From the NCBI GenBank assembly GCA_002794735.1, contig NBAZ01000037.1:45392-109391 (forward strand): a stretch of 64,000 bases of DNA. Reading direction: 5' to 3'. The first letter of the stretch is position 1. Every line of letters begins with the position of its first letter. The notes beneath the pieces are model-generated. The model saw only the letters and a program-made list of their open reading frames with translations. It had not been told where the DNA came from and did not search any database. Position numbers and translations under genes: made by a program. Positions 1-64,000 of this stretch are shown here, in pieces. The DNA comes from Pyrrhoderma lamaoense (taxonomy: Eukaryota > Basidiomycota > Agaricomycetes > Hymenochaetales > Hymenochaetaceae).

Positions 1-1144
1 GCAATGGGGTGGGGGGGAGGGGGGGGGTAAAGGGTGAAAATGTTTAATGTTTAATGTTTAATGTTTAAAAAGTAATATAAGTAATACTACTACTAGTACT
101 AGTACTAGGAACGCGAACAAAGAATCAAAGAAGGAAGAGGTCCCCATGCGGGTCTGCGTTGGGTTGGGGTGGGTGTTTCCCCCTCCGTGTTCCATGTGCA
201 TACATAGATACAATGATAATCATTATCATAAAGGGGGTGAATGGTATTTTTGGTCCTTGTAGCTGTAGCGCTGAAGAGCTATTCATAGTCCCAATAGCGG
301 GGGGGGGAGTATCTCCATTACCCATTTAAATTTTTATTTATTTATTTTTGAAACTACTTCGTACTAAGTACGTGTGTTACGCTTCCATGATGATGATGTA
401 GAAACAAATATTAATGGAAACAACGAAGAACCAAAAAGGACCGGAAAATACAGAAAGAAACAAAAAGGAAAAAAAAAAAAAAGAAAAAAAAGAAAAAAGA
501 TAGACTCAGAGAGAGAAAAAAAAAAAAGAGAGAGAGAAACGGAAATCATACCCCCTAGGTATGTATACACTTTATCCTAGTCAGCAAAAAAAAAAAAGAA
601 AGAAAAAAGAGGAAAAAGGAAAAAGGGAAAAAGGAATATCAGAATATCAGAGAATATCACGTACTCAGTTTTACTTTGAATACTTAATACTTAGGATTTG
701 CTCCAGAGGGGTTGGGTGGTTTGGTGGTTGATGCCCCCTCATCTTTCGTTTGATGCGTTTTGATCCCCTCCCCCCTCTTTTTCGTTTTCTCTTTTCTTTT
801 CTTCCTTTTCTTTCTTTTTCTTTCGTTCTTTGGTTTTTCCGGTTCTCTATAATATTAATATATATTATTATAAGCAAAGGTGTGACAAAAAACAGAAAGA
901 GGGGGAGGCGGAACAAAACAACAGAGAGAGGGGGGGGGGGGGAAGCGGGATATAAATATCCAAAACGAACAACATACAAACTAAAGCTAAAGAGGTAGTT
1001 TTTATTCAAAACGACCGAAGCGTTATATAGAGCTGGAAAGATAGAGAGAAGAGGAAGTACAGAAGCTAGGGTTCGAGATTTAATGACTACGCATAATCAC
1101 TCAAGAAAGAACGAGAAACCAATGGGTAAAGGGGGGGGGGGTCT
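1..1144. repeat. Low-complexity intergenic stretch
   Basis: No credible gene is seen. The stretch holds G runs near 11-27 and 929-942, a tttaatg heptamer repeated near 40-66, an actagt-type repeat near 87-108, purine-rich A/G tracts at about 430-640 and a pyrimidine-rich tract at 765-835. The open frames here encode only Lys/Arg/Glu or Phe/Ser/Leu runs and are by-products of base composition. It lies downstream of the minus-strand epsin gene that ends at 1145. Confidence 0.6.
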
Positions 1145-3527
1145 TCATAGTAATAAATCATCCCCACCTCCTCCAGTAGCACTACTACCAAACGAACCAA
1201 ACTGATTCTGGGTTGCTTGAGCTCCAGCTCCAGAACCTGAACCCGAACCCCAGATAGAAGCCTGCGCTTTCTCCTTCTCCAAATCTTTCATACTCTTCAC
1301 CCCTGCCGCTCCCTTCCCACTTGCACTCGCACCCGCACCAGAAGTCTTCCCACCAGCCGATCCAGAGCTTAGAGACATGTTCCATAAGTCATCAAACCCA
1401 GTTGACCCTGAGCTCGTTCCCGTTTTCTTTCCTGCAGCTGCAGAAGCAGCAGAGGCATTGTTGTTGCTGTTATTGGCGGCGGCAGCGGCCATACCCATAC
1501 CCATACCTATACCTGAGGCAGGTCTTATTCCACCTCCCATACCACCCATACCCATACCCATGCCCATGCCCATACCAACACCCTTCCCAGAGTTACCCAA
1601 GCTCGTACCAGTACTCGTCGGCTGAAGGGGCTGCATCATCGGAGCACTCTTCATAACCTGTGGCGGAGGAGTGCCGTCATCCCCGCTCCCATGCCCATAC
1701 CCATTCCACCTGCCGAACCAAATAGTGAAGAAGAACCCCCTGGTCGGGCTGTCACAGGCGAGACGGGACGGATGCTGAAGATCCGAGGGCGTCAAATATA
1801 TTTGTTGCCTTCGTCATCGTCTGCCCTGTAGCGATTGTCGATTGGCTCTTCGGTTGGGTGATAGGAGCAGGAGAGTTCGGTGCAGCTTGGAAGTCCGCAA
1901 AGTCATCGTCATCTGCCATATCAACGAAAAGAATAAGGAAAGGAAATTAGAAGCTAGAAGAGTTTTTGAGAAGAGATAGATTGAAAGATGACGAACCGTC
2001 TAAACCGGCAAGAGCAGGTAAAGCCTTCTCTACTGCCTTTCCAGGAGCCGCTGAAGGAGGCGCAGAGACCGGCGCTGCAAAATCATCATCATCAAAGCCA
2101 AGTAAATCTACCACCTTTTCTTGAGATTTTGACGAAGCAGCGTTTGCAGTAGCCGCTGACCCACTTCCACCGGAAGCAGCAGCCGTGGAAGATGAGTTCC
2201 GGGGAGGCGCAGAATCGGTCGCAAGAGAATTTGAGCGACGAGGAGCGGGGATTTCGTCATCACCTGCATTGTACTCGTCAAATTGACGTCGGCCAGAGTC
2301 ATCTCGGAAACCGCCACTTGAGCTTCCGCTATACCCGCCATAATCTAGTTAGCGTCATATAATTGTAAGTAAGGGGATGGCAATAGTTTGTTAGGGAGTT
2401 TGCACCAACCACGGTCATAACCACCCCCATAGCTTCTGCTTCCACTTGAGAAGCTGTCACTTCCAAAACCTCCATAGCGAGATCCAGTGCCAACAAAGGA
2501 CGTGGGATCGTTCCCAGTCCCTGTATATTTATTTCTATTTGCTTTTGCTTTCCTTCTTTCCGCTCGAATGCGATCAACGTCCATCAATAGCTCGGAAAGT
2601 TCTTTTGCACGATTTCGGACTAGACGCGAAGATACGGTTATTTCGATTATAAGATACAAAATCAAACATTAGAGACAAGAACAGTATAGGGCGTCGCGCT
2701 TTACGCACCGTTTATGCCTTGATCCTTGCCCTTGTCGTCGATATAGTGGAAATTGCGAAGCATTTTAATAGTCGAGAGGTGTGATCGTGCATCATCTACA
2801 ACACGTTCACTTCCATGTTTGATGATATATTCAAGCAGTTGAAGAGCCTATTATAGATATTAACCAATAAGAGTCCGTTGCTTCTGGAAACATGGAGGAG
2901 AGAGTGAATATACTGTACTTTGTAGATTTCGCGCCATTGTCGCGCTTCTTTGTCCATAAAACGGGAATATATACAAGGCATGATTTCATTGAACTGTTGG
3001 CTGCATAGGGGTAGAACATTAGCACGTATACTTGTGGCAGCCACATGATTCCGTATCCTTGAAAGCTCACAAGTTAAAAGTTCTGTTAGAATCCCCGAAA
3101 AAGTTAGCTTACACTAGAAGAAGAACTCTATAAGATGCTTACCCTGAGGCAATCTCTTGCATAAGTGTAGAACTTGCACCCCTGCGAATGTGTCAAGTCA
3201 GATAAATTCAAATGTTGACTCCTGGTGCAGCCACGGAAGATATGAGAATAGTAGTGAGGAAGCATACCATGGCTCATCGTTGGTTGCCTCCCGGACCTTT
3301 GCCTCCATCTCACTAACATTGAGAACCATATTTTTGGCCTTCAAGAAAGTACATAAACAGGATGATTATGAGCCATACATAAAAGGGGAAAGAGGAATTT
3401 AGTTGTTAGAAAGTGTTCATCCGGAAACAGGGTACCACGTCAAGAAACACACTTGGTTGTACATTGACTTGATGTCGTATAAAGTTACTTGGGAGATAGC
3501 ATTGCTCAGAGACTCGAGCCGATCCAT
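1145..3527 (-). CDS. ENT3: EpsinR/Ent3-type ENTH-domain clathrin adaptor
   Basis: Predicted ENTH adaptor for clathrin-coated traffic between the trans-Golgi network and endosomes. The first exon (3527-3453) starts MDRLESLSNAISQVTLYDIK. The next exons give an ENTH domain with EMEAKVREATNDEPW, then GASSTLMQEIA, EARQWREIYKALQLLEYIIK, HGSERVVDDARSHL and DRIRAERRKAKANRNKY, the pattern of Ent3/CLINT1 (epsinR) rather than of plasma-membrane epsins. The tail is disordered and Gly/Ser-rich. It carries DLLGFDDDDF (near 2090), DDDDFADFQ (near 1905, an acidic-Phe motif like those bound by gamma-ear domains), NIFD and FDDLWNMSLS, and a Gly-Met repeat at about 1495-1580. Reading frame is lost twice, near 1757 and 1685. 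Each break is repaired by one extra base, so sequence error is likely. Exon borders in the tail are approximate. Confidence 0.85.
1492..1582 (-). repeat. In-frame Gly-Met hexamer repeat in the epsin tail
   Basis: Tandem copies of a cccata/cccatg hexamer on the plus strand encode alternating Gly-Met on the minus strand. The tract lies in the disordered C-terminal part of the epsin gene and is likely to vary in length between strains. Confidence 0.6.
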
Positions 3528-3933
3528 GGTGAGATTGAAGGAATAATCTGAGTTTACAGTCCGTGTGTTGTGAGGAGAAGTGGAGGAAAGGTGGGGATGA
3601 ACCTGGTATGTAGCAACACTTCAGCAGGCTTTGCTTACATGTAAACGGTTGTGTGTCTGTACGCGGTGAAACTCTTGTCTCGAATTGGCAATTGGCCCAC
3701 GTGTACAAGTGAGAGGGGGCAATCTTAATCCTTAATTTCTATCCTAGTAACTACTGATACGTCGTAAATAGTGCTGGAGACTAAGTTCCGACCGCAGTAA
3801 ATCTCTATATTCTACGAAGAAAGTTAAGAATTGGCATACGAAGTACATTGTTACAGAAAAAGTTCGAATTCTAAGCGGTTAACTTCACGATAGAGTTACA
3901 TGAAACAATAATCAAATGACCTCATCAATTATA

Positions 3934-5384
3934 TCAAGGAACAGAAGCGATAGAAACTGCGGTAGTTTCCCCAGTTGTCGTCTTTGATGTCATGCTGGAA
4001 GGAAGAGTGCAAGAGTTGTCTACTTGCACACTACTCCTGTGTCCTTGCTTTTTCAAATGAAGTGTGATTCGGGATATAGTAGTCACGGTTGTTCTGTGAG
4101 AATAAAATCGGACTACTGTCAGTAACATAAAATCAAAGAGGGAATGAATCAGTTTATTACAATTGCACAAATTGACCAAATATGTTCTTTAATCCGGGCT
4201 AAAGAGTGGATAGAGCTTCATCAACAACGTTCATTCATGGAGATGTAGGATGAGACTTACCGGAGCAAAAATCAACATAAACGTTAAGACCTGTATAAAA
4301 TTGCTCAAACATTCGATTTGATCAATACGTCTGGAGATACTTACCAGATTTACCGTTAAAAGGATGCTATAGTATGTGATACCATCGTTTTGAAGAGTAC
4401 GGAGAAGTGCATTCGGTGTAGTGCACACCCGAAGTATTGCTCTCGTCTTGAACAGCGTGAGAGCAAGGACGGCTGTATCGAATGCGACTGGGAGAGCAGT
4501 AGAAAGTGGTGCGAGTCTCCTATATTTGGGATCAAATATCAGAGTACAGCTATATATTCCCGGGTGTGAGGAACCGCTGGATTATCATACGTTTGTCAGC
4601 GCATACAATGATTCGGGGTACATGAAATGATATCATACGCACGCACTGCGGAGGAAAGCATGAACGAGAAGAATCCGATTGGCAAAAGCCATAAGATTCC
4701 GAGGATCATCTGGACTGGACGATTATTTCCTCCGTAAAGAGCATTGACTCTATCAGAGGGATGGGTGAGCAAAAATGAAGGGATTGATAACATGCAAACC
4801 TTAAGATCATCATCAAACCTGCGACTGCGAAAGCTGTAACCGCGGTTGCTCCTTCATACTTAACAAATTTAGCACAGATATCGACATTGAAATCCGAAGA
4901 TATATAGGCTATAGTACCTTCTGTTACATGTGAAATCCTTATCATTTTAGCGGAATACGCACCATATAAATTCAAAATGAAGGCTAAAGGAAAGATGTAG
5001 CGGTTCTTTTGCACTGTGATCAGATATTGAGCTATCACTGAAATAAGATAGCCTACGACAAAGAATAGGTAGACAACTAGATCACTATTTAGTATGATAT
5101 GAATGATCAAAGGGGAGTGTGGCATTACTCACCAAGTCCTTTACGTCCAAACCAGATATAGTATACTTCATCAGGAACTGTGAGTATATGATCATATATA
5201 AGAAGTGTGTAGCTCGCTAGACCAACGTACTAAAGGAGGAAAATCAATTCGTAGTTGTTGATAGAGGATACAGTACTTACGTTAGTCGCCAGACTTGGGT
5301 TGGTTATGATTGGCTTTAGGTGGTTAATAATATTGATAATCGCATGACTTACATGCGTTGCTTCTCGTGCACCGGATTAAGCAT
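3934..5384 (-). CDS. DUF6533-type multi-pass membrane protein
   Basis: A minus-strand, many-intron gene for a membrane protein of the DUF6533 family, which is common and multi-copy in Agaricomycetes and has no known function. The diagnostic stretch is near 5230-5145: YVGLASYTLLIYDHILT followed by VPDEVYYIWFGRKG. Splicing to GLVVYLFFVVGYLISV (near 5090) gives the next helix. Further hydrophobic segments include YIFPLAFILNLYGAY, AFAVAGLMMILRFACY and ILGILWLLPIGFFSFML. The tail after the last helix is polar and Thr/Ser-rich and ends at 3934. The N-terminal exon is not resolved: an ATG near 5384 is possible but its splice to the first clear exon (about 5320-5281) could not be confirmed. Confidence 0.65.
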
Positions 5385-5399
5385 AGTAAGCTATACGTA

Positions 5400-6417
5400 G
5401 GCTGTTAATACTGACTGCAAGGGGAGACTGAGTGATCATTGTCGTTGCAGATGGGGTATACTTAGGTGGCTGACTAGTCTGCATCAGTATGAACCCGAAT
5501 ATAGTATAAAATTAGATCCTATTGGGCAGTCATACCGCTTCAATGGCAAAAAGCAGTGATAATTTGACACTCGTTTGTTAGAGAGAAAGTTTGGGAGCAG
5601 CATAGGATAGTCGAAGAGTGATGTGCCCTGAAAAGAACTTGATTAAATTTACCTGTTTTGCTTTGAGCCCCGCTTCTCTTCCGCTTCTGAGAATCTGTCA
5701 TAAGCACTAGATTGTTCATCACAAACAATAATTGATTACTACATCGTGTAACATCTTTATACAAAAATATCGAAGAGCGAATCCTCAATTGTTTATAATA
5801 ACGGGACTTAAAGTCAGATTGAATTGAGGCTCTTCTGGTCCTCTGATCGAGAGCAAAAAATAAGACACCAGAACTACCAGGCACAGAAAAGATGAAGAAA
5901 TAGAACTATTCCCAGTCTGCACATTGTCTAAAAGTCAGCTGTGAGGGACGGAACAAGTTATGATGGGATCAAATGGCGATCTGATCTTGTGGTCATCTTT
6001 CGGCTGAAAAGAGAGGAGCCAAAACAAGTAATTAGTTCTCAAGTACCTGAGAACGAGGCCTGCCTGTGTGTTTGCAGCTTCTGCCCAAACGATCCAAGCC
6101 ATCCATCTTTCGTTGTTGTTGTCGTTGTCGTCGTCGTCGCTGCCGCCGTTGACGCTTCTACGTTGAACTATCTTCACTGACACCGTCAAGGTCGTAAATA
6201 TTCGTCTCTTGCTAGACCGGCAGGCCCGCTGGTCTTGTCTAGACTTACATACACACACACAAAAAGGATAATTCATTCGCGTCCACAGCGGCAGGCCACA
6301 CTTTCACTCTCCTAGCCACGCCGACTCGACGTCGGTTATATACAGCCTATCACACTTTCTTCTTTTGCGCCAGATCGCCACTACCCTCTCTTTCTGTATT
6401 CTAAAGTGCATATCGCC
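5400..6417. other. Intergenic region between the DUF6533 and Vts1 genes
   Basis: This separates two divergently transcribed genes and probably holds both promoters. A gtt/gtc trinucleotide tract at about 6110-6150 and an ACACAC tract near 6248-6262 are visible. A minus-strand open frame of 113 codons (5935-6276) contains an Asp/Asn run encoded by the trinucleotide tract. I see no family signature in it and do not call it a gene. Confidence 0.4.
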
Positions 6418-8719
6418 ATGTCTTTGCGCCCGCCTTCGACTAGTCCAAGCCCTTCTCCTGTCCCGAATGGCACCCCAAAGTCTAGTGCCCGTGCATCGAT
6501 GGGTCCATCTGGTCGTCCTGCTCCCATTAATCTCGTAAATCCTCCTGCCTCCCCTAGACCCGGAACAGGTCGTCCGACAAGCGAGCTTCTTGGAGGATCA
6601 GGCATATTCCAGACTCCTGAATGTACGTACCACACTACTTCTGGTCTTTGATTTTACAATTCCCACTTATTGTTTTATTTTTATTTTCTTCTAAATTCAG
6701 CTGAGGCAATTGACCAATGGTTTGAGAATCTTCAAAACTATGAGGCCACTCTTGTAAGTCCGCTTCGTTTTTATCTGTTACCCTTTTTATCGAGGGCGGC
6801 TCAACTGACCAATATGCAGGAAGAGATGGCGGCCGCTTCCCTTGATGTCAACTTCAAAGAGGAGCTCAGTGCTATTGAACAATGTGGGTTACATTCTTTC
6901 TGTTCAGCTTTGAGCTATCTCTTATTTTTTCAATGTTCAGGGTTCAGAGTTCTGTCTGAGGCTGAGCGCACGGCCGCTCTTTACAGTCTTTTACAACATT
7001 CTACACAAGTACAGATTCGTTTCTTCATAACCGTCTTGCAGCAGATGGCACGAGCAGATCCGATGACTGCTCTTCTCAGTCCCAACGCTGGAGGCTCTAT
7101 GCAAAGCCAAATGGAGGCGAAATTAGCTCAGATGGGACTTAAATCTCCCGGCCTCAAGTCCAACATGCCATCTTCACCATCGACCCGTAACTTCAGCGGA
7201 AATATCCCGGGGAACCGTCAATCACTTGCTGTCGAATCACCATCAAACTCCTTCCTTTCTCCGGATTCGGCGGCAATCTCTGGGAATAATGATGCTGCAG
7301 CAACGCTCGCACAACAGCGAGCAAAACTCAAAGCGAATGCTGCTCATCGTATCTCTGCTCCCGCACTTGCTGGGGCCGGTGGTGCAAATGTTTGGGGTGG
7401 TTCAGGCGCTAATGCTCTAGGACAGGTTGCCGAACGTTCTAGTGATTCTGAAGGTCAGGAACTCACAATTCCTGCACCATCTACAAATGGTGCGCGCCCA
7501 AAGAGCACGGATTTCAGTGGTCTGTTACGTTCCCCCGCTTGAGCACTGTTGCAGCCGAAAGTGATGCTCTCGAACCTCAGTTAAGTCCGATGGTTAGTGG
7601 AATTGGGCAAGCATGGTAAACACACCTCGCGACTTCATGTTTGATGTTCCTCAAGGCGGAGGTCAGAATCTTGATGCCGCGGCTACCAAATTGGCCAATT
7701 GGCAAGTTGGTAACTCCGGTGGTCGTTTCAGTCTTGATGATGCAAAGAAATTCAGACGCACTTCTAAAAGTAATGGTTCTGATGGTGTTGCTAATACCGC
7801 AACGAACAATCCTATTGTTAACAATGCCGTGTATGGTGATGATGGAAATATTGTAAACGTTGGTCCTCAGAGAGGTGGACGTGTTCAACCGGGAGGCAAT
7901 GGTTTGGGATGGTCCGGTAACAACGGTATGCGAAGCCCAGCACTTTCAAATGTCTCTTCAGGAAGATTTGGAAGTGACGATGGAGGCCTCGCCGCAATGA
8001 ACATGAACCCGGCTGCATTTGGTTTAGGAATCCCGTCGCCTGGTTTACCCGGCTTAGGAGGTATGGGCAATATGAGTCAGCTTATGGCAGCTGCACAATT
8101 GGGTCAATTATCACCGATACAGATGCAACAATTGCAAATGAGTATGAGCATGATGAACATGAATGGTCTTAGCGGTATGAACATGGGTCTACCCGAAACA
8201 CAAATGCAAGCTCTTCTCGCTGCCCAGATGGCCGCGAATGGCTTCATGCCCACTGGATTGAGCCCATTCCAGATGAATGGTCTTGGACAAAACTCACTAC
8301 TCAACGCCATGGGTGGACGCGGAGGAGGTGCCCGTTCATCGTCACGTGCCGGTGGGTCAAACACGGGGAGGGAACGCAGCAACAACGGACGCGAGAACAA
8401 CGGAAAAGATAAGGACGATGAAGTCGATCCGGCGTTGTTGAATGACGTCCCGGCTTGGTTGCGTAGTCTCCGTTTGCATAAATACACACCGAACTTTGAA
8501 GGCATGTCCTGGCGCGAGATGGTCACGATGGACGAGAACGCGCTTGAAGCGAAGGGTGTCGCTGCTCTTGGTGCTCGTCGTAAAATGTTAAAGACGTTCG
8601 AAGCTGTAAGGAACAAAATGGGTGTTGAAGTGCCGAATTCTGGCAATGCTGAAGCTGCCAGCAATGGAACTGGTAATGAGGGCGCAAGTGCTGGAGAGGC
8701 TGCGTCGGCTTCTGGATGA
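6418..8719 (+). CDS. VTS1: Vts1-type SAM-domain RNA-binding protein
   Basis: Predicted post-transcriptional regulator that binds Smaug-type RNA hairpins through its SAM domain and promotes mRNA decay. The N-terminus (start at 6418, [20 protein letters not shown]) is Pro/Ser-rich. A conserved Vts1 N-terminal region follows over several exons: [38 protein letters not shown], then [20 protein letters not shown]. After a long Asn/Gly/Met-rich linker the SAM domain is at about 8440-8630: [40 protein letters not shown] and [13 protein letters not shown]. Introns at about 6625-6700, 6753-6819 and 6882-6939 fit the reading frame. Frame is lost near 7535 (C run) and 7614. Each is repaired by one added base, so a sequence error is more likely than a broken gene. 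Confidence 0.88.
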
Positions 8720-9165
8720 AGCCTTTGATAAATTCGATTTGCTTTCTTTAATCATGGAAATTTTTTTGTTGACACCTGGATCTTAGCGGGTTTTGTTTGT
8801 GTTTGAAGTTATGGGTAGAAAACCTTTTACGGCAGTTATGGAAAGCGATCCTAAATCTTACTTCTTTTTCTTTACTTTTTTCTACTATCACCAATGTGTT
8901 TCGTTTCTCTCCAAAAAACGAACGATTTTATCATGCAATCATATTACCGTCTTGTTTTCTACTTTCTCCGAACCATCATATGAAGCAGGTCTCTTTTGTT
9001 GACTTGTTGTAACTAATTAGCATCTGATGCCACCGCTCAGTGTACATACAGCTTTGATACCTATATTCTATATCTATTACATACATCCATTTATCTACTG
9101 TGCTTTATGAATCGTTCCTTGGGTTGAAAATAAGAGTAGACACTACTTTAGTAGGAGTGCGATGT
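8720..9165. other. Convergent intergenic region
   Basis: This is the shared 3' space of the plus-strand Vts1 gene and the minus-strand calpain gene, AT-rich with T runs near 8759-8768 and 8861-8880. It presumably contains both 3' untranslated regions. No gene is seen. Confidence 0.4.
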
Positions 9166-12100
9166 TTACAGATGCAAGTTTCTACTGAGCTGCCCACGAC
9201 AGAGCTGACTAGAAATCCGAGCAGGAGCTTCTTTCTTTGTGTAGATCCGAAGCCCCAGCAAAATATTGTCTGCTTCGTCTTCGATGATTTGTTTTTCGAC
9301 AGCTCTGAAATAGTCATCTGGATGTTCCACAGGTACCATTCTATGCTCATGTTCAAGACCTCCTAGTTGGTAGCATTTAGCGCAAAGATCGTAGGTCGAA
9401 CAGATGAGACATGTCCAGCGCGTCCCGACGATAGACGCAATCTGTGAATCTTGTTAGTTGTCATATTCGTAAATTACGGAGCTGGTGGAGGGGAGGGGCA
9501 TTGTATAGAAAGTACCTTGCATCCAGAACATGCTACGTCTTGATGAGTAGGTAAGGACACCACGACGGACTGCGAAGGAGACGGACTACGTCGAGAGTGT
9601 CGGCAATGACAGCAGCTATGGCTGCGACTACGACTACGACTACGACTGTGATTGCGACTGCGGCTGTGGGCTTTGCTCCGTCCTCGACTTGGAGAACGAC
9701 TGGACATAGCAGACGAATCTACCAAAATCGTCAACTTTTGATCATCAGTTTGTGCCTTCTCCTTCTCTCCTTGAATTCCATATTCCGTTGTGTCTCTTGG
9801 ACTGTGATACCTTCCTTTTCTGTGGACGTTTGTACTTCTTCGTCTTTCTTTTTGGTGCTAGATTCGACTATAGTCACTGATTCTTCGATCTTGAGTGACG
9901 TTACTACTTTAGTCAATGATTCTACTGTTTCGCTCCGTTCCTTGAGAAGAGGATCCTCGTTACTTGCATTTACTGGGGAAGTTACAGCTTCACCGATGAT
10001 TGGTTTGAATCTGGCTTCTATAAGCTTTCGTCGTTCTGACTGAGCCTTTAGATCTTGCTCTTGAATTTCATTCAAGTCTCGACCTCCGAGTTTCTCAACA
10101 GGGATTTTTATAAAGTTCCTCCACTTCCTATTATCGAAATCTTTTGTCAGATGCAATTTTCTGTTACGAAAGTGGAGAGAGACTCACTTCTCATCAAAGT
10201 TCGAAGCGAGTGATTTACTTCGAGCTAACTGCCCGAAAATGTTTGCTAATTTAAACTCTGGCCACGTCGAGATTCTTTCGATGAAAGTGGATCTCTGAAT
10301 GAGAGAGTTTATTAAGTTAAACTCATATTTTTTCAGAGGTCGGGCTGAAGAAATACTCACCAATACTGTATTGATCACTAACTTCCTGAGACGTACATGT
10401 ACAACATATTCTCCTGCCTCTAAGTCGATAAGTAATGTCTGGCTTCTACACTGCCAATAAGAGTGATCTGGAACTGTTAGACTCTCACTCTCACCCTTTT
10501 TGAAAAGGGCAAAATCGAAGGTCCAGACTGTTGAACTCGATACTGGTTGGTAAAACCTATCGTCTGACTGGGATAGTACAAGTATTGCTTCAGACGCTTC
10601 AGGGAGTGAGAAGGAAACTACACCAATTTTATCAGCACTGATGTGACAGAAGCTACATACGAACTCACACGAAACGTCTCCGTAATGCCAAGCATTGAGG
10701 TAAGGAGGACTAACAACATCAATCCAATGGCTACTTTGTACCCAGGTTGGATCAAATAGTTGAGTACGGCCTACATATGTCCAAACCGACAGGAAATCGG
10801 TATATTCCATGATAAATACACCATCATCACCGAATTCATGATCGAGTTCTTCTCTTACATCTAACCATTCTTTTGTCCATTCCTTTGAACCATCTGACCA
10901 ACGACCAGTCCATTCGCTTCTCCCCAAGGATTCCTTATTTTAAGAAACTTCTTGTCTCTGACTTGAATAGCCTTCAAAACGGTATACGTATGGTCATAAA
11001 AGATACCTGAGATGTCGTTTAAACCATATTCACAGATTGGAAGGAGAAAAGGTGGATAATTACCTTTAACATGTTCATCCTTTGCACCACTAGGTTTGGT
11101 GACACAGGTAGTAAATAATAAGTCTTCGTTAGCCCTTAAGAGATCATTTTCCCAAAAGGCGTTGACATCCATTATATCCTAACAGTATGGTGAAACCGGA
11201 TTAGATTATATGTCTTAGTTAGAAACATGATTTACTTACCTTCATTTCAATAATCTCAGAGATACCACTTTTCACGAGAAAAATGTAATTATTAAAGGTC
11301 TCTTTGAAGATAGAAAGGCATCATACCCTGTAAGGTCTTCAATGCCCTCAGTTGCAAATCCGCCGTCAAGCGAGGCATAATCTCCGTGTATTTTGGCATA
11401 AGCTTTTTCCATGAGCGGCCTGGATTGGGTAATAGGTCGTCAATAAACTCTGCATCAATGGGTTACATCCTGGCCAGCTCTCTTACACCCAAGTTTCGTT
11501 CTCTTGTGAAGATCGAGCAAAGAGTAAAGTCTTTCCACCTTTACGTGCAACTTTATCATACAAATCTCGATCGTAATGGTAAGTGACACGCGCCTATAGT
11601 ACAATTAGCAGAGAGCATATAGAAAGGATATGAAAACTTGCATCATCTTCAGCACTGTCCCATTTACGGACTTTAGTTGGCAAGTAACTGTTTACACAAG
11701 TTAGCGTAGATCCGAAACACTGATACTTATCATTGAATGTTTAGTCACTTACTCGTCAATGATAACATCGACCCATTCACCGTCACGACAAAATATGAAG
11801 CCATATACTCCAACCATGGGATCTTGCTGTAAGTTGAATATATTTAGTATCTCCTTTTCAGCCCATAAGGAAATAATTTCTTACTTCAACACATAACTTG
11901 TTGATTAGTTCGGACTTAGTGGCAATAGCCGCCATTGCGCTGAGAAACCAACAATCTCCTAGGTCCCCTTGAACTATATCAGATGCTGCTGCCCCTGTAA
12001 TATCATTCACAATCAGTTTTATGATGACGTGTACATGCACCTGACATTTCATACCATTAATATAGAAGCTAGGCTCCTCGAAGATATCTGTTACCCGGAG

Positions 12101-12450
12101 GACATCGGAAGCAATGGACACTCGTTCACTACCAGGATAATTGGTACAGAAGTCCGTGTCATTATGAATATCCCACTCTGTATCACTGAGACTTTCTTAG
12201 GATTTGTGAGATTTTTAGAATAGTCATCATACATGAACTTGCGGTTCCTTTTCCTACAATCTTTTGCTATTTTTTGCACCTTGGCTCTACACCGTTCAGT
12301 GACTTTCTGTAATTCCTCAGTGATGAGCAGCCCAGCCCGTTGCTCTTGTTGAGCAAAAAACGTTTTCTTTTTCAAAGGCGCATGTCTAAGATCATCCCCA
12401 GACCTAAACCGAGTTGCTAGAGAGGACAAAGAGTTGAATACAGTGGTCAT
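9166..12450 (-). CDS. Calpain-type cysteine protease with C-terminal ZZ zinc finger (paralogue A)
   Basis: A minus-strand gene of many small exons, starting at 12450 ([20 protein letters not shown]) and ending at 9166. The N-terminal helix region ([20 protein letters not shown]) precedes the calpain protease core. The active-site Cys lies in [17 protein letters not shown] (near 11950), the His in [10 protein letters not shown] (near 10990) and the Asn in KIRNPWG (near 10930). Calpain-like regions after the core include [14 protein letters not shown] and [15 protein letters not shown]. The C-terminus has an Arg-Ser repeat (about 9600-9690) and then a ZZ-type finger with [21 protein letters not shown] and HEH (9535-9340). 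One base is missing at about 10922, right after NPWG, judged against paralogue B. It is probably an active intracellular protease if that break is an error. Confidence 0.85.
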
Positions 12451-13627
12451 TTGTGAGAGATGGTTTGAAGGATTCGCAGGGAGCACCCATACACTTTTAT
12501 ATGATATCTTATGTTGATCAAGGGCGCCTCGCCCATATAAAACGGAACAACCGGTCTAAGATTCACACCAGCAACATGATCTCATGGAACATGATGTCGC
12601 TATAGATCGAATACCCGTCTTTTGAAATCATTTCCCATATAGAAACAGTCATCATAGGGCTGTGTAGAGAGTATAAGAAACCGACAGTAACAGTCTGGTT
12701 TGAGTTCTTAAGCAGGAAGGCTCCTGCAAAAGCTGATGCCGTTCTCCGCCGCCCGTGAGAGGAGCGCTAATTGCATAAATATGAGAGTCAGGTGAGATAA
12801 TGAATTTATGTCCAGATTGTTAGCCGCTTTATGACCGTACTACAAGTTGATGACAGCATCCAGTTGCGTGGGACTACTTTTTGTTACATTATGTAATCCA
12901 ATAGCACCCCTATGTTCACACTATAATAGTGTTACATAATTTATGTTCTCTTGTATGGACTGTATCTTGAAGGCATGATCAGGCGTTTCTCGGGACAGGT
13001 ATTTATATATAATATCTGAATTGTACTGAAAACTCTTAGCACCCATCAGAATGAGGGTATAGAGGACCAAACTTGATATATCATGACATTAGTACTACTT
13101 CTTGTTTCTATTACGAACGAAATACTGTCACTGTCACTATCACTATTCTGAGCAAATCGATATGAAGCGTCTAGGTGCACTAAGATCTTACTTAACTGAA
13201 GAAGTTTTTAGATCTGTCCAATATTCTTCAAAGCCAATTGATACAAGAAGACACTTCTCCACGATGCAATCTATAGATCTCGAGATACTACTCGACTAGT
13301 GTTTGTTGCTTCTCTAAAAAGCCTGACTATGGTCTGCAAACTATTTCGAAATACCGCTACTAACAATGGTGCAAGAACACGAGATTTATAAATAATACTC
13401 GCGATGATGTATGCTCATCGGAAATCGAATCACACTGCTATCCTGGAGAACAACTCTATTGTACACATATCATACAAAATGGATCTTTCGCATGAGACGA
13501 CATCAGGATGCTACTAGTAATGTCATGCTAAACGACTGATTGACGCTTGTGCAGCTCCCATGAGACCTATGGCGGCAAAATATGAACTCCCCATCCATAG
13601 CAGCTCATAAGAAACAGTAACATACCT
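12451..13627. other. Intergenic region upstream of calpain A
   Basis: AT-rich non-coding sequence presumably holding the calpain A promoter. Only one short frame (13102-13299, 65 codons) is open, and it matches nothing I recognise. No repeats or RNA genes are seen. Confidence 0.35.
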
Positions 13628-13879
13628 CTACTTTCTTCTTCCACCAGTGTTTCTGGTCGGAGTTCCACCAGAGGCGCCGGTAGAAGTTCTATTTGCACCA
13701 ATTCCTGGAGTTTCAGAGATACGAGCGGAGGGTGATTGTGTTCTAGCGGGGGATGAGTCTTTCCCAGTGGCAGGGGCGGTTCTTGCCTTGAAAGCAAAGT
13801 CAAATCAAGGAGCAGAACTATGATAAGTCAAAGCACATACCTGTGATGTCGGAGGGGTCTGCTTCTTTGGTGCTGGCAT
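13628..13879 (-). CDS. Small basic, disordered protein (unrecognised)
   Basis: A two-exon model on the minus strand: MPAPKKQTPPTSQ (from 13879), an intron with gtatgt..caag ends (about 13840-13801), then a Ser/Thr/Pro/Gly/Arg-rich exon with TAPATGKDSSPARTQSPSAR and TPTRNTGGRRK before a TAG at 13630-13628, about 65 residues in all. No domain is recognised. The composition and the Arg/Lys-rich end recall the low-complexity tails of the two kinases at 14.8-19.5 kb, so this could be an inverted remnant of a kinase tail rather than an independent gene. Confidence 0.35.
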
Positions 13880-14816
13880 TATATCTTATATAGACTGTAT
13901 GTAAATGGGCTTCTTCTGTGAAGACTTTGGATACTGATACAGACTCTTTACTCCTTGTGCTTATATATACTTTCATCTCCCTCCACATATTGGTGGGAAA
14001 TCCTTCAAAAGGTGATTTAGAAGAGAAACTTATTCATCAAGAAGACGCACAAAGATCTCAATTTTTCCGAATACACTCCGCGTCAGATTCCAATCTACTT
14101 ACCATATCCAGTTCGTATAACGAGGTCTTGACTTGGAACTTCTCAATCACGTCAACTTCTCACTTCGTAATTCTCCTCTTCGACTTCTTCAAACGGTGGG
14201 TGTGTCATTTGCTGGCAACCTGAGGCCTTTTACATAACTTCTCCAATCCATTCGAGATCATGATAGTCGTCTACAGAAGTCGTTACGTAGGTAATAATAG
14301 TGAATGGGCCCAATGTTAGTACATGTTTCCAGTTCTTTATTATCCATAATTCTAGCGATAGGGAGTTTTCATATGACTAATTGTCTTCGGATTATAATCT
14401 GCATCCATGTCTTGTTTTGTGTCATACACCTGATCTTTGTACATTGAAAAACCATGCGCAAATATCAAGCAACCTTCTTACTTAATCCCTAATTCAAATA
14501 TCTTATAAAATGTGTATGTAAATGTAGGTGTACGTAATGCAAACTATTCATACAAAGTAACTGTAAACTTGTAATCTCTAAATCCATAACAACAAATTAC
14601 TACCACGGCTGATATTAGGATGGGTTTGAGCAAAATTTTATATGTACTGTGCTTGTATTGTCTCTTACACTTTGCGAGTTATGACATCACATACATATAT
14701 ATTGCTTACTTATGATTCTTTTGTATTATGCAGACGGACTCTTATTTCAAGCCTCTTCAATACGCTTAATTGGAGCATTTTCAAGATACAGACAGTATCA
14801 TTCATCATTGTTGCCA
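13880..14816. other. Intergenic region upstream of kinase A
   Basis: AT-rich. One open frame of 101 codons (13918-14223) has a hydrophobic start, but no homology signal or splice pattern supports it. The stretch probably holds the divergent promoters of the small gene at 13.6-13.9 kb and of kinase A. Confidence 0.3.
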
Positions 14817-16899
14817 ATGAAAGTTACTCAAAGAGCAGAAAAATCAAGTAACGGAGATAATAAAGGTAAGAAGAAGGAGGGAAATGATGATAAAAAGAAG
14901 GAAAATAAAAATGTGCAAAAGCCAACAGAAACAGTTTCCACAAGTGGAACTGGAATTTCAGATTTTAGATTTATAAAGTCCTTGGGAGAAGGAAACAACT
15001 CAGACATAGTTGGGGTAAGTTTAAGCAATGAATTTTCTTCATTAATCTAGAAAATATCTCTAAATAATGTCTCATTGCAGCTTTTCACACTCAGGGAAAG
15101 TGCAAAAGATACTTCAAAATGGAAGCATTTGTTTGGTCAACTGATTGCAATCAAAATTATCAGAAAAAAAGCAAAAGCATCAGGAGAAATAATTGCGAGG
15201 GAGGCATTAGCATCACGGGTATTACCAAAAAATATTTATCTTGTACGTGATACTATCTTATGTTCCAAGTTTCTTACTGAAGGCTAGCCTTAGATGAAAT
15301 ATCACGGGTTCGCTGAAGATCAGGACCTCCACTACATACTAATGGAATATGGGGCGGGTGGTAACTTGCATTACAATATGAAACGATTGATGTACAAAGA
15401 TGAGAATTCTCTTAACACTCTCATAGAAGCTTTTAGGTATGTACGTCGATGTAATCTAGTTTCCTGTGCTTCCATAATATTTACTACCAATATCTCTAGA
15501 TGTACTGCGTCTGGGCTTCATTCAATGCACAGATCGGGTTTAGTACACCAAGATATAGCGTCAGTGCCGAGAATATTGATTTAGAAAGTGCATATTAATC
15601 TATTTTATATACTCTTAGATCAGGCAACGTATTAATGCGATCAAAAACAGGTGGAGAATGCATGATCTCGGATTTTGGAACGTTCGTGCTACATACATAT
15701 CCATTATATACGCTAAGGAAGTTGGACTGATATTATTTTATAGACTATATATTCCAAGCTCAATGAAGGCTCCAAATCATATCCTTACAACATATTACTT
15801 TGTATCACCAGAACAGGCGAATGATAAGCGCGGAGGATTTCCCTCAGATGTTTGGGCACTAGCGTAAGTCCTTTGACCGATATGTTGTATGTCAATTGTG
15901 CCAATCGTAGGCATAAAAGAATGTTATTTGGTTCAATGTCAATGGGTCGATACCTTTTTTCAAAAGATGACAGTCCTGACGCAATATTCAAGCAAATCAA
16001 AGATGGGTCTGCAGTAGATTCACTCAGAAAACAGTGCCCCCTTTACAAGCTAGACAATGGTAAGAGATATGATTATTGTTTGAAATACTTAATTTCATAA
16101 CTAAACCTGAAACTGAAGGTAGAGAACTTATGGACGGTATGCTTCGGATGGAACCACACCTTAGATTCACCATGGATGATGTTGTGAATCATCCGGTGAG
16201 TACATTCAATAGACAGCAATATCTTCTTTCATCTGAAAAATTATTATATTATAGTTTCTCACAGGTACATGCAGGCACTATCTACTGTAGCGTAAGGGTC
16301 AAGCTGATATACGTCTATAGGGAAATCATCTGAGACCCCGACTTCCGCTGTCTCTAAACCTGCCGGGCCACATGCCACTTCGATGGCAGCCATTATAGCG
16401 CAGACTAGAAACCTAAATGTAGGACCTCCAAACAGACGTAAGATCTCACATTACATGACGCCTAAGTATATCTCTGATTCTAGTACATCGTAGCCGGGGC
16501 ATCTCTGAGTACGACGTCCATTCAAAACAAGACGACAGCAGGTAGACCTAGGAATATGCACGCCCAACAAAATGCAAGTACACCAAGGGCACAAGATAGA
16601 GGTAAGTGGGACATATATAATGCTACTATAGAGATTTAAAGTCCGTGTTATCAGCTGTCAGAATAACAAGCGGTTTAAATACCTCACATAAATCCAGCCT
16701 TACAGTGAGACGCGGACCAGACGGTGAGTCTGGAATTGGGTCGTTTTTAGTACAATATCGCTGATAAAGTATGTATGTAGTTCATGCTAGCTCAGATATA
16801 TCCTCAGCAAGGGAAAAGAAATAGTCGTATGCTTTGACTACTTTTGTGATGCTTGCAGGGGGTATGAATGAAGATTCCAAATCCGAAAAGGTTTTCTAA
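14817..16899 (+). CDS. Ser/Thr protein kinase A with HQD catalytic loop
   Basis: A multi-exon protein kinase. The start at 14817 gives a Lys-rich leader (DNKGKKKEGNDDKKKENKN) and then a glycine loop SLGEGNNSDIVG. The ATP-binding Lys is in QLIAIKIIRKK (near 15150). Other parts are LHYILMEYGAGGNLHYNMKR, a catalytic loop LVHQDIA joined by splicing to SGNVLM (near 15545-15640; HQD in place of the usual HRD, with catalytic Asp and Asn kept), SDFGT (near 15670) and YFVSPEQA (near 15805). The C-lobe continues with ELMDGMLRMEPHLRFTMDDV. After it several small exons encode a disordered tail (ETPTSAVSKPAGPHATSMAA, AGRPRNMHAQQNASTPRAQD), and a likely stop is at 16897-16899. Kinase B next door is a paralogue. 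Tail exon borders are inferred from splice signals. Confidence 0.75.
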
Positions 16900-17673
16900 A
16901 AATAATATTAAGAAGAATAAATAGAAATAAATATGAGTAAATACGTTTACATACACATTCCTAACAACGGACCTAAAAAATGACTCTCATTAGTACCTAA
17001 AGCTCGATACGACGTAGCCCTGCTATTTAGCGTGATTGAAAGTCTCATAATAAGATACGTAAATTGACTCATACATCAAGCTTACTAGCCCTTCAATATC
17101 TACTATGCTGCGCTTATTCCTACTAAAAACAGAGAAATTGCAATGTATATTCCCATCTTCTCCGTCAGAGATCCCGGTCTAGACACATTGCTCTTAAGGT
17201 TTGGTCTGGAGTTTTGACAGAAAAACTGCCCTGGGGTTCTCCGGAGGAAACTGCACAAATTTTGTAATTTCCCCGATTTCTTTCCTTAACTTTAAGTAGT
17301 ACGGATCCATATATATATGGCTATCATCATAGGTCTCTCTTTTCTAATGAAAGGGGAGGAATATCAACGAATACAGGAGGACGAAGTTGAAAAATTGAGC
17401 TCAGTGGATGGAGAGAAATATTAATTAGACTACCCATAGGCGATTTGGTGAGTTGGAAGATACCATTATTTGCATGCAAACTAGCTACTAGCTTGATGCA
17501 AAGCATAATCTCGTAATAATGAATTGCACCAATCTCGATACTCCTTAGTATTGTATGTCTGATATTGCGCCTCATAGATGCATGTTAAATTTGCTTTATT
17601 TTCGGGGTGATTTGCATATAATCTAGTATTTAAATTGAAGTTGAGTCTGATGCTCCATAACTGCTCTTAAAAA
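16900..17673. other. Intergenic region between the two kinases
   Basis: AT-rich spacer between the paralogous kinases. No gene is recognised. A TATA-like atatatat tract lies near 17310-17317. Confidence 0.35.
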
Positions 17674-19495
17674 ATGCTTAAGAAGCTTGCTAAAAAGGAC
17701 GATAATAATGATAAAGGGAAAAAAAAGGCAACACAACAAGCTCCAGCTCCAAGACCTGCACCAGCTACAGCTGAGAGTTCTAGCACAGCTCCAGCTTGGA
17801 TGTCTGATTTCTCTTGTGGAAGTATACTGGGAGAAGGGACATGTAGTACCGGTGTCCAGGTGAGTCACAACAGGGCTTTGTTTGAGAGTAACGTGTGTAA
17901 GAGATACTCTGATAGCTTTGCAGGCTTCGTAAAGACAAAATAGCTACATCAAGGTTTTCGGACTTAGGGTCCAATTTGGTCGCAATCAAAACTATACCAA
18001 AGAAATATTATTCAGGTTTTGTTGTGGAAGGGATCGCTAATGATGTCTTTAATAAAAATGGAAGACATGCGAATATTGTAAGTTCTTACAAACTTCACAT
18101 CTACCTTACAATAACAGATATTACCGTTCAGGTGCGATACCGTCATTTTATACATGAACCGATTACGGAGATATCTTATGTGATAATGGATTATTATGAC
18201 GCGGGTACTCTATTACATCATTTTCCACGGTTCAAAGATGGAAGTGACAGCTCAAAGGCTACGCTCAAGAGTATTTTCAGGCATGATTTTTATTTTTTTA
18301 CTTAGACTGATAACTTGTCACCTGACCTCAATTAATCGCAGGGGTCTTGCAAGTGGGCTTTCATATTTACATGGGCTTAGAATAAGACACCAGGATATCA
18401 AGTGAGTTCTAGCTTTTCTGAGATGTGGCTTGTTTATCGAACAAGTGATACAGACCAGAAAATGTTTTAATGAGAAACAAACCGGATGGTGGTCTCATTG
18501 CATATCTCGCTGATTTCGGATCGTTCGTACCATGTTTTCATGGATGGTTGCTGGACATATACTGATACCAACTGTATTGTAGAATGTACATGTCTGATCC
18601 TAGGCTAGCAGACCCCAGTAAGCTCTGTGGGACACTCCATTATGCGGCCCCGGAGCAAATGGATGGTTATTTTTGTATGCTCGAGTCGGATGTCTGGTCT
18701 CTAGCGTGAGCTTTTACATCTATTTCTAAAATATATGCGTCAATTGATGCTTCTCATATCAAGCGTAACAATATGCTGTGCTTCTAGAGGGAGCCTTCCA
18801 TTCGCCATAACGGAAAATCATGATGTTATAAGAAAAGCGATTAAAGATGGCTCTCTTGTCAAAGATCTTGCAAAAACCTCCTTTCTCTTTGAGGATAAAT
18901 CAGGTGGTAAGTCACTTCTTCCTCCTTTCAGAGACTGTATAACGCACTAACATACACTTAAGCAAAGGATCTGATGAGCGGGATGCTTCAATTAGATCCA
19001 GGCTATCGGTTGTCAGCTTTTTATGTTCTCCGTCATAGTGTGCGTATAATCTACATTAACGAGACATAGTATCCTACTAACCTTATCACATGTACTAGTA
19101 CTTTAAAGGTAAGTTACCTATTCGATTCGCAGCTTATTGAGTGTTGTAAGCTGATACATAGCGGAACGAACTACAGCACAGGCTACCAATTCTAGTGCTA
19201 CTAGAGCTGGCTCAGCTAGCTCAGCAGCAGCAAGTACTGTGAGCTCGACAGTACAACGTGGTAAACCGAGTACACTTAGAACAGTCGAAAGAGGTGAGAT
19301 TACGACGTAAAGATAAAACAACTAGCCGATACATCCGTCTAATAGTAGCTTTAGGTTCGTCATCGGCCGGCAGACAAAGTGAACTGGTCATCAGAGGCAA
19401 AGACAAAGGTGAGCTACATTATCTTGTGACATCATGCTCCTAGAACTGTCAGCTGATGCATGACCCTTTCTTAAGCCGTTCGTGGTAGAAGATAG
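17674..19495 (+). CDS. Ser/Thr protein kinase B, paralogue of kinase A
   Basis: Same layout as kinase A: a Lys-rich leader (MLKKLAKKDDNNDKGKKKAT) and an Ala/Pro stretch, a glycine loop SILGEGTCSTG, the ATP-site Lys in LVAIKTIPKK (near 17985), VIMDYYDAGTLLHHF, RGLASGLSYLHGLRIRHQDI joined over an intron to KPENVLM (HQD again instead of HRD), YLADFGS (near 18515), LCGTLHYAAPEQMDG (near 18630) and SDVWSLA. The C-lobe ends with DLMSGMLQLDPGYRLSAF. The tail is an Ala/Ser-rich exon (19170-19260) and small exons ending RGKDKAVRGRR with a stop at 19493-19495. The two genes are adjacent and in the same orientation, so a tandem duplication is the simplest origin, but the proteins have diverged well. Substrate and pathway are unknown. 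Confidence 0.75.
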
Positions 19496-22400
19496 CTCAT
19501 CAGGGTGAGCGTATCTTGATGAATTCGGGATGATATGCAGAACATATACATTATACATGTACCTATAAACTTAACCAATATAGCTATTTTTGATGCGTAT
19601 TAGTAGTCAGAAACAGTCATATACAGCTTCTTGCCTTATTTACTAGTAGAAGAAACTCACCTTCACTACGTTTTATAAACAAACGTTCGATAAACTTACA
19701 CTATCTAGATTGGGGAAAACTTTCAAGTCAACTTCCATGCTCCGACCACTACCTGGTGCTAAGGTATCTGTAGATCAATAGTCGGTGGCTTTTTGAATTA
19801 GTACTCAGCCTCAAAGTACTCATTTATAATACCATGCTATTATACATGTACAATATCTGGTTCGGATTGCCTTATATGGCAAAAGATACGCTTATTTCCG
19901 GCAAATCCCTAGCTTTGTCACGGACAATCAAACTCAGATGTTATTTCGATATAAACAACGAACATTGTATGAATCTTTGAGTCCACTCCACATTTGTAAG
20001 TCTTACTATTTGTTTTTTTAAGCGCGAGTGAGATTATAGCTACTCCAATGTCTTAGATACGGGTGGAGAAGTAATAATGAAGTCTTACCAACAATACTAG
20101 CTGAAATTGTTACTGACACACAAAAATTCGCATTCATAGTATGCTGATTTACTTTCCATATATCGAATGACGGAGACTTTCAGTAACCGTCTGTACCAGT
20201 ACTAGTATTGAGTCAGTACAAATAGGAATGAACTAAGAATGCCCATAGACATTGTATATACCAAGCCGGGGTTTACTAACCCCTTATGAATGCGAAAAAC
20301 ACACGTGCATTCCGCTTATAAGCGACCCGAGCCCAATTAAGCTAGAGTTAGTACCAGTACTGTCGTCATCCTCCCTTTGACCTCATCCAATGTAAAAGCT
20401 AGGCTCTTCTTGATCTTGTGTTGTATGACAAAAGACTGAAACAGCCCGTCTATCGAGAGGCTACATTACTAAATTTATTGAACTCTGAAGTATTCCGTGG
20501 GATTCCAGCTCGGGCAGTCATTGCCTCTCCAGAAGGTTCGCAAACTCACGCAACTGATAACTAAAGTCTTTTTTTTCTACTGCGATCGAACGGAATCTGG
20601 CGGATAGTTCATGATAAAGTTATACATGGCATGTGTGTATACACGCACTCATTTCCACGATTGTCGACTGATGAAACTTACATCGCCTGATGACACATTT
20701 GCATTGTTGTGGAGAAGGGCTATAGAAGCTCGTACAGCTGTTTTGGGAGAGGAGGCTATGCTTATCTTTATCTCTTGAACAAGAATCTATCGATTGCGCC
20801 AAAATATGAGTGCGTGTATCATTGGCACTTCCTCTGAGGATGAGATAATAGCTTCCTCTTTCATTATCAGGGGGAAGTGCTATCTGACGCAGCATCACTC
20901 CATGAAACGGCAGCGGGAGAAGCACAATTCTCTCAGGGAATAATCGTAACCGCTCATATCCGAACATTTTATGAAAAAAAACATAAGTACTGGTAAAGAA
21001 ATAAACTTCATTTTCAGAGGGTTTATTGCTGGGTGCAAAAACATTCAAGCGAGAAACAGAAATAGAAATTGACTATGCGATAAGTGAGTTGTGTACAAGA
21101 ATGTGTGATAAGTTTGAGGACTTTATTGATAAACTGATAATGCGAGTTCACGAGAGAAAAAAAACGCGTCAAAATTAATATGTAGATTCGGTGGGAATCA
21201 TCAACTTTTTTGGAGGTAAGAGAGGGCCCACAAATAGAACAGACGGCATTTTACGGTAATTTTTGACATGATTGCAGACGTGATACAAAGTTCCAAGAAA
21301 TCAGAAGAACCCTCTTGAAAGAGGGTGAAAACAAGTGACAAGGGTTGTCAAGACTTGCACAATTCAGCTGATTGTGAAGCCGCGTAGTTGCATGGCCAAC
21401 AGTGGTCGTCCATGATTTGGATGTCTTCTTCAATGTCAGGTCCAAAGTTCTTTGGAGATCGGGAATAAGGGTTATTATCAATTGAAACATTTCGTCATTA
21501 CTATTTGATGCGACACTCACCCGGATACATGTGTCCCTCTTGCAAGTCTTGGGGTGACATATACTGTGTTCACACATACGATTTTGGCAGTCTACCACAG
21601 CGGAAACGTTTAGTCGGAGAAAGTGCTTTGTGAGTAGGGAACAACAAGATGTATTAGTGGTTCAAAACAGAGTGAAGTTTGAGAGAGTAGAGCATACACC
21701 ACAGCGAGAAAATCGTCTTCCTTGTCTAGGAGAAAAACATGGAGTGGTTTATTTCAAAAAAATTTATATCAAAACTACCGAAATACACTCACGCTATCCT
21801 TCGGCACATCGTGTTGCTCTTGTTGTTAGAGTGTATAGACCTGGTGGAAGTATTTGAAGATAGGATGATGCAATTGGGGAGTTCGGGATGGGGGTTGTAG
21901 AAAGCCCGAGGGAAGTAAACCTGGTCCCTTTTATGAGGGAAACGAAGAAGGTTTCAAAAAGACTAAATGTCAGCAGCTTCATTGTTCCAAGAAGTGGGAG
22001 ACTTGATCAAGAGCGTGGGTCAAATGCATGTTAATTGTGATATTTGAATTTATTGGTGGCCCAAGATATATATTTGGACACGTGTATGAAGGTGTCTGTG
22101 GCTATGGGACACGGAAACAAAATAATATATTGTGTGCTTTTAATTCCGTCTTGTAAGCCGGGAAGATGGTCGACTAATGGCATCATGTGTCCCATTAATG
22201 CCGAACGCCTCAGCACGGAGGAGAAGCCACGAGTATATTTATCATTTTCGTTGCACTGTAATAAAAAAAATATGTGTTAGAAGTAAGAGTCAAAAAAATC
22301 ATCCAAGGACTTCTCTCATCGGAAGCTTAAAGTACATCAAATTTACTTGAAGAATGTATTAAAATGGAAGGGCCGTCATAGAAAGAAAAGAAAATAACAA

Positions 22401-24362
22401 GCGAGATTAGCTAAGCTTGTTAGAACAAAGGCATGGGCCCCAACAACACCTTGGGCGGTACAAGGTCATATATACGTATCATGTATATATATTAGTAGTC
22501 ATTAAAGAGTGGATACTTCTGAGAGCTTTAGTTCCGGTACAATGGATGAATTAGTCTGCGCAAAAAAATTGCAATCAAACCAAGTCAGCTGCCACCATAG
22601 TAGGACTATTATGAACTTGAGAACGTCATCGCACACCAACCCACTTCGGCCGTAACATTCGGTCGAGAAGTGGTATCTTCGAAAATATCAGAAGCGCTAT
22701 GATTCAGATTATATATATACATACGTGCATAATAATTTTCCTACAGATCTGTGATCTGCCTATTATATCATGACCTATTTTCGAATTCTTTGAAGGAAAC
22801 TTAATTTTATTTAATTATCAAATAGTCTTAGTGCCCTGTTGAGAGTATCTACGGCACACATCACACACTAACGTGAGGTTGAGCTCGATCTGATTCAAAT
22901 CACATGTCTATTCCTGGGAGCATCTTCATATCATCCACCCACTACTTATCCTCGGCTTGGAAACTGAGTTTCGATCCCGTGGTAGTCGCACTAAACTTAT
23001 GCAACGATTTTATTGGTTTGAGAACCATATCAACTGACTTAAAGCATACTGCATCGAAAGCATGCATGGAAATACCCAAGTTGAGGTATTGCCGTGTAAG
23101 AAAATTATATGAAATCGCGCTGAGTTTTGATAACTTACATGACATCTTAGGTCACCCTCTGTGACAGTGTAGTATTCATGTTTAATAAACACGCCGTCTT
23201 ACAATCATTATTATGCACATATATATTTATATCACGAAATACAAGAAACCAGTCAAGTCAGATGATGATTTCACCGATCTAATTCTATGTATGTATATAT
23301 ATTGACTAATGTAAGAAGCAACTTAAATTCCTTGGGAGGTAGCTATAGAAGCAGCTTAGCCGTGTGACAGAGGACAGCAACAGTTACATCTACTAAAACG
23401 ACTTTGTCCGAGTTCTGCGGATCTCGCTATTCAAAGGTAGGACGCATTTGGGTTCGAGTAAAGTTTCAATCTCAGGAGAAGGATCTTTCCAGGACGCGGG
23501 AATCGTGGAAAAAGGCTAGGTTATAAATAAACATGTGGCATTATCTTTCTTATCGCTAAAGACAGCTGATCTCAAACAGGTTCTATAACGCCACCATCCT
23601 TCCCCTACACCTCCCCTTCATGGCAACGTGCGTATGTTTACACTAAGCCGTGATTCAAAAACACATCTTAGCATCGTGTTTCCTCTCTCTCTCCCCCGAA
23701 ACTAATAACCCTTCCCCTTCGCGAGTTCCCGCTGTCGCAAGTTATATGAATATTTAGCTCCATGTGATCATCACTATCCCAGAAGCACATTTTAGGGACA
23801 AGGAAATGGAAACCTGAGAGTGCGAAGTGGCATCGTCGCTTGGCGCAGGAATTTACAGGAATTAATGAAGTTTATTTCTCGAAAAGCGGGGAGAGGATCA
23901 TGAAAAAATGTCCTGGAAAAGACTAGTAGATGTGATCGTCCAGGCTGTCCTTACCCCAACTTAAAGTCCTTGTAGCCCCTGGATTACAGAATTAAGGGCG
24001 ACTCACTCCCTGATTGTTGGTATAAGAGCATAAAGATGCGGTACACAGGTACCCCAACGATCGCCGAAGTTTTTGATTTTATTATCCCGAGATAAGCGGC
24101 CCAAAGGGAGTCAAAAGTGGATATAGAAGACTTAGAAGATCAAATTTCATCTCAGGAATCCAGCTGTAAAAAGATCTAAATCGGGGAACTTTCTTAAGTA
24201 GAGAACTGAGTATTTCAAATCCATCACTTAGTATTCACCTAGGAAGTGGGAATGGAAGAAAATAAGTTAGGTTTAGCAGGCCAAGTAGAAAATTACAGAG
24301 TCTATACATTCTATCCAACTTGTACTTTCCCAAAAGGGAAGTATAAGCAAGCTGACTTATTT
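19496..24362. other. Gene-poor 4.9 kb region with no recognised gene
   Basis: Two minus-strand frames stand out by length: 20620-21048 (142 codons, hydrophobic and mixed) and 21251-21598 (115 codons, opening with a Cys/His-rich part CQNRMCEHSICHPKTCKRDT). They could be exons of one unrecognised minus-strand gene, but I could not join them with convincing splice sites. A plus-strand frame at 22904-23164 (86 codons) is also open. The rest is AT-rich and without visible long repeats. It could contain decayed transposon or gene remnants, but nothing in it identifies a family. Confidence 0.3.
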
Positions 24363-26469
24363 TTAAGTATTACTACTATTAGCTGACTGGGAAGGCTGTA
24401 CCGCAGTTGGAGATGGATCCTGTATTACTACGAACCTTCTAGTCATAAGATTGAAGATACTACCGAAGATGAGTGCGATAAGAGTACTACTCATAATGAT
24501 CACATTATATGGCATACTAAAATCGGGAGTTGCAACATCTACAAGGACTGCCGGCGTATATACACGCTTACCCTTCCCCTTCCGGTGTTTCTCGATGCTG
24601 TAAGTAGAGTTGTGTGCTGAAGGGGAATAGAGGGGTACGAAGACAGCAGGTGGAAGGTCCCAGCCGCGCTGTGCGTCCGGTGGATGTTCAGTATATCGTA
24701 AGAAGCTCTTTTCAACTTCTATTTCAAGTTTGATTGTCGCCGCTGCTGGTAATAAGAGTCTGGCCTCTAGTAGTGTAGGCCGACCGTGAGCCTCCGGAAG
24801 GTTATATGATAGAAGCGTTAATAAGTCGACTAAAATGGGCAGATTACATATTGTTTTCTCCGGGCAACGAAAGTAATATTTGTCTTACCTCGGTCCGTAT
24901 CATCTTTCTTAATTTGAAGAGTGTGCAAGAAAAATGTTAAAAGCCAAGGCATAGTTTCAACATACAGTAGTTCGATATCTTGTTCACGATTGTTTTGCAC
25001 CGATATGCTAAGCTTTCCATGCGCTTGAGAGGAACCAGTTAAAGAGCGCATGACCTCGAAGTCTACTAGGGGCGTCATACTTTCACTAAGGGCTTCATGT
25101 GAAATTGCCACCATTCATACTTATCAGCATTCAATAGCTTTACTTTGCATAACTATATCGACTTACGATATGAGAAGACACTTTCGGCAGGATATCGGAC
25201 AGATATATCCAGAGGTTTCTCTTTCAATGCTTTGTTCCGGCCATTTTCTTTGAGAGATATCGTGAATTGTAGTGAGATAAGAGTTGCGATTCTAAGAGTT
25301 GCAGATAAGCTACATACCAGACGAGATGTCAAATACTCCAATCATGACTTCGTTTCGTGTCTCAATAGAGGGTGGTTCTGGTGTAATTGTATAACCTACT
25401 CCCTGAGGAAGAGTGACTTCAATGGAGCTCTTAGAAGCTACTGGGCAGCTTTGCGATATAGTACGCCCAAATAGTGAATGGAAGGAGAAGTCTGGGAGAT
25501 GTATGCTATCTTAGTTCAAATAGTCGGTCTAGTACCTACAGGGATAACTAACCTCGTTTTCCTTGTTGGCTGTATCGTACTGGGTCAATAACAGCCTGGA
25601 AGCCTAGCTGCAGTTTGATCCCTTCCTCCTGAGTCCAAGTTACATGCGCACTCATTCCATGCCAATCTGTATCAAACAGTTTGTGCGGATTAAGAAGGGA
25701 TGCAATCCCCGCAGTGCTTTTGCAAGGCAATAATTTTAAGAAGGGAGTTAAGTTTTCTGTACAAACATGTTCTGCCGGAAGAGACGCGTGTCTGAGCTTG
25801 TAGTCATATATCCCTTTGCTCTGAGATGTATGGTTGGACAAATGTGGTAGAAATCCTTCAGGGCGAAAAGCAAATGCAGGGAAGTTGTCCTCATGTTATC
25901 AAGCGAGCCAATTGATGCACAAAAGAGGCCAGATAACGCGTTACGGAGACTCTTCCATCTCTCATCAACACTGGATGAATACTTCAGAAACTGGAAATAC
26001 AAGTAGATTTTCATGACTCACCCCGATTTTTCTGACTCACCCATCCATGCCCAGAGTTCAGCCCCTGTGGCTACTGCTGGATCCTCTGGCATCCCCCAGT
26101 TACCATAATCCCATTTCCCCGCATTAAGGCTCAGGTGGACCTCGGTAACTGAACACTCTCGTAAAACTTGTCCTAATGTCAAAGGGAACAACGTATAGTG
26201 TTGAACTACATCCAAAGCTTAGATCTATATCCAGATTATCTGAAGAGGAGAGCGTATATACTTTCATCTTCTTCTAGCAATGCTTCCGGAATACGTGGAA
26301 ACGCGTCTACTTGAGAAATTGTGAACAAAAAACGCGTAGCTACTCGACCATCTCTTAGCGGTCGAACAGTCAGCAGTTCGTTATAAGTTTCAGAGGCTCT
26401 TGATAGATATGGTAGGCATGTTAAGAATACAGCAAATACAAGTATAGAGGGAGAGAATGAGCACATCAA
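24363..26469 (-). CDS. GPI16: GPI transamidase subunit PIG-T/Gpi16
   Basis: Essential ER-membrane subunit of the complex that attaches GPI anchors to proteins. The start at 26469 gives a signal peptide (MMCSFSPSILVFAVFLTCLP) and then YNELLTVRPLRDGRVATRFL, the conserved lumenal start of the family. Family motifs follow: REYTLFPLTLGQVL-like sequence with HLSLNAGKWDYGNWGMPED and ELWAWMGES (26200-26040), VDERWKSLRNALSGLFCASI (near 25960) and HASLPAEHVCTENLTPFLKL (near 25780). Near the end, DFSMPYNVIIMSSTLIALIF leads the single C-terminal membrane helix and a short tail that stops at 24363. One base is missing near 25885 between DNMRT and FPAFAFRPEGFLPHLS. Because the gene is expected to be essential, this is probably a sequence error. 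The gene is divergent to the ATP synthase gene at 26675. Confidence 0.88.
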
Positions 26470-26674
26470 GTTACTGCTCTGTTGTTTCTGAATGCACGTT
26501 ACTACTATTGAATTACCAGTAGTTGTGAGAACTATTTCCCATACTTGATAACAGTAAGAATATTAACCAAAGTATTCGACGTGCCCGATTACGTAACTTT
26601 ATCTCACACAAAACAATTCGGTCAAGTGTTTGCTCATCGCGTCCTACACAGACATCCTTTCGCAGTCGTCCAAG

Positions 26675-27187
26675 ATGCACTCCACGCTTGTACGCCGTCA
26701 GCTTAGCACACTCATTCCCCTAAGGTTGCTACCCCGAAGTCCCTTGTATGTCGCCACGAATACTGCTATTGAATGAGTCTCAATGTGTGCTAACTAATAA
26801 ATCGCTGGCAAATTAGTCGGGCGGTTCTGGTGCAGGTCTCACTCCGCTCGTTGCGTTCTACTCAAAATTACCGAAGGGGCCAGCAGCTCCCTCTTCTGGT
26901 ATCAAGGGAAAATACTTTGAGGGCAAGAATGCTTCTGCAAAGCCGCTCGTGCTCACTATTTTGGCTATCTTTGGTCTTGGGTACACTATTGACTACAACA
27001 GTACGTCTATCTCCGCTACTTACAATCTTAATATTTTCATTGAATATCTTCTTTTAATGCGTTTTGAAACTGTCGATAATTATCCAATAGTGCACCTGAG
27101 TATGTGTTTTCTGTCTTTATTTTTTTCTTCTCCCAAATGTTGACTTAACTCATCTCTTCAGAGCACCATAAGAACAATGTGCACTAA
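26675..27187 (+). CDS. ATP17: Mitochondrial ATP synthase subunit f
   Basis: Small membrane subunit of the Fo part of mitochondrial ATP synthase. The start at 26675 gives a basic mitochondrial leader (MHSTLVRRQLSTLIPLRLLP). The main exon (about 26816-27001) encodes LVAFYSKLPKGPAAP, GKYFEGKNASAKPL and the membrane helix LVLTILAIFGLGYTIDYN, all hallmarks of yeast Atp17. Two tiny 3' exons (TGCACCTGA near 27091 and AGCACCATAAG near 27162) finish with the conserved HLKHH-type tail before TAA at 27185-27187. The exact donor of the first intron (near 26745-26755) is uncertain. The gene is divergent to PIG-T, with about 205 bases between starts. Confidence 0.85.
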
Positions 27188-28143
27188 ACTGCCGATCTGT
27201 GTACAACCATTAATAAATGAGGACTAGGTACTATCAATGCTCGACTAGGGAAACAACTAGAGTGGAAATTAGAGTCTTTACATCTTGTAATTGCAGAGTA
27301 TCTATCAAATTTTAGTCTTCGTCAATCCAAATATCTATTCTTCGAATAATCCCAAACTAGTCTTCTGCGTATTAGAAAACAATAGTAAGTTTATCCATAC
27401 TTTACAGTGTCGCCTATACCTTAATCTAATGGTCTTTTCTCCTGGTTATAGTAGACTCTGAAGTCTATGGAGAACCTCAAGTAAATAACCCCTTAGGCAA
27501 CGCCAGAGCTATATTTTATACGCATAATGCCCTTTATAAGTTTGTTCTTAATACCCGAATCCCGGGATAATCTCTGAGTTTATGGGATTAAGTAGAATAA
27601 GGAGTGTCCACTAATTAGCCTATATCATGCAGTTCGGAGACTGCCATACTCATAAAGCGTCTGGATATTATCCTTTTTTTGTCTTGAATAACTTACCCTC
27701 GAAACTAACGAAGTCTATGATGACTTCGATTCTCTGTTTTGTACTCAGAAAATTATACAATAGGACGAACCACTCACATTCATCCTCTGTATGAAAAGTG
27801 GATAAATCTATGATTTATTCAAGTATCAGAAATGAGTAGCTTAGATATCAGACTAGTGTACAATGGGGTAGCAGAAAGAACATCAAGATTAACAGAATCA
27901 GTGTTTGTGATCCCATTAATATAGCTACCTTCCAAAAGTAATCATGCCTACCGATTACTCTATAGCACAGGAGTGATTTCAGCGCCGGATGTAGATCGAA
28001 GACCAATCCATCAAATGTTGAGAACCAAAATATATAGTAAGGGTTAATCTCTGTCAGGTCCCTACTCGTACTCTGTTCTAATTCACCGAAGAGTAGCCTG
28101 ATAATCTGGCTGGGCGCGTTGCCAGTGTTGTATCCTTCAGAGG
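27188..28143. other. Intergenic region upstream of calpain B
   Basis: AT-rich sequence with no recognised gene. It presumably holds the ATP17 3' end and the calpain B promoter. Confidence 0.35.
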
Positions 28144-31100
28144 ATGTCGACAATCTTAGACTCAATTGCAACGCGTCTCGTAACACGTGAAACTAAGTCT
28201 CAGGCAAGAGCACGAGTAGCAGACTTGAAAAAGACTGTATTCTCCCAGCAGGGCGAACGAGCAGGTTTATTCGTCACTGAAGAACTAAAGAAGGCAACAG
28301 AAAGATGTAGAAGTAAAGTTGCCAAAATTGCGGACGACTGTCGAAGACAAAACCGTAAATTTCGGTATGTCACTCTCTTCGAGACTCCGGGACTCAAGTG
28401 TCTGAACGGGGGCTCTTGCTGGTTTAATAGAGATATAGAATGGGACTTGGTTGGGAATAGAGAAGCGTGTTTGCATAGTCCGGATCCGTATGTTGTTACG
28501 ACTTTGGTCATAATGATGTTTGCGTAATCCCCTTTTGAATATCTAGAAATTGCGAAAAGTTTTATCCTGCGGATGTGCTTAGGGTCCCACAGATATTCGA
28601 TAAGCCTAGTTTCTATATACAAGGTATGTTGAAATGCCAAGAAGATGGTAATGAGCAGGAGACTTACTAATTTGGTCTCTTCAACTTTTGTCCCTAATAG
28701 ATCCTGATGCATCCGACATTGAACAAGGTTTATGATTTCGCAACCAAACCTTATGTCTCTTCTAAAATCACCTTACAGGATTCTTGGGAAATTGTTGGTT
28801 TCTCAGTGCTATAGTAGCTGTTGCGACTAAGCCGGAACTTATCAAAAAATTATGTGTTGCGGTACGTGAGATAACCTCATTTCGGCGATATTCAACTTAC
28901 GCCTGTGTGTAGCGTGATGAGAAAGTCGGGATATATGGCTTTATTTTCTGTAGAGATGGAGAATGGGTAGATGTCATCATTGATGAGTATGTTGTCCTAA
29001 ACCGATCACCTTCCGGATATTGATTCTTAATATGGTACTATAGCCAATTATTTACCCAAGTCCCTAGATGGGACAGTGTCTCAGCCGAAGTAAGACACTT
29101 GCTCCATACTTTGCGTCGTGGAGGTAACAACTAATAAACATTCGTGCATAGACAAGGGTATTGTATCATAACGATCGAGATCTATACGATCGTGTTGCGC
29201 GACGCGGTGGAAAGACACTGTACTTCGCTCGTTCTGCAGATGAGGGCGAAACTTGGGTGTATGTTTTCTATCTAATGTTAGGTAGACAGCAACGTAATAT
29301 TTCGCAGCCCTCTTATTGAAAAAGCATATGCAAAACTCCACGGTGACTATGTATCTCTTCAAGGAGGTTCAACAAACGAAGGAATTGAAGATTTGACTGG
29401 GTGAGACTACAGAACTACCAAAAATGATATACTAGCTTCTAATTTGGATGTGGATACAAGGGGTGTATCGGAGACTATTTATACCAATGTCCGTAAACTT
29501 CACCTCTCAGTGTTTAGTAATTGCGATTGAATTCCCGAAATTAGGATATCATGGATATAGATCACTTTTGGAAGAACGATCTCCTCAGAGCAAATGAAGA
29601 CTTACTCTTTAGTACGTTTGTAGAAGCACCTCCAGGGACTGAAGTTGGAGACGTGAAAGGTAGGCCGATACTAATCGGTATGTCATGAGTTGTATTCACT
29701 TTATCCGTGTTATACCATATGTATATTAGGTATTGTGACTGGTATGTTTTTTACTGTTTTATATAATGATATCTACCGAAACTATCACATTAGACCACGC
29801 CTATACTGTCCTGAAGGCCGTTGAATTTCGAGGTAAACGTTTTCTCAAAGTAAGAAACCCATGGGGAAACAGCGAATGGACGGGACGCTGGTCCGACGGT
29901 TCAAAGGAGTGGACGAAAGAATGGCTTGAAGTACTTGAACCTCTGGAACATCGTTTTGGAGACGATGGTGTCTTTATCATGGAATATGAAGATTTCCTCA
30001 CCATTTGTACAGCTGTTGAACGCACTCAACTCTTCGACCCCTCTTGGATTCAGAGTAGTCACTGGCTCAATGTTAAGGGAAGACCCATGCCAAGCGCCTG
30101 GCAATTTGGGGATGTATCTTGTGGGTAACATCAAGCTATCTTCTCTTATATGATTATTTTCTAATATAATTATACCCCCAATAGTTAGCTTTACTATCCC
30201 CAAGGCAACAGAAACAATACTTGTATTAGCACAATCCGATAGACGCTTCTACTCCGCCGTTGCAAGTTCTTCTAATTGGAGATTCGACTTTAAGTTATTC
30301 AGAAGAGGAGAAACGGATGCGCTCGCGAGCTCCGCGTATTCTGGCAATATGCGTAGAAGCAGAAAGCTTAACATCGACCTACAACCTGGTGATTACGTTG
30401 TTCATGTCCGACTGACAAGGCAATGTGATGAAAGCAAGGTGAAATAGCTTTTTCTTATAACAACAGCAGCCAATCTAAGTATACCTTTAGCGGGAGGGAT
30501 TCACTGAAAAAATTTCGACCTGGGATGCCGAAAAACTATCTAGGGTCTGGAGCCAGGTTGCTCGCAGTCAGGCGATAGCTGCAAATTTTGACGAAAAGTG
30601 AGATTGTGTTGCTTGTTTTGAATGTTCCTTTGAGCTTAAAACTATAACCATAGTAAATGGGCAAATCACATAATAATACCAGTAGAGAAACTGGGAGGCC
30701 GGGATCTGAACGAGATCTATACAAGAACTATACAAGCCGAGGCCCTTCGCCGCAAAACCCTTGAAGCGAAATTTGGTACCGCTCTGGACTCTGCTACTAG
30801 TTCTTGTGCTCAAGAATCGGACGATCCTCCATCTTCAAGCTCTGATGGTCGGGGAGGGTCACATTCGGTTGATCGACATATCTCAAATATAAACTCGCGT
30901 AGCAAGTCCTCTCCATCTGGTTTCATACCAGAATCCCCCATTGTCAAGGAAGTCAGATATGGAACTAGGGGGCGGCCAACACCGATGAAGAAAAAATCTT
31001 GTACCATCACCCTGGAGAATATAGAAATACCAAAAGAAGTCTATACGTCTGACTCCGACATAGAGTCTCTTCGTTCTGGAGAACGTGCAAGATTTGTATC

Positions 31101-31569
31101 GTCACCAGTACAGATGAAGCCTCATACGCATAGACAAAAAGGACCTTATCATGAAGGAATCTCATGTGATGGCTGCAAGGTAGCATCTATCTCCAACGTC
31201 ATATATTTTTTACTTATTTTGTTATAGACTGATGGCATTAGGGGGACACGATGGACTTGCTTAACATGTGAAGAGTATGATCTATGTGACAAGTGTTACA
31301 AGAAAGGAGGACATGAACACGAGATGGTGGCCATTGAACACCCGGATGACTATTTGAAAACAGTTGAAGAACATGTGAGTATATTCAGATACACGTGTGA
31401 TTGATGTTTCTCTGCTGAACGGATCTGCATGCTTTATTTCATATAGATGGTTGAAGATGATACGGATTCTGTGCTTCTGGGACTTCGTGTTTACACAAAA
31501 AGGGATGCACCTGTCAGTATCTCTGGCCAACTCCGTCATGGTCATCTTGTACATTGGAAGAATGCTTAG
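28144..31569 (+). CDS. Calpain-type cysteine protease with C-terminal ZZ zinc finger (paralogue B)
   Basis: Plus-strand paralogue of the calpain at 9.2-12.5 kb with the same domain order. The N-terminus has [20 protein letters not shown]. The protease core has [24 protein letters not shown] sequence around 28775-28850 (active-site Cys, read across an intron), the active-site His in [11 protein letters not shown] (near 29795) and the Asn in [15 protein letters not shown] (near 29855). [19 protein letters not shown] and [11 protein letters not shown] follow, then a beta-rich region. The tail has a Ser-rich linker (30800-31000) instead of the Arg-Ser repeat of paralogue A. A ZZ finger follows: [25 protein letters not shown] and HEHEM (31155-31330). 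The last exon ends GHLVHWKNA with TAG at 31567. I found no frame break in this copy. Confidence 0.87.
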
Positions 31570-31717
31570 AGAAAGTAGTATTTTTAAAAATTGGATCATG
31601 TAGTTGTAGTGGATAATGAATAAATCCGATGAGGCCGAAGGTGGTCAAATAGATCACGTCATAAGGTATCAGTACGCATAGCTAGAGCATATTATTAACA
31701 CCACACCCATCTCTCAA

Positions 31718-31731
31718 CCAATATAAAGCAG
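31718..31731 (+). promoter_or_regulatory. CCAAT and TATA-like element upstream of the SDR gene
   Basis: A CCAAT pentamer directly overlaps a TATAAA-like run (ccaatataaa), about 85 bases before the ATG at 31809. The spacing suits a core promoter. This is read from sequence only. Confidence 0.4.
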
Positions 31732-31808
31732 TCAAAGCTCATTTGGCCAACTGCGGCGTTTTCCACCTTTCCATCTTTCTACTTCCATATTCATATACTC
31801 TTTTCACA

Positions 31809-33359
31809 ATGGTATTTCCAGCTGTGGATCGTACGGGAAGCAGAGGACCTTCGCCATTGCGTCCGCAGGTAACTCCTTATCGCGAAGAAGCTCTCAGCCC
31901 AATAGATCGCGAGTTTCATCCAACAATTCACGCCGGTCGTGTAGCAGTCATCACAGGTGCAGCAAGCGGCATTGGTAAAGCGGCTGCTATTGAACTTGCT
32001 AAGTTCGTTTACTCCGTTTCATCTTGTTATTTAACTACGGTTACTCAATGCATCTACTGTGGGCTTAATAAATACAAACTCTATCACACGCGTCTTGTTA
32101 AATGGGCGCTTACCGCATCGTGCCATCTTGACATCTGGGACACCATTCTAATTAGACAAGGCCTACGTGTAGCGCTAGCAGACATCAATGCTGAGGCGCT
32201 CAAAGAAGCTGGCAAGGAGACTGCTGCTGCTGCGAGGGGGGCGAACAGAACGTTCTTGTAGTTCCAACAGACGTGTCTAAATTAGAGGAAGTTGTTCGTC
32301 TTAAAGAGACTGTTCTTGACGCCTGGGGAGAGGTGAGCACATAGCCAATACGGCACACTCTCCGTTGCGATGAACAGGCAGACAGTCTGTCCGCTGTTCC
32401 TGTTTTCCAAATTGTTATCATGATTATGGTAGTGTTTGGTACCTTGCTGATCTTCTAAATTTAACTCCATTGAAACTCAGTCTAAATGGCTGGGGAAGAG
32501 GGGCTTGAGTTTTGAAATCTGATGGTGACAGGAATAGCGGATGGTATGACGTTGTCTGACATCCAGTGGTCTCTAGGTTGCTGTGTTGATGAATAATGCC
32601 GGAATTGGACTTCGAGGGACTTCTTGGGCCGGACTCGAGAACTGGAAGAAAGTCTTTGATGTTAATGTTTTTGGGTATACATCTCTTTTACTGAAATCAA
32701 ATTCATCGATAGTTGATTGATATGTTACTACAGAATTGTTAATGTTCAACAGGTCTTTGTACCAGTACGTTATAAGGGTTACATAGATATACATCCATGC
32801 AAGGCTAAAATCTGAATTTATTTCCGTACTCTGTAGGTTATGTTGCACCAGGAAAATCCGTGAGTTTCTGATGGAGTATCTAAACTTTATTTACCTTGTT
32901 TATAGACTATTGTAGATCCGTAATTATAAATACAGGTTCAAAGCAGGGAATCACAAACCCTCCAGGCAATGCAGCATATAATGCTTCTAAGGCAGCTGTT
33001 AAATCGCTCACGAGGGTCTCGCCCATGAACTGCGACAGGTTCCAGGTGGAAAGCTCACAGCTCATCTTTTTGTACCAGGCTGGACTTTTACGGGGATGAC
33101 TGGTGCAGGAACTGTCACCGAGAAACCTGCTGGTGCGTGGTCAGCTCAGGAAACGGTGCTTTACATGCTCGACAAGGTCCGAGCAGGAGACTTCTATGTG
33201 CTAGTTCCCGATAATGAAACGAGACGTGAAGTAGACGCTCTTCGTGTTCTATGGGCTGCTGGAGATGTTGCCGAAGGTAGACCAGCACTTAGCCGCTGGC
33301 ACCCCGATTACAAGCCTTTGTTCGAAGAATATATGCGTGATGGGCTTGCCAGTTTGTAA
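31809..33359 (+). CDS. Classical short-chain dehydrogenase/reductase (SDR)
   Basis: NAD(P)-dependent oxidoreductase of the classical SDR family, substrate unknown. The cofactor motif is AVITGAASGIGKAAA (near 31950), followed after an intron by LRVALADINAEALKEAG. VPTDVSKLEE gives the DV motif, LMNNAGIGLRG the NNAG motif (near 32600), and SVIINTGSKQGI with AAYNASKAAVKS the active-site Ser, Tyr and Lys (32915-33010). The C-terminal part contains PGWTFTGMTGAG (near 33085) and ends YMRDGLASL at 33359. Frame is lost at the G run near 32235 and again near 33010. Each is repaired by a single added base, as in several neighbours. Introns are longer than usual (about 157 and 244 bases). It may be a working gene if the two breaks are errors, otherwise a pseudogene. 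Confidence 0.8.
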
Positions 33360-33674
33360 ATGGGTGTACTGAACGTATGAGAAGTCGAAATGTATTTGTA
33401 GTATAAAGGAAAGATCGGTAGTTTTTCTTGTTCTAATAATCAATCTAAATTGGAATTGAAATGCTTGATTGCATTCATCATGGTGATGATGCGAATTCCA
33501 TGTGAGAACGCCTATAAATATCGATCATATCGTATATGCGTATCACGTGTATGTTACATAATATCACTTTAATCTGGATGCCCTAACCTGAAGTCGGGTG
33601 GAAGACGTATTTGAGTTTATAAACTACACTCTCGACACATCTCGGCTTCAGCCATTCAATTATAGGACAATAAC

Positions 33675-34986
33675 ATGGGAGAGTCTCGTACAGAACTGCT
33701 TGCATGGCTCAATAACCTTCTTCAATTGAACTATACGAAGGTAGAACAATGTGGTACGGGTGCTGCATACTGCCAAGTCATGGATTCCATCTACGGTGAG
33801 TGTTGTGTTTTGTACGCCATTTTTTTCTATCTCTTCTCGCGTCTCCTGAGCTTAGTACTTATGGCGGCCTTTGCTTTTCTAAACCAAACACAACTCTACA
33901 AAATGTGCGTGTGCAATTCGAACACTATAATCTGCCTTTGTTGTTGTTCCTGGCATCTCGGGATGTTTGCTCGAAAATTGGATATCCCTGGTTTCGGCGC
34001 GTGTATGAAATTATCGGTATTAAACAACTCGTTTCCTCGATCGTGGAAATGGTCAATGCCCTATTACGTGCGGACTAAACAAAATTAGGCGATGTACCAA
34101 TGTCAAGAGTAAAAATGAATGCCAAGCACGAGTACGAATTCATCGCCAATTTCAAAGTTATGCAGAACTTCTTCAAGTCGCACAAGATTGATAAGGTACT
34201 CTTCACTCAAACTTTTCACACTATATGCGCGTAATTATGTGATGTTTTATAGCCAATACCAGTCGAAAGACTGGTAAAATGCAAGATGCAGTGCGTAATA
34301 AATTTCTTCGGATGTCTGATAAAAGACTAATCTAATAACTATATCATCTCACATACTGATTATGGATAGAGATAATCTTGAGTTTCTACAGTGGATCAAA
34401 AAGTACTGGGATCAGAACTATGGTGGTCAAGGTTACGATCCGGTGGCAAGAAGGCGTGGTGCACCAACCGATGTTCCCGCTACAATTGCACCAATCGGTG
34501 TTGGCTCGGCACGTACTGCGTCTTCCGCATCCCGTCCGGGAGGACGCACACCCCTAGGAGGCGTACGGGCAGCCTCAGGCGCACAATCAAACGAAGCTGT
34601 GCAAGCTCTTAGATCACAGCTTGCGGAAATGAGTACGCACTTAGAAGGTCTTGAGAAGGAGAGAGATTTTTACTTCGCAAAGGTATAACTTCTTCCTTGC
34701 AGATTCAATATAAACTATCTTAATTGATTCTTACATCAATCCTTTTGAATTATCAGCTTCGTGATATCGAAATTCTAGTTCAGCAACAAATGGAAGAAAA
34801 CGAAAAGACTGAGAAAGAAGACCACACGTTGTCGGAGATTCAAAAAATACTTTATTCTACTGAAGTACGGACCATCTAGTTAATGCTTTACTCAGGATAA
34901 AAACTCATCATAAATTTTTCTGTATCCAGGATGGATTCGAGGTCCCAGAAGGTACACCAGGGGTGGAAGAGGAGGAAACGTTTTAA
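33675..34986 (+). CDS. MAL3: Microtubule plus-end tracking protein EB1 (Mal3/Bim1)
   Basis: EB1-family protein that binds growing microtubule ends. The start at 33675 opens the calponin-homology domain ([33 protein letters not shown]), continued by [20 protein letters not shown] (near 34125), [13 protein letters not shown] and [19 protein letters not shown] (near 34375). A Ser/Gly/Arg-rich linker follows, then the coiled-coil and EB-homology part ([34 protein letters not shown]). The protein ends GVEEEETF at 34986; an acidic tail with a final aromatic residue recalls the EEY/F-type ends of EB1 proteins. The first intron (about 33795-34087) is roughly 290 bases, far longer than others here. 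If retained it would add an open tail and stop at 34088. Confidence 0.92.
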
Positions 34987-36039
34987 TCTAGGAAGTTTGG
35001 GATCAAGAACTTCTTTCCTGGGGCCATTTTTCTCACTTCTTCCCTTTCTTTCATCAACATATGGAACATGTATATATGCTGTCCATTCATGATTCCCTAC
35101 CACACAATACCTATTGTTCTTTGAATTACAATTTCTAGTAATCTATTATTGTAAACATCTCATCTGGTCCGCCCAATTAACCCTATCGTATCCCACAAAT
35201 GATAGTCATCTTATTCACTGCCGTCAATAGGTAATGGTATTTTATCTGAGCGTTATTCACTTTTTGAGATGATATCCATTCATATCTTACTCCTCAATGG
35301 ATATGCAATCTAAAAATGTGTGTGCTAGGGTTGATGTTGGATGTAGGTTTTCTAAGATTGAGTATCTATCTCTGTTGTGGCTCAGATCCTTTTTCAAACA
35401 CTATCATGCGAGTTTAATGATCACGAAAATGCAAGGGATCTCCGTGATGGGCGTATATGCTTCCGAAATATACTCTCAATACTCATGAATACTATTGTTC
35501 TATATGCTATTTTTTCCCTAAATACTGTTTAGGTTGCATATTATATAGTTTCTCCAGATGCATTTCATACTTTTCACCTCGCTTCCCCTTTAGAATTTGT
35601 CAAGAGTTACATATTAACATAACGGAGGTTCATCATAATAATCATGTGATCTCTAGCTTTCGTGAAAGTACCTTGTTCGAATCTGAACAACCCCTTTCCA
35701 CTCATGCTCAGATACATTAGCTCCATGTAGCACGATACTATCAACAATATACGCTGAAAGAGTAGTTATTGTACAAGTGCTGAACTATCAGCGACGTGTA
35801 TCAGCTTGATTGTAAACTCGAAGCTAAACAACAAGACATTGGCAAAGATATCTATCAAGTGTTACAGCTGCAAAAGCAATCACGATAAGAATGTACTTAT
35901 TGCAAATAATGATATCGCTGACGAACAAAATGATACCGATTCAGTCAATTAGGGGATCCGGAAAGTCCAAGCGCGTGCAAATCAAGCCTATCAAATGCAT
36001 TTCTAAAGTAATATATACATGCAGACACATAAGTTGGAA
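34987..36039. other. Intergenic region between EB1 and the FunK1 array
   Basis: AT-rich sequence with no recognised gene. The last 150 bases begin to show faint resemblance to FunK1 array sequence. No tRNA was found; one gttcgaatc string near 35676 lacks the other tRNA parts. Confidence 0.35.
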
Positions 36040-36790
36040 CAAGAACATGCACACATCTCTTGGAGTAGATTATTATGAAGAGAGTACCTTGGTTTCCAAG
36101 CTTGAATATCTCGAACTAATACTTCCTGCTCCTGTACAATCAAAGGAAGCTATTCTCCATATTGCATTAGGTGGGACTCTCTCACTCGTGCATCTCTTCA
36201 TCAACTGTTGTACTTACACACAGCACTCACTCACTACGTAGCGTCGAGCTCAGAAGGGATCAAGCGCCGGGATATCAACGTAAACGATCCTAAGTCCCGC
36301 CGTCTTGCTGATGATCAGCTCTAAGGTGTACTTTGTGACTGAGACTAGGCATCGGCGTACGATACTGAGAAGTCTAATGACCATACAGGAATACGTGTCT
36401 AGACTAGAGCATTCATGACTTTTGACATGCATAAATATCTGCTTCCTTCTCAACTTGAACGATTTGACATTAAATCGATATTTGAGGTGATGTACTGGTA
36501 CACTGTGAGATATTCGAGAGGAAAACTCTTGGCTGAGAAGGATTTGTACAGATATGCTGCCAATAAATAAAAGATCTGGAACACTGAGAACGATGAGCAG
36601 CTATCTGAAATGACAATAGACTTCTTGCATCGTAAAAACCATCTATGCGCAAACCCCGGACTCTTTACACCTTATGCTGTAAATTCAAGTTCAACCAAGA
36701 ACAGTTGATGCTAATACTCGTTCTACCACGTTTCATCCAAGACTCCTGTACTCGATGCACTGTGAGTCCTAGAAGTGATTGCGAGTACCA
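36040..36790 (+). pseudogene. Decayed FunK1 kinase relic (copy 0)
   Basis: Clear but broken homology to the array genes. The stretch YYEESTLVSKLEYLE-like and EAILHIALG (36085-36170) is followed after an intron remnant by EGIKRRDINVND (near 36260), the catalytic-loop region, then ERFDIKSIFEVMYW, RGKLLAEKD and LCANPGLFTPY (to about 36670). Several in-frame stops interrupt it. At conserved positions CAA has become TAA, and the Trp and Gln of the DWDQ motif have become TGA and TAG. It is too damaged to encode a kinase and marks the old left edge of the array. Confidence 0.75.
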
Positions 36791-37956
36791 TGATAACAAC
36801 TCACGGTTATCTCCTAAAAGTTTTGTACTCCATCTAGTTTATAACGGGGCGATAACTGACGCTAAGTCAGGTCTATGCTATCTACTTTCCTAGCTATCTA
36901 TCATTCCAAGAACGGGACTATGAGCGGCCAGTCCTGCCCCTGAATCAACCCTTGGTATTTGCCGCCTCAGACTATGGTGTCTGTACATATTGTATATACA
37001 AATAAAGAATAAAGAATAAAGAAAGCAATAAATATTCTTGAAATTTAATCTCTCATCGCACTGAGAACTGTAAAATCTCAATCACCAAGGTCATTCCTTG
37101 CTTACAAACCCGTCTTTGGGGGGTTACTGATTATGATCTCAATTCAAAGTAGAGCTGAGATATGCCGATATACACATACCAGACCCATCCTAAAGGCCAT
37201 GTGGTTACGAGCACTGATAGCACCGCAAGGTAATCGAACAATAGGATCTTTTTTATCAATATGCGAAAGAAGTCGTTAGCTCATCTCAGGCCTCTGCGCT
37301 TGCTCTACTTCCTATAATTAGTTTTAGCTCCTCTTATATGTATTTACACATGCTTCTGATGCGTAGTCATCCTCAGATCATGCAGTAAACTCAACATCTA
37401 ATACTTCAACACCACAAAGTATATTTTACATAGCTCAGATTCAAATCAAAGATTTAATATTTGTGTTTTTCTCCAGTTCAGCGACCGAAAGCGTACTCAA
37501 TACGTTAATTACACATAGTAACGGAAAGCTTATTTTAGGGGTACCATTACAGGCCCCCCGTCCACTCTACGGACTATCTGTTGTATTTTGATCAAGAAAC
37601 AATTGTTTCTCGAAAAGGTTGGGATCGCTCCGTCTGATTATTCTTCAGAAGAAATCAGATAGATCTCTTCAGGGTAAATCGGTTCTGAAAGAACCATACA
37701 GACACGATGCAAGTACAACGTTCCCGCATAGCTAAAGAACCTACGAAAGCGCTGGGCCTCACCAGAGGTACAGCTTAGTCGTCTTCGTCATCTCCTCCTT
37801 ATCTAGAAACGTCAACAATAGAAAGGCAGATACGCATATAAACAACACCACCCTCCATCATGATCTCCGAATCCATCCTCATCTATCCTTTCCAGTGAGG
37901 GTACTACTCTCCAAACCGGATCCACCATATCTACCAGCATACAGAGATAGAAAAAC
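36791..37956. other. Intergenic region upstream of the full-length FunK1 gene
   Basis: No gene is recognised. It presumably contains the promoter of FunK1 copy 1; a TATAAA lies at about 37837-37842, 115-120 bases before the ATG. A short AATAAAGA repeat is seen near 37000-37030. Confidence 0.4.
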
Positions 37957-40459
37957 ATGGATCCCAGTACTAGCTATGCTCGAGAGGGTTCTATATCCCT
38001 AGACGAAGCAGAGCTTATCTCAGGTACCTCTACGCCAATTAATAAGGGTATCAACAACCAGCTCGGGTACAAAAACACACTATGTGGGATAGATGAGGAA
38101 TCGCCAGGGCTAATGGCAGCTTCAAAAGCCAATAATGACATCCTTGATAAGTTTCTCAAGTATGATCTGACTCAATCTACCTATACAAAAACGATAGATC
38201 AGTTTCTTAACTCCTTGATGAAAGTCGTCAGGGGCGAACCAGGACAGCCAGTGCGCCCGTATGGACGACTTCCTCGAGATAGACACCTTATGGAAATAGT
38301 GCAGGAAGAAGAGGTACTGAGATATCGACGAGAATATTGCAAACCAGTTCAAAAAGAGGGAGATAGGTACTCTCCATTCTGCTTCCTCGCAAACACCATT
38401 CTCGAGAAAATATCGGGACCCGATTCTCCATCCATCTGTTTCGTCAGGAATGACCCTCACGTACTCGCCTGTGATGATCATCCTAGTGGGAGGAAGCCAG
38501 ATCTCGTGTATGTGAGGTCTGATAACTGTGCTGTCAGGGATGGGAAGTGGAAAAGCCATTGTTTAGATGGGCCTAACTTGAGGGGCGAGCTTTGGAAATG
38601 GACAGATGTATTGGGTGTTGGCGAAGTTAAAATCACCTCCAAAGGATCAATCGTACTTGAAGAGGACATTCCCCGTCCTTCCACGTCACTGGACTTGCCG
38701 TTTAACCATTCAGGACCGGTGACGAGGGGGATAAAAAAGAAGTTTGAGGAAGCAATGTCAACAACAAATAAACGGCAACGAACAAGATCGGGTGCAAGCA
38801 GCAGCGGCTTTTCGCCCTTGCAGTATTACGAGCTGCCCGATGGCCCAACGCGGCGGAGGAATCCCAAGCTGCGAGAGGATCTTGTTTATCAGAGCGCGCG
38901 ATACGTGAGCGATCACATGACGATGGATGTCACCCGTCGGCACGTGCTGAATCTGCTGATCAGCGACGGCTTTCTCTGGCTTGCATACTACGACCACCAG
39001 GGCGTGATCTACTCTCCCCCGCTGAACTTTGTGGATGATCTGTATCGACTTGCATATGTACTGAAGGTTCTCAACGACTTCGAGGGCGGGTATCTAGGAC
39101 ATTTTGGACAATTCGAGACTGTCGAGTCGACTTGTCTCATTGGATCGAGAACTGGGGAGAGAGACGAGCTAGGGTGCAGTAAAACTGTGAATGTTCTTCG
39201 GAATATTGGGCGAGGATATCCAATAGACTTGTCGTTTGTTACAGGAAAGAGGATATTTGAAGGGCATAATCGGATATTCTTTGGTGAATCGACACAGATG
39301 GTGATGGTTGGGACGAAGATCGAGGATGGAATTATTGTTCCAATGACTGTTTCGGATTTGGATAGGACTGATGCTTGTGAGGACTCTTTTATGTGGAAGC
39401 ATGTCCTCAAGTGGAGCTATCCTAGACCTAGCAGGATATCGGAGCCGGAATTGATTAAAGCAGCCAAAAGAGTTCTGGAGAGACATGATAACAACCCTGA
39501 TCCGTCTGGAAAGGCGCTCACTGTGAAGATCTCGAACTCACTACCAGATGTTTTGAATGGATATGACATCGATGAGAGGGAAAAGAACTTCCGTGCTTTT
39601 CTTGGGGTAGAGTACGAAGAGCAGAGAATACTCCGGTTCGCTATGCTGGAGTATCTCGAGCCGATTCATAGTCTCCCTGATCTTACACAATTTAAAGGAG
39701 CCGTTCGACAAATAGCTTTAGGTACGTTTCTCTCACACAAGTATCTCTATATTGATTAACATACTAACGTACTCGTCAGCCATACATTATCTAGCATCAA
39801 GCGAAGAAGGGATCAAACATCGGGATATCAATGTGAACAATCTCATGTTTCGTCGCCTCAGTGATGGTCAGATTCAAGGAGTACTCTGTGACTGGGACCA
39901 GGCATCGACATATGAGACCGAAAAGTCTAAAGATCATACAGGGATGCGTAATGGGACAAGGACATTCCTATCTATTGACATGCATAAAAACCCGCCTCCT
40001 GTCCATATTGAACGATTTGACTTTGAGTCACTGTTGTATGTGATGTACTGGATAAGTAAAAACCATTCTGGAGGCAAACCTTTCTCTGAGAGTGAGAAAC
40101 AAAAGGTCGCTAATGGCGAGTGGAAGTTCTGGAACGTAGAAGAGGATGATCCATTAAATGCAATGAAAAGATACTTCCTGAACAGAAATATATCTTTATG
40201 CAATAGTCCTGAATCTTTTACACCTTTTTTTATGCCTTTAGTCTCTTCTTGGCTGGATCCATTGCGCAGACAATTTCGAGAAGGATACAATCTTCGTGAT
40301 GCGTATGAAGACCCAATCGAATCTCCATTGCTTGCTAGCACGACTAATGCGGAATCAAATCAGGGCTCCGCCTTAGAAACTATTCCATCTAGGTTTGATA
40401 ACGCAACTCTGGGAGGAAAAGTTTGTTTTCAAAAAATTTGGGCCATACTCGAGAAATAG
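37957..40459 (+). CDS. FunK1 (fungal-type) protein kinase, full-length copy 1
   Basis: Two exons (37957-39721 and 39780-40459) give 814 residues, in frame throughout. The N-terminal half has the FunK1-type beta-rich region with DDHPSGRKPDLVYVR, WTDVLGVGEVK (near 38610) and LAYYDHQGVIYSPPLNFVDD (near 39000). The kinase half has FMWKHVLKWSYPRPSRISEP (near 39395), the catalytic loop GIKHRDINVNNLMFRR (near 39815) with the Asp and Asn, and GVLCDWDQAS in the place of DFG. ERFDFESLLYVMYWI is a further family mark, and the end is FQKIWAILEK. The family is expanded in mushrooms and its role is largely unknown. This is the only copy in the window with the N-terminal half intact, and so the best candidate for the parent of the array. 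A segment at about 38760-39020 is visibly richer in G+C than its flanks. Confidence 0.9.
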
Positions 40460-40842
40460 CGTATACCCTTATCCTAACATCCTACATTTTTGCATTTTTT
40501 ATTGAAGGCGACTGTCTAATTTTACTACGCCGTTGTAACCTTGTGACACATTATTCATATAATAATTTGTAGTACATGTTTTCAGTTTTACACTTTCTCT
40601 TATATTGCTCAGAAAGTTGTATTAATAGTGTTTCATATAGAGTATTACAGTGTAGTACATAACACAATACACATTAGTAACGCGGTATGTGTGTGATCAC
40701 ATGACGGTGGATATTGGCATGTGTTGTTTTCCCTCATGACTTTCATACTACCTTAAGAGCAATAGGATCTTGGAGCGGAGGGTCATCAGAGCGGCGAAAA
40801 GAGTCCTTGATAGTCATAGTTGAGCCATTGATCCATCTGGAG
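40460..40842 (+). repeat. A-type spacer with decayed FunK1 N-terminal remnant
   Basis: The sequence after copy 1 (gaaggcgactgtctaatttt at about 40505, then a cacttt/gttcag stretch) recurs after copies 5, 7 and 9. It runs into a remnant of the N-terminal coding region with GATCACATGA at 40695. This spacer is shorter than the other A-type spacers. Confidence 0.6.
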
Positions 40843-41738
40843 AGATGCTCACTGTAATGATCTCAAATTCACTACCAGATGTTTTGAATGGATATGATTT
40901 CTCTAAGAAGGAGAAGAAATTCTGTACTTTTCTTGGAGTGGGCTACTACGAGCAGAGGGTACTTCTGTTCACTATGCTTGGGTATCTCGAACCCATACAG
41001 AGCCTCCCTGATCTTACACAATTCAAAGAAGCTATTCTGCATATTGCACTAGGTATGTTATTAATACACAAGCATCTCTTAACTGGTTAATATAGTAACA
41101 TGTTGTTAGCCACACATTACCTAGCATCGAGAGAAGAAGGGATTAAACATCGGGATATCAATGTTAACAATAACATGTTTCGTCGCCTCAGTGATGGTCA
41201 GATCCAAGGAGTACTCTGTGACTGGGACCAGGCATCGACATATGAGACCGAAAGGTCAAATGATCATACAGGGACGCGTAATGGGACAAGGGCATTACTG
41301 TCTATTGACATACACGACACCCCTCCTCTTGTCTATTATGAACAGTGACTTTGAATCATTGTTATATGTGATGTACTGGATAAGTATGAATTACTCAGGA
41401 GGCAAGTTCTTGCGTGAGAAAAAGGATTACAAGGATTCTTCTGATGTATTGAAGTCCTGGAACGTAGGAAAGGACGTACCGTTATCTGAAATGAAAATAC
41501 AACTCCTGAACAAAGTAAAACCTCTTTACGATAGTCCCCAGCTCTTCAAACCTTTTTGGTGCCATTGCGCAAGCTATTCCGAAATGGATACTTTTTTCGC
41601 AACGTGTATAGAGAATCAATCAGACCTTCACTATATAGAAATACGGGTATTTCAGGGTTTAGTCCATCCAATTTTGATGATGCGGCACTGAGAGGAAATG
41701 TTTGTTTCCAGAATATTCGGACCATACTCCAGGATTAA
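40843..41738 (+). pseudogene. FunK1 copy 2, degenerate
   Basis: Homologous to copy 1 from MLTVMISNSLPDVLNGYD onward, with intron at about 41056-41110 and catalytic loop GIKHRDINVNNNMFRR (near 41145), DWDQAS kept. The head is truncated and carries a stop at about 40821 before this point. Near 41335 two bases are missing against copy 1. Around 41550 about 30 bases are lost before LRKLFRNGYFF-like sequence. It ends FQNIRTILQD, the C-type tail shared with copies 8 and 10. Unlike other copies, it needs more than one-base repairs and is probably a true pseudogene. Confidence 0.7.
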
Positions 41739-42487
41739 GGCTTTATAATGATAGATCCTTTTGTTTAGCATTCGCTCGTCAGTCACAATACTTCCACAAA
41801 GAGAACCTCTTCTTTCCTTTTTGCCTTTATGATTCTGTGATTCATATATTTAATTGTAACTCATTTTCTTAGTTAGATGCTTTTTATTATTATCGTGCAG
41901 CGACGTATGATATGCAACACAACATCAAATCCATACTCTCTGAGGTGGACAAGAGCAAACTAGGGATTTCCTAATTGAACTAATGACGAGTATGACATAC
42001 ACTAGATGTGCTGTTTGCACCTCTTCCATCCCCAGAACGAGGGTGTAAATAGATCCGAGGAGTACTTCCTACACAGAATGTAAAGTGACCAAGTTCCTGA
42101 TATGTGGCTGGTAAGGGGGTTTTACTAATACCCGAAAAGAAGATTTGGGAATGATCACATGATGGGTTATGACCCGTCGGCTCGCGATGAATTCCACTCA
42201 TCCGCGACGACCATCAAAGTACTATATCTTTTTGGATAACCTATATTGACCTGCTTACCTATTGAAGGATCTTAGCGAAATATACTACTCAGTGCGAGAG
42301 ATTTAGGCGCATCTCACGATCGAAGATTGTCGGATTGACTTGTCTCATCGTGCTAGGCCTTAAGAAGGGAGACAAGTCGACTGTGGATGTGCTAAGAATA
42401 AATCGATATACTTGAAATCTGTAGCTAGGAAAAGGGCGAACTGAAGTACCTAGTCGTATACTTCATGGTAAATCGGCATAGATAGTT
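41739..42487 (+). repeat. C-type spacer with decayed FunK1 N-terminal remnant
   Basis: The first part (cattcgctcgtcagtcacaa at about 41769) recurs after copies 8 and 10. The second part, with GATCACATGA at 42153 and ggctcgcgatgaattcc, recurs before copy 9. The latter is a decayed version of the N-terminal coding region of copy 1. The spacer leads into copy 3. Confidence 0.65.
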
Positions 42488-43615
42488 ATGATTGGCAAGA
42501 AGATCGAGAATAGTATTGATGTTCCGATGGCTACATCAGACTTGAAAGAAGATTCTATCTACGAAGAATCGTTCAGGTGGAAGCACTCCCTCAAGTGGAG
42601 CTACCCTAAGACTGGTAGGATCTCTGAGTGGGAGATGATCATAGCAGCCAAAAGAGTCCTTAGAAGACATGATAATGACCCCGATCCAATTGGGAAGGTG
42701 CTCACCGTAAATATCTCGGATTCACTACCAGAGGCTCTGAATGGATACGATATAGATGACTGGGAAACTAATGTACATGCATTTCTTGGCGCAGAGTGCG
42801 GAGCGAAGAGGGTACTTCGGTTCACTATGCTTGAGTTTCTAGAGCCGATATATAGCCTTCCTGACCTTGAGCAGTTTAAGGAAGGTATCCGACACATTAC
42901 ACTGGGTAGGGTCATTTCACATATATCTGGAATAACCGTCATAGTGACGTATAATAAGCCATACATTATCTAGCCTCAAGTGAGGAAGGGATCATGCATC
43001 GGGATATCAGTGTGAACAATCTCAGATTCAAGGCGTACTCTGCGATTGGGACCAGTCATCAACTTATGAGACTGAGAAGTCTGAGGACCATAATGATACG
43101 CGTAACGGAACTAGGGCATTCCTGTCTATTGATGTGCACAGGGAATATCCACCTGTTCATCTTGAACGATTCGACTATGAATCGTTATTTTATGTGATGT
43201 ACTGGATGAGTATGAACTTCTCAGAAGGAAAATTCTTGCGTGAAAAGGAAAAGAATGGGGAAGTTCCTGAAGAGTGGAAAACTGGAATATTGAAAGCGAC
43301 AAACGGCTTATTGAGAAGAAGGTGGCTTTCTTGAATGCTCAGAAACCTCTGTGTTATAGTCCCGGACTCTTTACACCTTTTTTTCTGCCTATTGTCGAAC
43401 TTTGGTTGGATCCATTACTTGAACTATTTCGAGATGGGTACACCCTTCGCCGTGTGAAATGTTGCCCAACCCGCCCTCAGCGCTCTTTGTATTCCACAGC
43501 TGTCGCGGAACTTAATTTCAAATCTGTTCCTGAATCTGGTCCGACCACATTTGATAATGCATCATTAGGAGGAATAGTTTGTTTTGAACAAATATGGGCC
43601 ATACTCGAGACATGA
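42488..43615 (+). pseudogene. FunK1 copy 3, internal 25-base deletion and frame break
   Basis: The head is of the type shared with copy 9 (LKEDSIYEESFRWKHSLKWS, DIDDWETNVHAFLGAECGAK). Exon 1 runs from 42488 to 42905, and exon 2 starts at about 42959. At 43020 a 25-base deletion removes the MFRRLSDGQ region after the catalytic loop MHRDISVNNL and shifts the frame. A second break near 43281 is a single missing base. The rest continues as DWDQSS, ERFDYESLFYVMYWM and a B-type tail ending FEQIWAILET at 43615. The deletion makes a normal kinase product unlikely. Confidence 0.7.
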
Positions 43616-44401
43616 AGTCCTCCTTTGATATGAACCTCGCCCTTCGACATTTGAACTATGTTATCTTACTCTACCGCTCTCGTTTGGGACTTCTGGTTTA
43701 TTTGATTGTAGTATATACCCCCGCTCAAGCACAATTCCTTATATCCGATAACAATTTTGTATTCATATTGCTTTCAAAATGACTACTATCTGGCATGCAT
43801 GCCCGTATAATCAGAGTCTATTTGGCACGGACGGTGTGTAAGAGCGAGCCTGCAAAGGTAGTCAGAAACCTTAAGCTGATGCATAGTACAAATGACAATG
43901 GATTATGCTTAGCACCTAACTAAACTCAATAATTTGTTCTGGCTAAGCAACGGGAAGTGTTATATTTCCATCCACCTACATCTAGAGTATTATTTACCAT
44001 TACATGTATTATCTCACGGTTATTAGACAAGAGACAAGAGACAAGAGACAAGAGACAAGAGACAAGAGACAAGAGACAAGAGTTCACCATGTGCAAGCGA
44101 TCACATGATAGATGATATGGCTCGTTGACGTATCTATTCTCTTCATTTACAATGGTCACGTATTCGACTTTGTGGATGATCTGGATTAAAGCAGACGTCG
44201 ACCGAGAAACTCGCACTTCAATAACGAGGATCTCATCCACGTACACAATCGAATATCATCAAATTAACTTATCTCATCAAAGCAAGTTCAAGGAGAGGTC
44301 GGCGACAACTCAAGAAAACTATTAGTATACTTAGGAATATCCGCTTCCCCTGGCATATGTGCCTTTTGAGAAGTTGGATAAAGGGTATAACTGCATAACA
44401 C
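43616..44401 (+). repeat. B-type spacer with 7-base minisatellite
   Basis: It shares its start (agtcc..ttgatatgaacctc) and most of its length with the spacer after copy 6. It contains GATCACATGA at 44099 and a run of about eight acaagag heptamers at about 44025-44082. The spacer after copy 6 has only about three, interrupted. It leads into copy 4. Confidence 0.65.
44025..44082. repeat. Heptamer minisatellite (acaagag)n
   Basis: About eight perfect head-to-tail copies of a seven-base unit without spacers, so not a CRISPR array. The matching place in the sister spacer (near 50192-50221) has about three copies, so the tract expanded or contracted after the spacer was duplicated. Confidence 0.8.
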
Positions 44402-45578
44402 TTGTCGAATAGACACAGGAAAGTGATGATTGAAAGAATGGAGATGGAAAACGGGACTATTGTTCCAGTGACTATACCGGAGCTGAAAATGGAAGATATA
44501 TATAAAGATGCATTCAGGTTGAAGCATGTCCTCAAGTGGAGCTATCTTAGACCTAGTAGGATCTCGGAGCCAGAGATGATAAAAGCAGCTAAAAGAGTTC
44601 TGGAGAGATATGATAACAACCCTGATCCGTCTGGGAAGATGCTCACTGTCAAGATCTCGAAAACGCTACCAGAGGTGCTGAATGGATATGATATTGATGA
44701 GAAGGAAAAGAACTTCCGTGCTTTTCTTGGAGTAGGATACGAAGAACAGAGGGGAATTCGGTTCGCTATGCTTGAGTATCTCGAGCCGATTCATAGTCTC
44801 TCTGATCTTACACAATTCAAAGATTCCATTCGGCATATTGCATTAGGTACGGGGTTCTTGATTACACCTTAATTCTCCAGTATTCTTACATATGATCAGC
44901 CATTAATTACTTGTCGTCAAGTGAAGAAAGGATTAAACATCGGGATATCAACACAAATAATCTCATGTTTCGCCGTCTTTCTGGCAATCAGATCCAAGGT
45001 GTACTCTGCGATTGGGACCAATCATCGAGATACGAGACAGAGAAATCTAATGACCATCCAGGAACGCGAAATGGAACAAGAGCGTTCATATCCTTCGACT
45101 TGCACAAAGATCCACCTCCTGTTCATATTGAACGGTTTGACTACGAGTCACTATTTTATGTAATGTTTTGGATGAGTATGAACTACTCAAGAGGCAAGTT
45201 CTTGGACGAGAAGGAGAAACATTCTACCACGAAAAAGTGGAGTTCTTGGAACATCGAAGATGACTGGGATATAGCTGATAAAAAATACCGCCTCTTGTCA
45301 GAAATACTTTGTGATCACCTCGAATTCTTTACTCCTTTCTTTCAGCCTCTAGTTATTTCTTGGCTGGATCCGTTGCGAACTCTACTTAATAGGGGATACT
45401 ATCTTCGTAGTGAATATCTAGAATCTGTGTCACGGGCCCGGTATTCTGGGGTTGGCTGCACGACCATTGCAGAAACGAACTTGAATCCTCCCCAGAAACT
45501 GAACTTTCCAGATTCAATAATTTAACATTGGGGGGACAAGTTTGCTTTGAAAAGATATGGTCTATACTCGAAACATAA
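44402..45578 (+). CDS. FunK1 kinase copy 4 (kinase half only, one frame break)
   Basis: Exon 1 44402-44846 and exon 2 44900-45578 total 1124 bases, one short of 375 codons. The single missing base is near 45487, after AETNLN. The head has MEMENGTIVPVTIPELKMED and FRLKHVLKWSY, the loop is RIKHRDINTNNLMFRR and the DFG site is CDWDQSS. The middle (FISFDLHKDPPPVHIERFDY, KKWSSWNIEDDWDIADKKYR) is almost the same as in copy 7. The tail differs (RTLLNRGYYLRSEYLES) and ends FEKIWSILET. N-terminal half absent. It is either a short kinase or a gene broken by a sequence error. Confidence 0.7.
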
Positions 45579-46356
45579 AACCCTCTTATATACCCGATCA
45601 TCATTATAATTTTACTAAGTTTACTCACAAATAAGACATTCTAATGCTCCCTCACAATTTAATGTTTAATTTTCACTTTTCCGCCTTAACGTCGAGGCTC
45701 ATAGTCTTTTTTTGTGATTAATAAACATTCATGGATTCTGTTTCTTATATATGACAAATTAGTTGCATTGATATTAACTTCGAATAGGAGTGATGAGAAA
45801 TATGATACAACTGTCCGCTCAGAATCTACTGGATTTATTCGTCGTGTAAGAACAAACCCAAAAAGAAGGACGAACATACTCAGACTAACACAAAGTATAG
45901 TTTGACTGGTGATTATTCAAGGATATTTCAACTACAATCAGCACATAGTCTTTTTACATAGCTTGATAATAACTGGCAGCTTCTTTGGCTAATAACCTCT
46001 GACTACCTAAAGCTGAAGCATTATATATCATAATATAACGGGTTTATCTGTCGGAGTTCTTGATATGTGAGCGATCACATGACGATTGATATTACTACCG
46101 GCACGTGTTTGAATTCCTCATGAATTTAACGGTACACAATGTAACACATACATTGGCCTTCTCTAGCTTACACACTACCACTATTAGAGTGCGGTATATC
46201 TCCCACTGTATCTTGTAGGTGAATTCCAACAGAGCTATCATCAACAGAAGGCTCTGAACGGCTTCAACCGTAAGGATTTCGACTACTTTACACAATCGAA
46301 GTAGCAAGTTGACACATATTTTCAAGTCAGGGTCATAAAGAGATTAGTGACGATAT
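45579..46356 (+). repeat. Spacer between FunK1 copies 4 and 5
   Basis: This spacer is the least like the others. It keeps the GATCACATGA anchor at 46073 inside a short N-terminal remnant. No gene is recognised. Two small frames at 45686-45905 on opposite strands are mutual shadows. Confidence 0.5.
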
Positions 46357-47563
46357 TTGACATACTCGAAACCTATAAATGGGGAGAGGATACCTGGATG
46401 GTCTACTTGTATCTACTTTGATAGTTCGACACAGATAACGATGGTTGGAATCAAGTTAGTGAATGGGATCGTTGCTCCAATGACTATATCAGATCTGAAA
46501 AGGGAAGCTATATATGTATTCAAATGGAGCTATCCAAAGAGTAGTAGAATATCGGAGCGGGAGATGATTATCAAGGTTAGGAAAGTTCTAGAGAGACATG
46601 ACAACAGCCCTGATCCGTCCGGGAAATCGCTCACAATGAAGATCTCGAACTCACTACCAGATGTATTGAGTGGATATGATTTTGATGAGAGAGATAGTCT
46701 TTTCCGAGAGTTTCTTGGAGTAGGAATCGAGGAGGAGAGGATACTGCGGTTTACTATTCAAGAATGTCTTGAGCCGATTCATACCCTTCCTGATCTTGTA
46801 AAATTCAAGGAAGCTACTCGTCATATTGCATTAGGTATATTGATCACTTTGTAACATAATTTATTATCATATTGACGTACAAGTAGCCATTCATTATCTA
46901 GCGTCGAACAAAGAAGGGATCAGACATCGGGATATCAATGTAAACAATCTCATGTTCCGTCGTCTCATTGATGGTCAGATCCAAGGTGTACTTTGTGATT
47001 GGGACCAGGCATCTACATATGATACCGAGAAGTCTCCCAATCATCCAAGGAGGCGTAATGGGACAATGGCATTCCTATCTATTGACATGCACGAAACCCC
47101 ACCTCCTGTCCATATTGAACGATTTGACTTTGAGTCATTGTTGTATGTGATGTACTGGATAAGTGTAAACTACTCGGAAGGCAAGCTTTTACCTGAGAAA
47201 GAGAAACAAACTAATTCTGACGAGTGGAAGTTCCGGAACCTTGAACAAGACGATCCATTGATTGCGATGAAACGACATTTCCTGAGCAGAACTAGACCTT
47301 CAAGCAATAGTCCCGAACTAATTACTCCTTCTTTTATGCCTTTAGTCAGTTTATGGCTTAATCCATTGCGCAGACAATTTCGAGATAGATACGTTCTTCG
47401 TGGTATGCATGAAGACCCGGCCGAACCTTTATCGCTTGCTAGCACGGCTAATGCAGAATCAAATCAGGACTCTGTCATAGAGACTATTCCACCCAGGTTT
47501 GATAACGCAACACTAGGAGGAAGAGTTTGTTTTCAAAAAATTTGGGCTATACTCGAGAAATAG
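46357..47563 (+). CDS. FunK1 kinase copy 5, open
   Basis: Exons 46357-46834 and 46887-47563 give 384 residues without a break. The head has STQITMVGIKLVNGIVAPMT and a short in-frame deletion where other copies have WKHVLKWSY (here YVFKWSYPKSS). The catalytic loop is GIRHRDINVNNLMFRR, then GVLCDWDQAS, ERFDFESLLYVMYWI and an A-type tail ending FQKIWAILEK, nearly as in copy 1. Only the kinase half is coded; the region for the N-terminal half lies decayed upstream. It could be expressed as a short kinase. Confidence 0.75.
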
Positions 47564-48610
47564 CGTATACCCTTATCCTAGCATTCTACACTTTTACATT
47601 ATTTTCGAAGGCGACTGTCTAATTTTACTACGCCGTTGTATACTTGTGACATATATTTTAACGAGTGATTTGTGGTACATGTTTTCAGTTTTACACTTTT
47701 TTTTTTATTGTTCAGGTGTTGTACTAATAGTGTTTCATATCGAGTGTAGTAAATAACACAATACATATGTATACTTGGACCCTACGGATTGCAGTCGACT
47801 TGTAGGTATGGATCTGGAAAGCATATCGATTGTCCGATCGCAATACAAAATCATTAGAAGTATAGTCTGTATTCTATCTAATCTTATAAATTAGTATTGA
47901 AAGTGTGGATGAAATTTGTGGAAAAAAGAGGATGACTGCGTTGATATGAGATATAATAGAACCGAATGCCTTCAATACATAACGCTGCGCAGCACAAGCA
48001 AAACACAAGAGAATGGTAAGTTGGGAATATTGATATTTTTGTCATGATTAGATACACCACTGAATAGGCGGTAGTAGCACAGATTCGTTTCTCATGAAAT
48101 GACAAGAGTGACTCAGGGTTTTACCAAGCAGGAAGAGGGAAAAATAAATATACAATAACACACCCTCCGGGACTAGTTGAAGGGGTAAAATATTCGAGGG
48201 GGCTACTTTTACCAAAGAACAAGAGATTGTGAAGATCTACGTCCTGATATGTGGCTGGTAAAATAAATTCTCTCTCCACTTGAAATAGAAGTTCATGACT
48301 AAGACGTAATGCGTTATGTGGATCACATGACGGTGGATATCGGCGTGTGTTGTTTTCCCTCATGGCTTTCATACTACGACCATCAATGTGGTATATTCGA
48401 CGTCATTGAACTTTTTAGATGGTCCGCATCAGTCTATGCATCTACTGAAGGATAAAAGCAACTTCAACAGCGTGGAGATTATCTACTTTCACGATTGTAG
48501 ATTGTCGAATTAATTTGTCTCATCGATCCAGGTTTTGAGAAGGGGAGACAAGACGACTGTGAATGTAAAAAGAATTATCTGATAGACTTAACAACTGCAA
48601 CTACGAAAAG
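47564..48610 (+). repeat. A-type spacer with decayed FunK1 N-terminal remnant
   Basis: Homologous over nearly its whole length to the spacers after copies 7 and 9 (shared tgcagtcgac, gcatatcgattg, gggactag, gtcttgagaa-like blocks). GATCACATGA is at 48321, followed by the remnant ctttcatactacgaccatca that corresponds to the YYDHQG region of copy 1. It leads into copy 6. Confidence 0.7.
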
Positions 48611-49768
48611 GTGGTATCTGGAATGAAGAACAATAATAGGACTGTTGCTCCGACGACCACATCAGATCTGAGAAGAGATGATATTTACGAAGATATAATT
48701 AGATGGAAACATGTCCTCAAGTGGAGCTACCCTAAGAGTAATAGGATCTCGGAGCGGGAGATAATTATCCAAGCTAGAAAAGTTCTGGGGAGACATGACA
48801 AAGACCCTGACCCATCTGGGAAGGCGCTCACTGTGAAGATCTCGAACTCACTACCAGATGTGTTGAATGGATATGACATTGATGAAAGGAAGAAGATCCT
48901 CCGTGCATTTCTTGGGGTAGGGTACGAAGAGCGGAGGATACTTCGGTTCGCTATATTCGAGTATCTCGAGCCAATTCATAGCCTTCCTGATCTTACACAA
49001 TTCAAAGGATCCGTTCGACATATTGCTTTAGGTACGTTTCTCTCACACAAACATCTCTTAACTGGTTAATAAAATAACATATTGTTAGCCATACATTATC
49101 TAGCATCAAGCGAAGAAGGGATCAAACATCGGGATATCAATGTGAACAATCTCATGTTTCGTCGCCTCAGTGATGGTCAGATCCAAGGAGTACTCTGTGA
49201 CTGGGACCAGGCATCGACATATGAGACCGAAAGGTCAATTGATCATACAGGGATGCGTAATGGGACAAGGGCATTCCTATCTATTGACATGCACGAAAAT
49301 CCACCCCCTGTTCATCTTGAACGATTCGACTTTGAGTCACTATTTTATGTGTTGTACTGGATAAGTATGAACTACTCGAAAGGGAAGTTTCTTCCTGAAA
49401 AAGACAAGCATCTGATAACGAAAAAATGGGCTTATTGGAACGTTGAAGATGACGAGGATTTATCCGGAAAGAAAGTGGCTTTCTTGCATAAGGAAACACG
49501 TTTGTGCGATAGTCCAGAGCTTTTTACGCCTTTCTTTATGCCTATTGTCGAGCTTTGGTTGGATCCATTACTTGATCAATTTCGAGATGGGTACATCCTT
49601 CGTCGCGTGAAATGTTATCCAACCCGCCCTCAGCGTTCTTTGTATACCACAACTGTTCCAGGATCAAACTCAGACTCTATCCTTGAATCTGGTCAGACCA
49701 CATTTGATAACGCATCATTGGGAGGAAAAGTTTGTTTTGAACAGATATGGGCCATACTCGAGACATGA
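48611..49768 (+). CDS. FunK1 kinase copy 6, open
   Basis: Exons 48611-49031 and 49089-49768 give 366 residues without a break. The head has NRTVAPTTTSDLRRDDIYED and IRWKHVLKWSYPKSNRISER, the loop is GIKHRDINVNNLMFRR and the DFG site is CDWDQAS. The middle (KKWAYWNVEDDEDLSGKKVA) is shared with copy 9. The tail is B-type (WLDPLLDQFRDGYILRRVKC) and ends FEQIWAILET, as in copy 3. It keeps catalytic Asp and Asn but lacks the N-terminal half. Confidence 0.78.
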
Positions 49769-50546
49769 AGTCCGCATTTGATATGAACCTCATCCTTCGA
49801 CATTTGCGCGACACTGACACAGTCATAACTTTTTTATCTGCCTCTACCGCTCTTCTGGTTTATTTGATTGTAATATATATTCTCGCTTTGGCACAATTCC
49901 TTATACCGATGTAAAAAAAACTGTATTTATAATGCTATAAGACGATAAATGTATAGTATGCATGCCCGTATAATCAGAGTCTGTCTGGCACGGACGGTGT
50001 GTAGGAATGAGCCTGCAAAGGTAGTCAGAAACCTTAAGCTGATGCATAGTACAAATGACATGGATTATGCTTAGCACCTAACTTAACTCAATAATTTGTT
50101 CTGGCTAAGCAACGGGAAGTGTTATATTTCCATTCACTAACATCTAGAGCATTATAATCTATCACATGCATGTACTATCTCACAGTAATTAGACAAGAGA
50201 CAAGAGACTTGCGAGACAAGAGTTCTCCGTGTGCAAGCGATCACATGATAGATGATATGGCTCGTTGACGTATCTATTCTCTTCATTGAAAATGGTCACG
50301 GATTCACCACTAACCGACTTTGTGGATGATCTGGATCAAAGCACACATCAACTGAAACCCTCATACCCACGAGGATCTCATCCACTTGCACAATCGAAAA
50401 ATATCAAGTTGACTTATCTCATCAAGGCAAGTTCAAGGAGAGGTCGGCGACAACACAAGAAAACTGACGATATATTTAGGAGTACCCGATGCTTCTGAGT
50501 TCTGTGCCTTTTGAGAAGTTTGCTAAAGGGTCTAATTGCATAACAC
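49769..50546 (+). repeat. B-type spacer
   Basis: Near-copy of the spacer at 43616-44401, including the block gcacggacggtgtgta and GATCACATGA at 50239. The acaagag tract is short and interrupted here (about 50192-50221). It leads into copy 7, whose head matches that of copy 4. Confidence 0.7.
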
Positions 50547-51724
50547 TTGTCGAATAGACGCAGGAAAGTGATGATTGAAAGATTGGAGATGGAAAACGGG
50601 GCTATTGTTCCAGTGACTACACGAGATCTGAAAATGGAAGATACATCTATATATAAAGATGCGTTCAGGTGGAAGCATGTCCTCAAGTGGAGCTATCCTA
50701 GACTTAGTAGGATCTCGGAGCCAGAGATGATAAAAGCAGCTAAAAGAGTTCTGGAGAGATATGATTATAACCCTGATCCATTTGGGAAAATGCTCAGTGT
50801 AAAGATCTCGAACTCACTACCAGAGGTATTGAATGGATATGATATTAATGAAAAGGAGAAGAACTTCCGTGAGTTTCTTGGGGTAGGGTACGAAGAACAG
50901 AGGGGAATTCGGTTCACTATGCTTGAGTATCTCGAGCCGACTCACAGCCTCCCTGATCTTACACAATTCAAAGAAGCTGTTCGGCATATTACTTTAGGTA
51001 CGTTCTCAATGGATAAGTATATCTTTACTGGTTAAAATAATAACGTTTATTAGCCATACATTATCTAGCATCGAGCGAAGAAGGGATTAAACATCGGGAT
51101 ATCAATGTAAACAATCTCATGTTCCGCCGTCTTGCTGATGGTCAGATTCAAGGAGTACTCTGCGATTGGGATCAAGCATTGAGATACGATACAGAGAAGT
51201 CTAATGACCATCCAAAAACGCGAAATGGAACAAGAGCGTTCATATCCTTCGACTTGCACAAAGATCCACCTCCTGTTCATATTGAACGGTTTGACTACGA
51301 GTCACTATTTTATGTAATGTTTTGGATGAGTATGAACTACTCAAGAGGCAAGTTCTTGGACGAGAAGGAGAAACATTCTACCACGAAAAAGTGGAGTTCT
51401 TGGAACATCGAAGATGACTGGGATATAGCTGATAAAAAATACCGCCTCTTGTCAGAAATACTCTGTGATCACCTTGAATTTTTTACTCCTTTCTTTCGGC
51501 CCCTAGTTATTTCTTGGCTGGATCCGTTGCGCAGACAATTTCGAGATGGGTACTATCTTCGTAATGTGCATGAAGACCCAGCCGAACCTTTATCGCTTGC
51601 TAGTACGGCTAATGCAGATTTAAATCCGGACTCCGCCTTAGAAACCATCTCACCCAGGTTTGATAACGCAACGCTGGGAGGAAAAGTTTATTTCCAAGAA
51701 ATTTGGGCTATACTCGAGAAATAG
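50547..51724 (+). CDS. FunK1 kinase copy 7, open
   Basis: Exons 50547-50997 and 51054-51724 give 373 residues without a break. Head and middle match copy 4 (LEMENGAIVPVTTRDLKMED, FISFDLHKDPPPVHIERFDY, KKWSSWNIEDDWDIADKKYR). From WLDPLR onward it switches to an A-type tail (RQFRDGYYLRNVHEDPAEPL) like copies 5 and 9, and ends FQEIWAILEK. The loop is GIKHRDINVNNLMFRR, followed by CDWDQAL. Confidence 0.78.
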
Positions 51725-52793
51725 ACTATAATCTTGTGACGGATCCTGATATTCTACACTTTTACATTTTCTTTTGAAGGCAACTATCTAATTTTACTAA
51801 GCCGTTGTAATTTTGCGACATATATTTTATCGAGTAATTTGTGATACATGTTTTCAGCTTTACACTTTCTCTTTCATTGTTCAGAAAGTTGTACTAATAG
51901 TGTTTCATATAGAGCGGAGTATATAACATAATATACATGTATACTTGGACCCTAAGATTGCAGTCGACATGTATGTATGTATGTATGTATGTATGTATGT
52001 ATGTATGTATGTATGTATCTGGCAAGCATATCGATTGACCGTTCGCAATACAAAATCGATAGAAGTTTAGTCTATATTCTATCTTATTTTATAAGTTGGT
52101 ATTGAGAGTGGAGATCAAAAATGTGGAAAAAAGATGTCTGTGAGCCGATATGAGATATAATAGAATTGAGTATCTTCAATACATTTCGGTGCGTCTCACA
52201 AACAAGAGAATGGTGAATTGGGATTTGAGAATATTATTTTTTTGTCATGATCAGCTACATGGCTAAAGAGGCGTTAGTAGCACAGATCTGTTTCTCATTA
52301 AATCACAAGAGCGGCTCAGGGTTTTAACAACCAGAAGGAGGGAGTACAATAACACCACACCCGGGACTAGCTGAGGGGAAAGAGATTCGAGGAGACTACT
52401 TGTACAAAAGAACAAGAGATTGTGAAGATCTATATCCCGATATGTGGTTGGGAAAAGAAGCCCATGACTAAGACGTAATACGTTATGTGGATCACATGAC
52501 GGTGAATATGATATTGGCGTGTAGTGTTTTCCCTCATGGCTACGACCATCAAGGCAGTGTATTCGACGTCATTGAACTTTTTAGATGGTCCGTATCAGTC
52601 TATACACCTACTGAAGGATCTGAGCAACTTCAACAGCGTGTACATCAGCTATATTCACGATCGACGTTGTCGAATTGATTTTTCTCATTGATCCAGGTTT
52701 TGAGAAGGGGGGACAATACGACTGTGAATGTACAAAGAATTATCTGATAAACTTAAACTTAATAACTGCAACTACGAAAAGGTGGTATCTTGA
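51725..52793 (+). repeat. A-type spacer with GTAT microsatellite
   Basis: Homologous to the spacers after copies 5 and 9. At 51971-52018 there is a run of about twelve gtat units where the sister spacers have one or two. GATCACATGA is at 52490. It leads into copy 8. Confidence 0.7.
51971..52018. repeat. (gtat)n microsatellite
   Basis: About twelve perfect tetranucleotide copies. The two homologous spacers carry only one or two units at this place, so the run grew after duplication. Confidence 0.85.
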
Positions 52794-53910
52794 ATGAAGA
52801 ACGATAATAGGATTATTGTTCCGATGGCCACATCAAATCTGAAAAGAGATGATATTTACGAAAATATATTGTCCTGGAAACATGTCCTCAAGTGGAGCTA
52901 TCCTAAGAGTATTGGGGTCTCGGAGCGGGAGATAATTACTCAAGCTAGAAAAGTTCTCGAGAGACATGATTATAACCCTGACCCATCTGGGAAGGCGCTC
53001 ACTGTGAAGATCTCGAACTCACTACCAGATGTTTGGTTTGGTTATGATATATATGAGAGGGACAAGAAGCTCGGAGCATTTCTTGGAGTAGGATACGAAG
53101 AGCAGAGGATACTTCGGTTCGCTATGCTGGAGTATCTCGAGCCGATTCATGGCCTTCCTGATCTTGAGCAATTCAAGGAAGCTATTCGTCATATTGCACT
53201 AGGTATGATGATTCCACCTGTACCTCAATTTACCATTACGTTGACGTATACCCAGCAATTCATTATCTAGCATCGAGCGAGGAAAGAATCAAACATCGGG
53301 ATATCAATGTTAACAATCTCATGTTTCGCCGTCTTGCTGATGGTCAGATCCAAGGCGTACTCTGTGACTGGGACCAGGCATCGACATATGAGACCGAAAA
53401 GTTTAAAGATCATACAGGGACGCGTAATGGAACAAGGGCGTTTCTGTCTATTGACATGCACAATAATCCGCCTCCTGTTCATCTTGAACGATTTGACTAT
53501 GAGTCGTTATTCTATGTGATGTACTGGATAAGTATGAACTTCTCGAAGGAAAATTCTTGCCTGAGAAAGAAAAGAATGGCGATGTTCCTGATGCATGGAA
53601 GTTCTGGAACGTAAGAAAGGACGACCTGATATCTGCAATGAAAATACAACTCCTGCACAGTTCTAAACCTCTATACGATAGTCCCCAACTCTTCACGCCT
53701 TTTTTCATGCCTCTAGTTGATGATTGGCTGGAGCCATTGCGCAATCTATTTCGAGATGGATACTATTTTCGTAATTTGTATAGAGGTTCAGCCAGATCTT
53801 CGCGGCGTAGAAATACGAGTATTGCTTGGCCTGGTCCATCCAATTTTGATGATGCGACACTAGGAAGAAATGTTTGTCTCCAGAATATTTGGACCATACT
53901 CCAGGATTAA
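52794..53910 (+). CDS. FunK1 kinase copy 8 (one frame break)
   Basis: Exons 52794-53202 and 53256-53910 total 1064 bases, one short of 355 codons. Against copy 10, which is almost identical here, a single G is missing near 53549 (ctcgaagg against ctcggaagg). The head has TSNLKRDDIYENILSWKHVL. The loop is RIKHRDINVNNLMFRR, followed by CDWDQAS. The C-type tail (WLEPLRNLFRDGYYFRNLYR) ends LQNIWTILQD. N-terminal half absent. Confidence 0.72.
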
Positions 53911-55655
53911 GGTCTGTGCTTTATACTGATGGCTCCTCTTGTTTAGCATTCGCTCGTCAGTCACAATGCTTCTTCAAAGAGAACCTCTTCAGTCTTCTTA
54001 CCTTTTTGCCTTTATGATTCTGTGATTCATCTATCTAGTTGTAACTTATGTTCTTAGGTAGATGCTTTTCCTCATGTCGAGATAGTAGTTGTCATAACGC
54101 ATACGTATACCTAGAGTCCACTACTTATAGTCTGTATGCAGAAATGGTCCCTCTAAGAGGGGTAAATATACTGCAACTGGTACAAAGTATCCAATGACTA
54201 CTATTCGTACAACAAAGACCATAAAAATATAGTCAGTACCCCATACAATTCAGTAAACTGGGAAGCTTGATTTTGGTGAGGGCTTCTGTCTACTTGTATA
54301 TCTAAAATCGATCGATATCCCAGGTAGAAGCCCGTAATGGGATAGCTATTTACATAGAAACGGATATGCTTATCAGGGACACTGCGTGAGATGTAAAATT
54401 TCCACGGCTGAGAGTGAAGAGAAAAGGTGCGTACAAACTTATGAATTCACGAGTTAAACTAAAATGGAGTTTTTACAAGAAATGCTGTAGGAAACCTTCT
54501 TTCAGGAACAATGATGAAAGTACCATCTATCTTGGACTGCAATAGAAGGAGATGAAGGGATATTAGATCAGTTTTGAAATGGGATTCATCGCCATAAAAC
54601 AGGATTTATTCTTAGAGTCTTTTGGGATGCTGCTCATGTACTAGGTACGTAGCCGTAGTATCTATGGCTGGCTTGCATTGGTTTTTATATGTTGAACAGG
54701 ACCTTAGTTTGCCGACTGAAAATAACACCGGACGTTCTTTACACTATATTTGCTCTCTGCTTGTGTGGGGAATACTTGTTTTACTTTACCGAGATTTTAA
54801 CTTTATATTTAACAAAGAAAATCGCATTTCTACTCTATACTGCTTTTATCTTACAAAAGAAGCGAAACTCTCAAGTAATGAGAGTGAATTAAGTAAATCT
54901 CTAGGATTTAGCTTATTTAACATGATGAGATGTGTTCAGTAACCTCGTCCGGTCAAATCGAAGATGAATTCACCGGAAAAAAGCGAGGTAGATTCAACTA
55001 TATTGTTATAAATCTATACAGAAACGTACGATATGCAACCCAATATCAAATCCACAAACTCTGGAATAGACAAGAGCAAACTAGGGAGATCTTAGTACAA
55101 AGGATGACGAATTTGTCATATATCAGATATGCTGTTTGCACCTCGTCCGGCCCTAGAACGAGGGGAGAAACAAGAGATTCGAGGAATACCAATATTACGG
55201 AGAAAACAAGAGACTGTAAAAAGGACCGAGTTCCTCTTATGTGGCCGGTAAGGGAGTTTTACTACTATCTAATAGTGTGGCTTGTGATTGATCACATGAC
55301 GATAGGAGATTATTACCCGCCGGCTCGCGATGAATTCCCCTCATCCGCGACGACCATCAAACTAGTGTATCCTACACTATCGAGCTTTTTGAATACCCTA
55401 TATCGATTTGCTTACCTCTGCTTACCTTGAAGAAGGATCTAAGCGAAATAGACTACCCAGTGCGAGAGATTTAGGCACATCTCACGATCGAAGATTGTTG
55501 GGCTGGCTTGTCTCATCGTGCAAGGCCTTAAGAAGGGAGAAAAGACGACTGCGAACGTGCTAAGAATAATTCGATATACTTTCTATCTGTTGCTAGGAAA
55601 GGGGTGAACCAAAGTACTTGATCGTATACTTCATGGTAAATCGGCATAGATAGTT
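53911..55655 (+). repeat. Long C-type spacer with FunK1 N-terminal remnant
   Basis: The first 297 bases are nearly identical to 58927-59222, after copy 10. From about 54208 to 55000 the sequence has no match elsewhere in the window and no recognised gene (one frame of 106 codons at 54622-54942). From about 55020 it resembles the spacer before copy 3, with GATCACATGA at 55290 and a partly open N-terminal remnant (54930-55430). It leads into copy 9. Confidence 0.6.
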
Positions 55656-56806
55656 ATGAATGGAAAGGAGACCGAGAATAGTTTCGATGTTCCAGTGACT
55701 ACATCCGACTTGAAAGAAGATTCTATCTACGAAAATTCGTTCAGGTGGAATCATTCCCTCAAGTGGAGCTATCCTAGGGTTGGTAGGATCTCTGAATGGG
55801 AGATGATCGTAGCAGCCAAAAGAGTCCTTAGAAGACATGATAATGACCCCGATCCATTTGGGAAGGTGCTCACCGTAAAGATCTCGGATTCACTACCAGA
55901 GGCTCTGAATGGATACGATATAGATGACTGGGAAACTAATGTACATGCATTTCTTGGCGCAGAGTGCGGAGCGAAGAGGGTACTTCGGTTCACTATGCTT
56001 GAGTATCTCGAGCCAATTCAAAGCCTTCCTGATCTTACACAATTCAAAGGAGCCGTTCGACATATTGCTTTAGGTATGTTTTTCCTAAGCAAGTATATCT
56101 ATATTGATTGTGATTATAACGTATTCTCAGCCATACATTATCTAGCATCAAGCGAAGAAGGGATCAAGCATCGGGATATTAATGTGAACAATCTCATGTT
56201 TCGTCGCCTCGATGATGGTCAGATCCAAGGAGTACTCTGTGACTGGGACCAGGCATCGACATATGAGACCGAAAGGTCAAATGATCATACAGGGACGCGT
56301 TATGGAACAAGGGCATTCCTATCTATTGACATGCACAAAACTCCGCCTCTGTTCATCTTGAACGATTCGACTTTGAGTCACTATTCTATGTGATGTACTG
56401 GATAAGTATGAACTACTCGAAAGGGAAGTTTCTTCCTGAAAAAGAAAGGCAGCTGATAACGAAAAAATGGGCTTATTGGAATGTTGAAGACGACGAAGAT
56501 TTATCCGGAAAGAAAGTGGCTTTCTTGCATAAGAAAATACGTTTGTGTGACAGTCCAGAACTCTTTACTCCTTTCTTTCGGCCCCTAGTTATTTCTTGGC
56601 TGGATCCATTGCGCAGACAATTTCGAGATGGATACTATCTTCGTAATGTGCATGAAGACCAAACCGAACCTTTATTACTTGCTAGCACGGCTAATGCAGA
56701 CTTAAATCAGGACTCCGCCTTAGAAACTATTCCATCCAGGTTTGATAATGCAACACTGGGAGGAAAAGTTTGTTTCCAAAAAATTTGGGCTATACTCGAG
56801 AAATAG
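55656..56806 (+). CDS. FunK1 kinase copy 9, mosaic (one frame break)
   Basis: Exons 55656-56073 and 56131-56806 total 1094 bases, one short of 365 codons. The missing base is one C near 56347 (cgcctctgtt where copies 6 and 8 read cctcctgtt). The head matches copy 3 (DIDDWETNVHAFLGAECGAK), the middle matches copy 6 (KKWAYWNVEDDEDLSGKKVA) and the end matches copy 7 (RQFRDGYYLRNVHEDQTEPL, then FQKIWAILEK). The loop is GIKHRDINVNNLMFRR, followed by CDWDQAS. The three-part mosaic points to gene conversion or unequal exchange within the coding sequence. Confidence 0.75.
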
Positions 56807-57790
56807 ACTATACTCTTGTAACGGATCCTAGCATTCTACATTTTTACTTTATTTTCGAAAGCAACTCTCTAATATTACTATGTCGTTGTAACCTTGGGAC
56901 ACATATTTTTATCGACTCACTTGTAGTACATGTTTTCAGTTTTACACTTTCTCTTATGTTGTTCAGAATAGTCTCATATCGAGTGTAGCAAATAATACAA
57001 TACGCATATATATTTGGACCCTACGGATTGCAGTCTAAATGAAGGTATGGATCTGGCAAGCATATCGATTGACCGTTCGCAATACAAAAATGATAGAAAC
57101 ATAACACGGATCCCATCTAATCTTATAAGTTGGTATTGAGAGTATAGAGTGAAAAAAAGAGTTAACTGTGTGCCGATATGAGTTATTATAGAATTGAATA
57201 CTTTCAACACATTTCATTGCGTCTCACAAAACACAAGAGAATTGTTTTTTTGGGAATATTGATCTTTTTGCTAGTAGCACAAAGCTAGCACAATTGTTTC
57301 TCATGAAATGATAGGAGCGGCTTAGGGTTTTACCAAGCAGGAAGAGGGCAAAATCAATATACAATAACGCCTCATCCGGGACTAGTCGAGGGGTAAAAGA
57401 TTCGAGGAGACTACTTTTACCGAAGAACAAGAGATTGTGAAGATCTACATCCTGATATGTGGCCGGTAAAATAGAATTTCTACCACTTGGAATAGAGTTC
57501 ATGACTAAGACGTGATGCGTTATGTGGATCACATGACGTATGTGTTGTTTAAAATGTTTTCCCTCATGGCTTTCATACTACGACCATCCAGGTAGTATAT
57601 TCGACGTCATTCAACCCTTTAGATGGTCCATATCAATCCCTGCATCTACTGAGGGATTTGGGAAACTTTAACAGCGTGGACACTATCTACTTACACGATC
57701 GAAGATTGTTAAGTTGATTTTTCTCATCGATCCAGGTTTTGAGAAAGGAGACAAGACATCTGTGGATGTGCAAAGGAATATCTGATATAC
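56807..57790 (+). repeat. A-type spacer with decayed FunK1 N-terminal remnant
   Basis: Third full A-type spacer, homologous to 47564-48610 and 51725-52793. GATCACATGA is at 57527, followed by the ctttcatactacgaccatcc remnant. It leads into copy 10. Confidence 0.7.
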
Positions 57791-58926
57791 TTGTCAATTT
57801 TAGCTGGAATGAAGACCGAAAATGAGACTGTTGCTCCGACGACCACATCAAATCTGAAAAGAGATGATATTTACGAAAATATATTGTCCTGGAAATATGT
57901 CCTCAAGTGGAGCTATCCTAAGAGTATTAGGATCTCGGAGCGGGAGATAATTATCCAAGCTAGAAAAGTTCTCGAGAGACATGATTATGACCCTGATCCA
58001 TCTGGGACGGCGCTCACTGTAAAGATTTCGAATTCACTTCCAGATGTTTTGAACGGATATGATATATATGAGAGGAACAAGAAACTCGGATCATTTCTTG
58101 GAATAGGAACCAAGGAGAATAGGGTACTTCGGTTCACTATGCTTGAGTATCTCGAGCCGATTCATAGTCTCCCTGATCTTGGGCAGTTCAAAGAATCTGT
58201 TCGTCATATTGCACTAGGTATGATGATTCCATCTGTACCTCAATTTACCATTTCATTGACGTATACCTAGCAATTCATTATCTAGCGTCGAGCAAAGAAG
58301 GGATCAAGCATCGGGATATCAATGTGAACAATCTCATGTTTCGTCGCCTCGGTGATGATCAGATCCAAGGAGTACTCTGTGACTGGGACCAGGCATCGAC
58401 ATATGAGACCGAAAAGTTTAAAGATCATACAGGGACGCGTAATGGAACAAGGGCGTTTCTGTCTATTGACATGCACAATAATCCGCCTCCTGTTCATCTT
58501 GAACGATTTGACTATGAGTCGTTATTCTATGTGATGTACTGGATAAGTATGAACTTCTCGGAAGGAAAATTCTTGCCTGAGAAAGAAAAGAATGGCGATG
58601 TTCCTGATGCATGGAAGTTCTGGAACGTAAGAAAGGACGACCTGATATCTGCAATGAAAATACAACTCCTGCACAGTTCTAAACCTCTATACGATAGTCC
58701 CCAACTCTTCACGCCTTTTTTCTTGCCTCTAGTTGATGATTGGCTGGAGCCATTGCGCAATCTATTTCGAGATGGATACTATTTTCGTAATTTGTATAGA
58801 GGTTCAGCCAGATCTTCGCGGCGTAGAAATACGAGTATTGCTTGGCCTGGTCCATCCAATTTTGATGATGCGACACTAGGAAGAAATGTTTGTCTCCAGA
58901 ATATTTGGACCATACTCCAGGATTAA
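57791..58926 (+). CDS. FunK1 kinase copy 10, open
   Basis: Exons 57791-58217 and 58271-58926 give 360 residues without a break. The head has ETVAPTTTSNLKRDDIYENI and YVLKWSYPKSIRISEREI. The loop is GIKHRDINVNNLMFRR, followed by CDWDQAS and ERFDYESLFYVMYWI. The C-type tail ends LQNIWTILQD. From the DWD region to the end it is nearly base-for-base the same as copy 8. It is the last copy of the array. Confidence 0.78.
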
Positions 58927-59222
58927 GGTCTGTGTTTTATACTGATGGCTCCTCTTGTTTAGCATTCGCTCGTCAGTCACAATGCTTCTTCAAAGAGAAC
59001 CTCTTCAGTCTTCTTACCTTTTTGCCTTTATGATTTGTGATTCATCTATTTAATTGTAACTTATGTTCTTAGGTAGATACTTTCCCTTATATCGAGAAAG
59101 TAGTTGTCATAACGCATACGTATACCTAGAGTCCACTACTTATAGTCTGTATGCAGAAATGGTACCTCTAAGAGGGGTAAATATACTGCAACTGGTACGA
59201 AGTATCCAATGACTACTATTCG
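58927..59222 (+). repeat. Truncated C-type spacer, right end of the FunK1 array
   Basis: Nearly identical to 53911-54207 up to the string gactactattcg. There the match stops abruptly and unrelated LTR-like sequence begins. No decayed N-terminal remnant follows, so this is the physical right edge of the array. Confidence 0.75.
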
Positions 59223-59720
59223 TTGTAGGACCAGCTAAGTGTTTGGCCGGTCGTAGTGCATTTATAAAGCACTTTCTAACTCGCCCGAGAAGTCCATTGC
59301 TACTACTCGGCCGCGCACCTCGTTCATTTCTCTTACTATTTAGCTTCACTTTCTACTCTTACTCGAAGGGTAGGGTTCGTTTATACGACCCCCTCGTTCC
59401 TGATAGCTTAAACCCTTCGTCCAGTGGCATGTAGCCACCTGGACACCATGCTTTCCTTATTATCTACCCTTTATCTCGCGTTTTGCTATATAAGCCTCCA
59501 GACTTGAGGCCGTAGTCAATCAATCAATTCCCAACCAATTCCTAGCTACTCCTCTCGGTCGCTATCTTTCTACACCCCCCCCCCCCGAGTAGCTCTCTAA
59601 TAGTCGCCTGTACTCTTTATCTACTACTGTGCTACTTTATTAGCCTGCCCAGGCGCGCTTGTAACGCCCTGACCGTACTGCAAGGCGTCCGGGTGGACTG
59701 AAATACATACACTTTTAACT
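59223..59720. mobile_element. LTR-like fragment, possible solo LTR
   Basis: The segment begins just after the array edge with tgtaggaccagc. It carries a strong TATA-like signal (gctatataag, about 59487) about 50 bases before a caatcaatcaattcccaacc stretch, and a C run at 59575-59587. Base composition changes sharply from the array. These are features of a retrotransposon LTR promoter region, but I found no second LTR, target-site duplication or coding part, so the class and the right end are uncertain. Confidence 0.3.
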
Positions 59721-61038
59721 CAAAATACAGCCTCGGTCGGGGCTCTGTGCCATACGTTTCTACTACTTTTACTGGTCTGTGGAGTCTCAGCTCGCCTCAA
59801 GGTCTCTATCAGTCTCTACGGTCCGACCGAGGTCGAGTATCTCGCTATTTAGCCCCCAAATCTTAGCCTGAGCATCGTGTCTGGTGTAGGCAGGACTCTA
59901 AACCCCACGTCCTCGCCACTAAATACGACACCAAGGTCAAAATCTGACCAAAAGTTTAGTTTTCATCATCTCATCTCACGTGGGGGGGGGGGGGGGTTAC
60001 CATACTCTCTCTCACCTACAAACTTAGAAACTTCGACAAACCCAAGGTATGATGTATTACATGTATTATGTATTATCACTAAACATTAATGAATGGTTTA
60101 TATCGATTTTGCGTACACACTGAAAGGATCACAGTAGTTGAGTTTACTTATTACTTACTAAGAGCAAGGAGCAAGGATATAAGGATACTTGACTCGGACT
60201 TATAATTTTTGACTGAGGAGATAAGGAGAGGGAGAGGAGACGAAGAGGCGTGGGGGTCATGTAACACTACGTCAGTCACAAACTTTTCATACCAGTTGTC
60301 ACATAGTAAACTCATAACTACATTGTTAGTATCATGAGCGATCTTATCATCCCCATCCAACTACACCTTGTCATTATTCTTTTTAATCTTTTATTCTTTC
60401 TCCAAAAGAAAGTGAAAAGAAGGGGCACGGGGACAGTACAAGTAGAAAAAAAATACATAAAAAATACAAAGTCAAAACGAAAAAGCATGATGTCCCACAA
60501 ACAACCTAAACTATAGTGTTCCTCCTCCTCCCCCAACCCCGCCAACCCCTCACTGTGTGTGAATCGTACCAGGTTTCTATCTTTATTTCTCGTTCTTTTC
60601 CCCTTTTTTTTTCTCTTCTGCGTGTAAGGTGTGTGTGTGTGTGTGTGTGTGTGGGTATATGCGTGTATACATAGAATACAAGTACGAGTTGTACTTCTCC
60701 AGGGGAGCAAGTCAGAGGTGACTGACGATGAAATCCCCTTCCTCCCCTCCTCCTTCCCAATCTATCCCCTCCCTCCCTCCCTCCCATTCTATGAGAAAAC
60801 CGAAGCGAGGGCGGAGAATTGGAGTGAGGTAAGAGAGGTGTGAAGACTACCCCCCCCCCCCCATCTATGTGATCGACCAAAACGAGGGGGGGGGCGATAT
60901 TTGAAAAGGCGGAAAGGGCAAGAATACTGGAGGAAGTTTGGATCGAAGAAATTTCCCTTCTATCATCAAGAACACCAGACAGAACACCAGGCAGAAAGTA
61001 AAAAGAATAAGAAAGAGAAAGTAGTGTATCCCTCCGAT
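59721..61038. other. Intergenic region with simple repeats
   Basis: No gene is recognised. A G run lies at about 59983-59996, a (tg)n microsatellite at about 60631-60653, and C and G runs lie near 60850-60863 and 60885-60893. Minus-strand frames that run through the (tg)n tract encode His-Thr repeats and are composition artefacts. Confidence 0.4.
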
Positions 61039-62069
61039 TCATTTCCAACTACGTAACGTTCTTTCAAACCCCGCGTTTGGCTTCACACATTTCCTTCGCG
61101 ACTTGACGATACTGAGAGCTGCGTCGTACGGGAGGGAATGTTCACGCATGAGGAAAGCTGTGACGATAGCGGGGGAACGAGAGATGCCCTAAAAAAACAT
61201 GATCAATCCACCATTCATTAGTGATCGTATCATGCGCTGAAGGGGGGTGCGCACTCACCTGTTGACAGTGAACGAGAACGTTCTCCCCTTTTAAGAGTCT
61301 ATCTCGGATGAAGCGTACCGCACCGTCAAGATGTGGAGCAAGGACGTCCGGAGCAGCGCTATCCGCAATAGCAACCTTGAATCTTCCTAAATTAACTTGC
61401 TGACCTCCAGAAGCTGAAGAAGCCACGCCATTAACGCTATTACTACCACTACTCGAATGGCTTGAGTGACTTGAGATGGCGGAGGAAGTGGCAGATCGAC
61501 TTAATGGCGGTCGAGAAGGCGAGAAGGACGGAGAGGTGGAAGTGGGTGAGCGAGTTAGAGTCGGGGTTGATGGTGATGTACTCGAGGACTCACACGCGCC
61601 CCATGGCGCGTCGTGACATTCTACGATTGCATGTACGCGGTGACGCGTCAGTAGGTCATTGTCGACTGCTGCTGTCCATGAGCCGAGGTAGAGGGCACCA
61701 CGGCCCGAGCCGGATGGATCCCCAGGGAGGATGAGGTGCATTGGAGTACAGATAGACTCCCAGACGTCGGGTGAAAAGGAGTCTGCCCGGATCATCATTG
61801 GAACGGTTGATCCAAATACAGTAAGTTGTTCGGCTGCTTGTAATTTAAAAAAGTCTGGTTATCGACCGGGACGGAGCCGGTGTCTCCAGCCCAGGGAGAG
61901 TTTGTGAGTGAGAGTGAGAGAAAGAGAGAGAAAGAGAAAGGGAAGGAGGGGATGCGAGTGTCTGTGTGAGTGAAAGCAAAGCAATCGTATTTGTATTTCC
62001 GAATTTGACTTTTATTTTTAAATCCATCTCCCCGCGTCTCGGTGCGAGTTCATCAAAGTTTGCAGCCAT
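61039..62069 (-). CDS. Dual-specificity protein phosphatase
   Basis: A minus-strand phosphatase of the cysteine-dependent dual-specificity class. The main exon encodes PTPMHL-like CTPMHLILPGDPSGSG, GALYLGSWTAAVDNDLLTRH (near 61680), a Ser-rich insert (61600-61440), then VAIADSAAPDVLAPHLDGAV and GENVLVHCQQ. After an intron of about 70 bases the active-site loop is completed by GISRSPAIV (near 61185), giving HCQQGISR (the HCxxGxxR signature). The last exon ends ERTLRSWK with TGA at 61041-61039. The upstream exon probably starts at 62069 (MAANFDELAPRRGEMDLKIK). Its splice to the frame that reads KLQAAEQLTVFGSTVPMMIR was not resolved. Without it a start at 61798 is possible. Substrate is unknown; MAP-kinase phosphatases belong to this class. 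Confidence 0.8.
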
Positions 62070-64000
62070 CGGCTTCGTACGGCAGGGGGCCTAGACCCGT
62101 AGCCTGTGTGGAGCGTCGCCCGTGTGTTGTCCCCAAAGGTCCACAACTCAACGCATATGAACAACACAACACACACCCGCTCCCCCATCATTGTCTATTC
62201 CCGACCTAGAATATTCTGAATAGAAAGTCACCAGGTCCCATCCTCATGTCCTGCATCTGGCCTTCTACGCCCGGCGAAAAAAAAAAGGCTATACCATCCA
62301 TCGATGATTGCACACTAGAGAGAAATAGAATAGAAAAAAACTCGGCGTCTAATCGTTATATCGACGGCAATCAGCAGCTCTCTCTCTCTCTCTCGCTTCA
62401 GGAACATGCTTTTACACGAGTTTGGCAGGCGTGCACGAGAACAATGTTGTGACTCTAGACCTCCGCATAGTGTGTTGTGAATGAGCTGTGTTACTGGATC
62501 GGGTGGAGGTTTCTGTGACTGGCTATGGCGAGAGTAGTTACTAACTCGGTTGTTCTCCCCACGTCTTCAATATGGGTTTCATTGGATTAGACATGGGGTG
62601 TAACACTCCATTTCGTCATTTGCTTCCGAAAGAGAGAAAGACTAACTAACATCGAGTAGAGCGAGCTTGATCACATCTTTCTCTACTAGGACATAAGCTT
62701 TCTATTACAAGCAGAAAGCTATTGTAGTCCGGCTGATTAATAAAGACGCGATCACATGATTCCAATTCCTTATATGGAGATCAATGTAGAAAGAGTTATA
62801 GAAATATGAATTCATGACATCTCATAAACGAACGAAGTATTATAAGCCAACAACACCAGCACAGCCAGTCTTAACGATCCTGAGACCTATGGCCACTCGT
62901 GAAGCCTTATTTTTCTATGCGATCATCACATCAGAGTAATCTCCACAAACAATATGACACATATGACGAATGTGTCATTTCTACTACGACACAAAAGCGG
63001 GGTTCTTGGAAGTAAGTAAGACGTCAACGAGAACTCAGAACACTGGAACAGCTGGCGTTTCCTTGATTTGGGGAAGTGGAGCCCCCTATCCTTCGTCTTG
63101 TCAGTTACCTAGAAAATTGTGATATGCCTGAGTCTTAGTCTGCTTGACGAAGTTGCTGTTGATGATTAGATAGATATGTATGTATGCAGTTTCTACGTAT
63201 TAGCCCATAGAAGAGCATTCCTACATAATTTCGAAACAAGGATTCTACCTTCCTCTACTACATACAGCTATGATATACCACCACAGGCGCCCTCCCCCCC
63301 CCCCCCATACTCTGAATGAATATCATCTATTCCTTTCTTCTTTCCAAAAATGACAATAATATCGTTTTTCTGCACGATGATGGAAGGGATAAACGTTAAA
63401 TAAAGAATTAAGACCCAGAGTTACAAAAGTTTAAATTAAGGATAAGTTAATGAGCCGTGAGGGGGGAGAGGGGGAAGTATTCCAACTGATGAGCAAACGT
63501 TTGAAGCAATGGGGTCGTTAGAAACGTTGGAGCTTAATTCTGTAGTATGGACCAAATCTTTTGGAAACAGACATTTCCTCCCAGTGTCGCATCATCAAAG
63601 TTGGATGGAACAATTATTGTTCTACCCGTGTTTCTATACAGTGAAGGTCCGATTGATTCTCTATACTGTACACATTCCGAAAATACTATCCCATCTCGAA
63701 ATATAATATCCTACGCAATGGTTTACAATCCAACCAAAGATCAACCATCAACCAGAGGCCGAAAGAAAAAGGCGCGTGAAAGAGTAATAGTGTAAAAGAG
63801 TTTCAGGAGGACTAGGACTATCTATCTATCGTATAGAGAGGTCTTAAAAACTATTTTCAGGGAGGGGGTGTATTTTCTCCATCCATTGGAGGCGGATAAC
63901 CGGGCCCCGTGTCGTCCTTTACCTTTCTCTACGTTCCACCAGAATTTTTCCACTTTTCCACTTTTCAGAGACTTGCTCGTGTTTTTTTTCTCTCTTTCTG
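62070..64000. other. Intergenic region at the right end
   Basis: No recognised gene. A (tc)n tract lies at about 62376-62393 and a C run at about 63292-63305. A plus-strand frame at 63547-63795 (82 codons, ending in a basic stretch RGRKKKARERVIV) is open but matches nothing I know. A lone GATCACATGA at 62750 repeats the 10-base anchor of the FunK1 array. Confidence 0.35.

Follow-up and report, generated by a model that had tools for sequence, protein, structure and literature searches.

A mosaic tandem array of ten FunK1 predicted kinase copies in Pyrrhoderma lamaoense

The stretch of DNA that was analysed (the window, 64,000 nucleotides) contains at positions 37957-59223 a tandem array of ten copies of FunK1 (PF17667), an expanded and poorly understood family of fungal kinases. 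One copy is full-length and nine are N-terminally truncated; the number of copies and their coordinates had been given correctly in a first-pass annotation of the sequence. Table 1 lists the features of the locus. The open frames of copies 3-10 start at the equivalent of residue ~430-450 of copy 1, and that of copy 2 at ~488. All nine spacers include pieces that resemble residues ~314-450 of copy 1, part of them weakly (the best E value per spacer ranged from 7e-8 to 1e-3), and the spacers are in part what appears to be decayed FunK1 sequence.

The array copies are members of the FunK1 family and predicted kinases. The spliced copy 1 scored 71.5 bits against PF17667 (Pfam cut-off, 24.1 bits), and the exon-2 frames of copies 1, 4, and 6 and a piece of copy 9 scored 35.8-61.5 bits. 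A match to PF17667 was absent in the lone first-exon pieces of copies 1, 5, 6, 7, and 10 and in the last piece of copy 9; copies 2, 3, and 8 were assigned to the family by DNA identity. The HRDI..NN motif, which we take to be the catalytic loop, is translated in all ten copies. DWD, presumably the metal-binding motif of the kinase, is in frame in nine, while copy 3 is out of frame before reaching it. None of the 5648 candidate relatives of the copy 1 protein was found at E ≤ 0.001.

Table 1. Positions of the array components and neighbouring features in the window.
Feature	Positions	Strand	Description
Copy 0	36041-36681	+	Relic FunK1 upstream of the array, stops present
Copy 1	37957-40459	+	Full-length gene, 814 aa; own head class, tail A; exon 37957-39721, intron 39722-39779, exon 39780-40459
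Exchange zone 1	39626-39705	+	Copy 1 coordinates; residues ~557-583, presumed hinge (MLEYLEP 563-569)
Exchange zone 2	40211-40270	+	Copy 1 coordinates; residues ~733-752 (TPFFMPLV...WLDPLRRQF)
Spacer 1	40460-40747	+	Class A, internally deleted; additional gap removes head of copy 2
Copy 2	40748-41738	+	Tail C; headless, stop and frameshifts
Spacer 2	41739-42487	+	Class C, carries FunK1 N-terminal relic
Copy 3	42488-43615	+	Head gamma, tail B; frame broken, deletion 3' of HRD loop
Spacer 3	43616-44401	+	Class B
Copy 4	44402-45609	+	Head beta, tail D (own class); frame broken close to end; 3' end approximate
Spacer 4	45610-46356	+	Class D, own class
Copy 5	46441-47563	+	Head delta (own class), tail A; open, 356 aa from first in-frame ATG
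Spacer 5	47564-48610	+	Class A
Copy 6	48623-49768	+	Head alpha, tail B; open, 362 aa
Spacer 6	49769-50546	+	Class B
Copy 7	50571-51724	+	Head beta, tail A; open, 365 aa
Spacer 7	51725-52793	+	Class A
Copy 8	52794-53910	+	Head alpha, tail C; frameshift within tract near-identical to copy 10
Copy 8/10 tract	53357-54019	+	Conversion-like, recent; 2 substitutions and 1 indel
Spacer 8	53911-55655	+	Class C
Copy 9	55656-56806	+	Head gamma, tail A; frameshifted
Spacer 9	56807-57790	+	Class A
Copy 10	57809-58926	+	Head alpha, tail C; open, 354 aa
Last spacer	58927-59223	+	Class C, beginning only (first 297 bp), ends at LTR-like repeat
Solo-LTR-like repeat	59224-59965	+	TG...CA, 3' end of array

Sequence identity sorts the tails into class A (copies 1, 5, 7, and 9; 83-93%), class C (copies 2, 8, and 10; 82-99.5%), and class B (copies 3 and 6; 86%). 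The earlier grouping of tails stands for these nine copies, but not for copy 4, which it had counted in B. The tail of copy 4 shares 58-59% identity with the B tails and 61-68% with the A tails, its 3' flank has at most 48% identity to any other flank, and spacer 4 has a single match, 64 bp at 73%, to spacer 1. The copy 5 head, located behind this spacer, also stands alone (72% to copy 10 at best, 79% over a narrower segment). Since the tail, flank, spacer, and next head are all without a close relative, the copy 4 tail was considered a fourth class, D. The heads form the three classes already proposed, alpha (copies 6, 8, and 10; 85-88% identity), beta (copies 4 and 7; 93%), and gamma (copies 3 and 9; 88%), with 61-72% identity between classes. 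Copy 2, whose head is deleted, was excluded from the head comparisons and from the trees used in the AU tests. Comparison of the spacers by blastn yielded the classes A (1, deleted internally, 5, 7, and 9), B (3 and 6), C (2, 8, and the last, of which only the initial 297 bp are present), and D (4). The order of tail/spacer classes along the array is A C B D A B A C A C.

A single tree for all gene parts was ruled out by PHI, AU, and BIC/breakpoint tests. PHI was 0.360 versus 0.518 ± 0.005 expected from shuffling (p ≤ 5e-4, 2000 shuffles), every swap among the head, middle, and tail trees was rejected by AU tests (largest p, 0.0031), and a multi-tree model was ahead by 1182 in BIC. The nearest neighbours of the copies switch along the gene body. 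The array is a mosaic tandem gene family in which the trees of the gene parts differ significantly.

The linkage of tail, spacer, and following head was consistent at seven of seven testable junctions; the others are spacer 1, which precedes the deleted head of copy 2, and spacer 4, the sole member of its class. The distance correlation between tail(i) and head(i+1) was 0.886 (8 junctions, the tail 1/head 2 pair being absent because of the same deletion; p=1e-4, Mantel). Within genes, the correlation between head and tail was 0.069 (9 genes, p=0.28) or 0.089 (8 genes, p=0.26), not significant in either case. When the offset was varied from -4 to +4 as a control, the next best correlation to that at +1 was 0.332. 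The column bootstrap and the offset control both count for block linkage. There is strong support for the view that tail, spacer, and following head travel as coherent blocks and that head-tail combinations have been reshuffled within genes. Both the linkage across spacers and the exchange inside the kinase coding sequence, as described in the first-pass annotation, are borne out. The clean separation of the linkage across spacers from that inside genes makes the locus a neat test case of concerted evolution.

Maximum chi-square analysis showed strong breakpoints in 23 of 720 triplets, which are not mutually independent. The majority of breakpoints are located near the presumed kinase hinge and just ahead of the C-terminal tail, indicating that the core moves as well. 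A third zone, at the start of exon 2, was found in the pooled alignment of 28 copies (9 of 36; T1, on contig C12, was excluded). Besides head and tail, there is a third module, the core between them, that is exchanged separately. Thus, the unit originally thought to move, tail-spacer-head, forms coherent blocks, but the core is exchanged in addition. Copies 8 and 10 have in common a tract of ~660 bp with 99.5% identity. At the seven breaks examined, the present-day parents are 63-72% identical over ±100 columns and share exact runs of just 9-23 bp within 60 columns, and the chimeras are 1.5-16% diverged from their relatives on both sides. Runs of this size are short for ordinary homologous exchange, and template switching at microhomology is therefore possible.

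Related mosaics were found in all three of the other FunK1 clusters examined; clusters on C2, C6, C13, C22, C29, C31, C32, C42, C55, C63, and others lie outside this survey. Two loci, Qa (C41:28083) and Pend1 (C51:49540), match copy 1 at the DNA level over its full length. Their heads are like that of copy 1 (92-96%) and are joined to tails like those of copies 6 and 3 (85-88% in the pairs listed), followed by a B-class 3' flank. With this pairing, heads epsilon and gamma and tails A and B are found in all four combinations. The head of Pend2 is missing from the comparison, its gene being at a contig end. The inverted pair on C19 is 97-98% identical from the N-lobe to the middle, and then 70% and 54%. 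On C51, P1 and P2 have cores of 97-98% identity, with heads of 57% and tails of 59%, and the neighbours P4 and P5 also share their cores. The P array on C51 includes a two-gene block duplication (tails P1/P3, 86%; P2/P4, 83%). Such a duplication was rejected as the source of the ten-copy array, as it cannot yield the class order found there. A distant FunK1 cluster, C37:1-17000, also departs from a single tree (PHI 0.303 versus 0.546, 500 shuffles, p=0.002).

We consider it highly probable that the array consists of ten FunK1 paralogues, nine of them lacking their N-terminal part, that were rearranged by ectopic recombination between copies. Unequal exchange between misaligned copies, or segmental duplication, would have re-ordered the blocks, and gene conversion may have overwritten stretches of the gene body. 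The exchanges would have been resolved inside gene bodies because no other conserved stretch is as long, spacers of unlike class barely aligning with each other. Several truncated copies may have remained functional for a while after truncation, others being dead. Crossing-over and conversion are indistinguishable in a single haplotype.

It is rather unlikely that every truncated copy is a dead repeat and that the mosaic has no effect on any protein. Copies 2-10 are all truncated, exon 2 is broken in copies 2, 3, 4, 8, and 9 and open in the other five (1, 5, 6, 7, and 10), and an LTR-like repeat is present at the array end. In addition, the dN/dS values of heads 8-10 (0.83) and tails 2-8 (0.97, or 1.04 over a longer segment, in a pair that includes a dead copy) are indistinguishable from 1. 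However, copies 5, 6, 7, and 10 have open spliced frames of 354-365 aa, and the pooled within-class divergence of the truncated copies is still skewed to synonymous change. Within-class truncated pairs, broken copies included, had dN/dS of 0.49 in heads (p=0.002) and 0.34 in tails (p=5e-4), and the core pair 6-9 had 0.25 (p=0.001). Purifying selection acted on some truncated copies; others look unconstrained. Pooled pairwise dN/dS was below 1 in every segment (0.10-0.59; catalytic loop, 0.10; N-lobe, 0.30), and no diversifying or positive selection was seen in any segment by this measure. Homogenisation of the catalytic loop was rejected since synonymous divergence does not drop there (dS 0.60 versus 0.63 in the N-lobe), which attributes the conservation of the loop mostly to purifying selection.

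The array had also been called a natural combinatorial generator of kinase variants. This exceeds the data and is unproven, with half of the exon-2 frames broken, pooled dN/dS below 1, and some pairs near 1. We find it distinctly unlikely that the arrays are a working generator of diversity, maintained, like some immune-gene clusters, since the shuffling of N-lobe, core, and C-terminal parts yields useful new kinases. The exchange of modules in two distant groups of FunK1, breaks close to presumed module borders, several open chimeras, and constraint in within-class pairs are consistent with it. Nonetheless, no segment has a pooled dN/dS above 1, five of the ten copies are broken in exon 2, and the break positions may merely track DNA conservation. 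A related proposal, that FunK1 clusters are a running module-shuffling system (N-lobe, core, and tail exchanged at a small number of favoured zones in two or more distant groups) with recent blocks of 99-100% identity and short kinases in use, is unlikely and offered tentatively. If it were true, FunK1 would be a fungal counterpart of clustered recognition genes. Should module exchange be the way in which FunK1 clusters evolve, phylogenies of the family built on a single tree would be misleading, and the arrays would provide natural head-core-tail chimeras to map the roles of the modules.

Gene conversion limited to the core, in which middles are copied between genes and head-tail pairs are never altered, is very unlikely to be the whole explanation. 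The common cores of the C51 neighbours (P1/P2 and P4/P5) and of the C19 pair, as well as the tract in copies 8 and 10, agree with it. However, this process would leave head-tail pairs intact and is insufficient here: in this array the head and tail of a gene show no correlation, tail(i) does correlate with head(i+1), and the four head-tail combinations exist. Core conversion probably acts in addition to other exchange. An assembly artefact, in which misjoined reads of near-identical copies created false chimeras, is hardly credible: the locus is repeated, with exact matches between copies of up to 246 bp, the window ends at a contig end, and related copies lie at the ends of C41 and C51, but a false join would leave identical sides inside a long exact match, whereas both sides of the seven breaks are diverged with only short exact runs nearby, there are no N in the window, and other contigs carry related mosaics.

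Exchange between paralogues is known in the tomato Cf-4/9 cluster of Hcr9 resistance genes, where the intergenic regions have diverged. The sea urchin Sp185/333 immune clusters, in the cited parts of two reports (PMC1988830, PMC5103432), share with the FunK1 array clustered similar genes, mosaic element patterns, and gene-containing segmental duplications; conversion, recombination, and meiotic mispairing were proposed. Those are animal immune genes with repertoires that vary between individuals, short tandem repeats bordering the duplicated segments, and no pseudogenes reported in these parts, whereas here we describe kinases from one genome, half of them broken in exon 2. Plant RPP8 resistance genes also exchange sequence between paralogues, including tandem ones, and the section cited infers balancing selection (PMC6771003), whereas only purifying selection was seen in the FunK1 array. 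Human RCCX/CYP21 is similar in its tandem modules and chimeras formed by unequal crossing over or conversion, but the cited portions deal with near-identical repeats and medical variants (PMC11542561, PMC3161346) rather than ten diverged copies. The same kinase family, FunK1, has also expanded by lineage-specific duplication in Paracoccidioides and Coccidioides (PMC3203195) and in the kinomes of Fusarium (PMC6001611); the parts of these studies cited here address copy number, motifs, and expression, rather than intragenic exchange. No paper on intragenic exchange in FunK1 was among the matches listed, which have subscription journals outside their scope, and absence is unproven. The array is a clear new instance, in FunK1 kinases, of an already known kind of gene-family evolution. 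The solo-LTR-like repeat found at its 3' end was scored at 40 full-length places in the genome, this one counted.

The array is on contig C37, within the last 64 kb (positions 45392 to 109391, where the contig ends), in a genome analyzed as 30.65 Mb in 72 contigs, and consists of ten copies of a single FunK1 (PF17667) group arranged head-to-tail. A genome search for PF17667 returned at least 117 matches (107 candidates scored of 490); since no array copy is among the places listed, the FunK1 family exceeds that list. Copy 1 is complete (814 residues) and comprises 588 codons plus one base, a 58-bp intron, and then the catalytic-loop exon. The open frames of copies 3-10 start at about residue 430-450 in copy 1 numbering, and that of copy 2 at about residue 488. 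Nine spacers contain pieces resembling copy 1 residues from about 314 on (best E-value per spacer 7e-8 to 1e-3, some weak). The truncated frames and the FunK1-like pieces indicate that the repeat unit is a 5'-truncated gene with its own 3' flank, and that the spacers are partly gene relics.

Coordinates of the array, neighboring features and selected FunK1 loci (no prefix, window positions; C37, contig carrying the window; C19, another contig of the same genome)
Feature	Coordinates	Strand	Remarks
Vts1-like and SAM-domain reading frames	6670-8719	+	probably a single gene, outside the array
Frame matching calpain-type peptidase (Peptidase_C2)	10184-10927	minus
Further FunK1 relic	36041-36681
FunK1 array, copies 1-10	37957-59223	+
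Solo-LTR-like repeat	59224-59965		array ends exactly at this repeat
C-like FunK1 tail relic	63530-63785	minus	near contig end
Distant FunK1 cluster (L039-L040)	C37:294-15956	alternating	about 11 short copies, convergent pairs
Inverted FunK1 pair (L051)	C19:209500-219000

Identity matrices computed per segment sorted the heads into classes alpha (copies 6, 8 and 10), beta (4 and 7) and gamma (3 and 9); the heads of copies 1 and 5 each stand alone and that of copy 2 is deleted. The tails fell into classes A (1, 5, 7 and 9), B (3 and 6), C (2, 8 and 10) and D (4). The first-pass annotation had assigned tail B to copy 4, but this tail is no closer to B than to A. The spacers, numbered after the copy they follow, belong to A (5, 7, 9 and, with a deletion, 1), B (3 and 6), C (2, 8 and the start of 10) and D (4, with a single 64-bp match, to spacer 1). 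The proposed linkage of each spacer class to the following head was confirmed at all three A spacers (alpha head next), both B spacers (beta) and both C spacers (gamma), counted without spacer 1, whose next head is deleted, and spacer 4, the sole member of its class. Tail distances correlated with the head distances of the next copy (0.886; 8 junctions, p=1e-4, 20,000 permutations), whereas the correlation between head and tail within the same gene was 0.069 when computed on 9 genes (p=0.28) and 0.089 on 8 (p=0.26). When offsets from -4 to +4 were compared, +1 alone stood out (runner-up, 0.332 at -2), and a column bootstrap of 500 draws gave 0.70-0.93 across spacers versus -0.03-0.21 inside genes.

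These correlations bear out the earlier suggestion that heads and tails are shuffled inside genes, and the AU and PHI tests agree. The PHI value was 0.360 versus 0.518 +- 0.005 in 2000 shuffles. In the AU test on nine copies, the head, middle and tail data each rejected the trees of both other parts (largest p 0.0031); only the SH test retained the head tree on middle data (p=0.056). A grid search over 253 segments favored a model broken at columns 480, 720 and 1020 of the alignment, with a BIC better than that of one tree by 1182, and those at 480 and 1020 remained when the penalty was doubled. Maximum chi-square exceeded 25 in 157 of 720 ordered triplets; identity was high on both sides in 23, of which 15 map to columns 260-535 (12 of them to 400-535), 1 to 720-880 and 7 to 880-1140. 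The first break zone corresponds to copy 1 residues 563-580 and includes MLEYLEP, about 35-40 residues ahead of HRD, a motif that we take to resemble the kinase hinge. The second covers residues 735-751, approximately. Cores are common to copies 6 and 9, which differ in both heads and tails, to 4 and 7, which differ in tails, and to 8 and 10. Core sharing without matching heads or tails, with break zones on either side, indicates that the core moves too. Thus, the tail-spacer-head unit described initially holds as a linkage across spacers, but it is not the only segment exchanged.

For intact tail-spacer-head blocks to have been re-ordered, exchange must have been resolved within the genes themselves, either as unequal crossing-over or as segmental duplication. 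Gene conversion is indicated in addition by a near-identical tract in copies 8 and 10 (53357 to 54019, 2 substitutions and 1 indel) and by an exact match of 246 bp, the longest between any two copies, in 4 and 7. Conservation is the simplest explanation for the location of the breaks in the gene, because spacers of different classes barely align. At seven breaks inspected, the parents are 63-72% identical nearby and have exact runs of 9-23 bp in common, and the recombinants diverge 1.5-16% from their left and right relatives; an assembly error is therefore unlikely and the mosaic is most likely not due to one. That the mosaic is real, and a further instance of a known phenomenon, is strongly supported. 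Exchange among clustered paralogues is well known to yield chimeric genes (PMC1988830, PMC5103432, PMC6771003), and FunK1 expansions are already documented (PMC3203195, PMC6001611); among the literature matches listed, no title concerns exchange within FunK1 genes.

Related copies are found on contigs C41, C51, C16, C19 and C12. The DNA of two relatives of copy 1, Qa (C41:28083) and Pend1 (C51:49540), matches it at 88% from 37543 and 37573, respectively, up to 38931, and resumes from 39123. Both have the copy 1 head (92-96%), but a tail resembling those of copies 6 and 3 (85-88% among the pairs listed); with copies 1, 3 and 9, they present two heads and two tails in all four combinations. Pooling 28 copies yielded 36 strong triplets of 19,656, located relative to exon 2 at -160 to -41 (13), 0 to 39 (9), 280 to 519 (10) and elsewhere (4); the nine at 0 to 39 define a third break zone at the exon 2 start in the pooled set. 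The inverted pair on C19 is 97-98% identical from the N-lobe to the middle and 54% in the tails. The distant cluster with which C37 begins, represented by 11 copies (39-44% protein identity to copy 1), has heads, cores and tails in changing combinations, some 99-100% identical, and a PHI value of 0.303 versus 0.546 (500 shuffles, p=0.002); because it contains 1288 bp that match exactly in inverted orientation, the assembly here is less secure than in the array. The mosaic comparison covered the loci described here; many other FunK1 clusters lie on C2, C6, C13, C22, C29, C31, C32, C42, C55 and C63.

Exon 2 is open in half of the array copies (1, 5, 6, 7 and 10) and broken in the others (2, 3, 4, 8 and 9), although the small frameshifts in 4, 8 and 9 could partly be sequencing errors. 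An in-frame ATG in copies 5, 6, 7 and 10 allows predicted proteins of 354-365 residues. The array might conceivably act as the generator of kinase variants envisaged at the outset. Pooled pairwise dN/dS, which mixes broken and open copies, was 0.59 in the head, 0.30 in the N-lobe, 0.10 in the catalytic loop, 0.18 and 0.25 in the two parts that follow, and 0.55 in the tail. Divergence within a class would postdate truncation, judging from the truncated structure that same-class spacers have in common. Within classes, in pairs that include broken copies and with p-values from rough Fisher tests on sites, dN/dS was 0.49 for heads (3 pairs, p=0.002), 0.34 for tails (2 pairs, p=5e-4) and 0.25 for core 6-9 (p=0.001). 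Set against these are individual values of 0.51 for heads 6-10 (p=0.03), 0.83 for heads 8-10 (p=0.69), 0.44 for tails 5-7 (p=0.07) and 0.97 for tails 2-8 (p=1; 1.04 over a longer segment). These mixed values suggest that constraint acted on some truncated copies and was absent in others. Neither the pooled nor the within-class pairwise dN/dS of array segments gave any sign of positive selection.

Class C spacer sequence was looked for beyond the solo-LTR-like repeat and does not resume; together with the stop of the array at this repeat, this indicates that a rearrangement probably shortened the 3' end. The repeat has 40 full-length genomic places scored, this one included, among 310 candidates, with four pairs about 3.2 kb apart, and another copy of it lies within the B-class 3' flank of a related gene on C41 (L048).
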